A stretch of DNA of 64,000 nt from Bifiguratus adelaidae. Its lineage: Eukaryota > Mucoromycota > Endogonomycetes > Endogonales. The stretch is from positions 1 to 64,000 of the forward strand of contig MVBO01000020.1 in the NCBI GenBank assembly GCA_002261195.1. Reading direction: 5' to 3'. The first letter of the stretch is position 1. Each line of letters opens with the position of its first letter. Of the stretch, positions 1-64,000 are shown piece after piece. The notes under the pieces are model-generated. The model ran no database searches, had not been told where the DNA came from, and saw nothing but the letters and a program-made list of their open reading frames with translations. A program made the translations under genes and the position numbers.

Positions 1-303
1 CCAACGTCATCCGATCTCCGAATTAGGTAGAGATCAATAAAACAGTCACACCACCGCCGGTGACAGGTTTTCATTTATGTTGCATGACCTCGACTGGACG
101 CTGCCACCTATTGCTTGCTTGTTTTTAGAGGTTCAAGGACGACGGTGCGTATCATCATTCTCTCGGTAAGTGCACTCGAAAATTGCTTGGTTGTTGAGAA
201 TGGTGGTCGCTGATATTTCGAATTTCGTCACACCTCTTGGCAGATATTCCCTGTCCCTGTCGGTCAACGTAACTTTGTGTAAGGACCGAAGAAGCAGGGA
301 GCC

Positions 304-3300
304 ATGACGACAGAAGAGCCGCAAGGTATGATTGTGTGCAAGGCTAGCATAATGATTGGTGCTAAAGCTTAAATGTTTGCGTTTTGGCTCAACAGTCAAC
401 AGGGCCCAAAACGGTCACCCTGGGCAGTCAACCGATCCTAATAAGCAGGCTATCCAACAAATGAACGAAGCTATCGTCCAGGACGCGGGCGGGCAGAATG
501 TACATGCTTTCGATCCAGATGCTTCTCCCGCAGAGAAGAAAGCTCAAGCCGAGGCCAGCATTCCAAAGGAAATCTTACCGCCAGCGAAGGCTGAAAAACC
601 CGTAGGCGGTATGGCTACTGATCTCTCATCTCATGATACAAGGGCTGTTGGCAGAGCTGTAGCTGAGGTGCAGAGTAAGCCCGCTGTACCACCAATCGAG
701 GCTGCGGAGAAACAGGTGGCCAGAAAGTCTACTACTCAGAAGGAAAAGGAGGAGAAAGGGACGCTCAAAGCTGCCGAAAAGCCTAAAGCGAAGCCACCAC
801 AAACATTTCCCACCGCAGCAAAAGGAAAGATACCTGCTTTTTATGAAGTCGGTTGGAACTCTTTCTCCGGATTGGATTTGCCAGGCGCAGCTCCAAAGGT
901 TGCTGGAGATCCCGATGCTGGCCTCATTGAAATGCCAAATTTGAGCATTAAGAAGGAGAACGAGATAATGACATCCTGGATTGATCACGCGTACTTCGGT
1001 GAATTGCGACGCAATGCTGGCGTTCTCCTCATAGCTACAGTGTGGACTTGGTGGCTTACCAGGATAGGAGGCTGGGTGTGGGCTCTTTTTGTGGTAGGCG
1101 CCTTCGTGAGTAAGTATAAAATAGCTGTCAAATTAACGATCATCGTTTACCGAATTGGCTTTCTAGTTACCTATTATCACAATCACATGCGCCGGTTGAG
1201 ACGCAATGCATACGATGACATGGTGCTCGAAACCATTAAGACACGCTTGGACAATAATGCCGAGACTGCAGACTGGATCAACACCTTTTTAGCACGCTTT
1301 TGGCGCATCTACGAGCCTGTCTTGAGTGCGCAAGTCATCTCTCAGGTGGATGGTGTTTTGGCAGATAATTGCCCACCATTTTTAGACTCTTTGCGCCTCA
1401 CCACATTCACGCTTGGGACAAAGCCACCGACAATCGATGAAGTTCGCAGCTATCCACGAACGAAAGCTGACGAAGTGGTAGGTACGCGTGGGACTCCGAA
1501 CGTTAGCTAAACAGATGACCTTATAGCAATTCGAAATGCGGGTATCATTCACTCCGAATGACACAGCGGACATGACTCGAAGAGAGATCGAAGCCAAGCG
1601 TAATCCCAAAGTTGCCCTAACCGTTCGTGTTGGCAAAGGCTTTGTAGGCGCTGGTGCTCCAATTCTAGTGGAGGATATGTCGTTCAAGGGCCATGTGAGA
1701 GTAAAGCTCCAGTTGATGACGGGCATGCCCTTCGTCAAGCAGTTGGCCTTTTGTTTCCTTGAAACACCAGAAATCGGTTATGTCCTCAAGCCGGTTGGCG
1801 GTGAACATTTTGGTGTCGACATCATGTCATTGATCCCCGGATTGGCACCATTCATTCGCTCACAGATTAACAACAACCTCGGCCCAATGATGTACTATCC
1901 CAACGAGTTCAAGCTTGACATAGACAGTTTGGTTAATGGACCTGCATCCTCGTCGACGGCCATTGGTGTGTTGGCTGTCACGGTACACTCAGGTCAAGGC
2001 ATCAAAAACGTGGAGCTTATCGGAAAATCAGATCCTTACGTTAGGTTCCTGCTGGAAGGCAAACCCGAACTCGGTCGAACATCAGTACAACAAGATACTA
2101 CGGACCCTAAGTGGGAGGAGACACATTTCCTACTTCTCAACGATCTGGAAGAAGTTCTTAAGCTTGCAATCTACGATAAGGACGAAAATACGAAGGATAA
2201 GTCCATGGGTACCGCTGAGTTTGACCTGAAGTCAATCAAGGATGCAGAAGACGGAACAGTCGCCGGGCAAACGTTGACTGTAATGCGTACAGGCAAACCA
2301 GTAGGCACACTTTCGGTGGATTTCAAATGGTGTCCCATGTTGAAGGAAAGCAAGAAGGAAGATGGCACAACTGTGCCACCTCCCGAATCCAGTAAGTGCA
2401 TCCGGAGCCTCCATGACAGCTATAATTTACATTTCAATAGATACCGGTATCCTGCGTTTCACTTTGCAAGGATGCTCCGAGCTCGATTCCACAAAGGGTG
2501 AAGGCGACCGATTGAACGCATACGCTCGCGTGCTTGTGAATGGTGCTGAAAAGATCAAGTCGAAGGCAATTAAGCGAACAAACAATCCGAACTGGAACAA
2601 GAACTTTGAAATGCTCATCGTTGATCGCACTCAAACGAACATTTATGTTGAGATCAAGCATGAACGAGACTTTGCTGAGGATCCCGTAATTGGTACTTAC
2701 ACGACATCGCTTATCAAACTATTGAGCAACTTGGAAAAGAAAATTACCGAATTCGACCTTAAGGATGCTCGTGGTGGAACCCTTCGTCTTACCGCAGTCT
2801 GGAAGCCGGTGAATCTGGAGGGCTTGGAAGAACTCCTTGGGCACGGTGCGTATATACCTCCCATCGGTGTTCTCAGATTCAGGGCTTTCGAAGCGAGAGA
2901 TGTCAAGAATGTGGAAGCAATGTCGGGTGGCAAATCCGATCCCTTTATTCGGGCGCTTTGCAACGGACAGGAGCGAGATCGTACGGAAGTCATAGACAAT
3001 ACTCTCAATCCGGTCTGGAACGAATGGCTCTATGTCCCTGTTCATACAATGACAGAGCGAATATACCTGGAATGCATGGATTGGCAGAATAATGGTTCTC
3101 ACAGATCTCTCGGCATGGTTCATATTGATCTCGAGGGCCTCGTCAAAGAAATCAAGAAGGGCGAGGGGAAGAATCAAATCAAGTGGCATGAAGCAACAGG
3201 CAAAACCATTGATACGTAGGTCTACGTTCTGGCGTTCTCGGATGCAAAGCTCACTCACGGTTCCTAGACGCGCACCTTTGGCCACCGTCAACAACAAGCC

Positions 3301-5153
3301 TGTAAAGGGTGATCTTCATTATTTCGTATCCTTTCATCCAACTTTGAAATTTGCCGATGAAGCAGGCTCCAAAAACGATGACAATGAGAACGGCAAGGAC
3401 GACAGGGCCACCGAAGAGAAGCCAAAAGCACCAAAACAAATCGATCGCTCCGTGGACTTGCACGGCGAGAAGGTGAAACTCAATAGCTTGAAGGAGGTTG
3501 ACATCTTGGCCTATCAAAGCGGCGTTCTTAGCGTTACCGTTCATAACGCTCGCTTCACTTCGTCTGTTCACGCTTGCGCAGAGATTTGCGTTGATTCCAA
3601 TGACGCGCAATACCGCTCACCCGCAGTTCGAGGTCAAACCGTTACAGTTGAGGATACCGGCGACGCATTCATCCGAGAGCTCGATTTCTCCCGTATAGTA
3701 ATCAGTTTCAGAAAGGCTGGCGACAGAACCAATCGCGAACCACCCTATTGCCAATTCTCTGGTCAGGTAAAGGATCTTCTTCGACAGCAAGAGGAGGTGA
3801 AGGCACGAAGGCGAGCGCAAAAGGCCGCCAAGCCGGCTGTGGAGAACGAAGATGACAATGATGACCATGAAGACGAGGACAGAGGAACCGAATTCCACTT
3901 TGACGGTCCGAACCCCGGCACTGTCACTCTCAGTTTTAAGTATACACCGGTCATCCAATATCAAATGGAGAGAAGCGAGAGCTTGGACAACCAGGGTCAG
4001 CTTAACGTAACACTGCTGAAGGCGAACGGCTTAATCGCTGCCGATCGTGGCGGTACCAGCGATCCGTACGTGGTTGCCAAACTTGGGGAGGCAAAACTCT
4101 TCAAATCACAAACGTACAAGAAAACCTTGGATCCAGTATTCAAGAACGAGACCTTCCAAGTTGGCATCCAATCAAGGGAGACTGCCCGTCTTACACTGGA
4201 AATCTACGATTTTGATCAAGTTGGCACTGCGGATGAACTTGGTGTCACTGAAGTACCTCTTGCTGGAGATGCCGTTGAGGCTTTCATGGCTCGGGATAGA
4301 CAGCTACCAGTCATGCTTAAAGGACAGCAAGCGGGCACGATCACTGTACGGCTCAACTGGCAGCCTCAACTTTTGGCCCGCAAGAAGACTGGCACGGTGT
4401 TCACTGGCGCGACCCGTATGCTTACAGGTGCTCCGGGAGCTGTCTTTGGTGCTGGTGGCAAGGTTGTAGGTGGAGGTGCTAAAGTAGTCGGAGGTGGTGT
4501 TGGCGCTGTCGGTCATGGTCTCAAGCAGGGCGGATCGGCTCTCGCTAGTGGGTTTGGCTTTGGCAAGAAAAAATTATCGCAAGATATGACACACGCGGAT
4601 GGAATGGTGAACTCTACCTCCAATGAATCGATTCAACCTCAACAAAATGGTAATCTGAGTCAACTTGCGCCGGCACAAGCAGCACAAGGCGTGAACACTC
4701 AGGGTGGAAATATGGTCGGCGCGCCGGGAACGGTATCCTTTACGATTCTCGAAGCCTCGGGTCTCAGGGCCGTTGACAGAGGAGGTAGCAGCGACCCCTA
4801 TGTGCGTGTCAAAGTGGGAAATAAGGAGATTTTCAAAAGCAAGATCAAGAAGAAGACATTGGAGCCTCATTGGTGAGTCATCTTGTCCATCTTCAATGAG
4901 ATGCTAATGGGTTATTTGCAGGGATGAGACCTTTACATATCACGTAGATCCATCACCCATCACCTTCGATATCATATTGAAAGATCATAACGCTATTGGT
5001 AAGGACGAAGGCTTGGGCGAATTCGTATTCCCACTCTGGGACATCATGAAGCACCAACCCGGTCAACCTTCCCACTTTGAGGAGTGGCTAGCATTGCAAC
5101 CGCAAGGTAGTGGCAAGTTGCGGGTCAGAGTAGAATTTACGCCTAATGCCTAG
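304..5153 (+). CDS. TCB: Tricalbin-like ER-plasma membrane tether (SMP + multiple C2 domains)
   Basis: Tricalbins / extended synaptotagmins tether cortical ER to the plasma membrane and move lipid through their SMP domain. Seven exons can be joined in frame: 304-325, 396-1109, 1167-1477, 1527-2391, 2441-3215, 3268-4872 and 4922-5153, giving about 1507 residues, a normal tricalbin length. The order is a Pro/Ala/Lys-rich N-terminus, a hydrophobic hairpin coded near 1015-1110, then an SMP domain (coded about 1200-1930, with FCFLETPEIGYVLKPVGGEH), then at least four C2 domains. C2 domains show SDPYV or SDPF Ca-binding loop motifs near 2030, 2935, 4060 and 4795. A start at 304 is preferred because the 22-nt first exon splices in frame to 396. 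The stretch 1110-1166 has no stop but looks like a 57-nt intron, since removing it restores the usual hydrophobic-to-basic junction (ITYYHNHMRRLRRNAYDDM). It converges on RGP1. The family is certain; the exact paralogue is not. Confidence 0.93.
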
Positions 5154-5213
5154 TATGCATCGTGCTACCTACCTCAATGTACGTGTCATTGACATTTATT
5201 ATAATGTTTTGTA

Positions 5214-7346
5214 TCAGGGTACAGTAAATGTTTGTACCGCGCTGTACATGTGTCTGCCTAGCTCATTTGCCGACCCGTAAACCGTGACAGGTATAATGCA
5301 GTCGAAACTGCTTGCAGAGAGCTCTTGGGCAACCTGCGATTGTCTATGCCGGTCATCTCTATTGATGGTAAAATAAGGCGTGTCTTTTGATGTGATGAAT
5401 TCTATGCGTAAATGCCATTGTAGTCTCACTAGGAGTTTTGTTTAGTCTAGCTCCCATCAAAGAAAGGGCGCAGTCATTACCTCCGGTCGTCTTGAAGTCA
5501 GGTGTCGCCAGAGAAGGTACGGCCAATGTGAAGCTCGTTCGCGCCGTATTTGCGCAAAACTCATGATGTTGAGCGTGGATCTTGCGCGATGTTCGTTGAA
5601 CGCTTTCTTTACTTTTGAGGGCTATGCTAGGCTCAATGGCCTCAACACTTTCCAATGTAATGGAGACCTACATATAAATGGTCAATGAACCTCACCTTGA
5701 AGCCGGGGTACCGGCGTACTGTAACATTACCTGATAGGCTGGTATAGTACATCCGGCAAAAACAAGACAGCCAACAAATATTTCACCGAGACGGACGGCA
5801 GTCTTTAGCAAATGAAGGCGAGCGACCAAGCCGTCAGCACCTCCAATGTCGTAATACCCGCGCTTGCTCTGAGAAACAAGCCTCGAGACAATAGCGATGC
5901 ACGTCCTCTGCTCATGAGACGCGGAATAAGCTTCACTTTCTCGTCGCGTCATTTCACTGGGTCGCTCTGACTTTACTCCAGGCTCGAGCAAGCTTTCCAC
6001 GTACTGGAAGAATGCTTTACGCTGGTTTTCCTGTTCCTTTCGGCCTGTAAAAGAGAGATTGAATGAGATTTGCATTCCTTGCGGCAGAGATTAATCATGC
6101 ATTTACCTTCAACAGGCGCTTTTTTTGTCTCATCTTCACCTAGCGGAGTTGTAGTAGCTGGGTCGTTGGTCATCATGATGGGATTCATTAGGTCATATAC
6201 TGGATGGGAACCGTCGGCTATAGCAATCGCATCATGAAGGTTTAAATCACACCAGGCTATCGTCGATATACTTACAAGAAACGTGGTTAAAAATGCGGAC
6301 GGGTAGGTTGGTGGATCGAATTTGATTCGGTGATAAGCCCCACTGGATAGTGAGAACTAGGTTGTAATGAAAGCGGATAGCTTTGCCTCGATGCGTGGGG
6401 GGAAGATCGTTTGGCAAGTGCAATTTGTACGTATCTGCTCGTCATTAAGTGATTGTCCTCTAAACGCTTGCGCATCTACCTACAAGACTTCTTCTCATCA
6501 GGTTGGAGCTGGAGATCCACAAACAATATGGTGGGTATCGTCGACACGATGGGAATGTTTCGTCTGGCTATGCGATCATTAGTGCGAACGCATGTCAAAC
6601 AAAGGCCCGCGGAGCACACTTACTGGCAGGGTCACCGCTGGGAGAGCCCAAACGCCCCCGAAAGAATCCAAACGACCCAGACAGCGACGAAGACGCTGCC
6701 TTATTGGGCTGTGAACGCAATGTTCTATTCCGAATACTGTCGAATTCACTTCCATTGATCATGGTCTCGTCAACGACAAAGTAGCCAATGAATTGAACCG
6801 TTGCCAGGTACAGCAGTTCCGTTTTTCGCGGTAATGATGGTGCAGAAGAGGAATGTGGGGGTGGAAGAAAGGACGAGAGATCAATGCTTGGTCTAGCCGA
6901 CTCGCCGCCTCCAATGGAGTAAAAGTCAAAGGAACTTCGGGGTGATATGAGGTCGCTTGGCAAGTCTACTGAAGAGCCAGAGTCGACGTCGTCCTTCTGA
7001 GCCGTAGAGTCGTTGTTGTTATCGCGCAAGTCGTGCATCGACTTCCCCGCAGGACCAGCTCTTGCATTCGTCAATGCGTGTCCATTGCCCAGTTGCTTTG
7101 CGCTAGCACTGGCGGACCTCGCGTGTCCGTACTTGTAAGGACCCGCTGCGAAGGTAGGAGATGTTGGAGACGGTAGCGATAAGGCGTTGGTCCGTTCAAT
7201 AGCGTGTCCCGTGTTGGCAAAGTGGAGGGTACATGTCAGTTCTTCGCCAGCAAAGAAGGCACCGCCAGTAGGGAACTTGACCGAGACTAGACCCGTGTCA
7301 ACAACAGCGCGCTCACTTACGCTTCTCTCTCACCTGTAATCGTCAT
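5214..7346 (-). CDS. RGP1: RGP1, subunit of the Ric1-Rgp1 Golgi Rab GEF
   Basis: Rgp1 is the arrestin-fold partner of Ric1 in the guanine-nucleotide exchange factor for the Golgi Rab Ypt6/Rab6. The start is ATGACGATTACAG at 7346, joined across a short intron to give MTITVSVKFPTGGAFFAGEE, the typical Rgp1 opening. Later exons give LLYLATVQFIGYFVVDETMI, PPTHRGKAIRFHYNLVLTI, SKRGYYDIGGADGLVARLHL and RTSFTLAVPSLATPDF in the family's order, with a Ser-rich linker. About seven introns are needed and all have GT-AG borders. The last exon gives LQWHLRIEFITSKDTPYF and the stop at 5214. It is divergent from LOA1 with only 36 bp between start codons and convergent with the tricalbin gene. Assignment is strong; a few internal exon edges are read by eye. 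Confidence 0.9.
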
Positions 7347-7382
7347 TGAGTCAAACCTCCCATTGGCTTGTCCAACGACACG

Positions 7383-8822
7383 ATGGAGAAGTATTCGCGA
7401 TGGAGGGCAAGTTGGCTTAAGAAGGTCAATGGCATCAACTAAGTGCTTATAGGACGCTGGAACGGGTATACAACCCTTTCTACCACCCGTGGTAGGTTGA
7501 TGGAATGGAACACTGCACGCGCAATCTTCTGATGCTTCAATAGCCTCCTAAACAACCACTGGATGCTTTGGGTGCGCTGCGTCTAGCGGCAAGCTTTGCC
7601 ATATGTCCTATCATTGCCTTTGCTCGCCTGTTGATGCTGGCTTTATTGGCGCTATTGCATCTTGTGCTTGTAGACGCAGTATCTATGGTGCTGGTATGTT
7701 GGAGCTTCAAGGGAAATCCAATCGATGCGCTCTAACGGACAACGCTGTAGCCAGGAGCTGTAGCTAGGCTATGGAAGGGGTTGCTTGCAAGTTGCTTGTG
7801 TCGATTGGCCCTTTTCGTCTGCGGCTTTTACTATATTCCCACCGAAATGGTCTCACTTCGACGAGGGTAAGACAACTTACTGAACAGGTGCGTTGGCACA
7901 CGTCATTGATCGCTCTTCTTAGCCGGGGACACGCTACCAGGGCAGAGAAATGGGATGTCAAGAGTGGAGATGTCATTATTGCCAATTGGTCGAGTTACGT
8001 GGATGTACTCTATCTTCAACTCAGGTAAGATTGGGCCAAATGTCCGATCCTGTCCATGACACTGCCTGCAGGTTTGCTCCCGTCTTTACGCAGTGCTTTC
8101 AAAAGACCAACACTCTGCGCATGGTGAGCTTTTGGGAAGCCATCCGATTAACCGGAGCTGTTCCCGAGCTCGAACCACGGCCAGGCTACAAGACCTCTAG
8201 CATGTCTGAGCTCGTCCAACACGTCCAAAACAACGATTTGGGGCCCATTGTTGTCTTTCCAGAGGTATGCTGCACTTTAGCCATCCTTGCTCATGCTCAC
8301 CCGGTACCAAAGGGAACGACCTCGAATGGCAAGGCGTTGCTCAAGTTTTTACCCCTTTTCCAAGAATATCATTTACCTCTTCGACATTTGACTCTGCGCA
8401 TCTTGTCGCTAAGGTGAGCATGCCTCTCCAGGGACCATTCGTGGGCTCACACGCGCACACGCGACAGATACGATTACCATCATTTTTCACCCACCTTTTC
8501 TGCCGGCACAAAATGGACCCATATATTCCGACTCTGCAGCCAATTCCAGAATGCCTTGTCAGTACGATACCTTGCCTCCAGTGAATCGCCTTCATCGCCT
8601 TCCTTCACGCCGAATGCGCCTACGACTGCATCTAGCACCACCATCAACACCAAGGCAGATTTGCCAAAGCAAGACAGTGAAGGAGATGTGGTGGGTGCGC
8701 AAACCCTATTGCTCTTGGGTGCGCTTAGTCGATTAAGGAGAACGGGGATGGGTGTGATTGAAAAGAGGGCTTTTCTGGAATACTTTGCGCAAATGCAATC
8801 GGGATATGCCAAGAAAAAGTAG
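7383..8822 (+). CDS. LOA1: LOA1/Vps66-type lysophosphatidic acid acyltransferase
   Basis: This family acylates lysophosphatidic acid at the ER or lipid droplets and affects lipid droplet and vacuolar traffic. Exon 1 (7383-7406) encodes MEKYSRWR and joins at 7453 to DAGTGIQPFLPPV, matching the known N-terminus of Loa1 homologues. That join needs a GC-AG intron at 7407-7452. A hydrophobic segment follows (AICPIIAFARLLMLALLALL). The acyltransferase motifs are NWSSYVDVL (degenerate NHxxxxD block) and FPEGTTSNGKALLKF (Glu/Gly motif), then YDYHHFSPTFSAGTKW. The C-terminus is Ser/Thr-rich and ends in a lysine cluster. Six further GT-AG introns are inferred. It shares a very tight divergent start region with RGP1 and converges on an aminotransferase gene 58 bp away. 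Confidence 0.87.
7407..7452 (+). other. GC-AG intron in LOA1
   Basis: The exon ends ...TGGAGG and the intron opens GCAAGT and closes TTATAG (46 nt). Removing it joins MEKYSRWR to DAGTGIQPFLPPV in phase. The nearest GT (7421 onward) gives no family-like join. Confidence 0.8.
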
Positions 8823-8880
8823 AGGGGTGCTCGGTGACAAAGGCGTACAAAACGTTAGTCTATCGTTGCATCTATATCGT

Positions 8881-10277
8881 CTAGAGACATCGCTCAATAC
8901 AATTTTTGAGGCGTTGAACCCCTTCAACCAAATCTTTGGCGTTATAATAGGCAAAACAGAGCCGAACGAAATGGCCAGGTGGTGCGGTACCCGGTGTCCA
9001 AAACACGTCGCTCAGCATGAGCTTGACGCCCTGGCCACGATTAATGGAGACCAATAATTCGCGAGAGAGCATGGCCGTCGTGACATTAGGTGGTAACTGA
9101 ATCCAAACAAAGTAACCTCCGGTTGGTTTTTTGCCATTGGGATAGAGAGCGCAACCAAGCGGGACCAGATCGGTTTGAACAGCTGTCGCCAGTGCTTGCA
9201 ATCGTTCACTCAGTGACATGCGCAAGTGTAGTAAGTGTTTAGAGAGCGGCATTGCTTTACCGTCCCGCGGTATCAACAAATGATGAAGTACAAGAGACAC
9301 GAAATGGGCGGGTGAGCCCCCGGAAACATAGACGCCGCTAAAGCAATCTGTTATTGAGTCCATCCGATCCGACACCACAAGACCCACTCACCTCTTCTTG
9401 ACACGAGCAATGATGGAGCGCCTGGCTTCCATCCATCCGCATCGAACACCGGGACCGAGAATCTTACTAAACGTGCCATTGGAAATCACAACCGCTCGCT
9501 CGTCTCCTTCCTCGTCATAACTGGCGAGCCGCGGGGGTACGGTTGCGCTCGCATCATACCACAACATATCGTACACATCATCACACACAATGAGTATATC
9601 GTATTCGCGAGCGAGTTGAACGAGTTGCTGACGACGTGTATGCGAAAGCGTGGTGGTATCCGGATTCGCAAAGGTAGGGACGCAGTACAGGAGATAGGTA
9701 TTGCGATGAGGGTGATGCCCATTGGATGTTGGAATGGTTGCTTGTTGTTCTAGCCAGGTGCGGAGACCTTCGATATCCATACCCTCTTCGTCATCGGGTA
9801 CACCCACAAATTGATCCTCGCGATATCCAGCATCTCGAAGCGTCCTAAAGACATGATGATAGGTTGGGTTCTGGAAAAGCACATGGCGCGTGGTGCTGGG
9901 ATGACAAAAGATGGAAGCAATGTTGGCCAACGATTGAGAAGCGCCTGAGGTCAAGGCAATACAGGATCTGTATAATCATGCTGTCAGAATGGAAACGTGA
10001 TATAGCTTCCCTTTCGTCACTGCCTGTCCACTTGCCTGTCTACGGGCGTCCCATATTCAGCAGCCAGAAACGTAGCCAAGCGCTCTAGCATATCACCGTC
10101 ACCCAGTTCAGGCCCATACTGCAGACTACTGAACGCACTCGGATTCGACTCCGTCAGACATGATGCCGCCGCCTCGCGCATCAGCGACACGGGCAACAAG
10201 TCTGAAGAAGGAGCACCGATGCCCAAGTGGATAGTATTGGGAGGTATAAACTCGTCAAACAAGCTTTTGAGAGCCAT
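8881..10277 (-). CDS. PLP-dependent aminotransferase, fold type I (Yer152c-like)
   Basis: Predicted class I/II aminotransferase. Three exons (10277-10036, 9967-9392, 9337-8881) sum to 424 residues. Features in order are an N-terminal IHLGIGAPSSDLLP, the cofactor-binding LTSGASQSLANI, NPTYHHVF, the substrate-domain loop CVPTFANPDTTTLS, the Asp that pairs with the PLP ring nitrogen in IVCDDVYDML, and the Schiff-base lysine in SNGTFSKILGPGVRCGW. The last part (GGYFVWIQLP, HFVRLCFAYYN) is the usual C-terminal small domain. This arrangement is close to the S. cerevisiae Yer152c / 2-aminoadipate transaminase-like group. Substrate cannot be told from sequence. The first intron (9968-10035) is GC-AG. 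It lies tail to tail with LOA1. Confidence 0.88.
9968..10035 (-). other. GC-AG intron in the aminotransferase gene
   Basis: On the minus strand the exon ends GTAGACAG and the intron begins GCAAGT and ends ATACAG (68 nt). The spliced product reads TPVDRSCIALTSGASQ, the expected join before the PLP phosphate-binding region. Confidence 0.85.
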
Positions 10278-10696
10278 AGAGTATATGAGAGAGGGTGTGT
10301 GCTTGTGTGAGATGTGCGAAAAGAAGGGAAAGCGTTCCCTTTCGGCACCGAGGCCGATACTTCGGAGTGTGGCGAGAATCCGAGCGTATGGTGCGTGTAT
10401 CGCTGTCGGAACACGGTCATGCGAGGATCCACGGGCATATAAACCCACTACGAGTCTGACAGATGCATGTCCTATACACAAGATATGTCTTGCAGAACAC
10501 TGAGATCTCTATCCTTGGATGATACACCTTTTCGTCTTAATCCTGCACGCCCTTATTCTCCTCATCTATTCATCTTTCATTCGGTTCCTAAAGGGCAACA
10601 CGCTATAAACCCTCTACTTCTCTTCTCGTCTCCTCTCTCCTCTTCCTCTCCTCTTCACTGGATCCCAATCCCAATCTATCCTCACATCCTCTAAAA
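10278..10696 (+). promoter_or_regulatory. Shared upstream region of aminotransferase and SUS1 (TATAAA and CT-rich leader)
   Basis: This is a 419-bp divergent intergenic region. On the + strand a TATAAA lies at 10604-10609, about 90 bp before the SUS1 start. It is followed by a pyrimidine-rich (CT) leader at about 10618-10660, common in fungal core promoters. No gene is visible. Confidence 0.5.
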
Positions 10697-11170
10697 ATGT
10701 CCAAAGACGTGAAGCAACGCATCACACTCGAGTTTGTAGAGAGCGGCGAACGGGATAGGTGAGTGTGCTACGACCTTGGTATGGTGGTCTCTTCCTCATG
10801 CTAACGATGGCTCATGGCAGGCTCTTATCGTTGCTGCGTAAGCGATTAACAGAAAGTGGGTGGAAAGATGACCTTGACGCCTATTGCAAAGGTACAGCAC
10901 TCTTCTACCGGGCAGAGGCGTAGTAGACTGATGGTGCCGTGCCTCTTTTGTAGAGACCTTCAAGAATGTCGACCATACTCAACTGAAAATGAGCGATCTG
11001 GTCAACCAAACGACGCAATATGCCAAGGGTGAGTTGTGTGCAGACTGAAAAACGGCCTGGCGCTCAACAGCAGATGGACGGACGCTCCTTGTGTAGAAAC
11101 GGTACCTGAACACATACGGACAGAATTGCTGGCAGAGCTCAAGGCGTTTCTAGATACACAGTTGGATTAA
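10697..11170 (+). CDS. SUS1: SUS1/ENY2, SAGA and TREX-2 subunit
   Basis: Sus1 is a small helical protein shared by the SAGA deubiquitinase module and the TREX-2 mRNA export complex at nuclear pores. Four exons (10697-10758, 10821-10891, 10954-11028, 11097-11170) sum to 93 residues, the family length. The spliced protein contains FVESGERDRLLSLLRKRL, ESGWKDDLDAYCKE and PEHIRTELLAELKAFL, matching the helices of Sus1/ENY2. All three introns have GT-AG borders. Intron-containing SUS1 is well known in yeast, where splicing is regulated; whether that applies here is inference. It lies tail to tail with SGF73, which encodes a direct partner in the same module. Confidence 0.92.
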
Positions 11171-11294
11171 AGCTTGTTGGAGAGGAGGAATCCTGGGGCT
11201 AGAGAGACAAAGGATGTCTTTCTGCATAGTTACAGTTGATGTACAATAGACAAATAGTGAGGACAAGAGGAGAGATCATACAAACGACATATTT

Positions 11295-12730
11295 CTAGGA
11301 AATGCCGTAGTCTTGATGGCTTTCAGGCAAGATTTCTTTGGGTTTGAGTGCATCCAAGAGCATGTCATGGACGCGTAGGCAATGGGTACGACGATAGGTC
11401 ATGGGACGTGGTTTGATGGCGAGAGGTTGTGGACGGTTCAGGCGGATGGTTTCGAGAATGGTATTGACCTCTTCGTCGGAATCGACCGGTTGCTCAGGCA
11501 CCGGAGGTGGCTTTACGCCTGCGACGGCCTTGACATTGGGTTTGGTGGCAGCACCTGGGACTGCGGACAAGGCGCAATGAGTAATGGGCGCTCCATGGGA
11601 AAAACATTGCTGTAGACTTACGTTTGGCGCGCATTTGCTCTTTGCGTTCTTGCGCTTCCCTAAACAACTCGAGGAACGGCCTTGATCGACCTTGTACCTC
11701 GCGTTTGGCAGTCATCGAGTGGCTCTTGCAAGTCACTGAACGGGCGCAAGGTTGATTATTGGGTCCAATAACACCGCATTGCCTGTCAAGGTCCAGAGGA
11801 GGCTTTACTTTTGGTGTAGCTTTCTTGTTGTCTTTCTTTGGTTTCTTCTTGTCATCTTGTACCGTATTTGGCACTGAATCTGAAAAGTAAAAGGGTAGAA
11901 CACGGATGGTTAGTCATCGGCGCATCCACCTCTTGTCGGTCATCGCTTACCTCCGCCAACCGAAGTGACCGAATTCTTTCGTTTCTTCATGGCCGCTTTG
12001 CTCTTTGATGACTTTAACGCATCTACGGGAGAATTCATGGCATGCGATTCTTGACTGCTGTCTGGTTGTGTTGATTCTGGTTGAGGAATAGGTAATCCAC
12101 AGGTTTCTTGCCAGCGCTCGTCAGCAAACAAGGTGCCAGTCTCGTCTAAAACCACCAACCTAAATGATCTTTGAAGGCCTGCGCGAGTATGGGCTTTTGA
12201 CACTTTTGGCAACTATACACCACCGTTTCTTCTTCTAGTGGGATATGACCATAAATCTTGCGGTAACTGGGATCTAACTGCGCAACGATAGGAGACGTGG
12301 TCACAGAACTGTTCTCAGAGGATGCTATAGTCGTACGAGTGAGCTATACTAGGCCGTACGCACGTTTTGACCTACTTTCTTGGTTCAAATGGTCGTTCAG
12401 AAAGTTCCATGATTCGCGCGTAACAATCTGTTTAGGCGGCGGTCCAGAGACAGATGTAATCTGCTTCCAGTCCTTTGGGTTTGAAAAGAGCGATAAGCTG
12501 TGAGGTGTCAGGAGGGGCGAGAGTAGCTTTGGGTTATGTGGTGTGAGAATAGACTTTGCCAACTGTGAAACGTCTAAGCAATGGAGTCAGCTCGAGTGTT
12601 TTTGTTGGTCAATGTTGTGGTTGGTGATTGGCAGTTGAGCAATCACTGAGGTACACTCAAGTGCACGATCGCTTCGACCAAGCTGCTCCTTGTACCTACC
12701 TTTTCCAACATCAGCAGCCGCAACACTCAT
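11295..12730 (-). CDS. SGF73: SGF73/ataxin-7-like SAGA subunit (SCA7 domain)
   Basis: Sgf73 anchors the deubiquitinase module (Ubp8, Sgf11, Sus1) to SAGA. The start [10 protein letters not shown] at 12730 joins to [20 protein letters not shown] Cys-rich finger follows ([20 protein letters not shown]). After a Lys/Ser-rich spacer comes the diagnostic SCA7 zinc-binding domain: [35 protein letters not shown], then RSRPFLELF. The C-terminus is basic and Pro-rich with a [17 protein letters not shown] segment. About five short introns are inferred; one (near 12340) is only about 32 nt. Stop at 11295, 125 bp from the SUS1 stop. Family assignment is firm from the SCA7 domain. Confidence 0.9.
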
Positions 12731-12813
12731 TGCTAGACCGCATCGGAAGCTCGAGACCAAAGTGAAAGGAAAGCACAGCGAGGAAAGAGGGTTGGCTAAT
12801 TTAATTCATTATA

Positions 12814-15430
12814 CTACAAGGCATCAAAATTGATGATGTGCAAGGCCTGTTTTCGTTCCCTTTCGTCCTCTCGCTGCAAATGATATTAACCAGTAGAATG
12901 ACATGAGTTGGAATACGTACCTTTTCTAATAGATGTAAAATAAGGACCACAGCCGCCAATACAAATGCTGATGCTAAAAGAACGACGAGTACCCAAGGTA
13001 TATACTCTGCTGGCCTCACGTATAGTTCGGTACGCCATCTAAAAAGCATTAGTGAGCACCGGATATCGTTGAGCCTCCGTAAGAACTTACGTGGCAGTGT
13101 CAATGACATGCGGAGGTTGGTATGGGATGAATATGAGCTGCGAATTTGGAATGACTCCTTCGAGGAGATAGTAATGCTGGTCCTATAAGGCATCGTGAGT
13201 CTGTGGTTGTCATAAATGGTCTTGAATGGCTTACCTGATGCCGTGAAGTTCCTGCAAACAAGACTTCAATATAATTGTTAGTACGCCCAAGGCCGATAAG
13301 TGAATAAGGTGGAAGTAGGGGGAGATACGCGCTTTGAGGATATTGAGCAACTGCGGAAAAGGAGCGATCACTTAGTCCCTAGGCGTTCAAGCATGCGAAG
13401 ACAACTTACCAGCATGCACATGTGGATTGCCAGAGGTATCAAGGACGGTAAACTTGAAGGAAGCGCCGGGATAATTAACGCCATAAGGTTTTGGTGAAGG
13501 GTAACGAGGCCCAACACTACAAGGACCAGGACATACACCGTTGGATACTAGGCCTAGGTTCAGTATATCGCCTCGCACAAAGTTGGAGGACCCACCTAAG
13601 CCCTTGAGGAAAAAAGCATCGTTAAAATATCCATTATGGATAAACTGCGGTACTCTGGCTGCGTTGTTAGAATGGCCAGAGCGCAGCACGAGTATATCCG
13701 ACGTGCCCTAAGTGCAAAGTAAGCTTTATCGCACGCAATCTAGTTTTTTCGCCCTTACATCTTCACCCAAATCAAACCATGCCGCTTGACGCGCATCTTG
13801 TATGTTGGATAAGGCTCCCGCACCCAAAGTCACCTGTTGATAGGTCCTCCGCTTGGCTCTGACTGCTCCTGCTGAGCATCGCCCAGTAGTACAGGGTATG
13901 GATGCAAGAAGAGATGTAGATCCATCTGTCCCTACGACTAAAAGATCGGGATAACCATCAAGATTGTAGTCCCCTGTCAAAGTGGTTAGTTCAATATGCC
14001 AAGCACTCATCGTTATGTTACTTACCGACGCGTATCGGCACTGGTAGATGACCTTGGAAGTTATCATCGGACAACAGAAGACCTGATGACATGACGTTCC
14101 TCAAGTACAGTATCACATAGGCCTATTGCAATGTTAATTGAATGCGCCCGCATTCTCGACATTGTACTCACATCGCCTTGTGCAAAACTGAAGTCAGGAT
14201 CGCCTACACAGAGGTCCATTGATGCTCGACATGTGATGGGCTCTGAAGCATTCAATCTTGGCTGCTCTGTTTTTGAGCACAGCGGGACCTGCTGGTTGTA
14301 TAGCATATGTATCTGGCAACCACTTGACGTGCACACTGGGATAAGCATGTCCATGGTGCCATCGCCATCTAATGATTGCATTAGCACTAATGCTCGTATA
14401 ACCGTTCGCGCACTCACCAAGATCTGTGAATGTGACCGCTCCAGCACCTGGCGGAAGGGTCCCTTGCACTTGCTTGCGGAATCCCATCTGCTTTTGATTG
14501 ATCCACATTTGGTATGTTCCGTCTGCACATGTAAAAAACAAGTCTGTCTCATTGTTGGTCATTTCAATTCCATAAGCGGCTCAGAGACTCACCTGCCAAG
14601 CAATCGCCATCCAGATCCACAAAGGCGTTGGAATGCGGATCAGACCAGACACATGTCCCGACATCTTGCGGGTCAATGATGGAATCGGCTACAGTGCTGC
14701 CAACACATCAATATGCACATCTCCACAGCCCAAAGCGACTTACACATTGAACAAGTCGGTACTGTTTAGTAACGGATCTGCCTGATTCCACCATACAGAC
14801 AACTCGGTGCCTGATCCTTCGTAAGCATAGCCCAACAGGTCGGTCTTCATGTCGCCATTCAAATCAGCAATCATAGGCAGAGCAGTACGAGCAGAAGGTA
14901 AGTCAAGAGGTGTCGCGTCAATCGAATTGTTCCCATTGCCGGTATATAGCCGTAGAAAGATCTCGCTGTTTTGGCTGAAGCTCTTTTGTCCCATGACGAG
15001 TAGATCGAGTTTACCATCGTAATTGAAATCTCCTGGTACAATGTTGGTGATGAGAAAATCGGTTTGGGTGATTTGTGGGGGATTCGGAAGAGGGACAAAG
15101 ATGCCTAGAGCTAGTGCCAAGTCAATAGGTGTTCGTCCAACGCAATGGTGATGCTCGACTTGCCTGGCGCCCATGTATGTATAGTGATGCTATGTTGGTC
15201 ACCAGAGAGTTCTATAAGGTCCGTACTGAAGGGCCTGTCAGTAAACGCGAGCCGGAACGGCTGACCAACACCTACAACTTGTCCCCATTGAAGTCGCCAA
15301 AAGCTGCAATTGTTCCCTGTATACTGGTAATGTCGGGTTCATTGTACAGTTGGCTTTGAGGATACTTTGTGCGAATGTCAAAAGCGTGGACCATTGGCAG
15401 TAAAAATGCCAGACTCCTCCATAACCTCAT
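12814..15430 (-). CDS. ITFG1: ITFG1/TIP-like FG-GAP repeat membrane protein
   Basis: A secretory-pathway type I membrane protein related to the T-cell immunomodulatory protein. The start at 15430 gives a signal peptide (MRLWRSLAFLLPMVHAF). FG-GAP/integrin-like blades each carry a Ca-binding DxDxDG-like loop: GDFNYDGKLDLLVMG, DLNGDMKTDLLGYA, DGDGTMDMLIPVC, GDYNLDGYPDLLVVG. The conserved C-terminal segment reads YGVNYPGASFKFTVLD, then LEGVIPNSQLIFIPYQP, then one membrane helix (WVLVVLLASAFVLAAVVLIL) and a short basic tail ending at 12814. About ten introns are needed. Two joins near the N-terminus (about 15290-15240 and 15140-15100) do not resolve to canonical borders in the right frame, so that part is uncertain. 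Confidence 0.83.
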
Positions 15431-15871
15431 CCTAAGGTGACATTCAAGCAAGTGGAAGAATTAAAATGAATGGCTCATTGTTTTCTTCTTGACGGAAAAC
15501 CATGCGTTTGTATTCTTGTTGAATGGAGAGTAGAGTGCATGAGGATGAGCAACGATGTTGGTGCTAGGGAGACAGGCTTCGCTGTCTCTTTTGCTGTTCT
15601 TCATTCCCAGATTGTGTAGCATCAAACTGTTATGGCCATTTATCTTAGCTACAGCAGAGAAAGGTATTCTTGAAAACAGCCATTGTGGGTCCATTGCATG
15701 CATTCCGTATCTGCGCGTTTTCCAAGAAGGGTTGTGTGATGCGATATACACGTCTCGGCTGAAGCCAATGTGGAACCTTCGTGCTGCACAACCTTCGATT
15801 GTGCGACCATGGGTCTTGGCTATGCTCGGACGTTCATTCTTTTCTGTTCCGTTTTGTTTTAGGACGTACTT
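15431..15871. other. Divergent intergenic region, ITFG1-like / ER thioredoxin copy 1
   Basis: 441 bp with only out-of-frame short ORFs. It presumably holds both promoters; no clear TATA box or repeat stands out. Confidence 0.4.
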
Positions 15872-16455
15872 ATGGTCAAGCGGTGGTTGAGCTTTGCATG
15901 CATTGCCCTATGGTCTGTTTGCGTACGGGCAGTGGAAATCCAATCATTGGACAGTGATAGCTTTACACAACTTACCACGAACGGAACATGGTTTATCGAG
16001 CACTTTGCTCCATGGTGTCTTCACTGTCAACGGCTAGGAACGTTTTGCAAGTCTGCACTGTACGTTATCCTCCATTTACGCAAGAAACAGCACCTACATG
16101 GCAAGAGTTGGCCGATCATGTCCACCATCAAGGATACGACGATACGTTCAACTTTCATGTCGCTCAGATTGATTGTACGCAACACGGGCGTAAGTCTATA
16201 GCTACTTTGCGTACTTTCATAGAAGATTCATGCTGACTGGAAACAGAGCTCTGCGCGAGCCACGGTGTCAGAGCATACCCTACCATGACCCTTTACAGGG
16301 ATGGGAAGAACATTACAGAGTACACCTCACATCGATCCTTTGAAGCTCTCAAGGCGTTTGTGGAAGGACAACTTGAACCTGCTAGCATACCCGTCACCTC
16401 AGAGACGGAACAAGAGCGTCATACCGTTGGGATCGTCATTCAAAAGCCGCTGTAG
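15872..16455 (+). CDS. Short ER thioredoxin-domain protein, truncated tandem copy
   Basis: A diverged, shortened paralogue of the next gene. The start gives a signal peptide (MVKRWLSFACIALWSVCVRA), then EIQSLDSDSFTQL and one thioredoxin active-site CxxC in FAPWCLHCQRL. After an intron come PTWQELADHV and NFHVAQIDCTQ. After a second, canonical intron (donor at 16191) comes LCASHGVRAYPTMTLYRDGK. The frame stops at 16455, shortly after the first domain, while its neighbour continues for several further domains and a membrane anchor. By homology the first intron donor should sit at 16038, but the bases there are GA instead of GT. A cryptic GC donor at 16047 would keep the frame with three or four extra residues. 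It may be a functional single-domain soluble oxidoreductase or a decaying duplicate. Confidence 0.65.
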
Positions 16456-16860
16456 ATGCTGCGAGAGTGATCAGTGTGTATGGCTTTCAGAGAGATCACA
16501 TAGTATCCTCCTGTTGCATGGAAGCCGACTAATGCCTGCATCAAAGCTTTGGATGGCGTGATTGCCAGCGTTAGATCCGTTGTCGCCTCAAATAGTCTCT
16601 TTTCAATCCTTCATCCTATCCATGGTATGTCTTCTGTCCCCTCATCAATTTCCTTCGTGCTTTGCAACAGCGGGCTATTCCTCCCTCTCACCCATCGGTC
16701 ACTCTCTCTGGCCATGATCTATACCATCACCATCCATCCTTGTCCACTAGCTCTATTCAAGTCCTGCATCAAAGCAAGCCAATCCAGCCGCAGAAGAAAC
16801 ATTCATTTCGGAGTGTTTTTGTCTCGCACCTCACACTAGTGGCGATTGTCATTCCTATCC
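16456..16860. other. Intergenic between the tandem ER thioredoxin genes
   Basis: 405 bp. No sequence resembling the second thioredoxin-like domain of the downstream paralogue is readable here, so copy 1 is not simply split by a late stop. The distal half is pyrimidine-rich and probably carries the promoter of copy 2. Confidence 0.4.
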
Positions 16861-18735
16861 ATGGTGCACTGGCTCACTCTTGCGCTTGCTCTCTGGAGTG
16901 TAGCATGCGTGTGCGCGGAGGTGCAGTCTCTGGACAGTGAGAGCTTTAGAGAGCTTGCGGGGAACGGCATCTGGTTCGTGGAACACTTTGCTCCTTGGTG
17001 TCCTCATTGTCAGCACTTCGGTAGGTCATACACCTAGATGCGCATACAAAGGCACTCACAGACATGGTAGCGCCTACGTGGCAACAGTTGGGTGATTATG
17101 TGAGCAGCCAAAAGTATGAAAAGACCTACAACTTTCATGTCGGTAAAATCGACTGTATGGTGCAAGGTGGTAAGTGGGAGCAAGACATGGATGGTTTCTA
17201 TAAGGTTTCTCCTCTGACGCATACATCCTTGGGATGGCCTAGATCTTTGCAATAGCCACGGCATCAAGTCCTTTCCTACGCTATTCTTGTACAAGAATGG
17301 GGAAAAGATTGATGACTACAATCTAAGAGATCGCACCTTTGACGCACTCAAAAAGTATGTCGAGGAGCAGATTGAGAAGCACGCTCCTATCGAAGACGAT
17401 CCGAATGTCCCGAACCCCATGGGGATGGTCAAGATATTGAACCTGGACATGTTTAGGAGTCAGGTGTACGACTCCTTATCCAACCAATGGTTCCTCGAAT
17501 ACGTTGGCGAAGGTAAAGCATCAACGACTCTGGAGGAGAACTTCCGTGAGGTAGCCAAAAGGTTTAAGGGCAAGTTGAATTTCGGCAAGATTGACTGCCG
17601 ACCCTTGCGAGGTACGTGTTGCCTTGTCCATGTGAGTCCGTAGCTCCTTTTGACAGTTTGATCACTGGTAGATTTATGTATCGAGTACGGTGTGACGCGA
17701 TTGCCGACCCTAAAGTATTTTGCGGACGGAGGTGTGGCCGATTATACGGGCGAGATGGATGTTCAAAGCATGGTGGACTACGTCAACAAGGTGTCCAAAG
17801 ATCCATTGCCAACTCTCGAGGCAACTAATATTGACGACCTACAAAAGCACGATGTGTCCATGATTTACTTGTATGAAGACGATGATGAAGAGTACATGCG
17901 CACGGTCAAGAACGCGGCGCGCTCTTTTGCTCAGGAAATTGCCTTTTACAAATCGAACGATCCGGCGGTGATCAAGCAATTCGATGCACCGAGTTTGCCT
18001 AGCGCAGTGCTTGTAAAGGATGGAAAGCGCATCTTTTATCCTTCGCACTTCTTCAAGAATGACGACAAGATTGTTTTCAAGGCATGGATTAAGAAACACA
18101 AGTTTGCCGATGTTGTTCGTCTCCAGACAGAGAATGTGGCCGACATTTGGCGCAGTGATCGCGTGGTGGTTCTCGCTGTGACCAGCGACCATCCGAGTGA
18201 TCCCAATCAGCACATTATCGTCGGCATGAAGGCTGTAGCCGACCTGTACAATCAAAAGCAACACATTGTTTACGGAGCCCCTCACGCCAAGCAAGTCATC
18301 TTTTCAGTCGTTAACGTTGACAAGTGGACTCCCAAGGTGCGAGACACGATCGAGGATGCGCTTCTCGCCGGTGCCAAAGCAGCCAATATTCCACCCTATT
18401 CACATGAAGGCACCGTAATTATTGCCGATGTGGGCGCCGACCGCTTCTTTGCTGTCGATTCCCATGGTCGACCCATGGACCTAACGAATCCAGAAGCCCT
18501 TGTCAACACACTCCTCTTGGTACAGTCTGATCCAATGCGTCTCAGGCTTTACCATGCTTTTTCAAGATCCCTGCGCAGTGGCATGCACCACAAGAAGAGC
18601 TGGTTGCTTGGTTTGAGCATCGTGGCTGGTTTAGGATGTGCCTATTGGCATTTCCGAGTCAAGAAACGAACGACCATGTATGAAAAATATCGACCTATGG
18701 AGAGTGTAGCTGTCAATGTAGAGCATGATGACTAG
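16861..18735 (+). CDS. Membrane-anchored ER thioredoxin/PDI-family protein (EPS1/TMX3-like)
   Basis: Likely an ER protein-disulfide isomerase-family membrane protein. The start at 16861 (rather than the in-frame ATG at 16846) matches the paralogue. Signal peptide MVHWLTLALALWSVACVCA, then a thioredoxin domain with active site FAPWCPHCQHF and the cis-Pro region IKSFPTLFLYKNG. A second thioredoxin-like domain lacks CxxC (NQWFLEYVGEG) but keeps GVTRLPTLKYF. Further redox-inactive domains follow. The C-terminal membrane helix (SWLLGLSIVAGLGCAYWHF) is followed by a basic and then acidic tail with no KDEL-type signal. Introns begin at 17021, about 17169 and about 17611, all GT-AG. Architecture resembles yeast Eps1 and animal TMX3; clients are unknown. 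Confidence 0.82.
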
Positions 18736-18832
18736 AAACGTGTATATAGACTCAATGAATGTATTCCCGACTGCAATGAATGGATGATTCAATGCCTCGG
18801 CCATTTTAGTCTCTGAATTCGTTTTTACAGCT

Positions 18833-19607
18833 ATGAGCACAAAACAGAAGGGCGGATTCAGGATACCAGGTCACCTCAAGAGCGCAAAGTATGAGGGCAA
18901 AGGTAAGTCATGGGTGGATTGCCCACGCCTACGAAGCATTTCAGGTCACTGAACTTACGCATGCGACCCCTCTGTCTGTAGCCAAGAAGATTAAAGAACA
19001 GTTGGTTCACAAGGCGCAAGTCAAGAAACAGTTTTACAAATCACTACCGCAAGACGATACACCAGACTATGTGAAAGAGGTCTGTTAACAGGTGACCCTT
19101 TGCGCTTTTCCTTAACGACTCGCGCAGATCTTTGGAGAAAAGACCATTGACGAGGACGGTAATGTGGTCGAATATACTCGGAAGCGCGAGCGAGACGAAG
19201 AAGGAGATGATAACAAGTCCAATGAACAAGACTCGGAGACGGAATCGAAGGCGGATAAAGCCAAGTCAAAAAAGATACGGTCCGATGCCAAACATCCCGT
19301 ACAGAAAAAGTAGGTGACGGCCATCCTGTTGGATATGAATCACTAAACTGACCATTATTGCAGAGAGAAAGCAAAGCCCAATCCCTACAAGCAAGCGCAG
19401 GAACAGCAGGCCTTACAAAAGGAGGCTAAACGGAAAGAACGTGAAGAGGTGTTGGCCAAGATCGCTGAGGAGCAACGGGCGCGCAAAAAGTACTATGATC
19501 AACGGCGGAAAACATCCAACAATGTTAGAAAGAAGACTAAGAAAGGTCAACCTGTGTTGGGAAAGCAAGTGGAAGTGTTGTTGGCGAAGATCAAGAACAG
19601 CACATAA
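18833..19607 (+). CDS. FYV7: FYV7-like rRNA-processing protein
   Basis: Fyv7 (CCDC59/TAP26 in animals) is a small basic nucleolar protein needed for 18S rRNA processing in the small-subunit processome. Four exons encode MSTKQKGGFRIPGHLKSAKY, then KKIKEQLVHKAQVKKQFYKS. After an acidic/basic linker comes the diagnostic C-terminal block: KPNPYKQAQEQQAL, a long Lys/Glu-rich helix, YYDQRRKTSNNVRKKTKKGQ and PVLGKQVEVLLAKI. The stop is at 19607. The protein is highly charged with likely coiled coil. Directly before the ATG the sequence reads TTTTTACAGCT, a perfect 3' splice site ending two bases before the start, suggesting a 5'UTR intron. It lies 97 bp after the ER thioredoxin gene and 54 bp before PIG-S. 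Confidence 0.85.
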
Positions 19608-19661
19608 CCGCTGTCTTTGAGTTCTGAATTTGTGTAGAATAGACCTGTATAGACTGGACTG

Positions 19662-21838
19662 ATGGCACTGCCAGAAGGCAAGTAACGCATAGAACCATCC
19701 CGGAGGCTTTGCCTTGCTGCTTTCACTGAAGCGCTTCACATTAGACGGCAGCAAGACGACGCGACACGTCGTCCTTGCCTTCTGGACAGTGGTGCTCTTT
19801 GCGGTACCATTTTGGTGGAAGACCACTGAGATACACCGGGCGAGCCTACCGTTTAACGACATTAGCTCCTGGGCACATGGCGATGTAAGTGCTGAGTAAT
19901 GCAAGTGCTTAGGCAAGAGTTGGACTTGATGTCGTCGTTTCTTAGTTTTGTCCGCTCGTTTTTCCCTTTCACTTTTCATTACATGTCGATGCGGATAACT
20001 TGCCTGAGCTAGCGAGGCCAGTACAACGAGAAGCGCTGGTCAATGATGTGGAGACTTTGGTGAAGCGTAGTTGGCAAGAGGCCACTGCCAACAGTTGTGT
20101 AAAGTACTCTGTAAAACTGGATGCAGGCAAGTTGGAGGATGGCTGCGAAAACGATGACTCAACAGATCATGTCTTGTGCAGATGCAACCAACAAAGTCGC
20201 AAAGCGGACGGAGATGAGTCACTATCACATCTACCTACGTGGATCACACTCAGATCAGAAAAATCCTACCGCTATGGTTTCGGCAGATCGCATCTTGGAG
20301 ATACGATTGATGCAAGAGGCCAAAGGTAAAGCCTTCTATATGTTTTCAAGCGACTAAGTTCCACCAATAGCACCAGAGACAATTGCAAATCTCTTGATAG
20401 GGATTTTAGACAAGCAAATGAGGCACCTTGGAGCGATCATAGATCGACATGCAAATGAAAACGTCGTAAGTGTTGTGTTACCCTTGACAGCGAATTGAGC
20501 TGATTCTGGCGTCTCTTCACCTAGTCTACGGAGAGCATGCGGGTCATGAAGTATTCGTCCGACTATCAATTGACATTTAGCCTCATGAATGCAGATCCAT
20601 CTGCAGTCAAGATTGGGTGGGACATTTATACTGCGGTCGAGGGTGAGGATAACAGAGCTCTTGGCGTTACGCTGATCAGGCATTGACTATTGGTCCGTCA
20701 GATTATCTTTCGCCGTTCCTCAGCGAATTGGCTATTCTATCAAACTTTACGGTGGATTCACAGGTCAGACTCCGCCCATAGTCTACGTGTCCCTGCTGCC
20801 TGCTCAAGCGATTTTAGGTTCAACACTATGCGGAGCTGACCTTCAAGCCGAAATTTCGCCTGCGAGAGAAGCTACCGTCCTATCATTACCTTGAACCTGA
20901 TACCCTACCACATTTCATCAACGCAGCCGAATGGAATTTAGGCAAGTGGCCACATACCATCGACAAAAGCCCGGCTTGTACTAATGCGCAATCTTAACAG
21001 CCAGCGCTGTTTCAACCAAACCTACCCTCAACTTTTTGCTTTATGTCCCTTCTGCCGAGCATATTCCTTTACGAATCCACAATAGCAAAGGTCAGTAACC
21101 ATTTTGACCGAACCACGGTCATGTATTGTACATTTGCTCACGCGGTTTCCTATCAGGCGAACCTGTCAATAGCAACGCATTCTTGCTACCCAGATGGGGA
21201 GGCATCGCCATCAGTAATCCCAACAAGACCGCTCTCGAAAATGGCCAACATTTTTATGATAGAGATGCGCTTCGGCCAATCATGGAGATTTACCTGCGTC
21301 AATTGCGGCTCTTGATGGGCATCGCTGATCAGGAAACGGTGCAGATGGTGAGTAAAGAATAAGAAAGCGCGTAATCGCGGGTATTGACAATGTTCAGATC
21401 GACGGTGTCACTGTCACCTACGAGTCAGCTCCCGTTACTGGCATTACCATGATGGAGAAAGATGCCTTGGTAAAGAAGCGCATGTTGGAGAATATTGCAT
21501 CGGCCATCTCTACACTCGATTCGCTCATGCGTCTCCTCAAGGAGATTCCAAACATGGTGGTCCTCGACCACATCCAAATCGATGTCACATCAGCCCTTCA
21601 ATCACTGGCGAATGCCATGGCAGCCCTCCATCGAGCGGATTACGTTGAGGCCTTACATCATTCCATTCAAGCACTCAAGAAGGCGGAGACAGCCTTCTTT
21701 GATCCCACCATGGTCTCTATGCTCTATTTCCCCGATGAGCACAAATACGCCATTTACATGCCTCTGTTCGTTCCCATCTCTGTTCCGCTTTTTTCGGCAG
21801 CGCTCAAAGAGATCAAGAACAGGCGAAAAGCTCCATAA
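19662..21838 (+). CDS. GPI17: PIG-S/GPI17, GPI transamidase subunit
   Basis: PIG-S is a core subunit of the ER GPI transamidase that attaches GPI anchors to proteins. A 16-nt first exon (MALPE) joins to FALLLSLKRF, then the N-terminal membrane helix and the hallmark FWWKTTEIHRASLPFNDI. Later exons give LSELAILSNFTVDSQ, FLLYVPSAEHIPLRI and FLLPRWGGIAISNP, all in the family's conserved order. A helical stretch (LVKKRMLENIASAISTLDSL) precedes the C-terminal membrane segment YAIYMPLFVPISVPLFSAAL and a short basic tail. About ten introns are needed. Three are GC-AG (19678-19705, 20127-20181, 20942-21000). The first is only 28 nt but is the only reading that joins the sole upstream ATG to the conserved frame. 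Its substrates plausibly include the GPI-anchored protein at 28.9 kb. Confidence 0.9.
19678..19705 (+). other. Very short (28 nt) GC-AG intron in PIG-S
   Basis: The exon ends CCAGAAG, the intron opens GCAAGTAACG and closes CCGGAG. The unspliced frame stops at once (TAA in the intron). Splicing is needed to connect the only upstream ATG (19662) with the conserved PIG-S frame. Confidence 0.6.
20127..20181 (+). other. GC-AG intron in PIG-S
   Basis: The exon ends GGATGCAG, the intron opens GCAAGT and closes TTGTGCAG (55 nt). It switches from the frame reading SVKLDA to the one reading ATNKVAKRTEMSHYHIYLRG. Confidence 0.75.
20942..21000 (+). other. GC-AG intron in PIG-S with TACTAAT branch site
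   Basis: The exon ends AATTTAG, the intron opens GCAAGT, contains TACTAAT about 14 nt before its TTAACAG end (59 nt). It joins AAEWNLA to SAVSTKPTLNFLLYV. The near-perfect branch point makes this the strongest of the GC-AG introns. Confidence 0.88.
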
Positions 21839-21894
21839 TGTACATAGACCATTCATACAGTCTGTCTGTTTTCTATCCAAACAAGTCTAAACCT

Positions 21895-23239
21895 CTAGGC
21901 AGCTGACGGTTCTATCTTGCCTCCTTGCATCTGCTGTAAATGTTCCTTGATCTCCACAATACGCGATTCTGTCGTAGGATGGGTTCGTAGAAAGGGTAAC
22001 TCGTATGGAAACATGTTGCTCCACAAATCCTGATGAAGAGCCCGTCGGCGCAACCGCATTTCCTGTTCCATCCTGTCGACCTCCTCCATACGCACCCACA
22101 CTTCCACGGCCTTTTCGGGATCATATCCAGCTTTCAGCATGAGTTCAAGTCCCACCAGATCGGCTTCCGATTCTAGTTTCCGTGAATAGGCGCGGGTAGC
22201 GACGATATCGTTTAGGAAATTTAAAACACCCGTGGCCATGTCGGTCACGACGGGAAACGGAATGGTGACAGCCCAGGCTAGTCCGCGCAAGACATCAAAG
22301 ACTACCGACACGGCGGCACTGAAGCCCATGTTCTCGACCGTGTGTCGTTGGATGACGTGGGCTATTTCATGGCCTAAAATACAGGCCATCATGTCTTCGT
22401 CCCTACCCAGTGCATCAATCATGCCTAAATCCTCCATGAGTGTTGATGCCACATGACATCTCTGCCTTACCGGTATAAATGAATATTTCCTTGGAAGGAA
22501 GCACAAGCGCATTAACCTCTGGCCGATCAATCACAAAGATCTGCCAAGGTCGATGACGCCATTTGGTCCGTCGTTGAGGCGGTTCCGTGCTCCCACTAGG
22601 CGTAATACCACTAGAAGCCAAGAACTTGTCAATACGATTCAAGACGCGAATATTGTCGCGTGGGTAAGGACGGGATCGGTTCATGTCGTCTTCCTGATCC
22701 ACCACGGTCGTTAGGCGTTCACAGGCACGTTGGACCAATTGAACTGACGGATGATCGCCTGATAGTACCCTGCCTGTGCTGGCCCGGGCAAGATCTTCGA
22801 ATCTTTGACTGCTCATGGCCATCTCTTCTTCTTCACCCATGAGAAGGAGCCGTACTCGCCCGGTTCGTGGTGCGAAATCGATACCGAGAGCGAGGACAAT
22901 ACAGGTTGCAAGGATTGGCATCTGGAGAACGACTTTACTTGTTTTAGGGTACTGGTCAAATAGTTTGTAGCGCCACCAGAACGGTAGAATGAGCAGACTG
23001 CTACGTATGAGCGATACAAGTCCATATTTGAGAGACGCAAGGCCGGCGAGCGCAGAATGAGCTGGAGGTGTTGTATGAAAATAACGGTACTTTACAGTGG
23101 TATAGCGCTTGTCTGCGGTTATAAAGGGCCCCCAACAAGGTCGTGGATGTGTCGATAGCAGGGAAGAGGTTCTCTTGGTAGGAGTTGCGGGCAGGGAACG
23201 TCTTGGCAAAGCCTGTCCACCTACCCGTCGCAGAAACAT
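21895..23239 (-). CDS. OMA1: OMA1-like mitochondrial M48 metallopeptidase
   Basis: Oma1 is a zinc metallopeptidase of the inner mitochondrial membrane involved in membrane-protein quality control and stress response. The N-terminus MFLRRVGGQALPRRSLP is Arg-rich and lacks acidic residues, fitting an import presequence. An in-frame ATG at 23278 is possible, but its extra residues fit a presequence less well. A membrane stretch (VVLQMPILATCIVLALGI) follows. One intron joins KEIFIYTG to MIDALGRDEDMMACIL. The catalytic motif is HEIAHVIQRH (HExxH), with the third zinc ligand in ESEADLVGLELM. The C-terminal THPTTESRIVEIKEHL is also typical of the family. Stop at 21895, 56 bp from the PIG-S stop. Confidence 0.9.
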
Positions 23240-23314
23240 GTCGCATCCCAAAAAGGAAATCTCACCCAAGATTCTCATCGAGCACGGCCATGTTAATGGT
23301 GCTTCACAAGAAAT

Positions 23315-25170
23315 CTATTCATCCTCTTCTATGATGAGCGTTGCGCTTGGCCATAGAGCCTTTACATCTCTGATCTTGACATCGTCTCGTGGTTCATGCA
23401 CTGTGCGAGGAAACTGTGTGATAACATTAAACGCGTACTTGTGTTCATAACCCTCTGGAGGAGCAGTAGGCGTTGAAGTCGATGGCGTATCGCTTGAGTG
23501 GAGCAGTGGGTATGTCTCTACAAATTGGTATAACGTCTGCACAAAATTTAGCAATGGCTATAGAAGACCTGCCAATGATGGATAGCAATACGTACTACAA
23601 GGGTTTCATTTCCACGGAATTTGCGAATGACACGATCGCCGTTGGCCAATTTGATATTCAATCGGGCCACATCCTTGTCAGTTGGATCAGGTTCCGATGG
23701 TAGTGTAGAGCACAAGTATAATCGGTACTGCTCCTTCTTGCGTGCCAATTCTTCCTCGGCACGGAGCGCCGCCTTCGCTTCCTCTTCGGCTCTGTTGAGG
23801 GCTTCCTGTTTCTCGCGTTCCCGACGTTCTTTTTCTTGATCTGCACGAAGAGACTCTCTGTAAGCGCGATCTTGTTCCTGACGAAGCTCTCTTTCTTGTT
23901 CACGACGCTGACGCTCCACGCGAGCTCGGTTCATGGCTGGGCCGTATCGATCCACAGCTGCAGTTAAACGAGCAACAAGGGCGTCTACTGTTGTATAACC
24001 CTCGACCTGATCCACTACGGCCATTTTCGGTGATGTTGATGATGAGTTTGATGTGGATGACGATGGATATTGCATGGTGACGATGGCAATAAATGGAAAC
24101 GTGGTTGCAGAAAGAATCGTGCTCACTAATTTACGTAGATTGAGTATAACGCAGCGACATTAGTTGCGTCTCTCACAAACCTTGATACGCTTCCGTCTCT
24201 GCGACATTACCAGCCCAAACTGCAACATTTTTCTCACGAAAGAAGTTGATCAAGTCTGGAGAGCATAGTGTTTCACTACATGGATGTTCTATAAGCCAAT
24301 GATCAACGCACGCGCACGAGCCTGGGCTCACCGATTGAACGCATCCGTATCATCGTGTTCGTCACTTTGCAATATGACAACCAAGAACTGAAGGTTACGC
24401 TTTGCATACTCCAAAGCTTGCGTATAACCTTTCTCCAAGAAGTCAGGATGATCCTCGCCGTATTTGTGTTCAAAGGCGACCTTGAATCTGTGAGCATTTG
24501 CTACAGGATCTTCGGCCCGACGCGTCGCCGAAGATCGAGCATTGCCTGTGGTTCCCGAGGTCAATGATCGACGTGTGAAGAGCCGCACTAAATTCATATG
24601 AGCTTTCGGATTGAGTCAAATTGTACCTTTTATGCGCACTCACAGGCAAAGTTGAGGAAGGCCCAAGTAAAATTCCACGCCAGTCCAAACGGCCATGAAA
24701 GAAGGGCGACGAATCCACCGCGCCGCATGGGTGGCGTCGGTCTGGCTGGCGTAGGAGACCTATGCGAACAATGAGTCATACTCATGCGATTGACTAGTGG
24801 CTCGTCGTTGGACGTACCTTAGTTGCACTGTCTCGGGCAAGTGTCCGAGCGGTTCTCCGTCGGCTGGCGTGTCTGACCTCGTTGGCGCGGAACTCTCTGA
24901 AAGAGCTGTTGCAATCTCAGAGTCCTCCTTTTCTTGAAACACCTGTTGTACAGCAGTCTACAAGACCGCGTCAGTCAATACGTTGCCTTTGAGCCTATCG
25001 TGCGGATATATACCTCTAGATTCCAGTTACTGCGCTCCAACGCAGCAATCGCAGTCTCTTCATTCGTCTCCTCCGTCACAGCCTAGCCATGGTTAGCTTT
25101 GACATCAATCCTCTGCCCAACCCACCTGAAAAGAGCTCAATGTCTCTCTTTGTGCTGGACTCAGTGCCAT
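23315..25170 (-). CDS. FAF2/UBXD8-type UBA-UAS-UBX protein (Cdc48 adaptor)
   Basis: Predicted adaptor recruiting Cdc48/p97 to ER or lipid-droplet membranes in ER-associated degradation. The start MALSPAQRETLSSFQ and a UBA domain (TNEETAIAALERSNWNLETA) come first. A hydrophobic hairpin (GFVALLSWPFGLAWNFTWAF) is coded around 24640-24730. The UAS thioredoxin-like domain follows (YAKRNLQFLVVILQSDEHDD; SPDLINFFREKNVAVWAGNV). A long Arg/Glu coiled coil (about 23740-23930) precedes a C-terminal UBX domain (RLNIKLANGDRVIRKF ... YAFNVITQFPRTVHEP). This is the FAF2/Ubx2/Ucp10 order. About seven introns. The UBX loop usually holding FPR reads QFPRTV, so the Cdc48-binding signature is kept. Divergent from TRR1. 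Confidence 0.88.
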
Positions 25171-25333
25171 GATGCCCTCTCTCGCTCTCACTCTGTGTCA
25201 ACGAAAGCAAACAGTCAAGAGAGAATTCACGTGACCTAGTGACGCTCATTATGAATTAAACAATATCTGATAGTCGTTGGTTAGACTAGGTTTGCAACAT
25301 TGGCTGAAGACGCTCCTCGGCTAGACATCACCA

Positions 25334-25340
25334 TGACTAA
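25334..25340 (-). promoter_or_regulatory. Candidate Yap1/AP-1-like site upstream of TRR1
   Basis: TGACTAA on the + strand (TTAGTCA on the - strand), 309 bp before the TRR1 start, in the region between the UBX gene and TRR1. Fungal Yap1-family factors bind TTAGTCA/TTACTAA and drive thioredoxin reductase in yeast. A single 7-mer can occur by chance, so this is suggestive only. Confidence 0.3.
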
Positions 25341-25534
25341 GCTTTCTTTGTATTCTACTCGATTGTTTGGAATGGTATGACCTCTTATCATGCCATTAAT
25401 ATGATGGTAAATGCGCATCATGGCATCGATCGAAATCCCTACTTCTTGATTAGAAGTCAATTATCTCAGCAGGCTCAAATTTGATTGGTTGATATCATTT
25501 GTCAGCCTGTTCCGTAGCGCGACTTTTTCCTACC

Positions 25535-25577
25535 ATATATAAAAGTTTGGGTTGCAGCTGCTGCTGCTGCTGCTTTT
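25535..25577 (+). promoter_or_regulatory. TRR1 TATA box followed by a CTG/GCT repeat
   Basis: TATATAAAAG at 25535-25544 lies about 105 bp before the TRR1 start, a good core-promoter position. Immediately after, at about 25556-25575, is a short run of six GCT/CTG triplets. It would sit at or near the transcription start or in the 5' leader. Confidence 0.6.
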
Positions 25578-25648
25578 TCCTTTTGTAGTGTATGTTATCA
25601 AACCCCTTGACATCAGCCTTGAGGATACAGAAACGATTATTATCTACC

Positions 25649-26741
25649 ATGGCTAATCACCGCAGAGTTACGATTCTTGGATCAGGCCCAGCAGGTACGT
25701 GAAACAGGGCTTATGCATTGAGCATGACCTAACGGTGATTGCAGGGCATACCGCTGCGATCTACTTGGCTCGGGCTAACCTCAACCCGACCATGTTCGAG
25801 GGAATGTTGGCAAATGGTTTCGCCCCTGGAGGTCAGCTCACAACGACAACCGACGTAGAGAATTTTCCAGGGTTTCCAGAAGGTATCATGGGCCCGGAAT
25901 TAATGGATCGGTTTCGTGCTCAATCGGAGCGCTTCGGCACCGAGATCATCACAGAGACCATCGCCAAGGTTGACCTCCATGCCAAGCCAATCGCGCTCTG
26001 GCGCGAAGGTTCAGAAAACAACGCCGAACCTACCGATACCACAGATGCTCTTATCATTGCCACTGGTGCTTCGGCCAAGCGACTCTTTTTGCCCGGCGAG
26101 GAGACATACTGGCAAAGTGGTATTTCTGCTTGCGCTGTATGTGACGGTGCTGTCCCCATCTTCCGGAACAAGCCGTTGGCCGTTATCGGCGGTGGGACTC
26201 GGCCGCTGAAGAATCCATTTATCTCACCAAATACGCCTCCCACGTTTATGTGTTGGTCCGACGTGACAAGCTTCGTGCCTCCAAGGTCATGGCCTCTCGT
26301 CTGTTGAAGCACCCCAAGATCACTGTCCTCTGGAACACAGTCGCCACCGAAACCCTCGGAGACGGATGCCTATTACAAGGTCTTACGATCAAGGACACCG
26401 TCACCAACGAGACGCGTCGCCTTGATGTAAATGGCCTCTTTTACGCCATCGGCCACGAACCTGCCACAGCTCTGTTCAAGGGCCAAATGGACCTTGATGA
26501 AGATGGCTACATCAAGACCATTCCCGGGACATCACACACGAACATACCTGGTGTTTTCGCTGCCGGTGATGTTCAAGACAAGCGCTACCGTCAAGCTGTA
26601 ACGTCCGCTGGTAGTGGCTGTATGGCTGCTCTCGATGCCGAACGCTACATCACTGAGCACTTTGATGAGGCCGATACCCAAGATCCCGATCAGAAAGTTC
26701 CCGATGGCGGAATGCTTCCCGAAGCTGCTGTAGAACACTGA
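25649..26741 (+). CDS. TRR1: Thioredoxin reductase TRR1 (with one-base frame break)
   Basis: NADPH-dependent flavoprotein that reduces thioredoxin. The start ATGGCTAATCACCGC at 25649 has exon 1 up to the FAD-binding GSGPA, then an intron at about 25695-25744, then [13 protein letters not shown]. Seen in order are [17 protein letters not shown], the redox-active CAVC ([13 protein letters not shown]) and the NADPH-binding AVIGGG. The FAD-binding C-terminal [20 protein letters not shown] closes the domain set. At 26191-26199 the frame breaks: GGCGGTGGGACTCG lacks one base relative to the universal GGGDSAAEE reading, and everything after it reads perfectly in the next frame ([18 protein letters not shown]). 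As the gene is normally essential, a sequencing or assembly deletion is likelier than a pseudogene. The tail after residue ~320 is acidic. Confidence 0.9.
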
Positions 26742-26915
26742 CTACGATCTAACCATGCCTCCAATCCTAAAAGTTCATTGTAATTGTTGCATATTGCGCC
26801 TAGAATGAATAGAGGTATCATAGATATTGATGCGTTGTGTATATTTGCAGCAATCCTCTAAAAGCAAAGATCAATCCTCCCAATTGCGAGATTTCCTTTT
26901 AAGGACTTGTTCACC

Positions 26916-28800
26916 ATGGAGCGGGACGAAAAGGATGTCTTGGAAATCGGCATTATCGGTATGGGAGACATGGGCAAGCTCTATGTTCGCACATTCCTCA
27001 AAGCTGGTTGGAGAAAGTAAGTCGATCGCTCCCCACCCATGTGCTCATTCTGCCATAATTGTAGCATCAACGTCTGCGATCTACCGCACAAGTATGATGC
27101 GCTCTGTCGTGAATTTCAAGGTATACTTCTCACGCTCGTGACGCGGTAGCTAAGACGTGGTTAGACACCAGCGTGCGCGTGTTTAAGGACGGTCATGGTG
27201 TATCAAGGCGAAGCGATTATATTATATACTCCGTAGAAGCCGAGTACATTGATGATGTAGTGTCCAAATTTGGGCCTTGTAAGTTGTATCCTGGGTACTC
27301 TGAAGTCATTGGCTGATGGTCGTGTGTGTTCGTAGCGACCAAGGTGGGGGCGATTGTGGGTGGACAAGTATGTGGTCTGGCATTTGCAAAGGAGCAGATC
27401 AAACTAAGTTATCGCTCGGATAGACCTCCGTCAAGGAGCCAGAGATCAAAGCGTTTGAGGCCCACTTGCCTAAAGATGTTCATATAGTCAGCTTCCACTC
27501 TCTGCATGGTCCTGGTGTCAACCCAAAAGGCCAGCCTTTGGTGAGTAGCTTTTTGCACGTTTCGTGAGCAATGTGTAATGTCAACATGTAGGTCATGATT
27601 AAGCACAGATCTTCTGATGCCATGTTTGAACTCGCCAAACGAGTCTTGGCATGTCTAGAATCTAGATTTGTCTATTTGAGCTACAAGGAGCATGATCGGA
27701 TAACGGCGGATACCCAAGCGGTCACACATGCCGCATTTCTGAGGTAATTGAGGCATTTTGCGTAATGCGGAGACGCGAGTAATGACAGTGAGCAAATTCA
27801 CCAGTATGGGAATGGCCTGGAAAGTGAATAATCAATATCCCGTGAGTACAAAGGACATGTGAATGAAAGCGCCAACTCATTTATGATAGTGGGAGAGCAA
27901 GGTCTTTGCTGGAGGCATAGAAAATGTCAAGATCAATGTTACCCTCCGAATTTACAGCAACAAGTGGCATGTTTATGCCGGTGAGTCCTAGACAGAAGCC
28001 AAAAGGTCTGCCGACTAATGCGATGATTTCTAGGATTGGCTATATTGAACCCGAGCGCACGAATACAGATTCATCAATATGCCAAATCAGTGACGGATCT
28101 GTTTAAGTTGATGATACAGGAGGACAAGGAAGTATTCACCAAGCGCGTTAAAGAGGTACGTCTACAAGTGGCGTCGGTCAAGCGTTTCTGAATCTAATTA
28201 TTACATAGGCCGGCGAATTTGTGTTTGGAGAAAAGAACGCCCATCATGAACCCATTCTCCTCTCCGACAGTATACTAGACGAATTTTCACTTTCCATCGT
28301 TCCGAAGACTGAGCGAGTACCCAACTCTCACTTGTCCTTGTTGGCCATGGTACGTGCTTATTTTTAGTCTTGCATTGTTTGTGACACAAATTCGGCTCTT
28401 GTCATTCCAGGTGGATTGCTGGTATCAACTCGGCCTGAATCCCTACGAGCATATGGTGTGCCAAACCCCGTTGTTCCGCTTATGGATGTAAGTTCACGGC
28501 CGCTCGTTACCCACACCCTTGTTGACGTGTATCTCAAGGGGCATCACCGAATACCTTTTCCGATCCCCCCAAATGCTAGATGAGGCCATCAATGCCGCGC
28601 TCTATAGCAAAGGTATCCGCGCCGATGATACCGAGTTCATGACTGCCGCAAGAGGTTGGGCAGAGTGTGTGGATCTGGGTAATTTTGAAGGTTATCGTAA
28701 GCGATTCGAGACCACTGCCAAGTTCTTTTCCCATCGATTTGAGGAAAGCACAGAGCTTGGCAACCGAATGATTTCAACCATTGTGGAGAAAACGTCATAA
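26916..28800 (+). CDS. TYR1: Prephenate dehydrogenase TYR1
   Basis: Converts prephenate to 4-hydroxyphenylpyruvate in tyrosine biosynthesis using NADP. The start MERDEKDVLEIGIIGMGDMG contains the GxGxxG nucleotide-binding loop. Exons then give INVCDLPHKYDALCREFQ, DYIIYSVEAEYIDDVV, VGAIVGGQTSVKEPEIKAF, the conserved SFHSLHGPGVNPKGQPLV, and EHDRITADTQAVTHAAFLSM with the His/Thr residues typical of the active site. The C-terminal half is helical (VDCWYQLGLNPYEHMVCQTP; LFRLWIGITEYLFRSPQ). Around ten short GT-AG introns interrupt it. This matches monofunctional fungal Tyr1 in length and order. Stop at 28800, only 62 bp before the next gene on the same strand. Confidence 0.9.
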
Positions 28801-28842
28801 AAGGAGGTTGAAATTTGGAACACTTGTGGTCACACCCTGTCT

Positions 28843-28862
28843 CTCTCTCTCTCTCTTGCAGT
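28843..28862 (+). repeat. CT microsatellite ending in a 3' splice-site-like CAG
   Basis: A (CT)n run of about seven to eight units followed by TTGCAG at 28855-28860, ending two bases before the ATG at 28863. It looks like a polypyrimidine tract plus acceptor of a 5'UTR intron. A possible donor is GTTGAA near 28806. Confidence 0.45.
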
Positions 28863-29882
28863 ATGAGGTTGTCGTTACTTCTCGCTCTGACTGCGCCAGC
28901 GCTTGTCTTGGGTCAAACGTCGATACAAGCCTATCTTGGTGTAAGTCAAAGTTGCGCAAACACCTTGCTCTCCTTGACCAGTGATCCACAACTGTCGTGT
29001 CTGTCGGTTGGTGCCTTGACCAATGTCGCGGTCAACTTTACGGATATCTCGACCATGACCGCTGCCCTTAACCAAGTCTGCGGTACTGCGCCGTGCAGCG
29101 ACACTGTCATTCAAAACGTCACGTCGACCATCAATAGCACCTGCGCAGGTGATATCGCTTCAAAGCAGCCGTTGCCCTATGCCGTGTATGTCGCGCTAGA
29201 GTTGTATCAGCCTCTATACCAGTCGGGTAAAGTAATCTTTTCTCGGTTGACTGCTCTGTCTGCATCGTTGCCCTGACACTGTTCTCTCGGCTTGTAGCCT
29301 GCCTCCGAAATTCTACCGGCGGTTATTGCATCCTCGGTAGGTAGAGCAACGGACATATTCTTGCAGGTCTTACTGACTCTTGTTGTTCTCATCCTCAGAA
29401 ACGATTCAGCATTACTCTAACTATGTCCAAGCGAACAGCACTGGCAACGTTAACGGAACAGCCGGCTTGGTTGGCGGGGATTGGACAAGTGTGGTGAACT
29501 CGATCCCGAACAACGTTCTGTGCACGGTCTGTAACAAGAATACTCTCAACCTGCTCGGCAACTACGTGCAAAATCACACGAATGTCTTTGGATCGAACAC
29601 TACGGGAAATATCACGGCGCTAAACAATGCCCTGAGCCAAAAGTGCAGTAAGTGAACGAGTGACGAGCGCTTGCTGGTGCAGCAGATTGACCTGCATTTG
29701 TCTGGCTAGATGTTACAAACTTTTTGGATGGTACTACAAACGCGAACGCTACTAGCTTGGCGGCGCTACAAAACAGCACCAATGGCAGTAGTTCCCCAAG
29801 CGGCTCCTCGACCGTTAGCGTTTCCTACAGCATGATGCTTGTCAGTGCTGTTGCCGTCGCTGCTGCTGTCGCCATGATGTAG
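28863..29882 (+). CDS. GPI-anchored cysteine-rich cell-surface protein
   Basis: Secreted, probably wall- or membrane-anchored protein. It starts with a signal peptide (MRLSLLLALTAPALVLGQ). The ectodomain has two Cys-rich halves with similar spacing: SCANTLLSLTSDPQLSCLS ... LNQVCGTAPCSD, and CTVCNKNTLNLLGNYVQNHT ... ALNNALSQKC. It carries many N-glycosylation sequons (NFT, NVT, NST, NHT). The C-terminus is a Ser/Gly linker (NGSSSPSGSSTVSVS) followed by a hydrophobic tail (MMLVSAVAVAAAVAMM), the pattern of a GPI attachment signal. Three introns are inferred; the second (about 29336-29398) joins STGGYCIL to ETIQHYSNYV. Similar cysteine-patterned proteins are widespread and poorly characterised in fungi. 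Function unknown; adhesion or wall structure is a guess. Confidence 0.75.
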
Positions 29883-29992
29883 ACAAACCTCACCGGACGC
29901 TCATATAAACAGATACCGTAATGATTGTATGGTATGTGTCATGTACAAGTATTTACATGTATCTTCAATATTCTGTATGCTCCAAAACATAC

Positions 29993-31494
29993 TTATTGAC
30001 CTGAAGGAACATTCAAGGGCGAATAGAGCGCTGCTGGCGCTGGGAATGCCGGTGAGCCATCCGGATTCCAGCCAAAGATTTCTGTTCGAGCTAATTGCAC
30101 CCACCATTGAATTTCCGTGTACGCTATCAGAATTACTCTCTCTTACCTGTACGATTTCCCCAGCCTCCATTAGGATCTTGCATGGCATGGTACACTAACA
30201 GATATGAGCGATTGTGTTCCGCGATATCCAAATACGTACCAATCCAAGGCTGCGAGCCGTCTTCGGACACGGTGAAACTAGCATGCCCAGTGCCGTAAAC
30301 GCTGTTGGCCGAATTCTTTTGAAACACACAGCGATCCAACGTCCACCAATTGGAGACGGTCATTGGATCAGCTCCACCGTCAATACCCATCATGCCTAGG
30401 CAATAATCGGGTGTCCAAGATCCGGAGGCCGAGTAGATGAGGAAACAGCGCCCATTGTGGAACAGAATCTCAGGGCCCTCATTGATCGGTGCACCGATTG
30501 TTTCCCATGCGCCTGTGAGAAGAGTGAGATGATCTATGGCACGTTAGCGCTCTTAGAGTCTTACTGGAAGGATGGTGCAAGAGTGCTCGGGATCCAGAAA
30601 TGGTCGTTGGATTCGACATCGGTGCCTGTGGACACGAGTCAGCGGCCAGGAACGCCAAGAGTCATACATACAATATACAAGTTTTGCGTCGTTTGATCGC
30701 TGGGATCCGTCCAGCCCGACCAGATAAAGTACAAGTCTACGAAGCTTCTGTGGGAACACTGTCGTTAGCGGCGACCACTTACTTCCATTCGTGTATTGCA
30801 GAACGGTACCGTCAATGGCCCATTGATCATTGGTGGGATCGGCAATCTAGAAGCATGAGACGCCGTCGATTCAACATTGATGCTTTACCTTTCCAACCAG
30901 CGTGTAACTGCCCATGGGATCGGTGCCTCCTTGAAGAACATACATGCGATGACTTGCGTTATCGCCATTTTGATCCATGGCAAAGTAAATGTACCAAATA
31001 CCATTGATGCAATGGATTTCGGGTGCCCATACGTCGGCGTAACCAGCCGGCGCAGTAAAAACCTGCACAAGTTGAGCTACTGTAGCTTGAGGTGAAAAAT
31101 CCACTCACGGTTGTTTGCTGAGCGTTTCGCCAATCGGTGAGAATGTTGTTTTGGAAAACGGTGATACGGTCTCCTTGGGTGTAGGTCATGTAATAACTCG
31201 ATCCTTGCCTGCGGGAAAATGATAAATTATGTGATGCAGGCAAGTCGAACGCATTGCTTATTACCGAATCACCCATGGATCAGCAACGCTACCATCCTAG
31301 TCGGCCTCATTAGTACGATGATCATATCTTAACCCTTCAATCAGGCTCACCAAAATAGGGTTTTCATAAGTTGCGTGTTTCTGGCGTCGACGAGAGTAGA
31401 GCACTTCAACGCCATTGTTCTTGCCTAACGGAGCCGCAAATAGCAACGAAAGGCTGGTTAGCACGAGGAAAGTGGACGCAAAAAACACCTTCAT
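29993..31494 (-). CDS. Secreted GH43 glycosidase (arabinanase/arabinofuranosidase-like)
   Basis: Glycoside hydrolase family 43 enzymes cut arabinan, xylan side chains or galactan. The start at 31494 gives a signal peptide (MKVFFASTFLVLTSLSLLFA); an ATG five codons upstream is possible. The five-bladed propeller features are the general base Asp in DGSVADPWVIR, the blade YADVWAPEIHCINGIWYIYF, the pKa-modulating Asp in NDQWAIDGTVL, and the general acid Glu in GAPINEGPEILFHNGRCFLI. Also present are the calcium/His region YGTGHASF and SYLLVYHAMQDPNGGWGNRT, then ARTEIFGWNPDGSPAF. Eight exons with GT-AG introns. All three catalytic residues appear intact. Exact substrate cannot be told. It is the only obvious plant-polymer enzyme in the window. 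Confidence 0.85.
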
Positions 31495-31991
31495 TGTTTC
31501 CCCTCCCAATGACGCTCCGCAGTACTATTTAATACCTTAAACAGCGGCATTGTTCCGCCCTCTTGTTACGTTCCCCACGTACAAAACAGATATCCATGAT
31601 CAGTATGATCAAAGTCGAGGACCCCTTGTAAGATTTTGTCCAGATGTGGTAAAGACTGTCAAGATTCGCCCGGAGGGGAAGCCCGGAATGAGAATTTCGG
31701 TAAGCCAGGTGATGAACGGAATAGAACGCCGCGAAGAGATCCGATCAGGACCCTGAGCATCTCGGTATATCATCGATGGAAGCTACTTTCAGAAGACTGG
31801 CGATGGGATGATAGAGTACCGCAGACGGACCCTGAGTTTCCGGTGGGTTCGTTTGACAGGCGAACATTCATCATCTATCACAAGATATTTACAAACATAC
31901 GTACGGACGGTAGCGTCTCTGCCTAATTACATTGCGCGGAGAGTGCCCAAGGGCATCCTTGGGCCGAGCTTCAATATGAGAGAACGGATAC
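31495..31991. other. Upstream region of GH43
   Basis: 497 bp. No coding similarity is visible. An AT-rich TATTTAAT-type sequence at about 31526-31533 lies close to the GH43 start and might be a weak core element. Confidence 0.3.
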
Positions 31992-32192
31992 TTAGCGAGA
32001 CGGTGATCCACCAGGCTTCTTGCCGAACAGGGATGCCTTGGATGACGAAGAGCGGCTTGACGCGCTGCTTTGTGATGCTGCGCATGAGGCAGCATCGGCG
32101 GCCATTGATGCCTTTTTGCTGCCTTGAGCGGGTGCGTAGTAGATTTGGCCTGGTATTTGCTTCGCGATTTGAATCGCTTGAATATGAACCAT
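31992..32192 (-). CDS. Small Ser/Ala-rich hypothetical protein (66 residues)
   Basis: A single uninterrupted frame encodes MVHIQAIQIAKQIPGQIYYA, then a low-complexity Ser/Ala/Lys segment with two cysteines or fewer, ending KKPGGSPSR. There is no signal peptide or membrane helix. In its favour is a TATATA at 32315-32320 about 120 bp upstream on the correct side, and the non-random composition change between N- and C-terminal halves. Against it are the short length and lack of a recognisable family. It sits at the edge of a gene-poor region next to GH43. Confidence 0.35.
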   Translation of the reverse strand: MVHIQAIQIAKQIPGQIYYAPAQGSKKASMAADAASCAASQSSASSRSSSSKASLFGKKPGGSPSR

Positions 32193-33361
32193 GATGAAAG
32201 ATTATTTGTTAGGATTTGAAAACCGTTGTTGGGTGAATCGAGATAGAGACTAATGCGGCTGGCTGGCCTTGCGATGAGCTTGTTGATTGATAGGCTCCGT
32301 GGCTGGTCACCAATATATACAGGTGAGGGTGCCGCAGCCAAGGAAGTGCCGCAGCAAACACCAAGAAACGCCAAGGGGTGCTAAGACTACATTTGATTGG
32401 CTAATCCAATTTCGAGAGCGACTGACACCAAGCCCTAACGTCACGCGCTTGTCTAAAAAAGACATCCTGCGGTCTAAAGAGCATATTTATGTGTATGGAT
32501 CCACTCACAGTTCGGTTACCAGGTGAGGCGCCGCCCATTGTTCATTATCCGGCAAATTTCGAAATTCCCAGTCAAAGTCAGGGCTGGATGACTCAGTTTG
32601 CGCCAGCAATGCTGATATCAAACATAGCCGAAGGGGTTGATCGGACACGCGACGCCAAAGCCGACCCTAGGCGTGTCTGCCTCTTGGCTGCACTTTGTAC
32701 GGCAACTCGGCGTACTCTTGGCCAATCTCCTCATTGCCTATTTAAGTAACTTTTGCTATGAAGCATTTTCAATCCCCGTCTCCCAAGCAGCGAATATGCC
32801 TCCTCACTTTTCGTTCGCGTACACAAAAGAACGTGATCGACTTCATTCGCACCGATGACACGACCCGCCAAGAATACAACAGACGAAAGTCTGGCCCGAA
32901 GCTGAATGCTTCAGGCACCTTTCACATCTTCCGGCACACCAATTGTGGAATGCTGATCGTCGGCTATATCCTATCCAGACGATACTAGGCGCAAGCCTTG
33001 GGACTATATTAACCCTATAGCTCCTCCCTTTACATCGATCCGAAACATATCTGGCAGTTGATTAGCACACTGGTGGACAAAGCGACAGGACTGAATTGAC
33101 CGTAGAGGAAGCTAAGATTGTGTACATACGGTCATTTCTGACAGACCTCATCGGATACGTTCCACGCTGTCGGAGCAGCAGCCAGCGTCTTGAGACACCG
33201 CAAATGGCAGGCCACAAAGTAATCGCGGTCAAAGGCTGAAAAGTTGCACGAAATTTTGAGTTTGTCTCTGCGCATTCCCTGCGTCTTAGTTATAAGAGTA
33301 ACTGTCTACAAAGCATCATAGCGAAGTTATCTCTTTGCTTATCACTGCAACTCATACTTTG
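32193..33361. other. Gene-poor stretch without recognisable genes
   Basis: Only short, unrelated ORFs are present. A TATATA at 32315 probably serves the small minus-strand ORF. A short direct repeat GTGCCGCAGC occurs twice near 32329 and 32347. No terminal repeat, transposase or reverse-transcriptase motif was found. Confidence 0.4.
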
Positions 33362-33820
33362 ATGCCTACTGTAGCAAGGCGACTGCTTACATTGCGGACT
33401 TTGCCAACCGAGATCTTAGAAATGATCGCGCTTGAAGTTGCCAGTCTCGGGTAGGAAACTTACAAATCATTCCACATTGGCATCAGCGTTTTCGTTGATT
33501 TGCTAGAGTCGGACCGCCTACGGTGGCTGACTTTCGACAGACTCCATGTGATGCCGCTGCAGCACGAAATCAACTCGCGTTCTAGAGCCATTCCGTTACG
33601 GCTGCCTCTTCTACCCGAGCGAAGAGTTTTTCTGGGCCATGACCTGGAGAAGCATGACTTAATTATCCGGTACTTTTCCGCTTACATCCGCCACCAAGTT
33701 GCACCTGGAAAAGGCTTGTATCTGGACGCGATGACTTATCTTATCTCGGCAATCGTGTTGGGAGTGAATTTTGCGCAGTGCTGCTTTGCCTTTGGACAAG
33801 CTCAACTATCAAAAAAATAA
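33362..33820 (+). pseudogene. Possible F-box-like gene remnant
   Basis: The first frame from ATG at 33362 reads LPTEILEMIALEVASL, typical of the first helix of an F-box. A GT-AG intron (about 33452-33506) can then lead into either of two frames. One gives VADFRQTPCDAAAARNQLAF, which resembles the rest of an F-box but stops immediately. The other gives a 106-codon frame with no family resemblance. The conflict between frames suggests a decayed F-box gene or an incorrect exon join. Low confidence. Confidence 0.3.
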
Positions 33821-35054
33821 ATGATGCGACTTGCAATTACATATGATCGCCTTATCGAGCATGTCCTTGATAAGGAGGAGAGACTCTTGTTGGGAATTGA
33901 TATAGAATTGAACGTCATAAAGCCACAATTGGGACGTTACGAAACAAATTCAACAGCCGTGCAAGCGAGTCGCTGTATGCCTTGAGGTTGCATTGTCCCC
34001 ACAACAGCAGTGCACACCCTCACGAAGCCGTCTACTCTCGAAAAAATGTTGTATGAACGCCATACCTCGGTCGTCCTTGAAGCAAATTGACCTGTGTATG
34101 TCAACAATCGCTTGCCTTTCTTAGACATGCATGGGCATATGCGAAAGCTTTCAATTATGTTTGGATTGTTTTGCAGGGTGAAGGCTTTCTCCGTATAGCA
34201 CTTCTCTATGAGGAATATGATTTCTACCGTGGCAGAGGGTATTTAAAATATAAATTAGAAGGAGCGGTCTGTCCACACAGCGTCAGTTGCCAGTCTCCAG
34301 TTGTCCGATAGGGTGACGGGTCTGAGCTCTGACGAATGGCTCGGATTGATCGAAACCCAGAGCATAAGACATCGACTACAGAAAGACAATCGCATACGCC
34401 ACCATGCATACAGCCTCAGCATTTCTTCTGGTACCGATTTCCGCCACGAGATCGAGGACATTCATCATAGTTAAGCTCCTACCGAGTATTATGATATAAA
34501 CGCAGCATCTATCAGTGGCGACACCAAACATCAATCCAAGGGTGTGGCGCAAACGCCGCAATCCTGGTCCAATAGAAACGCGTTCCAACATCGATCCCAT
34601 TGTTTCGAGAGGAAGGGGTCATTTCCCCTAACCCTACATAACTCCCTCAACGGCAATTCGGAGGTCAATTTCAACGGGCCTTCCGTTTTCCCCAGCCGAA
34701 GGGTTTTTTTGCGCTGTAAGGCACAATTGCTGGTAGAACATAATTCAATGAGCGAGAGGCGAAGAAAGTGTGGCCAACCTAGGGGTTAGAGCACGAGGAT
34801 CAATACCCATGAGCGCATTACCAGCCTCCTATCTCTGTACACACCGTAAACTCAACCCTCCGATGAGGAACAATTAATTCATTTTGCTTTCCAAAGAAGG
34901 AAACCGTTTGATAGTGGGGAGGCCCCTCCTCGCCGCCGTCTAACCGGCTTCCGCGATATATAGGTCGTGGGTTGCTTGACGCACCTCCCACTTTCTTGTC
35001 CATGTCATTATAATCATTGAATCTTCACTTTCTTCATCGTCTGCTATATCTGCA
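33821..35054. other. Gene-poor stretch; TATA box for the next gene
   Basis: No supported coding region. TATATAG at 34957-34963 lies about 92 bp before the ATG at 35055 and is a plausible core promoter. The rest shows only short random ORFs. Confidence 0.4.
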
Positions 35055-35720
35055 ATGGCAGCCTATTCAACCACCACGGTGAGGAATCCTCGCTGTCCTC
35101 ACTTGAAGCGTAAAGTTCGACTACAAACACCACAGTCTATTGCACAAAAGGCATACTCGCTCACTTGCTCCAAGGTTGCGCAGGATGTTGCCTTGCCTCA
35201 TCGACCGGTGTATCACATGCGCGAACGCCTCCTTCTATGCTCCATACTGGACAAGGCGGAACGAATGATCAAGGATTGCCAGCAGGGAGTTGACGCTGAA
35301 GAAGATGCTCGACGAAGGGGCTACGGTGTCTGCACACCTATGCCGAGCGTGCTCAAATACGGATCCGCACCCGACAACACCTCACTGCCCACGTCAGACT
35401 CTTCCTCTACTCGGGACATTTCCGGAACGTCCAACAGTGGCACAAAACGGCAATCTGATAAGTCTCCTTCCCCTTTATCACATCAAATCTCCCTTCCTGT
35501 CTTATCGAGACCTCCCTCTCGATCACCATCACCTCCACTTTCACCATCTAGCATCGCTTCCCCATCCTCACCCTCACCCTCAATATCTCATCTCTCTTCG
35601 CTAGCTTTGCGATTAGACTTGGGTACGGACAAGGCCAACGAGAACTGGCAACATCAACAACCATCTCATCAATCCTCACATCATTTGCGCACAATACCGC
35701 GAAGCATTCTAGCCAATTAA
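35055..35720 (+). CDS. Hypothetical Ser/Pro-rich protein (221 residues)
   Basis: An uninterrupted 221-codon frame with a TATA box 92 bp upstream. The N-terminal half is basic with regular hydrophobic residues (VYHMRERLLLCSILDKAERM) and could form helices. The C-terminal half is a low-complexity Ser/Pro tract (SRPPSRSPSPPLSPSS) rich in potential SP phosphorylation sites. No signal peptide, membrane segment or known domain is visible. Codons of the first 100 residues look like its neighbours, so it is probably a real, fast-evolving fungal protein. Possible roles in regulation or stress are not supported by any motif. Confidence 0.55.
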   Translation: MAAYSTTTVRNPRCPHLKRKVRLQTPQSIAQKAYSLTCSKVAQDVALPHRPVYHMRERLLLCSILDKAERMIKDCQQGVDAEEDARRRGYGVCTPMPSVLKYGSAPDNTSLPTSDSSSTRDISGTSNSGTKRQSDKSPSPLSHQISLPVLSRPPSRSPSPPLSPSSIASPSSPSPSISHLSSLALRLDLGTDKANENWQHQQPSHQSSHHLRTIPRSILAN

Positions 35721-35833
35721 GGGCTGCAATTTCCTTGATGTAATTAGTCGTGTACCACTATCATTGGATTCCTGATCCATGTGTATATACCACTCCCGCG
35801 ATAGAATACATACATTTGCAGCAATAATCTCTT

Positions 35834-37184
35834 CTATTGTGCCGTGTCAAAGGGGAACAAGGTTCCTCCGAACACAAAATGCTGCACAACGGGTAACTTG
35901 CCCAACACTTCTGCTAACCACATCTTGACCATCCCGCCATTGATTTTGTACCATGTCGGTATGGCGGAAATGTCATAGAGCAAGGGTGAATGTTCGGGAA
36001 AAGGACCACGTTTCGTCTGCAGTATACCTGTGCGTGAGATATATGAACCTTTCGTGCGAGCTTACCTCGTAAATGGAAGCAATGGCACCAAAATAAAGGT
36101 AATGGTCCTTGAGTCTCATAACCGTATCCTTGTGCATGACGAGGTCAGGCTTGATCCGGCCCGTCTCTTGTTTGTCAGGAACGGGAGAAGCGTCTAGGGC
36201 ATCCAGAGTACGGTCATCTTGATCAAAGAGTTGAGCAGAGCCCCATAGGTACGGCAAAAAACAATAGTCGTCTAGACCCCAGACACCATGCGAGCCAGCC
36301 GGTTCAAGAGTATACGTTCGTTGTAGACGTCGGGTAATTTCAAAATATCGCGCAAAGATGCGAAGGACACCAGCGGTCCGATCACCGTGATCTACACGGT
36401 CCGACAGATGACTCGGTGCCTGCAGGAACCCAATCATTTCCAGGCCAAACAGCCAGGCAGCAAACGACAATTCATGTCCGGAACCGTAATCGATCCGTAC
36501 CGGATGCCCAAAGCCATTGATCAGGTAGGGTGATAGTTCCGCAATAAGGTCGGGTTGAGCGTACCTGGGTGACAAGAGATGTTGATGTAATTCATGCGAA
36601 CCCTTTAAATCATAATCAACTCTCTGCTACACCTGCTGCATTTGCGCCTCACTTACTTGTGCTAGCCTTGCACTCCATGTACGGAACGCCTTGTTTCCGA
36701 AACGTTGCGGATTATCTTCGGGCGGTATCTCATCAATCCACGTATCCAGCACATCCAACAGCTGGATCACCTTTTGCACATGCTATACAGCATCCATGAA
36801 CGTTTGGCATCCACGTTGACGTATCGGCCTTACCTCGCTTGTCGGTATATCTTGGGTGAGGCGCACGTTCTTGACCGTTTCGTTCCATCCTCGTACGCCG
36901 TCAAGTAACCGTTTCCAGGCAATAGACTTTCTAAACTGCTGCATGTCGGCTTCATTGTGTATCTTTCGAACCGGAGGACTGAAGGTTGTGGATGAGGTCT
37001 CAATGTGAGGTAGCAGGTCGAGAGGAGGGAGTACAGTACGACTTGAAGGTGCAGTGGGAGGTGGAGGACGGAATGTGGTGTTGGGCATGGCGGTGCGAGG
37101 CGGCAGCACCGTCCCGGTGCTTTCGGCCATATGCGCCAATGATCCCGGTCTCGTGGTAGGTACCGGCAAGTCCTTACGTTGCAT
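35834..37184 (-). CDS. PP2A phosphatase activator (PTPA/RRD family)
   Basis: Peptidyl-prolyl isomerase that activates protein phosphatase 2A catalytic subunits. The N-terminal 90 residues are Pro-rich ([19 protein letters not shown]). The PTPA fold starts at [20 protein letters not shown]. Later exons carry [15 protein letters not shown], the signature [39 protein letters not shown] and [19 protein letters not shown]. The end reads [20 protein letters not shown], typical of the family. Three introns are inferred. It is close to yeast Rrd1/Rrd2; the sequence alone does not decide which. The stop at 35834 faces the Ser/Pro-rich gene. Confidence 0.92.
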
Positions 37185-37219
37185 GACAGTGAATAGTATT
37201 TGTTTTTGACCTCTGGATT

Positions 37220-38836
37220 TTACATGACCAGCAATTCTGGATGATTGACATAGTATTCTATCTTCTCCAACAACCTTGGCGCTAATTCACCCTTGCCCGC
37301 TTTCTCATTCACAGCCAACTTGAGAGACACTGTCGAGCGCGGTGAGGAGCCGGCGCGGAGACTTGATTCAACTTGCGCTTTGATGGGGTTGCGAGGAATG
37401 GCTGTGACCGACGGGGTAGATGACAGGAAATCTATAATGTCGATGTTGTTTGATGCTTTGTGGAAAGCTGATGACCTTGGAGAGGATACGCTACTGATAG
37501 AAAGCAGAACTGGCGAGGATGGTGTGCCAGTGGAGAAGCCTGCATTCGAGACACTGAAGGATCCTCCGCGGTATTCCTCAGAGTCTATCGCCGTGTCTGA
37601 TTTTGCAAGTAAGATGGCCACTTGCATGACACCGTTGACCAGGCTTGGGGTAGTGGCTCGAGGCTTGCTACTCACACTGCCAACGAGATAGTCAAAGATC
37701 TCGTCAGATGTTTGAACTGTCTTCAATAAGGGAACATCCTTGAGAGCGAGATCCGTCGCTCTAATAAAGAAGTCGTTGATGGATAGACGCGTACCGAATT
37801 TATCTGCCATCGCTCGTCAGTCCCATGCTTGCACTCAAGTGATTGCCGAAGCACCTACCATTCAAGACCTTGCACAATTTCCGAATCTCATCAATGGAGA
37901 TGACGCGCTCAACCTCGGTCTTTGTGGGTTTTACAGCCTCCTTAACAGTTGCCTTCTTATCAGCAGCTGATGCCACCTTTCTGATCTCGATATTCTTAGG
38001 TCGAGGATCTGTGTTGGGTTTCGGAGCCGGCTTCTTCTTGATGATGCCGAGGTATCCGAGAACATCACCTTTCAAGATACGTCCTCCGGGGCCGGATGCC
38101 TCAATTTGAGACGGATCTTTGATGTGATGGGAGAGAATAAGGTTCATCACAGCCGGTGACAGAGGCTTGGCCAATTTCGATGTGTCAATCTCTAAGTGCG
38201 ACATGGCAGGACCGGCAGTAGATGCGCGACTCTCGGATTGCGCCTTCGTCTGTTCCTTTGCCTTGCCCTCTACATTTTCTAGCACAGACGCATGTGAGTA
38301 CAGCTGTCACGTTGAATCAGAAAAGTCGTGAAATACCTTCAGGGTTGGATTGCGATGGTTTTGCGCCAGCTTCGTCCTTGGGAATCTCAATGTTGGAAAT
38401 ATCATCACCTTCCTCGGCTAGCAAAGCAATCAAGTCATTGACAGCTGCGCGTCTTCCATCCCCGACCTGCCAACACCAGCATAAGTATATCCGGCAAGAC
38501 TGTTCTGAATACAAACCAAAATCTTGGCCAGGACACCATCATCTTGTGCTTCCACATCGATCTGAGCCTTGTCGGTCTCAATTTCGAGCAACACATCTCC
38601 GGCAGCCACAGTATCACCTAAGTCGCATCGTTAGACCCGATTCCAGCTCGCTCCTCGGAACACTTGCCTTCCTTCTTGTTCCACTTGATGATCGTGCCCT
38701 CCGTCATCGTAGGACTCATGGCGGGCATATTGAACTTTGTCATAGCCGCCCGAACGGCCGACGTATGAAATCCGGCTATTGACGTAAGCCTTGGTCACCA
38801 ATGTATCCCACACTTACCTCTCCGAAGAGCAAACAT
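37220..38836 (-). CDS. PDX1: PDX1, E3-binding protein of pyruvate dehydrogenase
   Basis: Non-catalytic subunit that binds dihydrolipoamide dehydrogenase to the E2 core in the mitochondrial matrix. The start MFALRR joins to [10 protein letters not shown] (import presequence), then a lipoyl domain: [20 protein letters not shown], then [20 protein letters not shown] with the lipoyl-lysine in ETDKAQ. An E3-binding domain follows ([37 protein letters not shown]). The C-terminal acyltransferase-like domain is degenerate and lacks the catalytic HxxxDG motif, which separates PDX1 from the E2 enzyme. One intron (38618-38667) is GC-AG. It is divergent from PRP38 with 57 bp between start codons. Confidence 0.88.
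38618..38667 (-). other. GC-AG intron in PDX1
   Basis: On the minus strand the exon ends GGAAG and the intron begins GCAAGT and ends GACTTAG (50 nt). It joins IIKWNKKEG to [18 protein letters not shown], the continuous lipoyl-domain sequence. Confidence 0.87.
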
Positions 38837-38893
38837 GGTCGGAAAGAGTAAAGTTTTGTTGGGGACAGATTTTTCAGCATTGTGACGTGAGCC

Positions 38894-40040
38894 ATGAACA
38901 GTGGTACGGTGGGCGAAGTCTTGTCGGTGCATGGTACGAATCCACAGTTTCTGATTGAGAAGATTATACGGGAGCGCATCTATGATAGTCTCTATTGGAA
39001 AGACGCGTGCTTTGGACTGACAGGTGAGTGATATGGCGAGATCATGGCATCGTGATTAATAACATTTATCATTAGCTGCGACCTTGTTGGACAAGGTGGT
39101 GGAGCTGGATTGCATCGGTGGATTGGTGGCTAACAAGCCAACACCATTTCTATGTCTGACATTGAAGCTCTTGTCACTGCAACCGGAAAAAGAGATTGTG
39201 CTCGAGTACATCAAAAATGAAGACTTCAAGTAAGTCTTTGTGACATGACATGGAGCTGTGCGCTTAATCGTGTCTTTCAAGGTATCTGAGGGCTTTGGGC
39301 GCCTTTTACTTCCGCCTTGTGGGTGCATCGTTGGATATTTACGAAGTGTTGGAGCCTTTGATGACGGATTACCGAAAATTGAGGAAACGAAGCGATGGTA
39401 AGTCATTCTTGAACTCGTAGTTGCATTATCGCTTGCTTTGGGTTGCGTGAGTAACTTATCGCGTCGTAGCTGGGAATGAAATTGTTCACATCGATGAATT
39501 TATCGATCAACTCCTTCGCGAGGAACGCGTGTGTGATGTTATTCTACCGCGACTCACAAAGCGTGAAGCGCTAGAGGAATCAGAAGGCTTACCTCCGCGT
39601 AAGAGTGTGTTGGATGAGCTGCTTGAAAGTGAAGAGGATGAGGATATGGAGAAGGGTGAGTTGAGGACTTTGATCTGTCGTGCAAAGCAGTTGCTGAGTT
39701 TTCTAACGCGGCTGGTTATTCCTTTTCAGCGAATGGACATTCTCCTCGATCAAGATCTGTCTCACCAACGACAAATTCACGGTGGAGAGGCGATGGCTAC
39801 CGTAGCTCTCCATCTAAATCACCATCACCTCGCAGGGGTAACGGTTACCGTAGTCCTCCTTCACGAACACCTTCACCTCGCAGACATCAAGGTTATCGCA
39901 GCCCGCCATCAAGAACTCCCTCCCCTTCTCGGAACAGTACCGGATATCGCAGTCCGCCGTCGCGGACTCCGTCACCATCTGGAAACCGCACGGGATATCG
40001 AAGCCCCCCTTCGCGTACACCTTCACCATCCAGGTCATGA
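38894..40040 (+). CDS. PRP38: PRP38 spliceosomal B-complex factor with RS-repeat tail
   Basis: Prp38 is a tri-snRNP/B-complex protein needed for spliceosome activation. The start MNSGTVGEVLSVHGTNPQFL leads to KIIRERIYDSLYWKDACFGL. Exons then give KPTPFLCLTLKLLSLQPEKE, YIKNEDFKYLRALGAFYF and FIDQLLREERVCDVILPRLT, all as in the family. The C-terminus is an RS-like tail not present in short Prp38 forms, with four near-identical units of GYRSPPSRTPSP ending at 40040. Four GT-AG introns. A TTTTTCAG at 38874-38881, 12 nt before the start codon, may close a 5'UTR intron. Confidence 0.92.
39837..40037 (+). repeat. Tandem RS repeat coding for the PRP38 tail
   Basis: Four consecutive units encode GYRSPPSRTPSP followed by variable linkers (RRHQ, SRNST, SGNRT, SRS). 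Units are 48-54 nt and differ at silent positions, showing selection on the protein repeat. Confidence 0.85.
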
Positions 40041-40098
40041 CATGTACATTATGTAAAGTAGGATCACACATGTATTCATAGGAGAGCTATTCCATTCA

Positions 40099-41592
40099 TC
40101 AATAGAATCGTTCATGTTCCAGCAGTTTTACGGAAGCTTTGTTGGGTATATAGCCCGCGAAACGCAACACGGGCTGAGTACAGTAGAGCGCATCACTCGT
40201 AGCAAACAAGATGCGCGTAGGCGTATGACCGAGCACGAGACGAGCCATCACATACCACATCCAGTTGGGTATGGTGAAAATGTTGCCATTGGTTTTGGAT
40301 TGGGTCAGGATAGGCCGGACCGGAGGTTTCCAAATCTCGGCGTATATGGCGAAGGCACGTTTCAGTAGATTTGCAGTCACTCCTTGGTATTGTGGTGTAC
40401 CCAGATGCAAGTAGTGATGTAGAACGTTGGTGAGGACGACGGCGTCCTCAATTGTGTGGTTGCCGCCTTGTCCCGCGAAGGTAGTCATCTAGAGGATGGT
40501 CAATTGAATTTGCTATGGACATACGTTTTGAAAATACCTTGTTAGCCGCTGAAAGAGAAAAGGTGAATAGAGAAAGCCTAAAATCAAGTCGTGCCTCCTA
40601 CCATCGCCCATGAGAACAATGCGGCTATCATGCCAGGTCTCGTAGAGTTTCTCCTCTAAATTGACCTTGACTAGCGTGATGCCCTGATCCAGTAGTTCAC
40701 CGAGACTCTCTCCAAGACTTGTCCAATTCTGGCGGTACTTCTTCATTTCTGCCCGCGTCAGCGTCTGTCCATTTGGCACCGTCCACGATTGCCCTTTTCG
40801 GCTCTCGAGCCGCGCACATGTAGCAGATTGTGCCATCTTTTTGACGGCCGTAGGTGATGGTCCCACCTTTTGCAACGACAGCCCCAGATCGATAGGTGAG
40901 GGTCCAGTCTCTGGCAGGATCTGGTAAAGAAATTGCCGAGAACCGCACTGTATTCCGAAGGAATGGGCTCCAGATCCGATTTGGGGATAGTCTGAGGGCT
41001 TTTCGTCATCAAGTTATCCAGCATCGCCTGGCGAGTCTTTGACCAAGCACCGTCGGCGCCTACGACAAAGTCACCCGTATACTGAGTATCATCGGCACAT
41101 TGGACGAGAACACCGAAGGCGTTCTCTTGGACCGTTACCACCTTCTTACCCAGGTCAATATACTTATCATCTATTTGTTTCCACAATGTCTGTAACAAGG
41201 TAGATCGGATCACCGAGAGCAACAGGTACCCGTAACTAAGGAGAGTAAATCATGTTAGCGCCTAATCCGGCAATCTGGATCCAAGGCGTACCTGGATCGG
41301 AACTCTCCAAAGTAACTCACAGCAACCCAATGTGCACCTTCCGATCCAAAGATATCTACACCATCGTAATGTGTCCCGACGTGTTCAAGGTCCTCCCAGA
41401 GACCCAACTGCTCAAGGACCCGGAGTCCGTTATGACCGAGAACAATGTTTGAGCCATGGATGCCGGCTTGAGATTGAGATTGGGCTTTTTCAAGGATGAT
41501 TAATTGATGCCAGCTTTGAGAAAGCAGTTGGCGAGAATGAGGCCGCCGACACCGTTGCCCACAATGATGGCCTTGGGCGGGCGGAGAGACAT
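40099..41592 (-). CDS. FAD-dependent monooxygenase (salicylate hydroxylase-like), frame-broken
   Basis: Class A flavoprotein hydroxylase. The start MSLRPPKAIIVGNGVGGLIL has the FAD-binding GxGxxG. Next are LEKAQSQSQAGIHGSNIVL, GHNGLRVLEQLGLWEDL and SYGYLLLSVIRSTLLQ after an intron. The DG motif VVGADGAWSKTRQ and the GD motif SRIVLMGDAANKMTTFAGQG follow. The GD motif is assembled from three exons, the middle one only 11 nt. The C-terminus reads HTIEDAVVLTNVLHHYLHL and ends in a hydrophobic/basic tail. Around 40930 and 40835 the frame must step by one base twice (to ISLPDPARDW, then to LTRAEMKKYRQNW) with no usable intron. The copy is either mutated, mis-sequenced or unusually spliced. Substrate unknown. 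Confidence 0.75.
40538..40548 (-). other. 11-nt micro-exon in the FAD monooxygenase
   Basis: CGGCTAACAAG on the minus strand, bounded by a strong acceptor (TCTCTTTCAG) and a GTATTT donor. It supplies the residues between MGD and MTTFAGQGG, restoring the conserved GD-motif reading GDAANKM. Confidence 0.8.
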
Positions 41593-42233
41593 TGCGGTGA
41601 GGAAGAGGAGAGAGATAGCCTCTGATCGCTGGATTTATCGGGCAAGTCGCTGTTACACGACATGGAACACGGACGTGATACACGCAGCATAGACATCAGA
41701 GATCCGAAGGAACGAAGGTGTCGTTCCACGTTGTAGGTTGCACGAGCCACCACCCATGCTACGGGTGGGAAAGGGTTACATGCTGTATGTACGTGATACA
41801 CCAACTTTTGTCTTCGCTAGCGGTATGGTCGCCGGAACATCAGACGGTTTCCTATATGATGATACAATGGCATATATGCGTAGAATGGCACCATGTTTCT
41901 TGCGCCCATTGCTTGTCATGATAGGTCGGACATTGCTATCGTTCTATAGACATGTTTGGCAGATGACCTATTTTATACAAGTCATTGTTCCTCTCCGTTT
42001 GTCTTTCAACGTTCAATCTCCTTGACAATAGCCTTGGTTGACAGTCTGTCGAACCTGGATAACAGCGCTGAAGGGCCTCATCCCATTTCACTCTGCACAC
42101 CGCGGATCAGAAGTTGTGGTGGGATGGAAGCTAATATGTCGAGCCTGCCATTTCTCGAAAACTCCACACGTGACTCAAGTGAAAGTGAATGTAAAATTGT
42201 TGCGCGGCCAGTCTTCTCTACCGAAGTGAACGC
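41593..42233. other. Divergent intergenic region, monooxygenase / RBM42
   Basis: 641 bp with no supported gene. It should contain both promoters. No clear TATA or repeat. Confidence 0.35.
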
Positions 42234-42995
42234 ATGTCAACGGGACAATCAGGCACTAGCAAGGCTGCTAACGGCTATGCCAATACCACGAGCACTGAAT
42301 CCTACGCAGGGTATACCTATGACCCTACGACAGGCCAATATTACTACTACGATGCGACTACTGGACAATACTACTATCAAGCTGACCAGCCAGCATATGC
42401 TGGATACAACGCCGCAACGGTGACCGATCCCACTGCTTATACCCAATATGGTGCCACGTACAACGCTCCTGGTACCGCCGGATCAACAACGACGACGACC
42501 ACCACCAAGAAGAAGGGGAAGAAGGCAACACAAGAAGAGATTGAACAGAAAAAGAAAAAGCGAGCAGCTACCCGAGTAGCTGGTGGTGAAGTATGGGAGG
42601 ATCCAACATTGCTCGAATGGGATCCAAGTAAGTCAAGAAGCGTCGTTGTAGCTTACTTCTAATGAAGTATTGCAGACGATTTCAGGTTATTCGCAGGCGA
42701 TTTGGGCAACGAAATCACAGACGAAACCTTGCGACAGGCTTTCTCAAAGTATCCAACACTTCAAAAAGTACATGTTGTCCGTGAGAAGCGAACCAATAAG
42801 TCCAAAGGTTATGGCTTCATTTCTTTCAAGAGTGCAGATGACTTTGTGCGCGCGTGGAAAGAAATGAACGGAAAATACGTCGGGAACAGGCCCATTAAGC
42901 TACGAAAGAGTACATGGCAAGAAAGAAACGTGGACGTACGCTTGAAGAAGGAAAGGGAGAAAGGCGCTCCATACACTTATACCAAACTAAAGTAA
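42234..42995 (+). CDS. RBM42: RBM42-like RNA-binding protein (OCRE-like motif + RRM)
   Basis: RBM42 binds mRNA and works with the spliceosome. The N-terminus carries an OCRE-like aromatic repeat (YTYDPTTGQYYYYDATTGQY) followed by Gly/Thr-rich linker and a Lys-rich segment. EVWEDPTLLEWDP precedes a 49-nt intron, then one RRM with RNP2 RLFAGDLGNE and RNP1 KGYGFISFKS. The hallmark C-terminal extension is NGKYVGNRPIKLRKSTWQER, closely matching metazoan and plant RBM42. The C-terminus is basic (VRLKKEREKGAPYTYTKLK). Only one intron. RRM identity is strong. Confidence 0.9.
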
Positions 42996-43091
42996 GCTTC
43001 CACGTTTCGTTGTATCATGTTGCATTGTAATATAGATGAATGTCAATCGTTTATGACGCCATAAGCACTTCAATTGTACACGGTGGAAGTG

Positions 43092-44500
43092 CTAAGCACT
43101 CCAAAATGCCTTGATATCTTGTGCATGCGACATGAGATATTCGTCGAATCGCTCTGGCTCTCGATCAATGAGCTTTCTGGTATCGTCTGCGGCAAAAGGA
43201 TTAGCATGAGCCAATGAGCATTGCGGACAGTTATCTTAAACTTACGACTGATGCTGGCGCCTCGTCCTGATGCTATCCAATCAAAGTAGTCAAGCATAGT
43301 TTCGATAGCAGTGTCAGTCAAGAAGTCAGTACTTGGCTTTGCGAAACCGATGCCCTTTTCGTACTTGCTCGGTTGGCTCTTGTCCAATTGAACTTCCTTC
43401 TCCTCCCCTTGTTCGTGAATCCTTTGGAGAGACGCGTATTGGCGTAAGTCAAGCAGGTATTCCTTCATCTCTTGTCGTGAGACAGCCTTGAATTTCACGC
43501 TCTTTTGCGGTCCGAGCACCTGATCAATCTTGGATGCGACTTCATAGCCCGTCATCAAACTGGGACCATCCAGGGTATAAATCTGTTTATGATGTCTTCC
43601 AGTATTCATTGGTTGCGTAGAAAATGTTTTGCTCATGGAATCGCCCCATTCCTGACGCTGTACTTGGGGATGATTGGTCGTATCCAGAGGCGTGGCTTGA
43701 TAGACGGCCTTTGTCACATAATTGAAATCCACCTCACCGCTGACAATCTCCCATGATGCTCGTGCTACGTCTTTGAGATTAATCGGGGCAAATTTGCCAT
43801 TTTGACCGATGGAAAGGGGAAGCACGCCCTTGGAAACGATGTATGGCAAGAACATGTAGACGAATTGCTGCAAAAAATCGACACTGTGAAAAATCAATCT
43901 ATCTGCTGCTCACAGTAAGGGATAGCTGAGCTTACCGAAATATACACCATTCGGCGTTCTGCTTCTTGCTCTCTAGCATGTTTTCAATCTCTCGATACTC
44001 TGCCAAGTATTCGCTCGATGCTTCGTCCGCAGCTGTGCATCCAGCTCTGCACAGTTTGACATCGTGAGACACTACATGCCACGTGTCAAGGCAAGTGCTA
44101 CTCACTGCGACAATAAGAGTACATGGTGAACATTCTCATACTCTAGGGAATTGATAATTGCTTCGGCTTTTACAAGGCGATCTGGTGAGTTCTCTGGGAT
44201 CATGATGATGTGCGTGCAGTTGTGAAAGGCATGCTTGAGTGTCTCGGCATTGTTGTGATCAATTTGCTACGTCGAAGTCAGTATGGAACTCTGCCGTCTT
44301 GAATAACCTACAATGACCTCTGCGCCTAGTTCTGATAGCTTTTGTGCATCTTGTGGGTTTCTGGTCGCAACACGTACGATACGATCACCCTTGCCTTGTT
44401 CCGACACATGGTTGACCTCCCTCAAAACATGCCGAGCGATATTGAATCCGAGATAGGATTCAGCATTCGTGATGCATACCACAGTCTTTTTGTTTGCCAT
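43092..44500 (-). CDS. NmrA-like NAD(P)-binding protein
   Basis: Atypical short-chain dehydrogenase related to NmrA/HSCARG redox sensors or NAD(P)H-binding reductases. The N-terminus MANKKTVVCITNAESYLGFN replaces the usual GxxGxxG with NAESYLG, so cofactor use may be regulatory rather than catalytic. Later exons give DRIVRVATRNPQDAQKLSEL, HIIMIPENSPDRLVKAEAII, VLLLSQAGCTAADE, and WCIFRVDFLQQFVYMFLPYI. KFAPINLKDVARASWEIV follows. The C-terminal half is long and charged, ending HAQDIKAFWSA. About four introns. No visible catalytic YxxxK. Function beyond NAD(P) binding is unknown. Confidence 0.78.
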
Positions 44501-45074
44501 AGGAAAGATTGCCTTAGGGTAGAGAGAAAGACAAGAAAGACTGATCCAAAGTCTAGATATACGCACTTGGATGAACATGACGACATTGTTCCTGAATGAG
44601 GCAAGTGGCTGTCCGGAAACGCAGTGGCCCAAAATGAAGCACGGAGTATGCTATGCTGGTCCGAGCGTTCATACTCTAAGGGTTGCCGTAGTGGCGAGAA
44701 GCCAAGGATGGCCTAGCCGTGATCATCATTGATTCAATCTGTCGATCCATGCATCCATCTTTAGTACGAGTTTTGGGCTAGGAGAAGGATGGACAATGAC
44801 TTTTCGTCAGCTATGGGCACACGCATTAGACATAATTTACTTGCAATGGTATACGCCTTCCATTATTCTCGGAGCAAAAAGATCGGTTGCACAGCACAGA
44901 GTGATTCCCAACAGCGCCATCTTACTTGCAAATTGTAAATGAATTAAATCACAAACCAATTTCGCAGGCGCAATCGCCTGCCATACAAGTTTTCTTCTTG
45001 TCTAAGGATTGCAGGGACGTTCACTTTACTGCTACGGTAAGATACATGTTGAGCTGCTCAGTCGTATTGTAGGT
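44501..45074. other. Divergent intergenic region, NmrA-like / acidic protein
   Basis: 574 bp without coding evidence. The bases TATTGTAG two positions before the next ATG look like a 3' splice site. Confidence 0.35.
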
Positions 45075-46671
45075 ATGGTAGACACTGCAGTTAAGGTCAG
45101 CGATCCAGTATTGGACGCAATGTCTGTCAATCCAAGTCTTTCAAAACTCCGAGATTTTGACGGTCATGAAGACAACGAGTTCGACACAGAAGACGAGCTC
45201 GAACTATTAGAGGAAACGGCTCCGACTCAAGCTCCACCGGCGGAGGAAATAAATGTTCCACTTGAGCATGAAACAGAAGTTACTACATCGCCACTGCACT
45301 CACCGCCAGCGTCAGTCCATGACGAGGACCACAAACCCGATGAGAAGGTGGTGACCGATAGTGAGGAGCAATCCTCAAGTGAACAAGCGACTGATGCCAC
45401 CCTCACCAAATCACCTCCCCTCGTTCTGCTGGACTACGGAACATCTAATTACTTCTTGTTCGTTTCCGGAGAGCATGTCGACGAAGATGGCTCTGCAAAC
45501 GGGAAAGAACTTACTTTGTTTAACGACGAGGAAGCGCATCGTTTCTTCTATAATGATCTGAATGCCTTCATGGATCATTTGAAGAGGGAACTTATTGGTG
45601 ATCCGGAGGCTGCAGATGTTGAACTTGATCTAGAGTTCCCTCAGCTTGGGTGCTCAATACATGAGGTATGTGAGCTTTCATGCCATGCGGTTGATAAGGG
45701 CGTGGACACTTACATTCTGTTTTCTATAGGCATCTGCAGACGCAGATCATACTTCGCTTGAAAACGTACATGATGTTTGGCGCGTGTATGCGAAACATTA
45801 TTTTGGATCGGATGAACACCCGCTTAGAATTATTGTTCGACAATGTATGCAACTATCACTACACTTGGGCCATATCATGTCCGACCTGCAAGGTGAGGAT
45901 GGCGGGCCGTCAGATTTCCCACTTGCGCCGTACTTACTGGCAACCTATTTGCCAGATCGCGACACCCCGACATTCGATCAGCAGCTGTCTTCACACGATC
46001 AAGGCGACTACAACGACGGTAGTGATGGCATTGCAAAGCAAGCAGCCACAGAAGTTGTGGTCATTGATGATAATGCCTCTGAAAGTGCCGATACCACAAC
46101 TGCCGAAGTCATAGATTCGGAAACGCATATGGCAATTACGTCTGAGAAGACTCATGATTTGACTACGGGGTCAGAGCATCCTGAAGATGCTCTCACTATC
46201 GAAGTGGATGACGAGCAGACATTATTGACCATTGCGGACGAATTGGATGAGACAGAGGGTCAAAATATTGGCGCGGAAGAGGCGGAAGAGGCACCATCAC
46301 AGACTGGAGACAACTCAACCCATACATTGACAGCAACAGATGCACAACCTGAACATCTAGAGCCAACGCCCGATATCGATTTTGATATTGAGGAAGGCTT
46401 GACCACTCCTGGAGAAGTCAAAGTAGCTAATGGAGACGCGCTGAACGCGGAATTGGAGGAATTGGACTCCTCCTCCGCATTCGGTGACGACGACAGTGCC
46501 ACTGAAGTCATGGAGACGCACACAATGTCAACGAGTAAGAAGAAACGAGTCGGTGACCCTCATCCGTCAGCCGACATTGACGATTTAGATGGTAGGTGCA
46601 CTGATTGTCATTTTGCGAGATCAACCACAACTCACGTTACGATAGATCATGCTAAGCGAATACGGCGGTAG
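45075..46671 (+). CDS. Acidic protein of unknown function
   Basis: Three exons join to a protein of about 490 residues. A folded-looking core (LVLLDYGTSNYFLFVSGEH; RFFYNDLNAFMDHLKREL; WRVYAKHYFGSDEHPLRIIV) is flanked by strongly acidic, Thr/Ser-rich low-complexity regions. The last exon adds a short basic end (AKRIRR), and KKKRVGDPHP just before could act in nuclear localisation. No signal peptide or membrane helix. I do not recognise the domain. The start at 45075 is chosen because a 3' splice-like TTGTAG ends just upstream; an in-frame ATG at 45009 is an alternative. The core looks conserved, the flanks disordered. Confidence 0.65.
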
Positions 46672-47215
46672 TTTAAGTGGACTGAGCATTGCCTTACTTA
46701 GATTTGCAGATACCCCGTGTATGTTAGTGAGTGAATTAAGCAACAAAGCACACAACAGCACATTTCCGGATCAGTCTCCGCAACTCGGTCCGTTCTACTT
46801 GCTTATTGACTGGGCGCGCGATGCCCACGTTTGTGAGAGAATTGTCTCATCATTCGGCTTAAGTGCCATTGTTGGCTTTCTTCATTCTTTCCTTAGCCTG
46901 CCTTTTCAGATGCCGCGATCAGTGTCCAAGGGGCATAAACAACACGAAAGATTCCATAGCCCAAAACCGGATCAATGCAAAACGTAAATCTTTCTTCAGG
47001 CTGTGATATTTTGCCAAATTAGGTCCAATCAAGGGCCTTCACTCCGCATTCATGGTTGAAGGATTGACTCTTTCATTTGACCAAATCTACCACTGGTAGA
47101 GCATATTGCTGTATGCGCGAGCCGCATATTACTCATACACCTACAACTTGCGTCTCAGAGTCTCCATTCTTTGTCTCAATAGACCGTTACATTATTGCAA
47201 TCACAAGCGACAATA
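46672..47215. other. Tandem intergenic region before the NT-C2 gene
   Basis: 544 bp. An open frame runs from 46649 to 46987 but shows no family resemblance and overlaps the previous stop. Otherwise nothing visible. Confidence 0.3.
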
Positions 47216-48631
47216 ATGCCGATAGCACACCTCTTTGTACCAAAATCAAGGAAAGTCGAGCTCCGTGCCGATATTCTTATTCACGACTTGACCAACATTC
47301 CACTGGTATCTGGTCTCTACCGCATTCACTGGAAAATCAAACATGGGGACCCTCGGTCCGGATTTATTAATCGAGCGCCTCTAAGGGATCACAACGTCGT
47401 ATGGAACCAGCCCTTCGAGTCCATCGTCAGTGGATACGTCGAAAAAGAAGGAACGCTAGCGCCTATTGAATTTCGCCTAGATATCATACAGGTACGTCCA
47501 TTCTGTGGAAAGGATTAAAAGCTCATCAGGGGGTTTAGGAGCTCAATGGCGGTAGAGAAACGTCTAGCATTGGCATCCTCGTTCTTAATCTGTCTGAGTA
47601 TCTCAATAATGGTTCTGTCACACGCCGATATCTATTGCAGGAGAGCAAGATCAATTCTACGCTCAAGGTAGTGGAATAACCACAGTGCTGGGCTGATATT
47701 CATGTCTGTGTGGTAGATTACCATCACCGTTAATCAACTGGGTGAAGACGACCTTGATATCAAAACGTAAGTGCGGTATCGTATGACATGAGACTAACAA
47801 AGATTAGGCCACCCATGAAACCTGCCCAGATTTTCAATGACATCCCTACCATGCTCAACTCCACCGCACAAAGCTCTAATCTTTCATCTACTGCCTCGCC
47901 TCTAACATTGAATCAATCCTATGGATCCCCGGCGGCTACCTTGTCCTCGTTTAGCATTAATGGGAATGGCGGCAATTCCAACAGTGGAAGCAGTCTAGCC
48001 CTCAATGAAGTCGAAGCCCAGACAATAGAGAGCTCATCGCATCATTCAGCACCCGTGCTTGGTCATCACTCATCATCTGCTATCGAAATAAGGTCCGCGA
48101 AATCAAGAAGCCGGCCCGTTAGTCTCTTGGTGGGTGATACAGGTGAGTTCGGACAACGTTTCGGTGGCCGGATAGTGCCTCATCCAATCCTAGGTCCCCC
48201 TCCACTCTACGTTTCTAGTTCCACGCCCACTCAATCCTCACATCTCTCTCAATCCTATACTCCTTCAAGCAACAGCTCCTCCTTTTTCAGAAAGCGGGCG
48301 GATGGCAGCGGATCCAGCACGGTAAGTATCGCACATCAGCTCATGTAACCTGCACTGACATACAAGACAGCCAAGCGGTATCAGTGCATTACAACCGCAA
48401 CCATCCCCACAACCCACCAAATCCCCATCCTCCTCCACCTTTACCGACAAATCACCGACGACCTCACCCGCCGCCATGCGTCATCCTCGGTTTACTCAAT
48501 TCGAACAGATTTACAGTCGACTTCCCGAAAAGCGAAAACACAAAATATCGGGACCAGCGCCAGCGCTTGTTGTCGATGCCTTGTTTGAAGGCGCCTCGGT
48601 GGATGATGTGTTGAATGGACGTGTGGAATAG
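47216..48631 (+). CDS. EEIG1/EHBP1-type N-terminal C2 domain protein
   Basis: The first 150 residues form the NT-C2 domain that in other proteins binds membranes or scaffolds endosome/cytoskeleton complexes: VELRADILIHDLTNIPLVSG, LYRIHWKIKHGDPRSGFINR, HNVVWNQPFES, PIEFRLDIIQELNGGRETSS, GILVLNLSEYLNNG and VTRRYLLQESKINSTLKITI. Five introns are inferred. A long Ser/Thr/Asn-rich, Pro-rich disordered region follows, then a conserved-looking end (RFTQFEQIYSRLPEKRKHK; PALVVDALFEGASVDDVL). The segment 48143-48193 has GT-AG borders, no stop and a length divisible by three, so it may be a retained or optional intron. Partner and role are unknown. Confidence 0.82.
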
Positions 48632-48790
48632 AAGTACATGCCCACTAATAAAAGTTCTGTTCTAAAAAGGCTTGTTTGGAGACGGGCGCGCGGTTTAAAC
48701 ATCAAAAGGGACTCTATCACATGGAATTAAATACAAGGCACACACAAAAGCGTACTATACACACTAGACTACACAAAACTTTTCAAGACA

Positions 48791-50441
48791 TCAACATTCC
48801 ACCGCATCTTCTCTGACCCAGTCACCTAGACCAGCAGGTGTGTGGTCGTCTTGCGCAAGCGCATGACGAATAATATCGCATCGTCGTTCAAGCATACCTA
48901 AAAAGGCCAAAAGTTGGTCTCGCGACATACCGGCAATCAATTGTCGGAAACGGATATCGTCGAATTGGTTAGCTAGACCCTTGACAGTGTCGTTTTCAGT
49001 GTTGTTGGGTATGGTGAGAGAAGGAGTGCGAATGCGTGCAGGTTCAGAGACCGGCTCTGGATGGATGTGTGGGGTGGAGTCAGTTGAGCTGTCGGCTTCT
49101 GAAGAAGTATTGGCCATTTGCTTTTGCAGAGCGTTTTGGAGAAGGAAGCTTAGGAGAGGGTTGCTGGCGGGCTGGTCATGCGGTATCACCAGAGAATTGC
49201 CAGAGCGCAAGTTTTGAAGGGCGGTTGCTAGATTGGCGTTGAGACCAGCCAGTGTGGAGAGCATAGGAACGCCATCAGCGGATGTTTCGTCACCTTCGGA
49301 TTGGTCCAATTGAGACTCATCCTCTCCTTCTGCTGCACCGCGGCGCCGTCGTTGTATGCCAGTTTTTCGCATGGCTACAGGACGCTGTCGCTGGTGAAGG
49401 CGGGCATAGAGTCCACATGCATTGCAGATCGACTGTCCTTTGTCATCTTTTCGCCACAAAGGCGTCTGCGTCTGCGCGCAATTCGCGCATTGGGTAGAAG
49501 GAGACTCATCCGAAGCATGGCCTTCGCTTGCTGACAACAAAACGGGGGAGGTCGGTTCTGATTTGGGACGTTTCACATCTCCAGTCGAAACTTCCAGTGC
49601 TTCGTCCATGGCTGATTCCGTTTTCCGTTTCTGTTGCTTAACGTATGCTAGAACCTGAGCCTGCATTTGTTCGGTGGTCAAGGTTGCATTCTCCAAGCTT
49701 GGATTCTCATTCACAAGATTTCGCTTGCTACGGATATTTAGAGGACGGTGTTGATTGTATTGCTTGTAATAGAGACCGCATGCGTTACATAAGGAATGCT
49801 TGCGATCAGGTGTTCGTCGCCAGAGTGGGGTCTTGTCCACTCCGCAATTGAAGCATTTAATATCTCGCGGTTTCCGGGTGCCTGTCGATTTTTTGTTGAC
49901 GAGGACGGATCCCGGTTTTGATATCGTCTTGGATTCAACGCCGGACTCTTGTCCGACTTCTACGCCTGTGATGTGTGACAAATTGAACAAGGACGATGTA
50001 CCGTCGGATACCACAACATCGGCCAGGGCCAAGTGTTCTGGGAGATAAAATAGCACTCAGCTGACGTGTCCCAATATGGCAAACCGAGATGAGATGTACT
50101 TGGAAGAAGCACTTTGGCTCGGTGCGACGCTTACCTTGATCTATATGGTTATCATTCCGATCTTGGAGTCCCATAGACATGTCTATGTGAACGTCGTAGT
50201 CCGAGATGCCCATGTCCTCGAAACCGTACACTTCCATACCAGGGCTAGCTACTTCATGTGATGATGCCGAAGATATGGTCGGCGAAGGCAACGAAGAGTT
50301 GGAGACCGAAGGCGAGGTAGAGAAGGAAAAGGACGAACGCGATAGTTCAGGCACAGACGCATCGCCGAATTGATCCCATACATCATAGTCCATGCGCTGG
50401 ATGCCGAGGCCATCGCGCAATTCTATATCCAATGCAGCCAT
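48791..50441 (-). CDS. GATA transcription factor with two zinc fingers
   Basis: Sequence-specific nuclear regulator recognising (A/T)GATA(A/G). Finger 1 is CFNCGVDKTPLWRRTPDRKH, with an 18-residue loop before CNACGLYYKQY. Finger 2 is CANCAQTQTPLWRKDDKGQS with a 17-residue loop before CNACGLYARLH, and a basic tail MRKTGIQRRRR. The linker between fingers lacks the cysteine cluster of iron-sensing SREA/URBS1 factors, so it is probably not a siderophore regulator. The N-terminus is acidic and Ser-rich (likely activation domain). One intron separates DNHIDQ from EHLALADVVV. The C-terminus has a helical segment (FRQLIAGMSRDQLLAFLGML) of unknown use. Start MAALDIELRDGLGI at 50441. Confidence 0.9.
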
Positions 50442-51301
50442 AGGAGACAAAGATAGGGGGAAATGCGCAGACAAGTCGATGTCTGAGCGTAGGCCAAATG
50501 GAAACAGAGAGAGAGAAAATGAGAGAGAGCGAGAGAGAGAGCGGAGAGAGTGCGTAAGCAAGGAAAAAAAAAAACCCTACCCGAATGCCTGGGGCACCAA
50601 AAAGATAAGATGCTTCCAAGAACATAAAATTGGGCTTGTGGGCCATATTTCCATTTTAGGGCGGATTTATCCATTGAGTGGAAAATTTTGATCGGTAAGC
50701 ATAGGTGAGTCATATTGAGTGAGGGGGGTATGAATTGGAACGGGAATTTGTGTTGGTTGGAATGGGCTTACAGGCACGTGTGTTGAGGCACCAGGTTGCA
50801 TGGCATGTCTCCGCTAATGTCCGTGTCACACCGACTAGCGCGGAACTCGACTCCAAACCTTGGAAGAACTCTTTATGGAAAATTGAGAAGGGGCATGTTC
50901 CACGTGGTGCGTAACGCCTTTTTCGTCGACGGCAAATTGTTAGAGCACCTGCTATGATCCGCTTAATAATCGTCCGCATTTTTCGACGCGGATGTTCAAA
51001 TTTTTTAGCGCCATTGTTATGTAATGCCCCGGCGTTCGGCAGAGGCACCGGATCCAACAATTACCGATGTTCCTTCACTTGTGACACCGAACCGCATGAA
51101 TCGCGTGCTTGTCCTCCATGGTCCCGTAAATCTTGTACTTCTGCGTGGACAGGAGAGGGGAGAAGCAGAAGCATGATCTTATCTAACATTCGTGCTACCG
51201 TCCGCCGCAGAGGGGGGGGCCCGCGCATCGATTCGAAATTCGTACGGTCATTCGTACGAGACTGTCTTCTAGAGAACACCTTTAGTCCGTAACAGTCCCT
51301 C
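50442..51301. promoter_or_regulatory. GATA factor upstream region with GA repeat, GATA site and two E-boxes
   Basis: 860 bp between divergent genes. At about 50506-50550 is a GA-rich repeat, i.e. a CT-rich leader on the GATA-factor strand. A consensus AGATAA lies at 50603-50608, 162 bp before the GATA-factor start. CACGTG E-boxes occur at 50775-50780 and 50901-50906. A G/C palindrome lies near 51213. These are motif matches only. Confidence 0.45.
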
Positions 51302-51907
51302 ATGGATTCCATTGGCTTGGTGCATCCGACCGATCCCAGTCCGCTATCACGGAAGCATGCTGCAGAGGATCAACAAGACACAGTCCAAAGGCAAGACAAT
51401 GATACACTTCCTTCACCTAGCGGACGGCGTCCTTCAGTCACTCAGACAGCACTCTTCTCACCGGAAATAGCCACTCAACTCACCGTCTTGACTCAGCATG
51501 TTCGCAAATTGCAGTCTGGCCCGGAGACATTCGCTCAATCGATACCCTACCTGGCGAAAATTGTAAGCCTCCTTGAGAATCAACCGGTTGGAACAACCAC
51601 AGGACAAACCGATCGAGATCGCAAAGGCCGCGACTGGCTCATCAAAGCATATCTGGATCTAGGATCAGCTCGGCTGTACATTGATGATACAATCAAGGCA
51701 GAGCATGACCTCAAGATATGTTTGGACTTATTACGCAAAGCCTCGGTTGCTCAAGATAAAAATTATGCCTACAAGGATCGGACATTGGTGGTGACAAAGT
51801 TGCTCAAGGAGTGTTATGAGAAACTTGGGCGACAGGAGATGATGCAACAGATGGAACGCATTGAAGAAAAGGTCAGGATAGGATCATCGGTGGCGGACAT
51901 GTCTTGA
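51302..51907 (+). CDS. Hypothetical helical protein (201 residues)
   Basis: An intronless frame of 201 residues. The N-terminal 60 residues are polar and probably disordered. The rest alternates charged and hydrophobic residues typical of an all-helical bundle or TPR-like repeat (WLIKAYLDLGSARLYIDDTI; AEHDLKICLDLLRKASVAQD; LVVTKLLKECYEKLGRQEMM). No signal peptide or membrane segment. I do not recognise a family. The regular helices make a real protein likely. It converges on the cyclin gene with 75 bp between stop codons. Confidence 0.6.
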   Translation: MDSIGLVHPTDPSPLSRKHAAEDQQDTVQRQDNDTLPSPSGRRPSVTQTALFSPEIATQLTVLTQHVRKLQSGPETFAQSIPYLAKIVSLLENQPVGTTTGQTDRDRKGRDWLIKAYLDLGSARLYIDDTIKAEHDLKICLDLLRKASVAQDKNYAYKDRTLVVTKLLKECYEKLGRQEMMQQMERIEEKVRIGSSVADMS

Positions 51908-51982
51908 GACAGGGGCATATAGGGGATTGGATACTATTAGAGTATGGGTCTATGCGTTTGTGTACAGTACAATGGCAAAATG

Positions 51983-53423
51983 TTACATTCGATAACCAGC
52001 GTTAGCCCGTCCAGCGCAGGCCTGTAGGAACCAAACACAGCGCCAAAAGTCACGAACGTCCACGCAGGTCACTTGAAGAAAGACGCTACGTGTTTCGGGT
52101 TGATCATCAAAGCCCAAGAGGCAGAGTGATGTGTATAGGGAAGCAATGGCCAGGGTTTGTGGTAGATAGGTAAGATATTCCCATTCTGAGTGGTCGTTAG
52201 CAATAGGCTGTTAAACAGAGCGTTGGACTCACCACTGCATGCCAAATCAAGGAAGGTTTGCGCAACGCGCGTTAGATTCTGGCAGACTTGGGTTCGTACC
52301 GACGATGTGCGTGCTTGCGGAATAGAATTAAGGACTTCTTCCCAGATGGCTTGAGGAGTGACGACGTGAAGTGCATAGTTTAGGCCGGTCAAAATGTCTC
52401 GCTCCAATATCTTGATCTTTTCCACCGACACATCATGCACGGCAAATGGACGCATATCGCGTATTTGAGGCTCGTTTGTTTCCTCGAAGAATTTACCGGC
52501 AATGTATAAGCAGCACAGAGCCACATCGTAGCAGCGTGAGGTCCATGTAAGGGGTTCGAGACTAAGATAGCGGTCTAGATAATTGATGGCACAGTAGATG
52601 GTTTCGGAGTGATAATTGAAGATGGGTGAATGATTGGTCTGTCCTGTTGTAAGCACAGGTATATAACTGATCTCGAAATATCTACCTCAGACATCCAATG
52701 GATCAATTCTTTGCGAAGACCTGCTTTCATGTTGGTTTGCATCGTACGCAGATAAGCCTTGTCAGGCTGATACTTGTCAGCGGCACTGACGAGATTCCAT
52801 AGCCTTGGCGTAGGCTTGTAATTGATGTTCGGAAGTGAAGGTTGAGAAGTTTGAGGTACTGGCATCGCTGGCATGGTTTGTATGGGAAGGGAGGTTGGGA
52901 GGGCTGACGTGGCGTCTTGGACCATTAACGGCATGGCGGATGTATCGGCAGGATGCAAAAATTCCAGCGTTGGATCCATGGGCGTCATACTTGCAGTCAT
53001 TGCCAAGTTGGGCATCATGTACAGTTGCTCCAATTCCAATTGATACTGCAACTTGATGTCATCGAGGGGGGCAATGGGCGCCGTAGATAAGAGGGTGGAG
53101 GGATTCCACTCCAAGACGTCCGTTTCCTTCAGCTCATCTTCCGGTTGCGAGCTGTGATCGGAGATCGTGGTTTCAGGTGTGCTATTATCACTCTCAAACG
53201 AGACTCTCCGTTTCTTGCTTGCCTGCTCTGAATTATCGCCGCTTTCTGTATTGTTCTCGTGCTTGGGAGTCTGCTGGAGGTTGCAGTCATCCAAAGAAGC
53301 CGACAGCATGAGGCTTTCAAAGGCTAGGGAAGGTACGGATAGGGATGGCTCATAAAATGGATTGGAAATGGCGGTGTCGTTTCCGAACTCTAAAGGGGAG
53401 TAGAATTGGCAAAGGTCGGTCAT
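51983..53423 (-). CDS. Cyclin with central cyclin box (A/B/D-like)
   Basis: Predicted regulator of a cyclin-dependent kinase. The N-terminal 200 residues are acidic and Ser/Thr/Pro-rich. The cyclin box begins at PDKAYLRTMQTNMKAGLRKE, LIHWMSE, then after an intron SPIFNYHSETIYCAINYLDR. Other parts are YLSLEPLTWTSRCYDVALCC, LYIAGKFFEETNEPQIRD and KILERDILTGLNYALHVVTP. The last exon gives EWEYLTYLPQTLAIASLYTS. This exon extends the gene to 51983, beyond the unspliced frame that stops at 52069. A KEN- or D-box is not obvious. Cyclin type cannot be fixed; the TWTSRCYD and GLNY motifs are compatible with a D- or B-like fungal cyclin. Confidence 0.85.
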
Positions 53424-54277
53424 GGTAGAACAGAATTGATGGGTAACGGGATACCAAAAGGCAAAGCAACTAGAACAGTACAATCACAGAAACGCGCGGA
53501 CACAAATGTTACCGCTGGAACGCCAGTGTATGTATAGATTTATACGCAACGACGTTCGGCCGTTGCGGTCGAAATCAGTCATCAATATAACAATGTATGC
53601 AATGCAACGCGTATTTTGTCCGTTCAAAATACGGATACATTCAATTTCACACTCTGTAATTTATCTTCAGGGGAGCAAACGACCAGTGATGGAACACTGA
53701 AGAATGTCTCCTGTTATTGTGTGCACAAACAAAGCTGCGACAAGCATGACGGTCCTCCAACATCAGTAGCTATCAGATCGCATTCTAACAGCTTAACACC
53801 GTTAGCAGATCTTCTTCCTTCTCCATGCAGATCGCCACGCGTATTATCTGTACGACAAGGAACCAGCCAATATGATTGGCACGCGCGCAGCCCCTTTGGA
53901 TGGCAATGGAGAACCAATTAGGACGGGAAATTGCCAAAATTAGTCTGTTGAGGACTTCCGATGGATCCCTTCACTCCTCTGAACTCCTAGGTGGCACATC
54001 TCTGCGTTGTAATGTTAAGCCCATGGATGCAAGGGAGGCTGTGAATAAATTCCATCCTAGATTTGTTACTGCGTGGCTAATTGCAAGCCAGGTGATTGGA
54101 ATTTGCAATCAGATTCAAACGCGGATCATGCAGCTCAACGGAGAGTTAGCATACAACTTATCCATCAAGTGCGACTAGACCTGTTCGCGCATAAATTGTC
54201 AATGTAAGCATTCTCAGATACTCCACACAGACCTTGAGGACAATTTTGGAAAGGGTATCACGATCCCGATTCTCTCG
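53424..54277. other. Divergent intergenic region, cyclin / ER mannosidase
   Basis: 854 bp with no supported gene. A short perfect hairpin CGCAACG...CGTTGCG (7-bp stem, 9-nt loop) lies at about 53548-53570 near the cyclin start. No RNA gene recognised. Confidence 0.35.
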
Positions 54278-56542
54278 ATGCTGCCGACTCACCGGACTTT
54301 TCGGACAGGGAGGTCGACTTATGAAGAAGATCAGGACGACAAGTACATGAAAGGTGGCTCTTCGTATCGGCACTTATTGCGCAGGTTCAAGGTATGTGAT
54401 GCCTCGTGCACTTGAAGACAAGAACGGGAGATAACCGATTCAATGTAACGTAGCGTGCGCTTCAACATGGCGATGTCACTTGGAGGCGAGTTGTACTCGT
54501 CGTTGTGGGGTTATTACTGTTCACGATGCTCCTAGTTCACTCCAACAAGGAGGATGCAGTGGCAAAGTGGAGACAAAGTGCGGGCCGATATAACGCCGGA
54601 GCAGACGCCGATGCAGTTCGAGATGGCGAGAACAATGAAGTCATCCAACACAAGACTGATGCTGCCATACCCGGAGCAGGTAGCAGGTACCACGGCGTAC
54701 CCGTACCGGACTATCAACCTCCAGATACTATCGAAGACGAGGTCGACAGAGAAATCGAGCATGAACTTTTCGATCACGACAAGCCAAAGGATGCTTGGAA
54801 GCAAGACGCAGGGCCAATCACACCATCACCCTTTCTTTTCCATCAGACACCTCCACCAGCCTCTTTGTGGTCCTCAGAACCGTTATGGGCTGAGCGACAG
54901 CAGGCCGTCGTTGCTGCATTCAAGGATTCTTGGCGCAGCTATGCTGAGCATGCTTTCGGCCAAGATGAATATCATCCCATCGCACACAAGGGAGAGACCT
55001 GGATCGACGGCGGTATAGGATTGATGATTATCGATTCGCTAGACACTATGCTTCTGATGAATCTTACCGACGAGTACAATCAGGCTCGCCGATGGATCGA
55101 AAGAGACCTCGACTACAGCAAAACTGGTCAAGTGAACCTATTCGAGACCACCATCCGTGTGGTCGGCGGTCTTCTATCGGCTTATCATCTTTCAGGGAAC
55201 GATGATCTGTACTTGAAAAAAGCCGATGATCTCGCTAGCCGACTACTCGTAGCTTTTGAGACACCGACAGGCTTGCCTTGGGCTAATGCAAAATTATTTG
55301 GGACGAAACTACCATCCTCATATTTCGATCCTAACCCTACTTCAACAGCAGAAGCGACAACCGTCCAAATGGAATTCAAGTACCTCGCCCACTTGACAGG
55401 AAAGAAAGAGTATTGGGACAAGGCGGAAACAGTCATGAAGATTATCACAGACAGAGTGAAAGGGGGTAACAGCCTTGAAGGCCTACTTCCCATCCTTATG
55501 AAGTATGTATAGCAGTTATCATTGGAGTTCATGCATTTAATCTCTGTTCCGTAGTCCTCAGACAGGCTACTTCCAGGGCCATGAAATAAGGCTAGGATCT
55601 CGCGGCGACAGTTATTATGGTACGCTCGATACGCTAGCCGAGACTATATCTAATCAATTTTTTATGTAGAATATTTGCTCAAACAATACCTTCAAACGGC
55701 GCGGACGGAACCTGTCTATCGAGCAATGTATGATCAAGCCGTCGCCGCCATCAAGAAATATCTCATTGGATATTCTCATCCAAACAACTTACTCTTCCTT
55801 GGAGAACTGCCTTATGGCGCAAATCAACCAGACAAGCTCAGTAACAAGATGGACCACCTGGTCTGCTTCATGGGAGGCAATTTGGCACTTGGCGCGACTG
55901 AAGGTTTGCCTGTCAGCGAAGCGATGGCGCAATTGACAAGAAGTGATCTGGAAGATGTCAAAATTGGCGCTGAATTGACAAGAACCTGCTACGAAACATA
56001 CAATGTGACAGCCTCTGGTCTTGCGCCGGAAATCGTATACTTCCGTGTCAAAGACGGATACAGCAAGCCCGACGATGGCACAGGATATCAGCAAGATATT
56101 GAGATTCGCCCGAATGATGCACACAACCTTCTGCGCCCCGAGACTGTGGAATCCTTGTTCTTGATGTATCGTTTGACCGGTGATAGACAGTATCGGTAAG
56201 TAGCGGAGGTGGTGCAGTCGATTGGTTATTAATTCGATCGCAGTGAATGGGGTTGGAAAATCTTCAGCAACTTTGTCAAGCATGCACGACTTCCAGACGG
56301 AGGGTATTCGGCATTGAACGATGTCACAGTTTCACCTCCGCCTAGAAGAGACAAAATGGACACATTTTGGCTGGTACGTACCGGATCGTAGCAGCAAACA
56401 AGCCTTGACTCACGCATTTCACCAGGCTGAAACCCTCAAGTACCTTTACCTCCTCTTCGGCCCACAAGACCTTATACCCTTAGATAGATATGTCTTCAAC
56501 ACCGAAGCGCATCCTTTACCAGTCTTCACGCCAAAAATGTAA
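54278..56542 (+). CDS. MNS1: ER mannosyl-oligosaccharide 1,2-alpha-mannosidase (GH47)
   Basis: Type II membrane enzyme trimming N-glycan mannose in the ER. The start [19 protein letters not shown] at 54278 is chosen because it splices (intron about 54390-54450) to the membrane anchor [16 protein letters not shown]. The catalytic domain includes [75 protein letters not shown] and [33 protein letters not shown] carries a catalytic Glu and [11 protein letters not shown] the C-terminal family signature with the Ca-binding Thr. Conserved acidic residues are present. Five introns. Its stop (56540-56542) is immediately followed by the first ATG of the ALKBH7 frame. Confidence 0.93.
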
Positions 56543-57523
56543 ATGTACGCATTTGAACTCATGAACAAGTTGCCGAGGGCATTAGCACGGAAGTTTGCAT
56601 CGGCTCATATACTGCGAAGAGTTGATCCCGGAGCAAACTGGTCGCAATATGTACGTGGTCTTGCGACAGCTACACCTTACAAGGACCTGTGCAATTCTTC
56701 AACAACCCTATCTACATACTTTCACCTTTCCCCCTCCTGCGATGAACGATCGTCTACCTATAGCATACACGACTTCCTCCTTTTTCCGACTTTTCTATCT
56801 AAAGATGAACAGTACTTGCTCTTAGAAGCTTGTAATCGCAAGCTGAAGCGTTCGCTGGGCAAAGGCGCACCCTACGAACGAGGACACTTTGACGGCGTGA
56901 TACGAGGTTACAAGGAATGTGTTGTGAGCGACTGGCAAAAAGACGCTGTACGGGTACAGCCGCTCATAGATCGAGTCAAGAGCCTGTTCCCAAAGGACAC
57001 TCACTGGGATGTGCCCCATATTTTAGGTATGGAAGTTTGAATCACAGCTGTTCTGGAGAGCTTGACAAGGCATCTATCTACATTGATGGCAGATTTATCA
57101 AAGCACGGAGAGATCTTAGCGCACATTGATAATGTAGAGGTAAGTCTGTGTGATAATGCAGATGGAATAAGAATCAAAGTCTAATGTCTTGTCCAGTATT
57201 CAGGATCCATTGTCGCCGGATTGTCACTCGGTTCCCCGGCGATCATGACCTTACGTCACAAAGATGACGCGAAGTGCTGGTTTGAGGTCTGGCTAGAACC
57301 TGGATCCTTGTACATCCAGAGGTATGCTTAAGAAACGATGCGTGTTTGTAATAGATGCGAGAACTGCATGTCAATTTTAACTTTCCTCTCGTGCAGAGAT
57401 TCAATCAGGTACAACTTCACCCACGAAATTTGCAGGGGTCCAAAGATTTGGGTACCAACTGGAGACTCAGTGGCAAAGGAAAGACGTGTATCGGTGATGT
57501 TCAGAGTAAGCTTGGCGGACTGA
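56543..57523 (+). CDS. ALKBH7: ALKBH7-like mitochondrial Fe(II)/2-oxoglutarate dioxygenase
   Basis: AlkB-family oxygenase; animal ALKBH7 acts in mitochondria. The ATG at 56543 abuts the GH47 stop; a better start may be 56561 (MNKLPRALARKFASAHILRR), an Arg/Lys-rich presequence-like end. Core features after splicing are FLSKDEQYLLLEACNRKLKR, HILDLSKHGEILAHIDNVEY with the metal-binding HxD, SGSIVAGLSLGSPAIMTLRH, and FEVWLEPGSLYIQRDSIRYN. FTHEI supplies the distal His. The expected Arg for 2-oxoglutarate is plausibly in VAKERRVSVMFR. Four introns, all GT-AG. The protein is shorter and lacks the nucleic-acid flips of DNA-repair AlkB enzymes, as in ALKBH7. Confidence 0.86.
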
Positions 57524-58021
57524 TTCCCTACACAATTTCGACTGAGGAACATTCTGTAACAGGATTTACGCTCTAGAGCCTAAACTGTAGGATGAAGTGA
57601 CATAGAACACTGAATGTGAATATTTTTTCCGGATAATACAGATGTATAACGAGAAGAGAAGACAAGGACAGACGCTTTTTCAAATCGTCTCGAAAGAACC
57701 CACATCCAAACAAACAAATAATGGTCAAGAAAATTTCCTGAAGGACCATGTTTCCTTTGTTGAATCGTGACCAATGACAAGGAATGTTTAGCGACAGTCG
57801 CATAATTGTGCAAAGGCATCTCTCTCAATCACACTAAGCCGGCCAAGCTTTTGAGGTACAATAGAGTTAGGATTGGTCAACCTTCTTGAAATCATCATCA
57901 TACCTACTGGTCGTGATGCCGAGCATTGATTGATTGTAAAGCTCGATTTATTGTGCACAAAACGATCGTGCTTTACTATCTCACGTCGCACCTTCTCTTT
58001 TCTTCTTTACTTTCACACAGC
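57524..58021. other. Tandem intergenic region before the tail-anchored orphan gene
   Basis: 498 bp. It ends in a polypyrimidine tract and CACACAG one base before the ATG at 58022, suggesting a 5'UTR intron. An in-frame ATG at 57926 would lie inside that intron. Confidence 0.4.
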
Positions 58022-59635
58022 ATGGAAGTATTGGCATCTGGTATGCCAGGACACATGGAGGAAAGCAGCACAGATCGTGCCTTGCAACATGACACAGACG
58101 AAGACGACAGCCTCCTTCTCCTCGACCCGACAGGCACAATCGTCTTGGATTGCATATCGCTTTCTCAGACCGATACGTTTTCGCTTGACAGCTTTGCGGA
58201 CCTTATAGCAGATCACCATGTGGAGGTCACACCAATCCATTCACATGTCTTTAAGGCATTTATACTCGCACGAGTCAAAACGTACGATCCAGTGTCATCA
58301 CGTTACTTTTACTCCTACTACAATGCATGGCATTTGAACAAAGTCTTGTTTCGGACACAGACACTGAACGGAAAGAGGTTGATTCACAGAGTCAATGTTC
58401 GGGATCCCCTCAACAAGTGCGAGATAGTGTCTGTCGAATACTTTATGACTCGAAAACCGAAAGACGAGATCATGCCAGACGGTAGCAAAGTACCGAGAGC
58501 ACGCTTGAGCTTGAAGGATGATCAGGGCAATGAGGTGGAAGCTGGCCTTCCACATCCTCTCTTGCTCTCGGCCTGGATCCCTGCACCTGAGTCCAGACGT
58601 CAAACACAACCTCTCAACGATCCTCGTTCACCTCGATGCACAGCTCGTGATCACGCACAGCCATTGCGGTCTCTCAATGATGATTTACCGCCCACACCGT
58701 CCCCATTGCTTCCGTTGGATGACATCCCAAAGAAGAAGGGACGACGGATCAGACCCTCTCTAACGAGCGGTCTTTCAGCACAAGAGCTACAAGCTTTGAC
58801 TGATAAATTTCCTTTGACTGATTTCATGGACAGAACATTCGATCACTCGACAATCACCGAGAGTGAATTGGCCGATATTGCAGTGAGCCTATCGCCAACC
58901 GCGAATATGACCTCAAGCCCAAAGGCATGTCACAGTCCTAAAATGACAACAGTCAATTACTCAGAACACCAATATTGCGCCATACTCATGTCTACGGACG
59001 CCGAATACCTCTTCTCCTTTGTAACCCGCCACATTTTTCGAGTCAATGCATTAACATCCACAGACTATCGCCTTTTTGAAATCAAGCCTGAACTGTCCCC
59101 AGAGCCTCAATGGGTCGCAGATCAACAGCTTTATACCCAAGGCACTCAAACACCTGTCGACCCGCAATCACATCAGCAGTATTCACATCAACTTGCACCG
59201 CGTTCAAGAGATGATATGGAGCGAGGCAACCTTCCAAGCGAGATTTATCATGGCTTAGAATACCGTGGTGCCCGAAATCAGTTCTACAGACGCATCCGCG
59301 TGCAAATATCCAAATTTCTTACCACTCTCCGCGTCCATGGAACATTTCACGACCATCTGCAAATGCTGACGAGAAGACGGCATTCTGTACCTGAACTTCC
59401 AGTGACCAACCTTGGCTACGTTCGTCGTGGAAACGGAGCCGAGCAGCTCAATACGCGTGGATTCCCCTTACAAGATCGCAGAGACCGAAATCCTGAGCTT
59501 GAAATGGCTGTGAGAAGTCGCGACGAAGAGGAGGCGAAAAGTGCATGTGTTTTGATCCTGCTACTGATTGGTGTTGTGATATGTGCTTCTTTCCTTGGAA
59601 TTATCATTGGTATAGGAAGAGGCTTCAATAGATAG
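58022..59635 (+). CDS. Tail-anchored protein of unknown function (537 residues)
   Basis: An intronless frame, unusual for this window. The N-terminal 40 residues are acidic. A folded region (HVFKAFILARVKTYDPVSSR; RYFYSYYNAWHLNKVLFRTQ; VNVRDPLNKCEIVSVEYFMT) is followed by a Pro/Ser-rich linker, a second smaller region (YCAILMSTDAEYLFSFVTRH), then a basic Arg-rich part. The C-terminus is one hydrophobic segment (ACVLILLLIGVVICASFLGI) followed by a few basic residues, the hallmark of a tail anchor (ER, vacuole or mitochondria). No known domain is recognised. It may be a fungal-specific membrane-linked regulator. Confidence 0.65.
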   Translation: MEVLASGMPGHMEESSTDRALQHDTDEDDSLLLLDPTGTIVLDCISLSQTDTFSLDSFADLIADHHVEVTPIHSHVFKAFILARVKTYDPVSSRYFYSYYNAWHLNKVLFRTQTLNGKRLIHRVNVRDPLNKCEIVSVEYFMTRKPKDEIMPDGSKVPRARLSLKDDQGNEVEAGLPHPLLLSAWIPAPESRRQTQPLNDPRSPRCTARDHAQPLRSLNDDLPPTPSPLLPLDDIPKKKGRRIRPSLTSGLSAQELQALTDKFPLTDFMDRTFDHSTITESELADIAVSLSPTANMTSSPKACHSPKMTTVNYSEHQYCAILMSTDAEYLFSFVTRHIFRVNALTSTDYRLFEIKPELSPEPQWVADQQLYTQGTQTPVDPQSHQQYSHQLAPRSRDDMERGNLPSEIYHGLEYRGARNQFYRRIRVQISKFLTTLRVHGTFHDHLQMLTRRRHSVPELPVTNLGYVRRGNGAEQLNTRGFPLQDRRDRNPELEMAVRSRDEEEAKSACVLILLLIGVVICASFLGIIIGIGRGFNR

Positions 59636-59720
59636 TGACAATGCCTGTCATAAGCGTTCACCTTCCGCGCTGGAACACTCCTTCCTAATTTGGCTTCTTG
59701 CTCCTTGTACGTTGGCCGCC

Positions 59721-61871
59721 ATGTCAGCGCCGCTGATACCATTGTCGAAACTTGCTCGTCGCTTGCTGATATGCGAGCACAAGACATTGAATCATGCTGC
59801 GCCTACTAGCGAGATTAGTATTCCAAAGTCTGACTCAATACTGTCCGAAATGAACACCATCAAAGCCGGCATCAAAAAGGCGCAAGGCAGCACGCTCTTT
59901 GACTGGACCCCGAAAGACTTGGCCATTCAGGTCTGTCGAATAGATCTTTTACTCTTTCAAAAAGCGAACGTTGACTGGCAAGACGTACAAGCTCGTAATC
60001 TAGGAGACCTAGAACACCTTCAGTCGTTCCACCGCTACCTCTTCCACTCATTTATTCACCAAGTCATCGTCTCCAAAGCCGCAAGACCGACGAGAGCGAA
60101 ATCCGAGCACATTAATGCCATCTCTTATCTCCTACATGTCGCGCAGCTTTTGCTTTTTCATTTTGGAGACTTCTCCGGATTCGCAGCCGTTATCTTGGCG
60201 CTTTCAGCACCAGAAGTGCAGAGGTTGAAATACGCTTGGGATGAACTTGATCCGAGCGATTCGCAGAGCTTCCAAAGGTACAGACAAATTGTCCAGCCCG
60301 ATCAAGGCTACTCGCTCTACTTCGCCTTGCTCGAGCGCAAAATTGCCCGGCAAGCGTATTCAGCAACGGATTTTTCCACGGCTGTTCTTGCAATACCATG
60401 GCTTACACCTATACAAGAAAGGATCAAGGCAAGGAAATCAGATACAGCGATGATGACTCTTCTTTTGAGTGTGCTTAGTCGCTGCCGCCACGCAACACGC
60501 GATCCCCTTCATGAAGACAAGACCTTGGCTCTTTCCACCGTGCCTTCACTGGAACGGACATATCCGGAGGTGCGGAGAATGGAATTACGGAATATGTTGG
60601 ATATCGGACCGGAAAATTTGCCTTTGCAGCATTGGGTCTTGTCAAGAGTGTTCCTCTTTCGCAACGAACTTTGGCAAGAAAGTCTACAAGCTTGTCCACT
60701 TCAGTCTTGCGAAGTACCTCCGACATCGGAAGAGGACATTGTGAGTTGGGACGTGGTTGGAGAGGATATCGAACCATCTATCACAGCCACCTCCGGGGAC
60801 CTACCGCGGGTGGATGATGCAGTCCAAAACGGAATCAATAGCGATCGCAGCGATACAAAAATACTGTCGGCCCAACACACTCCGGTGTTAGCCTTAAATA
60901 GCGCACAGAATACTGACGAGGGAAAGACATTTGATATCCAAGGTACAACCACATCGTCGTCAGCATTAAAATCAGATCCGCTCGGAATCTTGGGAATTGA
61001 ATCTAAAGAGAAAGTACCCACAACCCCACAAAAGGAATCTGACAAGTCTCTTAACGTATCGCCTATGCCACAAACAAGTTCACCGAAAATCCCACTAGCG
61101 CCTGTGAAACCCAAATTCAACCCTGCAGCAAGAGAATTCGTCCCACGGAGATTGTTCGGATCATCAACATCGATTTCATCCGTCAAGTCAGGAGATTCGA
61201 ATGACAAAACGAAAGCGAGAGCGAATTTTGAGGGGAAAGACATTAAGGATGACATTTCGGAGAGCTCAGAATCGGAAATGTGGACAGGGTATCCTGGTCC
61301 GACGCTGCCGGAGACTGGAGACGAACCTTCAACACGGGAACTTCAACCGGTAACGCAGTTGCAATACAGTGGGGATGATGATGAGGAGGAGGTTTGGACG
61401 GGATACCCAGCTCTGCCGGACTCGGAGCATCAGACGAGTCAAGCAATCAACAATGACGAGGAATGGAAAGGCTATACGGCTTTGACGACTGAAGATGAAT
61501 GGAACAAGGACACCAAAGCGCGGATGGATACCTTGGAATGGAAAGGATACGCACTTGAAACGTCAACGGAAGACGACCTAGATCGAGCAACAGTCATAAA
61601 TGGAGTGATTGTGCCTCGGGGTGGTCGTACATCACCCATGGAGGATTTGTTGAAGGAACGATCTAAAAAGCAGGCCTTATTCCAAAAATTGGCTCAAGAA
61701 CGGCCTTTTGATCCAGACAACGATCAAGATGGTCGAAATGGTCGAACCGAGCATGACGAAGTTCTCCGTGACATGTTGACGTCGGAAGAACTCCGTACTG
61801 GGCGACCATTCTCTGGTACTAAGACGGTCTCGAAAGCCACCACGAAAAAGTACAAGGAAGGCAATCGTTAA
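59721..61871 (+). CDS. RasGEF (CDC25-type) domain protein with WxGY repeats
   Basis: Predicted guanine-nucleotide exchange factor for a Ras-family GTPase. Intronless, 716 residues from ATG 59721. The catalytic CDC25 domain spans roughly residues 60-320: WTPKDLAIQVCRIDLLLFQK, LEHLQSFHRYLFHSFIHQVI, INAISYLLHVAQLLLFHFGD, FSGFAAVILALSAPEVQRLK and PEVRRMELRNMLDIGPENLP. An REM domain is not obvious. The rest is disordered and acidic, with four short Trp-Gly-Tyr motifs (WTGYPG, WTGYPA, WKGYTA, WKGYAL) spaced 25-35 residues apart. The C-terminus is Arg/Lys/Glu-rich. The specific GTPase cannot be inferred. Confidence 0.78.
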   Translation: MSAPLIPLSKLARRLLICEHKTLNHAAPTSEISIPKSDSILSEMNTIKAGIKKAQGSTLFDWTPKDLAIQVCRIDLLLFQKANVDWQDVQARNLGDLEHLQSFHRYLFHSFIHQVIVSKAARPTRAKSEHINAISYLLHVAQLLLFHFGDFSGFAAVILALSAPEVQRLKYAWDELDPSDSQSFQRYRQIVQPDQGYSLYFALLERKIARQAYSATDFSTAVLAIPWLTPIQERIKARKSDTAMMTLLLSVLSRCRHATRDPLHEDKTLALSTVPSLERTYPEVRRMELRNMLDIGPENLPLQHWVLSRVFLFRNELWQESLQACPLQSCEVPPTSEEDIVSWDVVGEDIEPSITATSGDLPRVDDAVQNGINSDRSDTKILSAQHTPVLALNSAQNTDEGKTFDIQGTTTSSSALKSDPLGILGIESKEKVPTTPQKESDKSLNVSPMPQTSSPKIPLAPVKPKFNPAAREFVPRRLFGSSTSISSVKSGDSNDKTKARANFEGKDIKDDISESSESEMWTGYPGPTLPETGDEPSTRELQPVTQLQYSGDDDEEEVWTGYPALPDSEHQTSQAINNDEEWKGYTALTTEDEWNKDTKARMDTLEWKGYALETSTEDDLDRATVINGVIVPRGGRTSPMEDLLKERSKKQALFQKLAQERPFDPDNDQDGRNGRTEHDEVLRDMLTSEELRTGRPFSGTKTVSKATTKKYKEGNR
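61281..61550 (+). repeat. Four acidic WxGY motifs in the RasGEF tail
   Basis: TGG codons start at 61281, 61395, 61465 and 61539, each followed by the code for (T/K)G Y. All are preceded by Glu or Met/Val in an acidic context. Such spaced aromatic motifs usually bind a partner repeatedly; the partner is unknown. Confidence 0.7.
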
Positions 61872-62052
61872 TCGATCGAGAGAGCCACAGAAATCGTACC
61901 TGGTGACGGTAAATTAGAGCAAAACAATGTCACTCCATCCCTATATTCTACTGTCTACAATCTTATCGATCATTCATAATTGAGTATATACCCATGTTCC
62001 TTCCATTCATTTCCTTTTGCCACAATACATTTGGCTCTATCTATGGCCGATT

Positions 62053-63354
62053 TTACCGTCCCGGCACCTCACAATCAGGTATATTCACCTTGAGGTTCTT
62101 GTTCTTGTCAAACAAACCCCAACTCGTTTCCAAAACCCCATATGAACTCTTCCAAGGCTCATCAAATGCCTCGAAAAAGTAGTAGGGCATATTCGATATC
62201 TGATTGGCTCGACACAGAAAGGAATTGAGAAAGTACTGTAAATTGTCCGTGCCCGGTACCGCACCCTGGTATGTTGACCCTTCGGTCGGCCATCCTACTT
62301 CAGATATGATGAATTCTTTGCCGGCCGAGATGGGGATCATGTTGTTTTGGGTATACCCAATCGTCCAATTAGCGGCTGTCTCAACGGTTGTTCCAGCGAA
62401 ATAGGGATGAATATTACCAGAGACTTTGTCTTCAATGTTGACAAGGGTTGAGTTTGTTTCGTAGGATACGTCGGTGGTGAACACGGGCACACTACCCCAC
62501 CCATTGAAACTCAATTCTTGTTTGACCGTCTCAATTTTCGAGTAGAGATCCTCGGCCACGATGGACAAGTTGGCTTGATTGGAAGCCCGGAACAAGACTT
62601 CATTTCCAATGGAAATGCCGTCGATGTGTGCCGTACCGTATGCCTTCAAAACATTGAGCACGTCTTTGTGCTGTCGATCGTACGTGGTGGAGTTGCCGTC
62701 GACCCAAACCGTAAGAATAACTCCCATATTGATCTTGAGAGCATTGATTGCGTACAGCGTCCAATTCGCGACGTTACAGTCGGTGCCATAGAGACGCAGG
62801 CGAGGCGTCAATTGGCTCATGATCTTGACATCATCAATGACATCTTGTAGAGTGTCTCCACACCAAGGCAACTGCGATTTCTGGGGGGTGTAGTTGAGTC
62901 CGTAAAAGCTCTTGTGAAGTCGACGATCCCTGGTAATAGTTAGGTTGAGCGAAGCGGCAGGTTGAGTTGGAGGTTGTTGTGAAGCTTGATCTGTGTACAT
63001 ACGGCTTGCATTGGCACGATTTACAAAGAAATAGATGGTGCCGGCAATCGCGCCAAAGAAGATAACTATGCCTGCAAGGGTAAGGAAACGTCGAGAGCGT
63101 CGGGAAGATGTTTGGTGTTCTTTGAGCCATGGCGAAGGTTCGTCGGACATGGATGGAATAAGTGTAGTGCTTGTAGCTGATGAGCCAGTGGAGACTGCGG
63201 AAGACGACCCGGTCTCGGAGCCTGCTGTACCAGGTATCTCTGCCTTCTCGGATTCAATAATCAATTCTGTGGGCCGAGTCGATGTAAAGTGAGACTGCAC
63301 GGCGCGTTCGGGTGACTGTGGCGCCTGCGGATGAGATGGAGATGGAGGGAGCAT
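62053..63354 (-). CDS. Membrane-anchored GH17 glucan endo-1,3-beta-glucosidase
   Basis: Cell-wall beta-1,3-glucan remodelling enzyme similar to the aspergillus btgC group. The N-terminal 85 residues are Pro/Ser-rich and cytoplasmic, followed by a signal anchor (RFLTLAGIVIFFGAIAGTIY). The GH17 barrel contains KSFYGLNYTPQKSQLPWCGD, ITPRLRLYGTD-type strands, and MGVILTVWVDGNSTT. The proton donor Glu is in GISIGNEVLFRA and the nucleophile Glu in EFIISEVGWPTEG. The end is FLNSFLCRANQISNMPYYFF, then FEAFDEPWKSSYGVLETSWG. Both catalytic glutamates are intact. Intronless. Anchoring places it at the plasma membrane facing the wall. Confidence 0.92.
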   Translation of the reverse strand: MLPPSPSHPQAPQSPERAVQSHFTSTRPTELIIESEKAEIPGTAGSETGSSSAVSTGSSATSTTLIPSMSDEPSPWLKEHQTSSRRSRRFLTLAGIVIFFGAIAGTIYFFVNRANASRMYTDQASQQPPTQPAASLNLTITRDRRLHKSFYGLNYTPQKSQLPWCGDTLQDVIDDVKIMSQLTPRLRLYGTDCNVANWTLYAINALKINMGVILTVWVDGNSTTYDRQHKDVLNVLKAYGTAHIDGISIGNEVLFRASNQANLSIVAEDLYSKIETVKQELSFNGWGSVPVFTTDVSYETNSTLVNIEDKVSGNIHPYFAGTTVETAANWTIGYTQNNMIPISAGKEFIISEVGWPTEGSTYQGAVPGTDNLQYFLNSFLCRANQISNMPYYFFEAFDEPWKSSYGVLETSWGLFDKNKNLKVNIPDCEVPGR

Positions 63355-64000
63355 GAGGTATAATGCTATACGTCAGAATCCAAGGAGCTTTTTAAGCTCT
63401 ATTGGTTCAAAAAGGATGATGCTAGGCAATCCGCCCGACTGGATCTGAACGAATGAATGACAATGAGCCAAGGATTTGCGTGAGTAGCAAATGATCTTGC
63501 AATATATCGATGATGCAACACCCTCAGAGATAGAGGTTAACGAACAACTTCCCACCACCGATCCCTCGAATGACATCTATCCTACACGCGCCATGAGACA
63601 ATGGAAATTAAAAAAAAGCGAGACACAATTCATGCTACGCATGGTTCCAAATTTGGGAGTGGTTGAACGTGCGTGCGTCGGTATATGTGTAGCATCAACC
63701 GATCGTACGAGAGCCGGATCGATGCCGACCGACCGTGGTGCGGAGCTATGGAGTATAATGCTTCCTTTTTGAACCCATGGTGCGACCGCTATTTTTACAT
63801 GAGAGCATGCCAAGCCAGAGGCCGGAATGTTTCACATTTGAAACCTAAAGGGCAGGATCTTGGCTAATTTTTCAAGACGTAACATGACTATAGCCACGTC
63901 CTAAGCGATCAAAGCCCTCCCCCCACACGCATTGTCCCCCCTCCCTAAGTCATACTAATCCAGATATAGAGTCAAATTTCACCTGTCATTTCAAAGTTCA
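63355..64000. other. Upstream region of the GH17 gene
   Basis: 646 bp with no supported gene. A C-rich run with several CCCC motifs at about 63917-63944 contains CCCCT stress-element-like sequences; significance unproven. Confidence 0.35.

Follow-up and report, generated by a model that had tools for sequence, protein, structure and literature searches.

GC-AG introns with near-perfect donor sites in the fungus Bifiguratus adelaidae

The GC-AG introns of the soil fungus Bifiguratus adelaidae (Mucoromycota) are very probably ordinary U2-type introns in which C at donor position +2 is tolerated when the rest of the donor is near-perfect; read from the genome sequence, they would make up approximately 2-3% of introns. 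GC-AG introns at near-perfect donors are a known type of exception which is misread by gene-finding software. The gene finder used here was trained on 344 kb of the genome; the 64-kb stretch in which the introns came to attention (the window) is included in overall counts. All readings of C at +2 come from a single assembly.

GC-AG introns in the window

An earlier note on the window had listed six introns opening with GCAAGT, each preceded by G, in LOA1, an aminotransferase gene, PIG-S (three introns) and PDX1; all six donors are present (Table 1). A seventh GC intron, in a TIP/ITFG1-like gene, was missed in that note. A GC 5' end and an AG 3' end are read in all seven; for the TIP/ITFG1-like intron at 15105 and for PIG-S intron 1, more than one AG could serve as acceptor. 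The claim that the joins are consistent with the protein families has direct backing for LOA1, the aminotransferase, PDX1 and PIG-S 20942-21000, while the acceptor of the first PIG-S intron had to be moved.

Table 1. The PIG-S coding region and the GC-AG introns read in the window
Feature	Coordinates	Strand	Description
LOA1 intron 1	7407..7452	+	GG|GCAAGT...TATAG, 46 nt
Aminotransferase intron	9968..10035	-	CAG|GCAAGT...ACAG, 68 nt
TIP/ITFG1-like gene intron	15105..15163	-	CAG|GCAAGT...CTAG, 59 nt; acceptor may be 15111 (53 nt)
PIG-S coding region	19662..21838	+	ten introns, three GC-AG in preferred model
PIG-S intron 1	19678..19744	+	AAG|GCAAGT...CATTAG, 67 nt; GC donor likely
PIG-S intron	20127..20181	+	CAG|GCAAGT...GCAG, 55 nt
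PIG-S intron	20942..21000	+	TAG|GCAAGT...ACAG, 59 nt
PDX1 intron	38618..38667	-	AAG|GCAAGT...TTAG, 50 nt

The LOA1 join places D right behind MEKYSRWR; D is found there, with no insertion, in 12 of 12 other aligned homologs. The deposited LOA1 protein (P0121) carries an ASWLKK insertion at this point, which fits a GT donor at 7425. Judged against its homologs, the deposited protein is wrong at intron 1, six of its residues stemming from the misread GC intron.

The aminotransferase join is gap-free against 8tn2_A and has a one-residue gap against the other two chains listed. The PDX1 join gives a gap-free alignment to 8ohs_C, and its GC donor has a margin of 10.6 over the best model that lacks it. 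The TIP/ITFG1-like gene falls into two gene-finder models when GC donors are disallowed. Both of its acceptors are in frame (scores of 5.84 for 15105 and 4.52 for 15111); the join via 15105 is two residues shorter than the homologs. No PDB entry matched the TIP protein at 0.001.

The PIG-S model was assembled and then corrected by hand at one base; Pfam PF10510 matches residues 17-531 of its 533 (480 bits). Joining across 20942-21000 restores L293-A294-S295, which is invariant across 14 aligned rows. One run called the intron at 20127-20181 under three of its four settings, and further runs, including the context-blind one, called it too; the competing GT intron (20131-20181, 51 nt) gives a different frame and scores 0.88 versus 4.39 for GC. 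Homologs are variable at this join.

PIG-S intron 1 was previously read as 19678-19705; this 28-nt intron scores -9.1 under the trained model versus +2.8 for 19678-19744. The longer intron keeps the frame and gives the protein an N-terminal length closer to that of homologs. The frame is likewise kept by a GT intron at 19682-19751, which scores -3.2, and the gene finder calls the GC intron under equal priors only; on these scores and lengths, a GC donor is likely. The earlier count of three GC introns in this gene holds only if intron 1 is accepted.

It is very unlikely that the real donors are neighbouring GT sites and that the GC joins are misread. The GT donor employed in the deposited LOA1 protein, with its fitting insertion, and the in-frame GT alternative for PIG-S intron 1 would favour such a reading; however, the LOA1 version requires a 28-nt intron and six residues which all 12 other aligned homologs lack. 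Taking a GC donor away lowers the score by 3.3 to 10.9 units in each of 16 strict cases, and family alignments cross GC joins without a gap. Outside the window, such gap-free alignments are found for AP beta, RPAC1, thioredoxin and a SETD6-like protein (two joins); a THI20-like join (C1:17738-17790) has a four-residue alignment gap.

Frequency of GC-AG introns

Frequency outside the window was taken from gene-finder calls in 280 kb of the same genome, with a GC prior of 0.01 (stricter) or 0.03 (looser). GC donors were found in 10 of 505 introns at the stricter prior (2.0%, CI 0.95-3.6%) and in 13 of 508 at the looser one (2.6%, CI 1.4-4.3%); the latter denominator consists of the 495 GT introns of the stricter count and the 13 GC calls of the looser one. 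The stricter count exceeds 1% with p = 0.035. Two poor-context GC calls, at 41467-41510 in the window (GCATCA) and at C1:50899-50946 (GCAGGT), were excluded from the frequency count, as were the GA (two) and GG (one) calls of the same run. A first run, on 264 kb, gave 488 GT, 16 GC, 3 GA and 1 GG; among its GC calls, further weak ones (C1:28191, C79:16378 and C79:63506) were lost in later runs.

Inside the window, 7 of 120 introns are GC (5.8%), made up of six gene-finder calls and PIG-S intron 1, which was entered by hand. The window differs from the remainder with p = 0.029 or 0.081, depending on the prior, and it was chosen for its GC introns. Pooling gives 17/625 to 20/628 (2.7-3.2%). The genome-level share is raised about 2-2.5-fold over the fungal mean, with the window as a high draw. 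The 5.8% of the window overstates the share, and the earlier note's wording of several times the usual 1% is not supported outside the window; relative to the 3% genome share which it named, the outside counts are just below and the pooled counts are 2.7% or 3.2%.

The note also suggested that the species had spread or tolerated GC donors. Toleration is in line with a share of about twice the fungal mean; spread is superfluous, since GC introns are of ordinary length (median 52.5 nt for 16 strict cases versus 53 nt for 608 GT introns), lie in genes unrelated to one another and have a near-perfect remaining donor.

Donor context

Donor context was scored as matches over six positions (-2, -1 and +3 to +6); the acceptor score of the gene finder includes a branch-site term. 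Among 18 unfiltered GC calls, 12 match at six positions, four at five and two at three or fewer, compared with 24 (six matches) and 190 (five) of the 608 GT introns; five or six matches are thus found in 16/18 GC calls versus 214/608 GT introns. The donor, described earlier as a strict AG|GCAAGT, is nearly so; LOA1 has GG|GCAAGT.

This context distinguishes GC calls from controls at seven other dinucleotides. At a prior of 0.03, five or six matches occur in 19/19 GC calls versus 2/13 control calls; at 0.1, in 21/25 versus 5/30. In a context-blind run with equal priors, they occur in 9/66 GC, 0/51 GA and 0/60 GG calls. When context is ignored, GC calls barely exceed controls (66 versus 51 GA and 60 GG; in another run, 9 versus 5 and 4). 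Since context-blind GC numbers are close to those of controls, the GC call set depends on donor context except where families confirm it.

Raw word counts can be compared with expectation: AGGCAAGT is seen 27 times versus 10.4 expected, AGGAAAGT 14 times versus 10.3, and AGGGAAGT 3 times versus 8.3. It is extremely unlikely that C at +2 reflects an error of sequencing or a GT variant of the strain; there are approximately 20 sites on five contigs in one rare context, errors would not favour perfect contexts, and AGGCAAGT is in excess while AGGGAAGT is not.

The GC donors read GCAAGT, GCGAGT or GCAAGC and so follow the U2-type pattern. They lack RTATCCTT, the donor motif of U12-type introns, and a U12-type origin is the least probable of the alternatives considered.

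Among perfect AG|GNAAGT donors, C is found at +2 in 33-41% by several ways of counting. Perfect-context introns give 12/36 to 16/40 (the sixteenth being the hand-added PIG-S intron 1), the context-blind run gives 5/14 and the raw word excess approximately 41%; limits on this share are wide (19-57% over the counts) and apply to this genome only.

Splicing machinery and mechanism

The U1 5' end starts ATACTTACCTG and the U6 box is ACAGAGA; both are canonical, each with one match above the cut-off among the best candidates scored, and no variant of either was found among these candidates. LUC7 and zf-U1 were located in the genome. Since U1 and U6 are canonical, altered machinery is not needed.

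A change in the splicing machinery, with GC donors actively spread or preferred by the species, would account for the outside-window rate and for the frequent C in perfect-context donors. This is the least improbable alternative, although still a very unlikely one: the 5' end of U1 and the ACAGAGA box of U6 are canonical (a point which covers the RNA parts; a protein may have changed), and poor-context GC donors are no commoner than GA or GG calls.

With ordinary machinery, C at +2 would be tolerated only if nearly all other U1-pairing positions match, as in AG|GCAAGT; later pairing with U5 and U6 may be part of the same donor requirement. Pairing strength would then be the cause of the context dependence, and the GC sites would be spliced in the cell. 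C at +2, common in near-perfect donors, would in this way bring GC donors to 2-3% of all introns.

It is possible, at somewhat less than even chances, that T and C at +2 are nearly interchangeable in otherwise perfect donors, so that GC donors are near-neutral variants. If so, GC donors form no specially maintained class, and their number is set by the genome's stock of perfect donors. The G+C content of the sample is 48.5%, and the C share at perfect donors (12/36 to approximately 41%) lies near it.

Gene models are broken by GC donors, as the public LOA1 protein exemplifies. The C share at +2 in perfect donors lends itself to comparison across genomes, and it gauges how far donor recognition comes down to pairing strength.

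Comparison with known systems

A literature search for GC-AG introns in Mucoromycota found no paper. In a survey of 130 fungal genomes, GC-AG introns average 1.009% of introns (PMC7072748); the same intron class is seen in B. adelaidae at about twice that mean. Boundaries of euascomycete GC-AG introns are mistaken by automated annotation (Rep et al. 2006, as quoted in PMC8703528). Boundaries are likewise misannotated here, in a fungus of the Endogonales with a share of approximately 2-2.6% outside the window. GC-rich algae reach 39.6%, 22.2% and 7.7% at very high genomic G+C (PMC3033335); both cases are above average, but B. adelaidae reaches 2-3%, at 48.5% G+C.

A two-class donor model distinguishes AG//GUNNN from NN//GURAG, and the human GC consensus has -1G and +5G (PMC11732430). 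The opposition of -1 and +5 in this model is not robust in B. adelaidae: a negative link in GT donors (odds ratio 0.23) reverses to 2.21 when the caller ignores context. The negative link is discarded on account of this reversal; omission of doubly weak donors can produce it. Perfect AG|GTAAGT donors fall short of the number expected if positions were independent, with 15 seen versus 29 expected in the context-blind run (p = 0.001); the scarcity is stronger in the context-using run (24 versus 64.5). The GC donors of B. adelaidae bear both halves of the model, like the human -1G/+5G consensus.

Frequency of GC-AG introns

Bifiguratus adelaidae (Mucoromycota, Endogonales) has an assembly of 18,628,366 bases in 286 contigs. 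A self-trained gene finder allowing GT, GC, GA and GG donors was applied to a sample of 343,578 bases, made up of the window, 100 kb from each of contigs C1 and C79, 40 kb from C10 and 39,578 bases from C40. N bases, either gaps or withheld letters (8,377 in C1:1-100000 and 2,219 in C10:1-40000), make some genes there uncallable. Four settings gave 588-611 GT, 16-19 GC, 2-3 GA and 0-1 GG introns. The setting used for counting gave 608 GT and 18 GC introns; of the latter, 16 combine G at -1 with R at +3, A at +4 and G at +5. Taking these 16 together with PIG-S intron 1, a manual addition, the GC share of the whole sample is 17/625 (2.7%, CI 1.6-4.3%), or 20/628 under a looser prior (19 GC calls).

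The earlier note had put GC donors in the window at several times the usual fungal 1% and proposed that the species may have spread or tolerated them. The window share (7/120 introns) comes from a sample picked for its GC donors; the fair figure is therefore the share outside it, 10/505 (2.0%, CI 0.95-3.6%; p = 0.035 against 1.009%) or, with the looser prior, 13/508 (2.6%, CI 1.4-4.3%, p = 0.002). GC-AG introns, as predicted here, are judged real, known in kind and moderately raised in B. adelaidae.

Donor context

Context was scored as the match to AG|GNAAGT at -2, -1 and +3 to +6, six matches being perfect. The strict AG|GCAAGT donor of the earlier note describes most unfiltered GC calls: 12 of 18 match at six positions and four at five, while two match at three or fewer. 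Among the 608 GT donors, 24 match at six positions and 190 at five. By context, GC accounts for 12/36 donors with perfect context, 4/194 with one mismatch and 2/396 with more (both doubtful).

Because the caller rewards context, controls were run in which seven other dinucleotides were allowed at a prior equal to that of GC. Calls with five or six context matches were 16/16 for GC versus 0/5 for the control at a prior of 0.003, 16/16 versus 1/7 at 0.01, 19/19 versus 2/13 at 0.03 and 21/25 versus 5/30 at 0.1. When context was ignored and all priors were equal, the 66 GC calls scarcely outnumbered those for GA (51) or GG (60), as expected of false calls. Five or six matches were found in 9/66 of these GC calls versus 0/111 GA and GG calls; perfect context occurred in nine GT and five GC. 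The corresponding counts were 24/48 GC, 1/16 GA and 1/6 GG with context on and equal priors, and 4/9 GC, 0/5 GG and 0/4 GA with context off and low priors. Raw word counts, set against dinucleotide expectation, are consistent with context dependence: 27 versus 10.4 for AGGCAAGT, 29 versus 5.4 for AGGTAAGT, 14 versus 10.3 for AGGAAAGT and 3 versus 8.3 for AGGGAAGT.

In perfect context, C occupies +2 in 33-41% of donors (12/36, 15/39, 16/40, 5/14 and the word-excess ratio), with limits of 19-57% for the three larger counts. Perfect AG|GTAAGT is scarcer than independent positions predict; the safer figure is that of the context-blind run (15 versus 29 expected, p = 0.001), since the shortage under the context-aware caller (24 versus 64.5) is inflated by the caller. 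An opposition between -1 and +5 failed in the context-blind run and was rejected.

Window introns and family support

Direct reading confirms all six GC donors originally claimed, each GCAAGT preceded by G, and the proposed intron ends suit five. The exception is PIG-S intron 1, whose GC donor is likely and where 28 nt (score -9.1) was rejected in favour of 67 nt, which keeps the frame (+2.8); an in-frame GT alternative, 19682-19751, scores -3.2. A seventh GC intron, in the TIP gene, was absent from the earlier note. Its acceptor may instead be 15111 (score 4.52, versus 5.84 for 15105); the join using 15105 is two residues shorter than homologs.

Locations of features
Feature	Location	Strand	Remark
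LOA1 GC intron	7407-7452
Aminotransferase GC intron	9968-10035
TIP gene (ITFG1-like)	12814-15394
TIP GC intron	15105-15163	minus
PIG-S coding region	19662-21838
PIG-S GC intron 1	19678-19744
PIG-S GC intron	20127-20181
PIG-S GC intron	20942-21000
PDX1 GC intron	38618-38667
FAD-monooxygenase-like gene, candidate intron	41467-41510		donor GCATCA
Importin-alpha-like gene, candidate intron	G000:C1:50899-50946		donor GCAGGT
U1 snRNA gene, 162 nt	L001 1501-1662 = G000:C79:35278-35439		sole match found
U6 snRNA gene	L030, about 1520-1640	reverse, as fetched	sole U6 found

Alignment across the join is gap-free for PDX1 (8ohs_C) and for the aminotransferase against 8tn2_A, with a one-residue gap against 1x0m_A and 3aov_A. 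The 20942-21000 join restores three PIG-S residues that do not vary across the 14 aligned rows, which comprise the query plus 13 of 120 homologs listed. Intron 20127-20181 lies within a variable stretch; its 55 nt suit the downstream frame and a 51-nt GT alternative does not. Elsewhere in the genome, alignments are gap-free at the GC joins of AP beta (GCGAGT), RPAC1 and a thioredoxin and at both such joins of a SETD6-like protein, and a gap of four residues falls at the join of a THI20-like protein. Pfam domains are retained in the mitochondrial carrier and DUF2461 proteins with GC introns; the C79:53917 protein matches its family only below cut-off (25.5 versus 33.9 bits).

Two further candidates were seen. 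The FAD-monooxygenase-like gene needs an intron, for which the caller took a poor GC donor by a small margin (2.3). In the importin-alpha-like gene, a GT donor 4 nt further on would need a frame-fitting acceptor, and none was found by eye.

Annotation of GC introns

The window LOA1 protein and the deposited one (P0121, BZG36_02425; 98% in the homolog listing) align identically except for a six-residue insertion in the latter. Deposited LOA1 has ASWLKK after MEKYSRWR; the other 12/12 aligned homologs (13 of 120 listed were aligned) continue directly with D, as does the GC join. From the sequence and a gene model excluding GC, ASWLKK would be the product of a GT donor 18 nt downstream (7425), which leaves a 28-nt intron. 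The insertion fits use of this GT in place of the GC donor.

A near-identical B. adelaidae protein was listed for LOA1 and none among 120 of 949 PIG-S or 120 of 768 TIP homologs, in searches bounded by protein length, where deposited models outside the bounds could not show. Deposited PIG-S and TIP models may be broken by their own GC introns.

Splicing machinery and comparison with known systems

The U1 5' end is canonical, starting ATACTTACCTG, and the U1 fold beats 200/200 shuffles (z = -4.97). The U6 ACAGAGA box is also canonical; the U6 match spans 121 nt, longer than the 105-position family model. Neither the U1 5' end nor the U6 box, in the one U1 and one U6 found, gives any sign of altered donor recognition. 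LUC7 matches fall at one locus and zf-U1 matches at two places; zf-U1 also exceeded cut-off in an E. coli control.

C at +2 loses one U1 pair. GC donors retain nearly all remaining U1 pairs, so that total pairing could compensate. The main value of these results lies in the C share where context is perfect and in the annotation error that GC donors appear to cause.

The GC share outside the window, 2.0-2.6%, compares with a mean of 1.009% over 130 fungal genomes (PMC7072748, Table 1); up to 39.6% is reported for some algae (PMC3033335). According to the argument of a 2025 review (PMC11732430), U5 pairs with the exonic AG half of the donor and U6 with the GURAG half; the review also points to -1G and +5G in the consensus of human GC donors. 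B. adelaidae GC donors carry both halves, which fits this two-half pairing model as the review outlines it.
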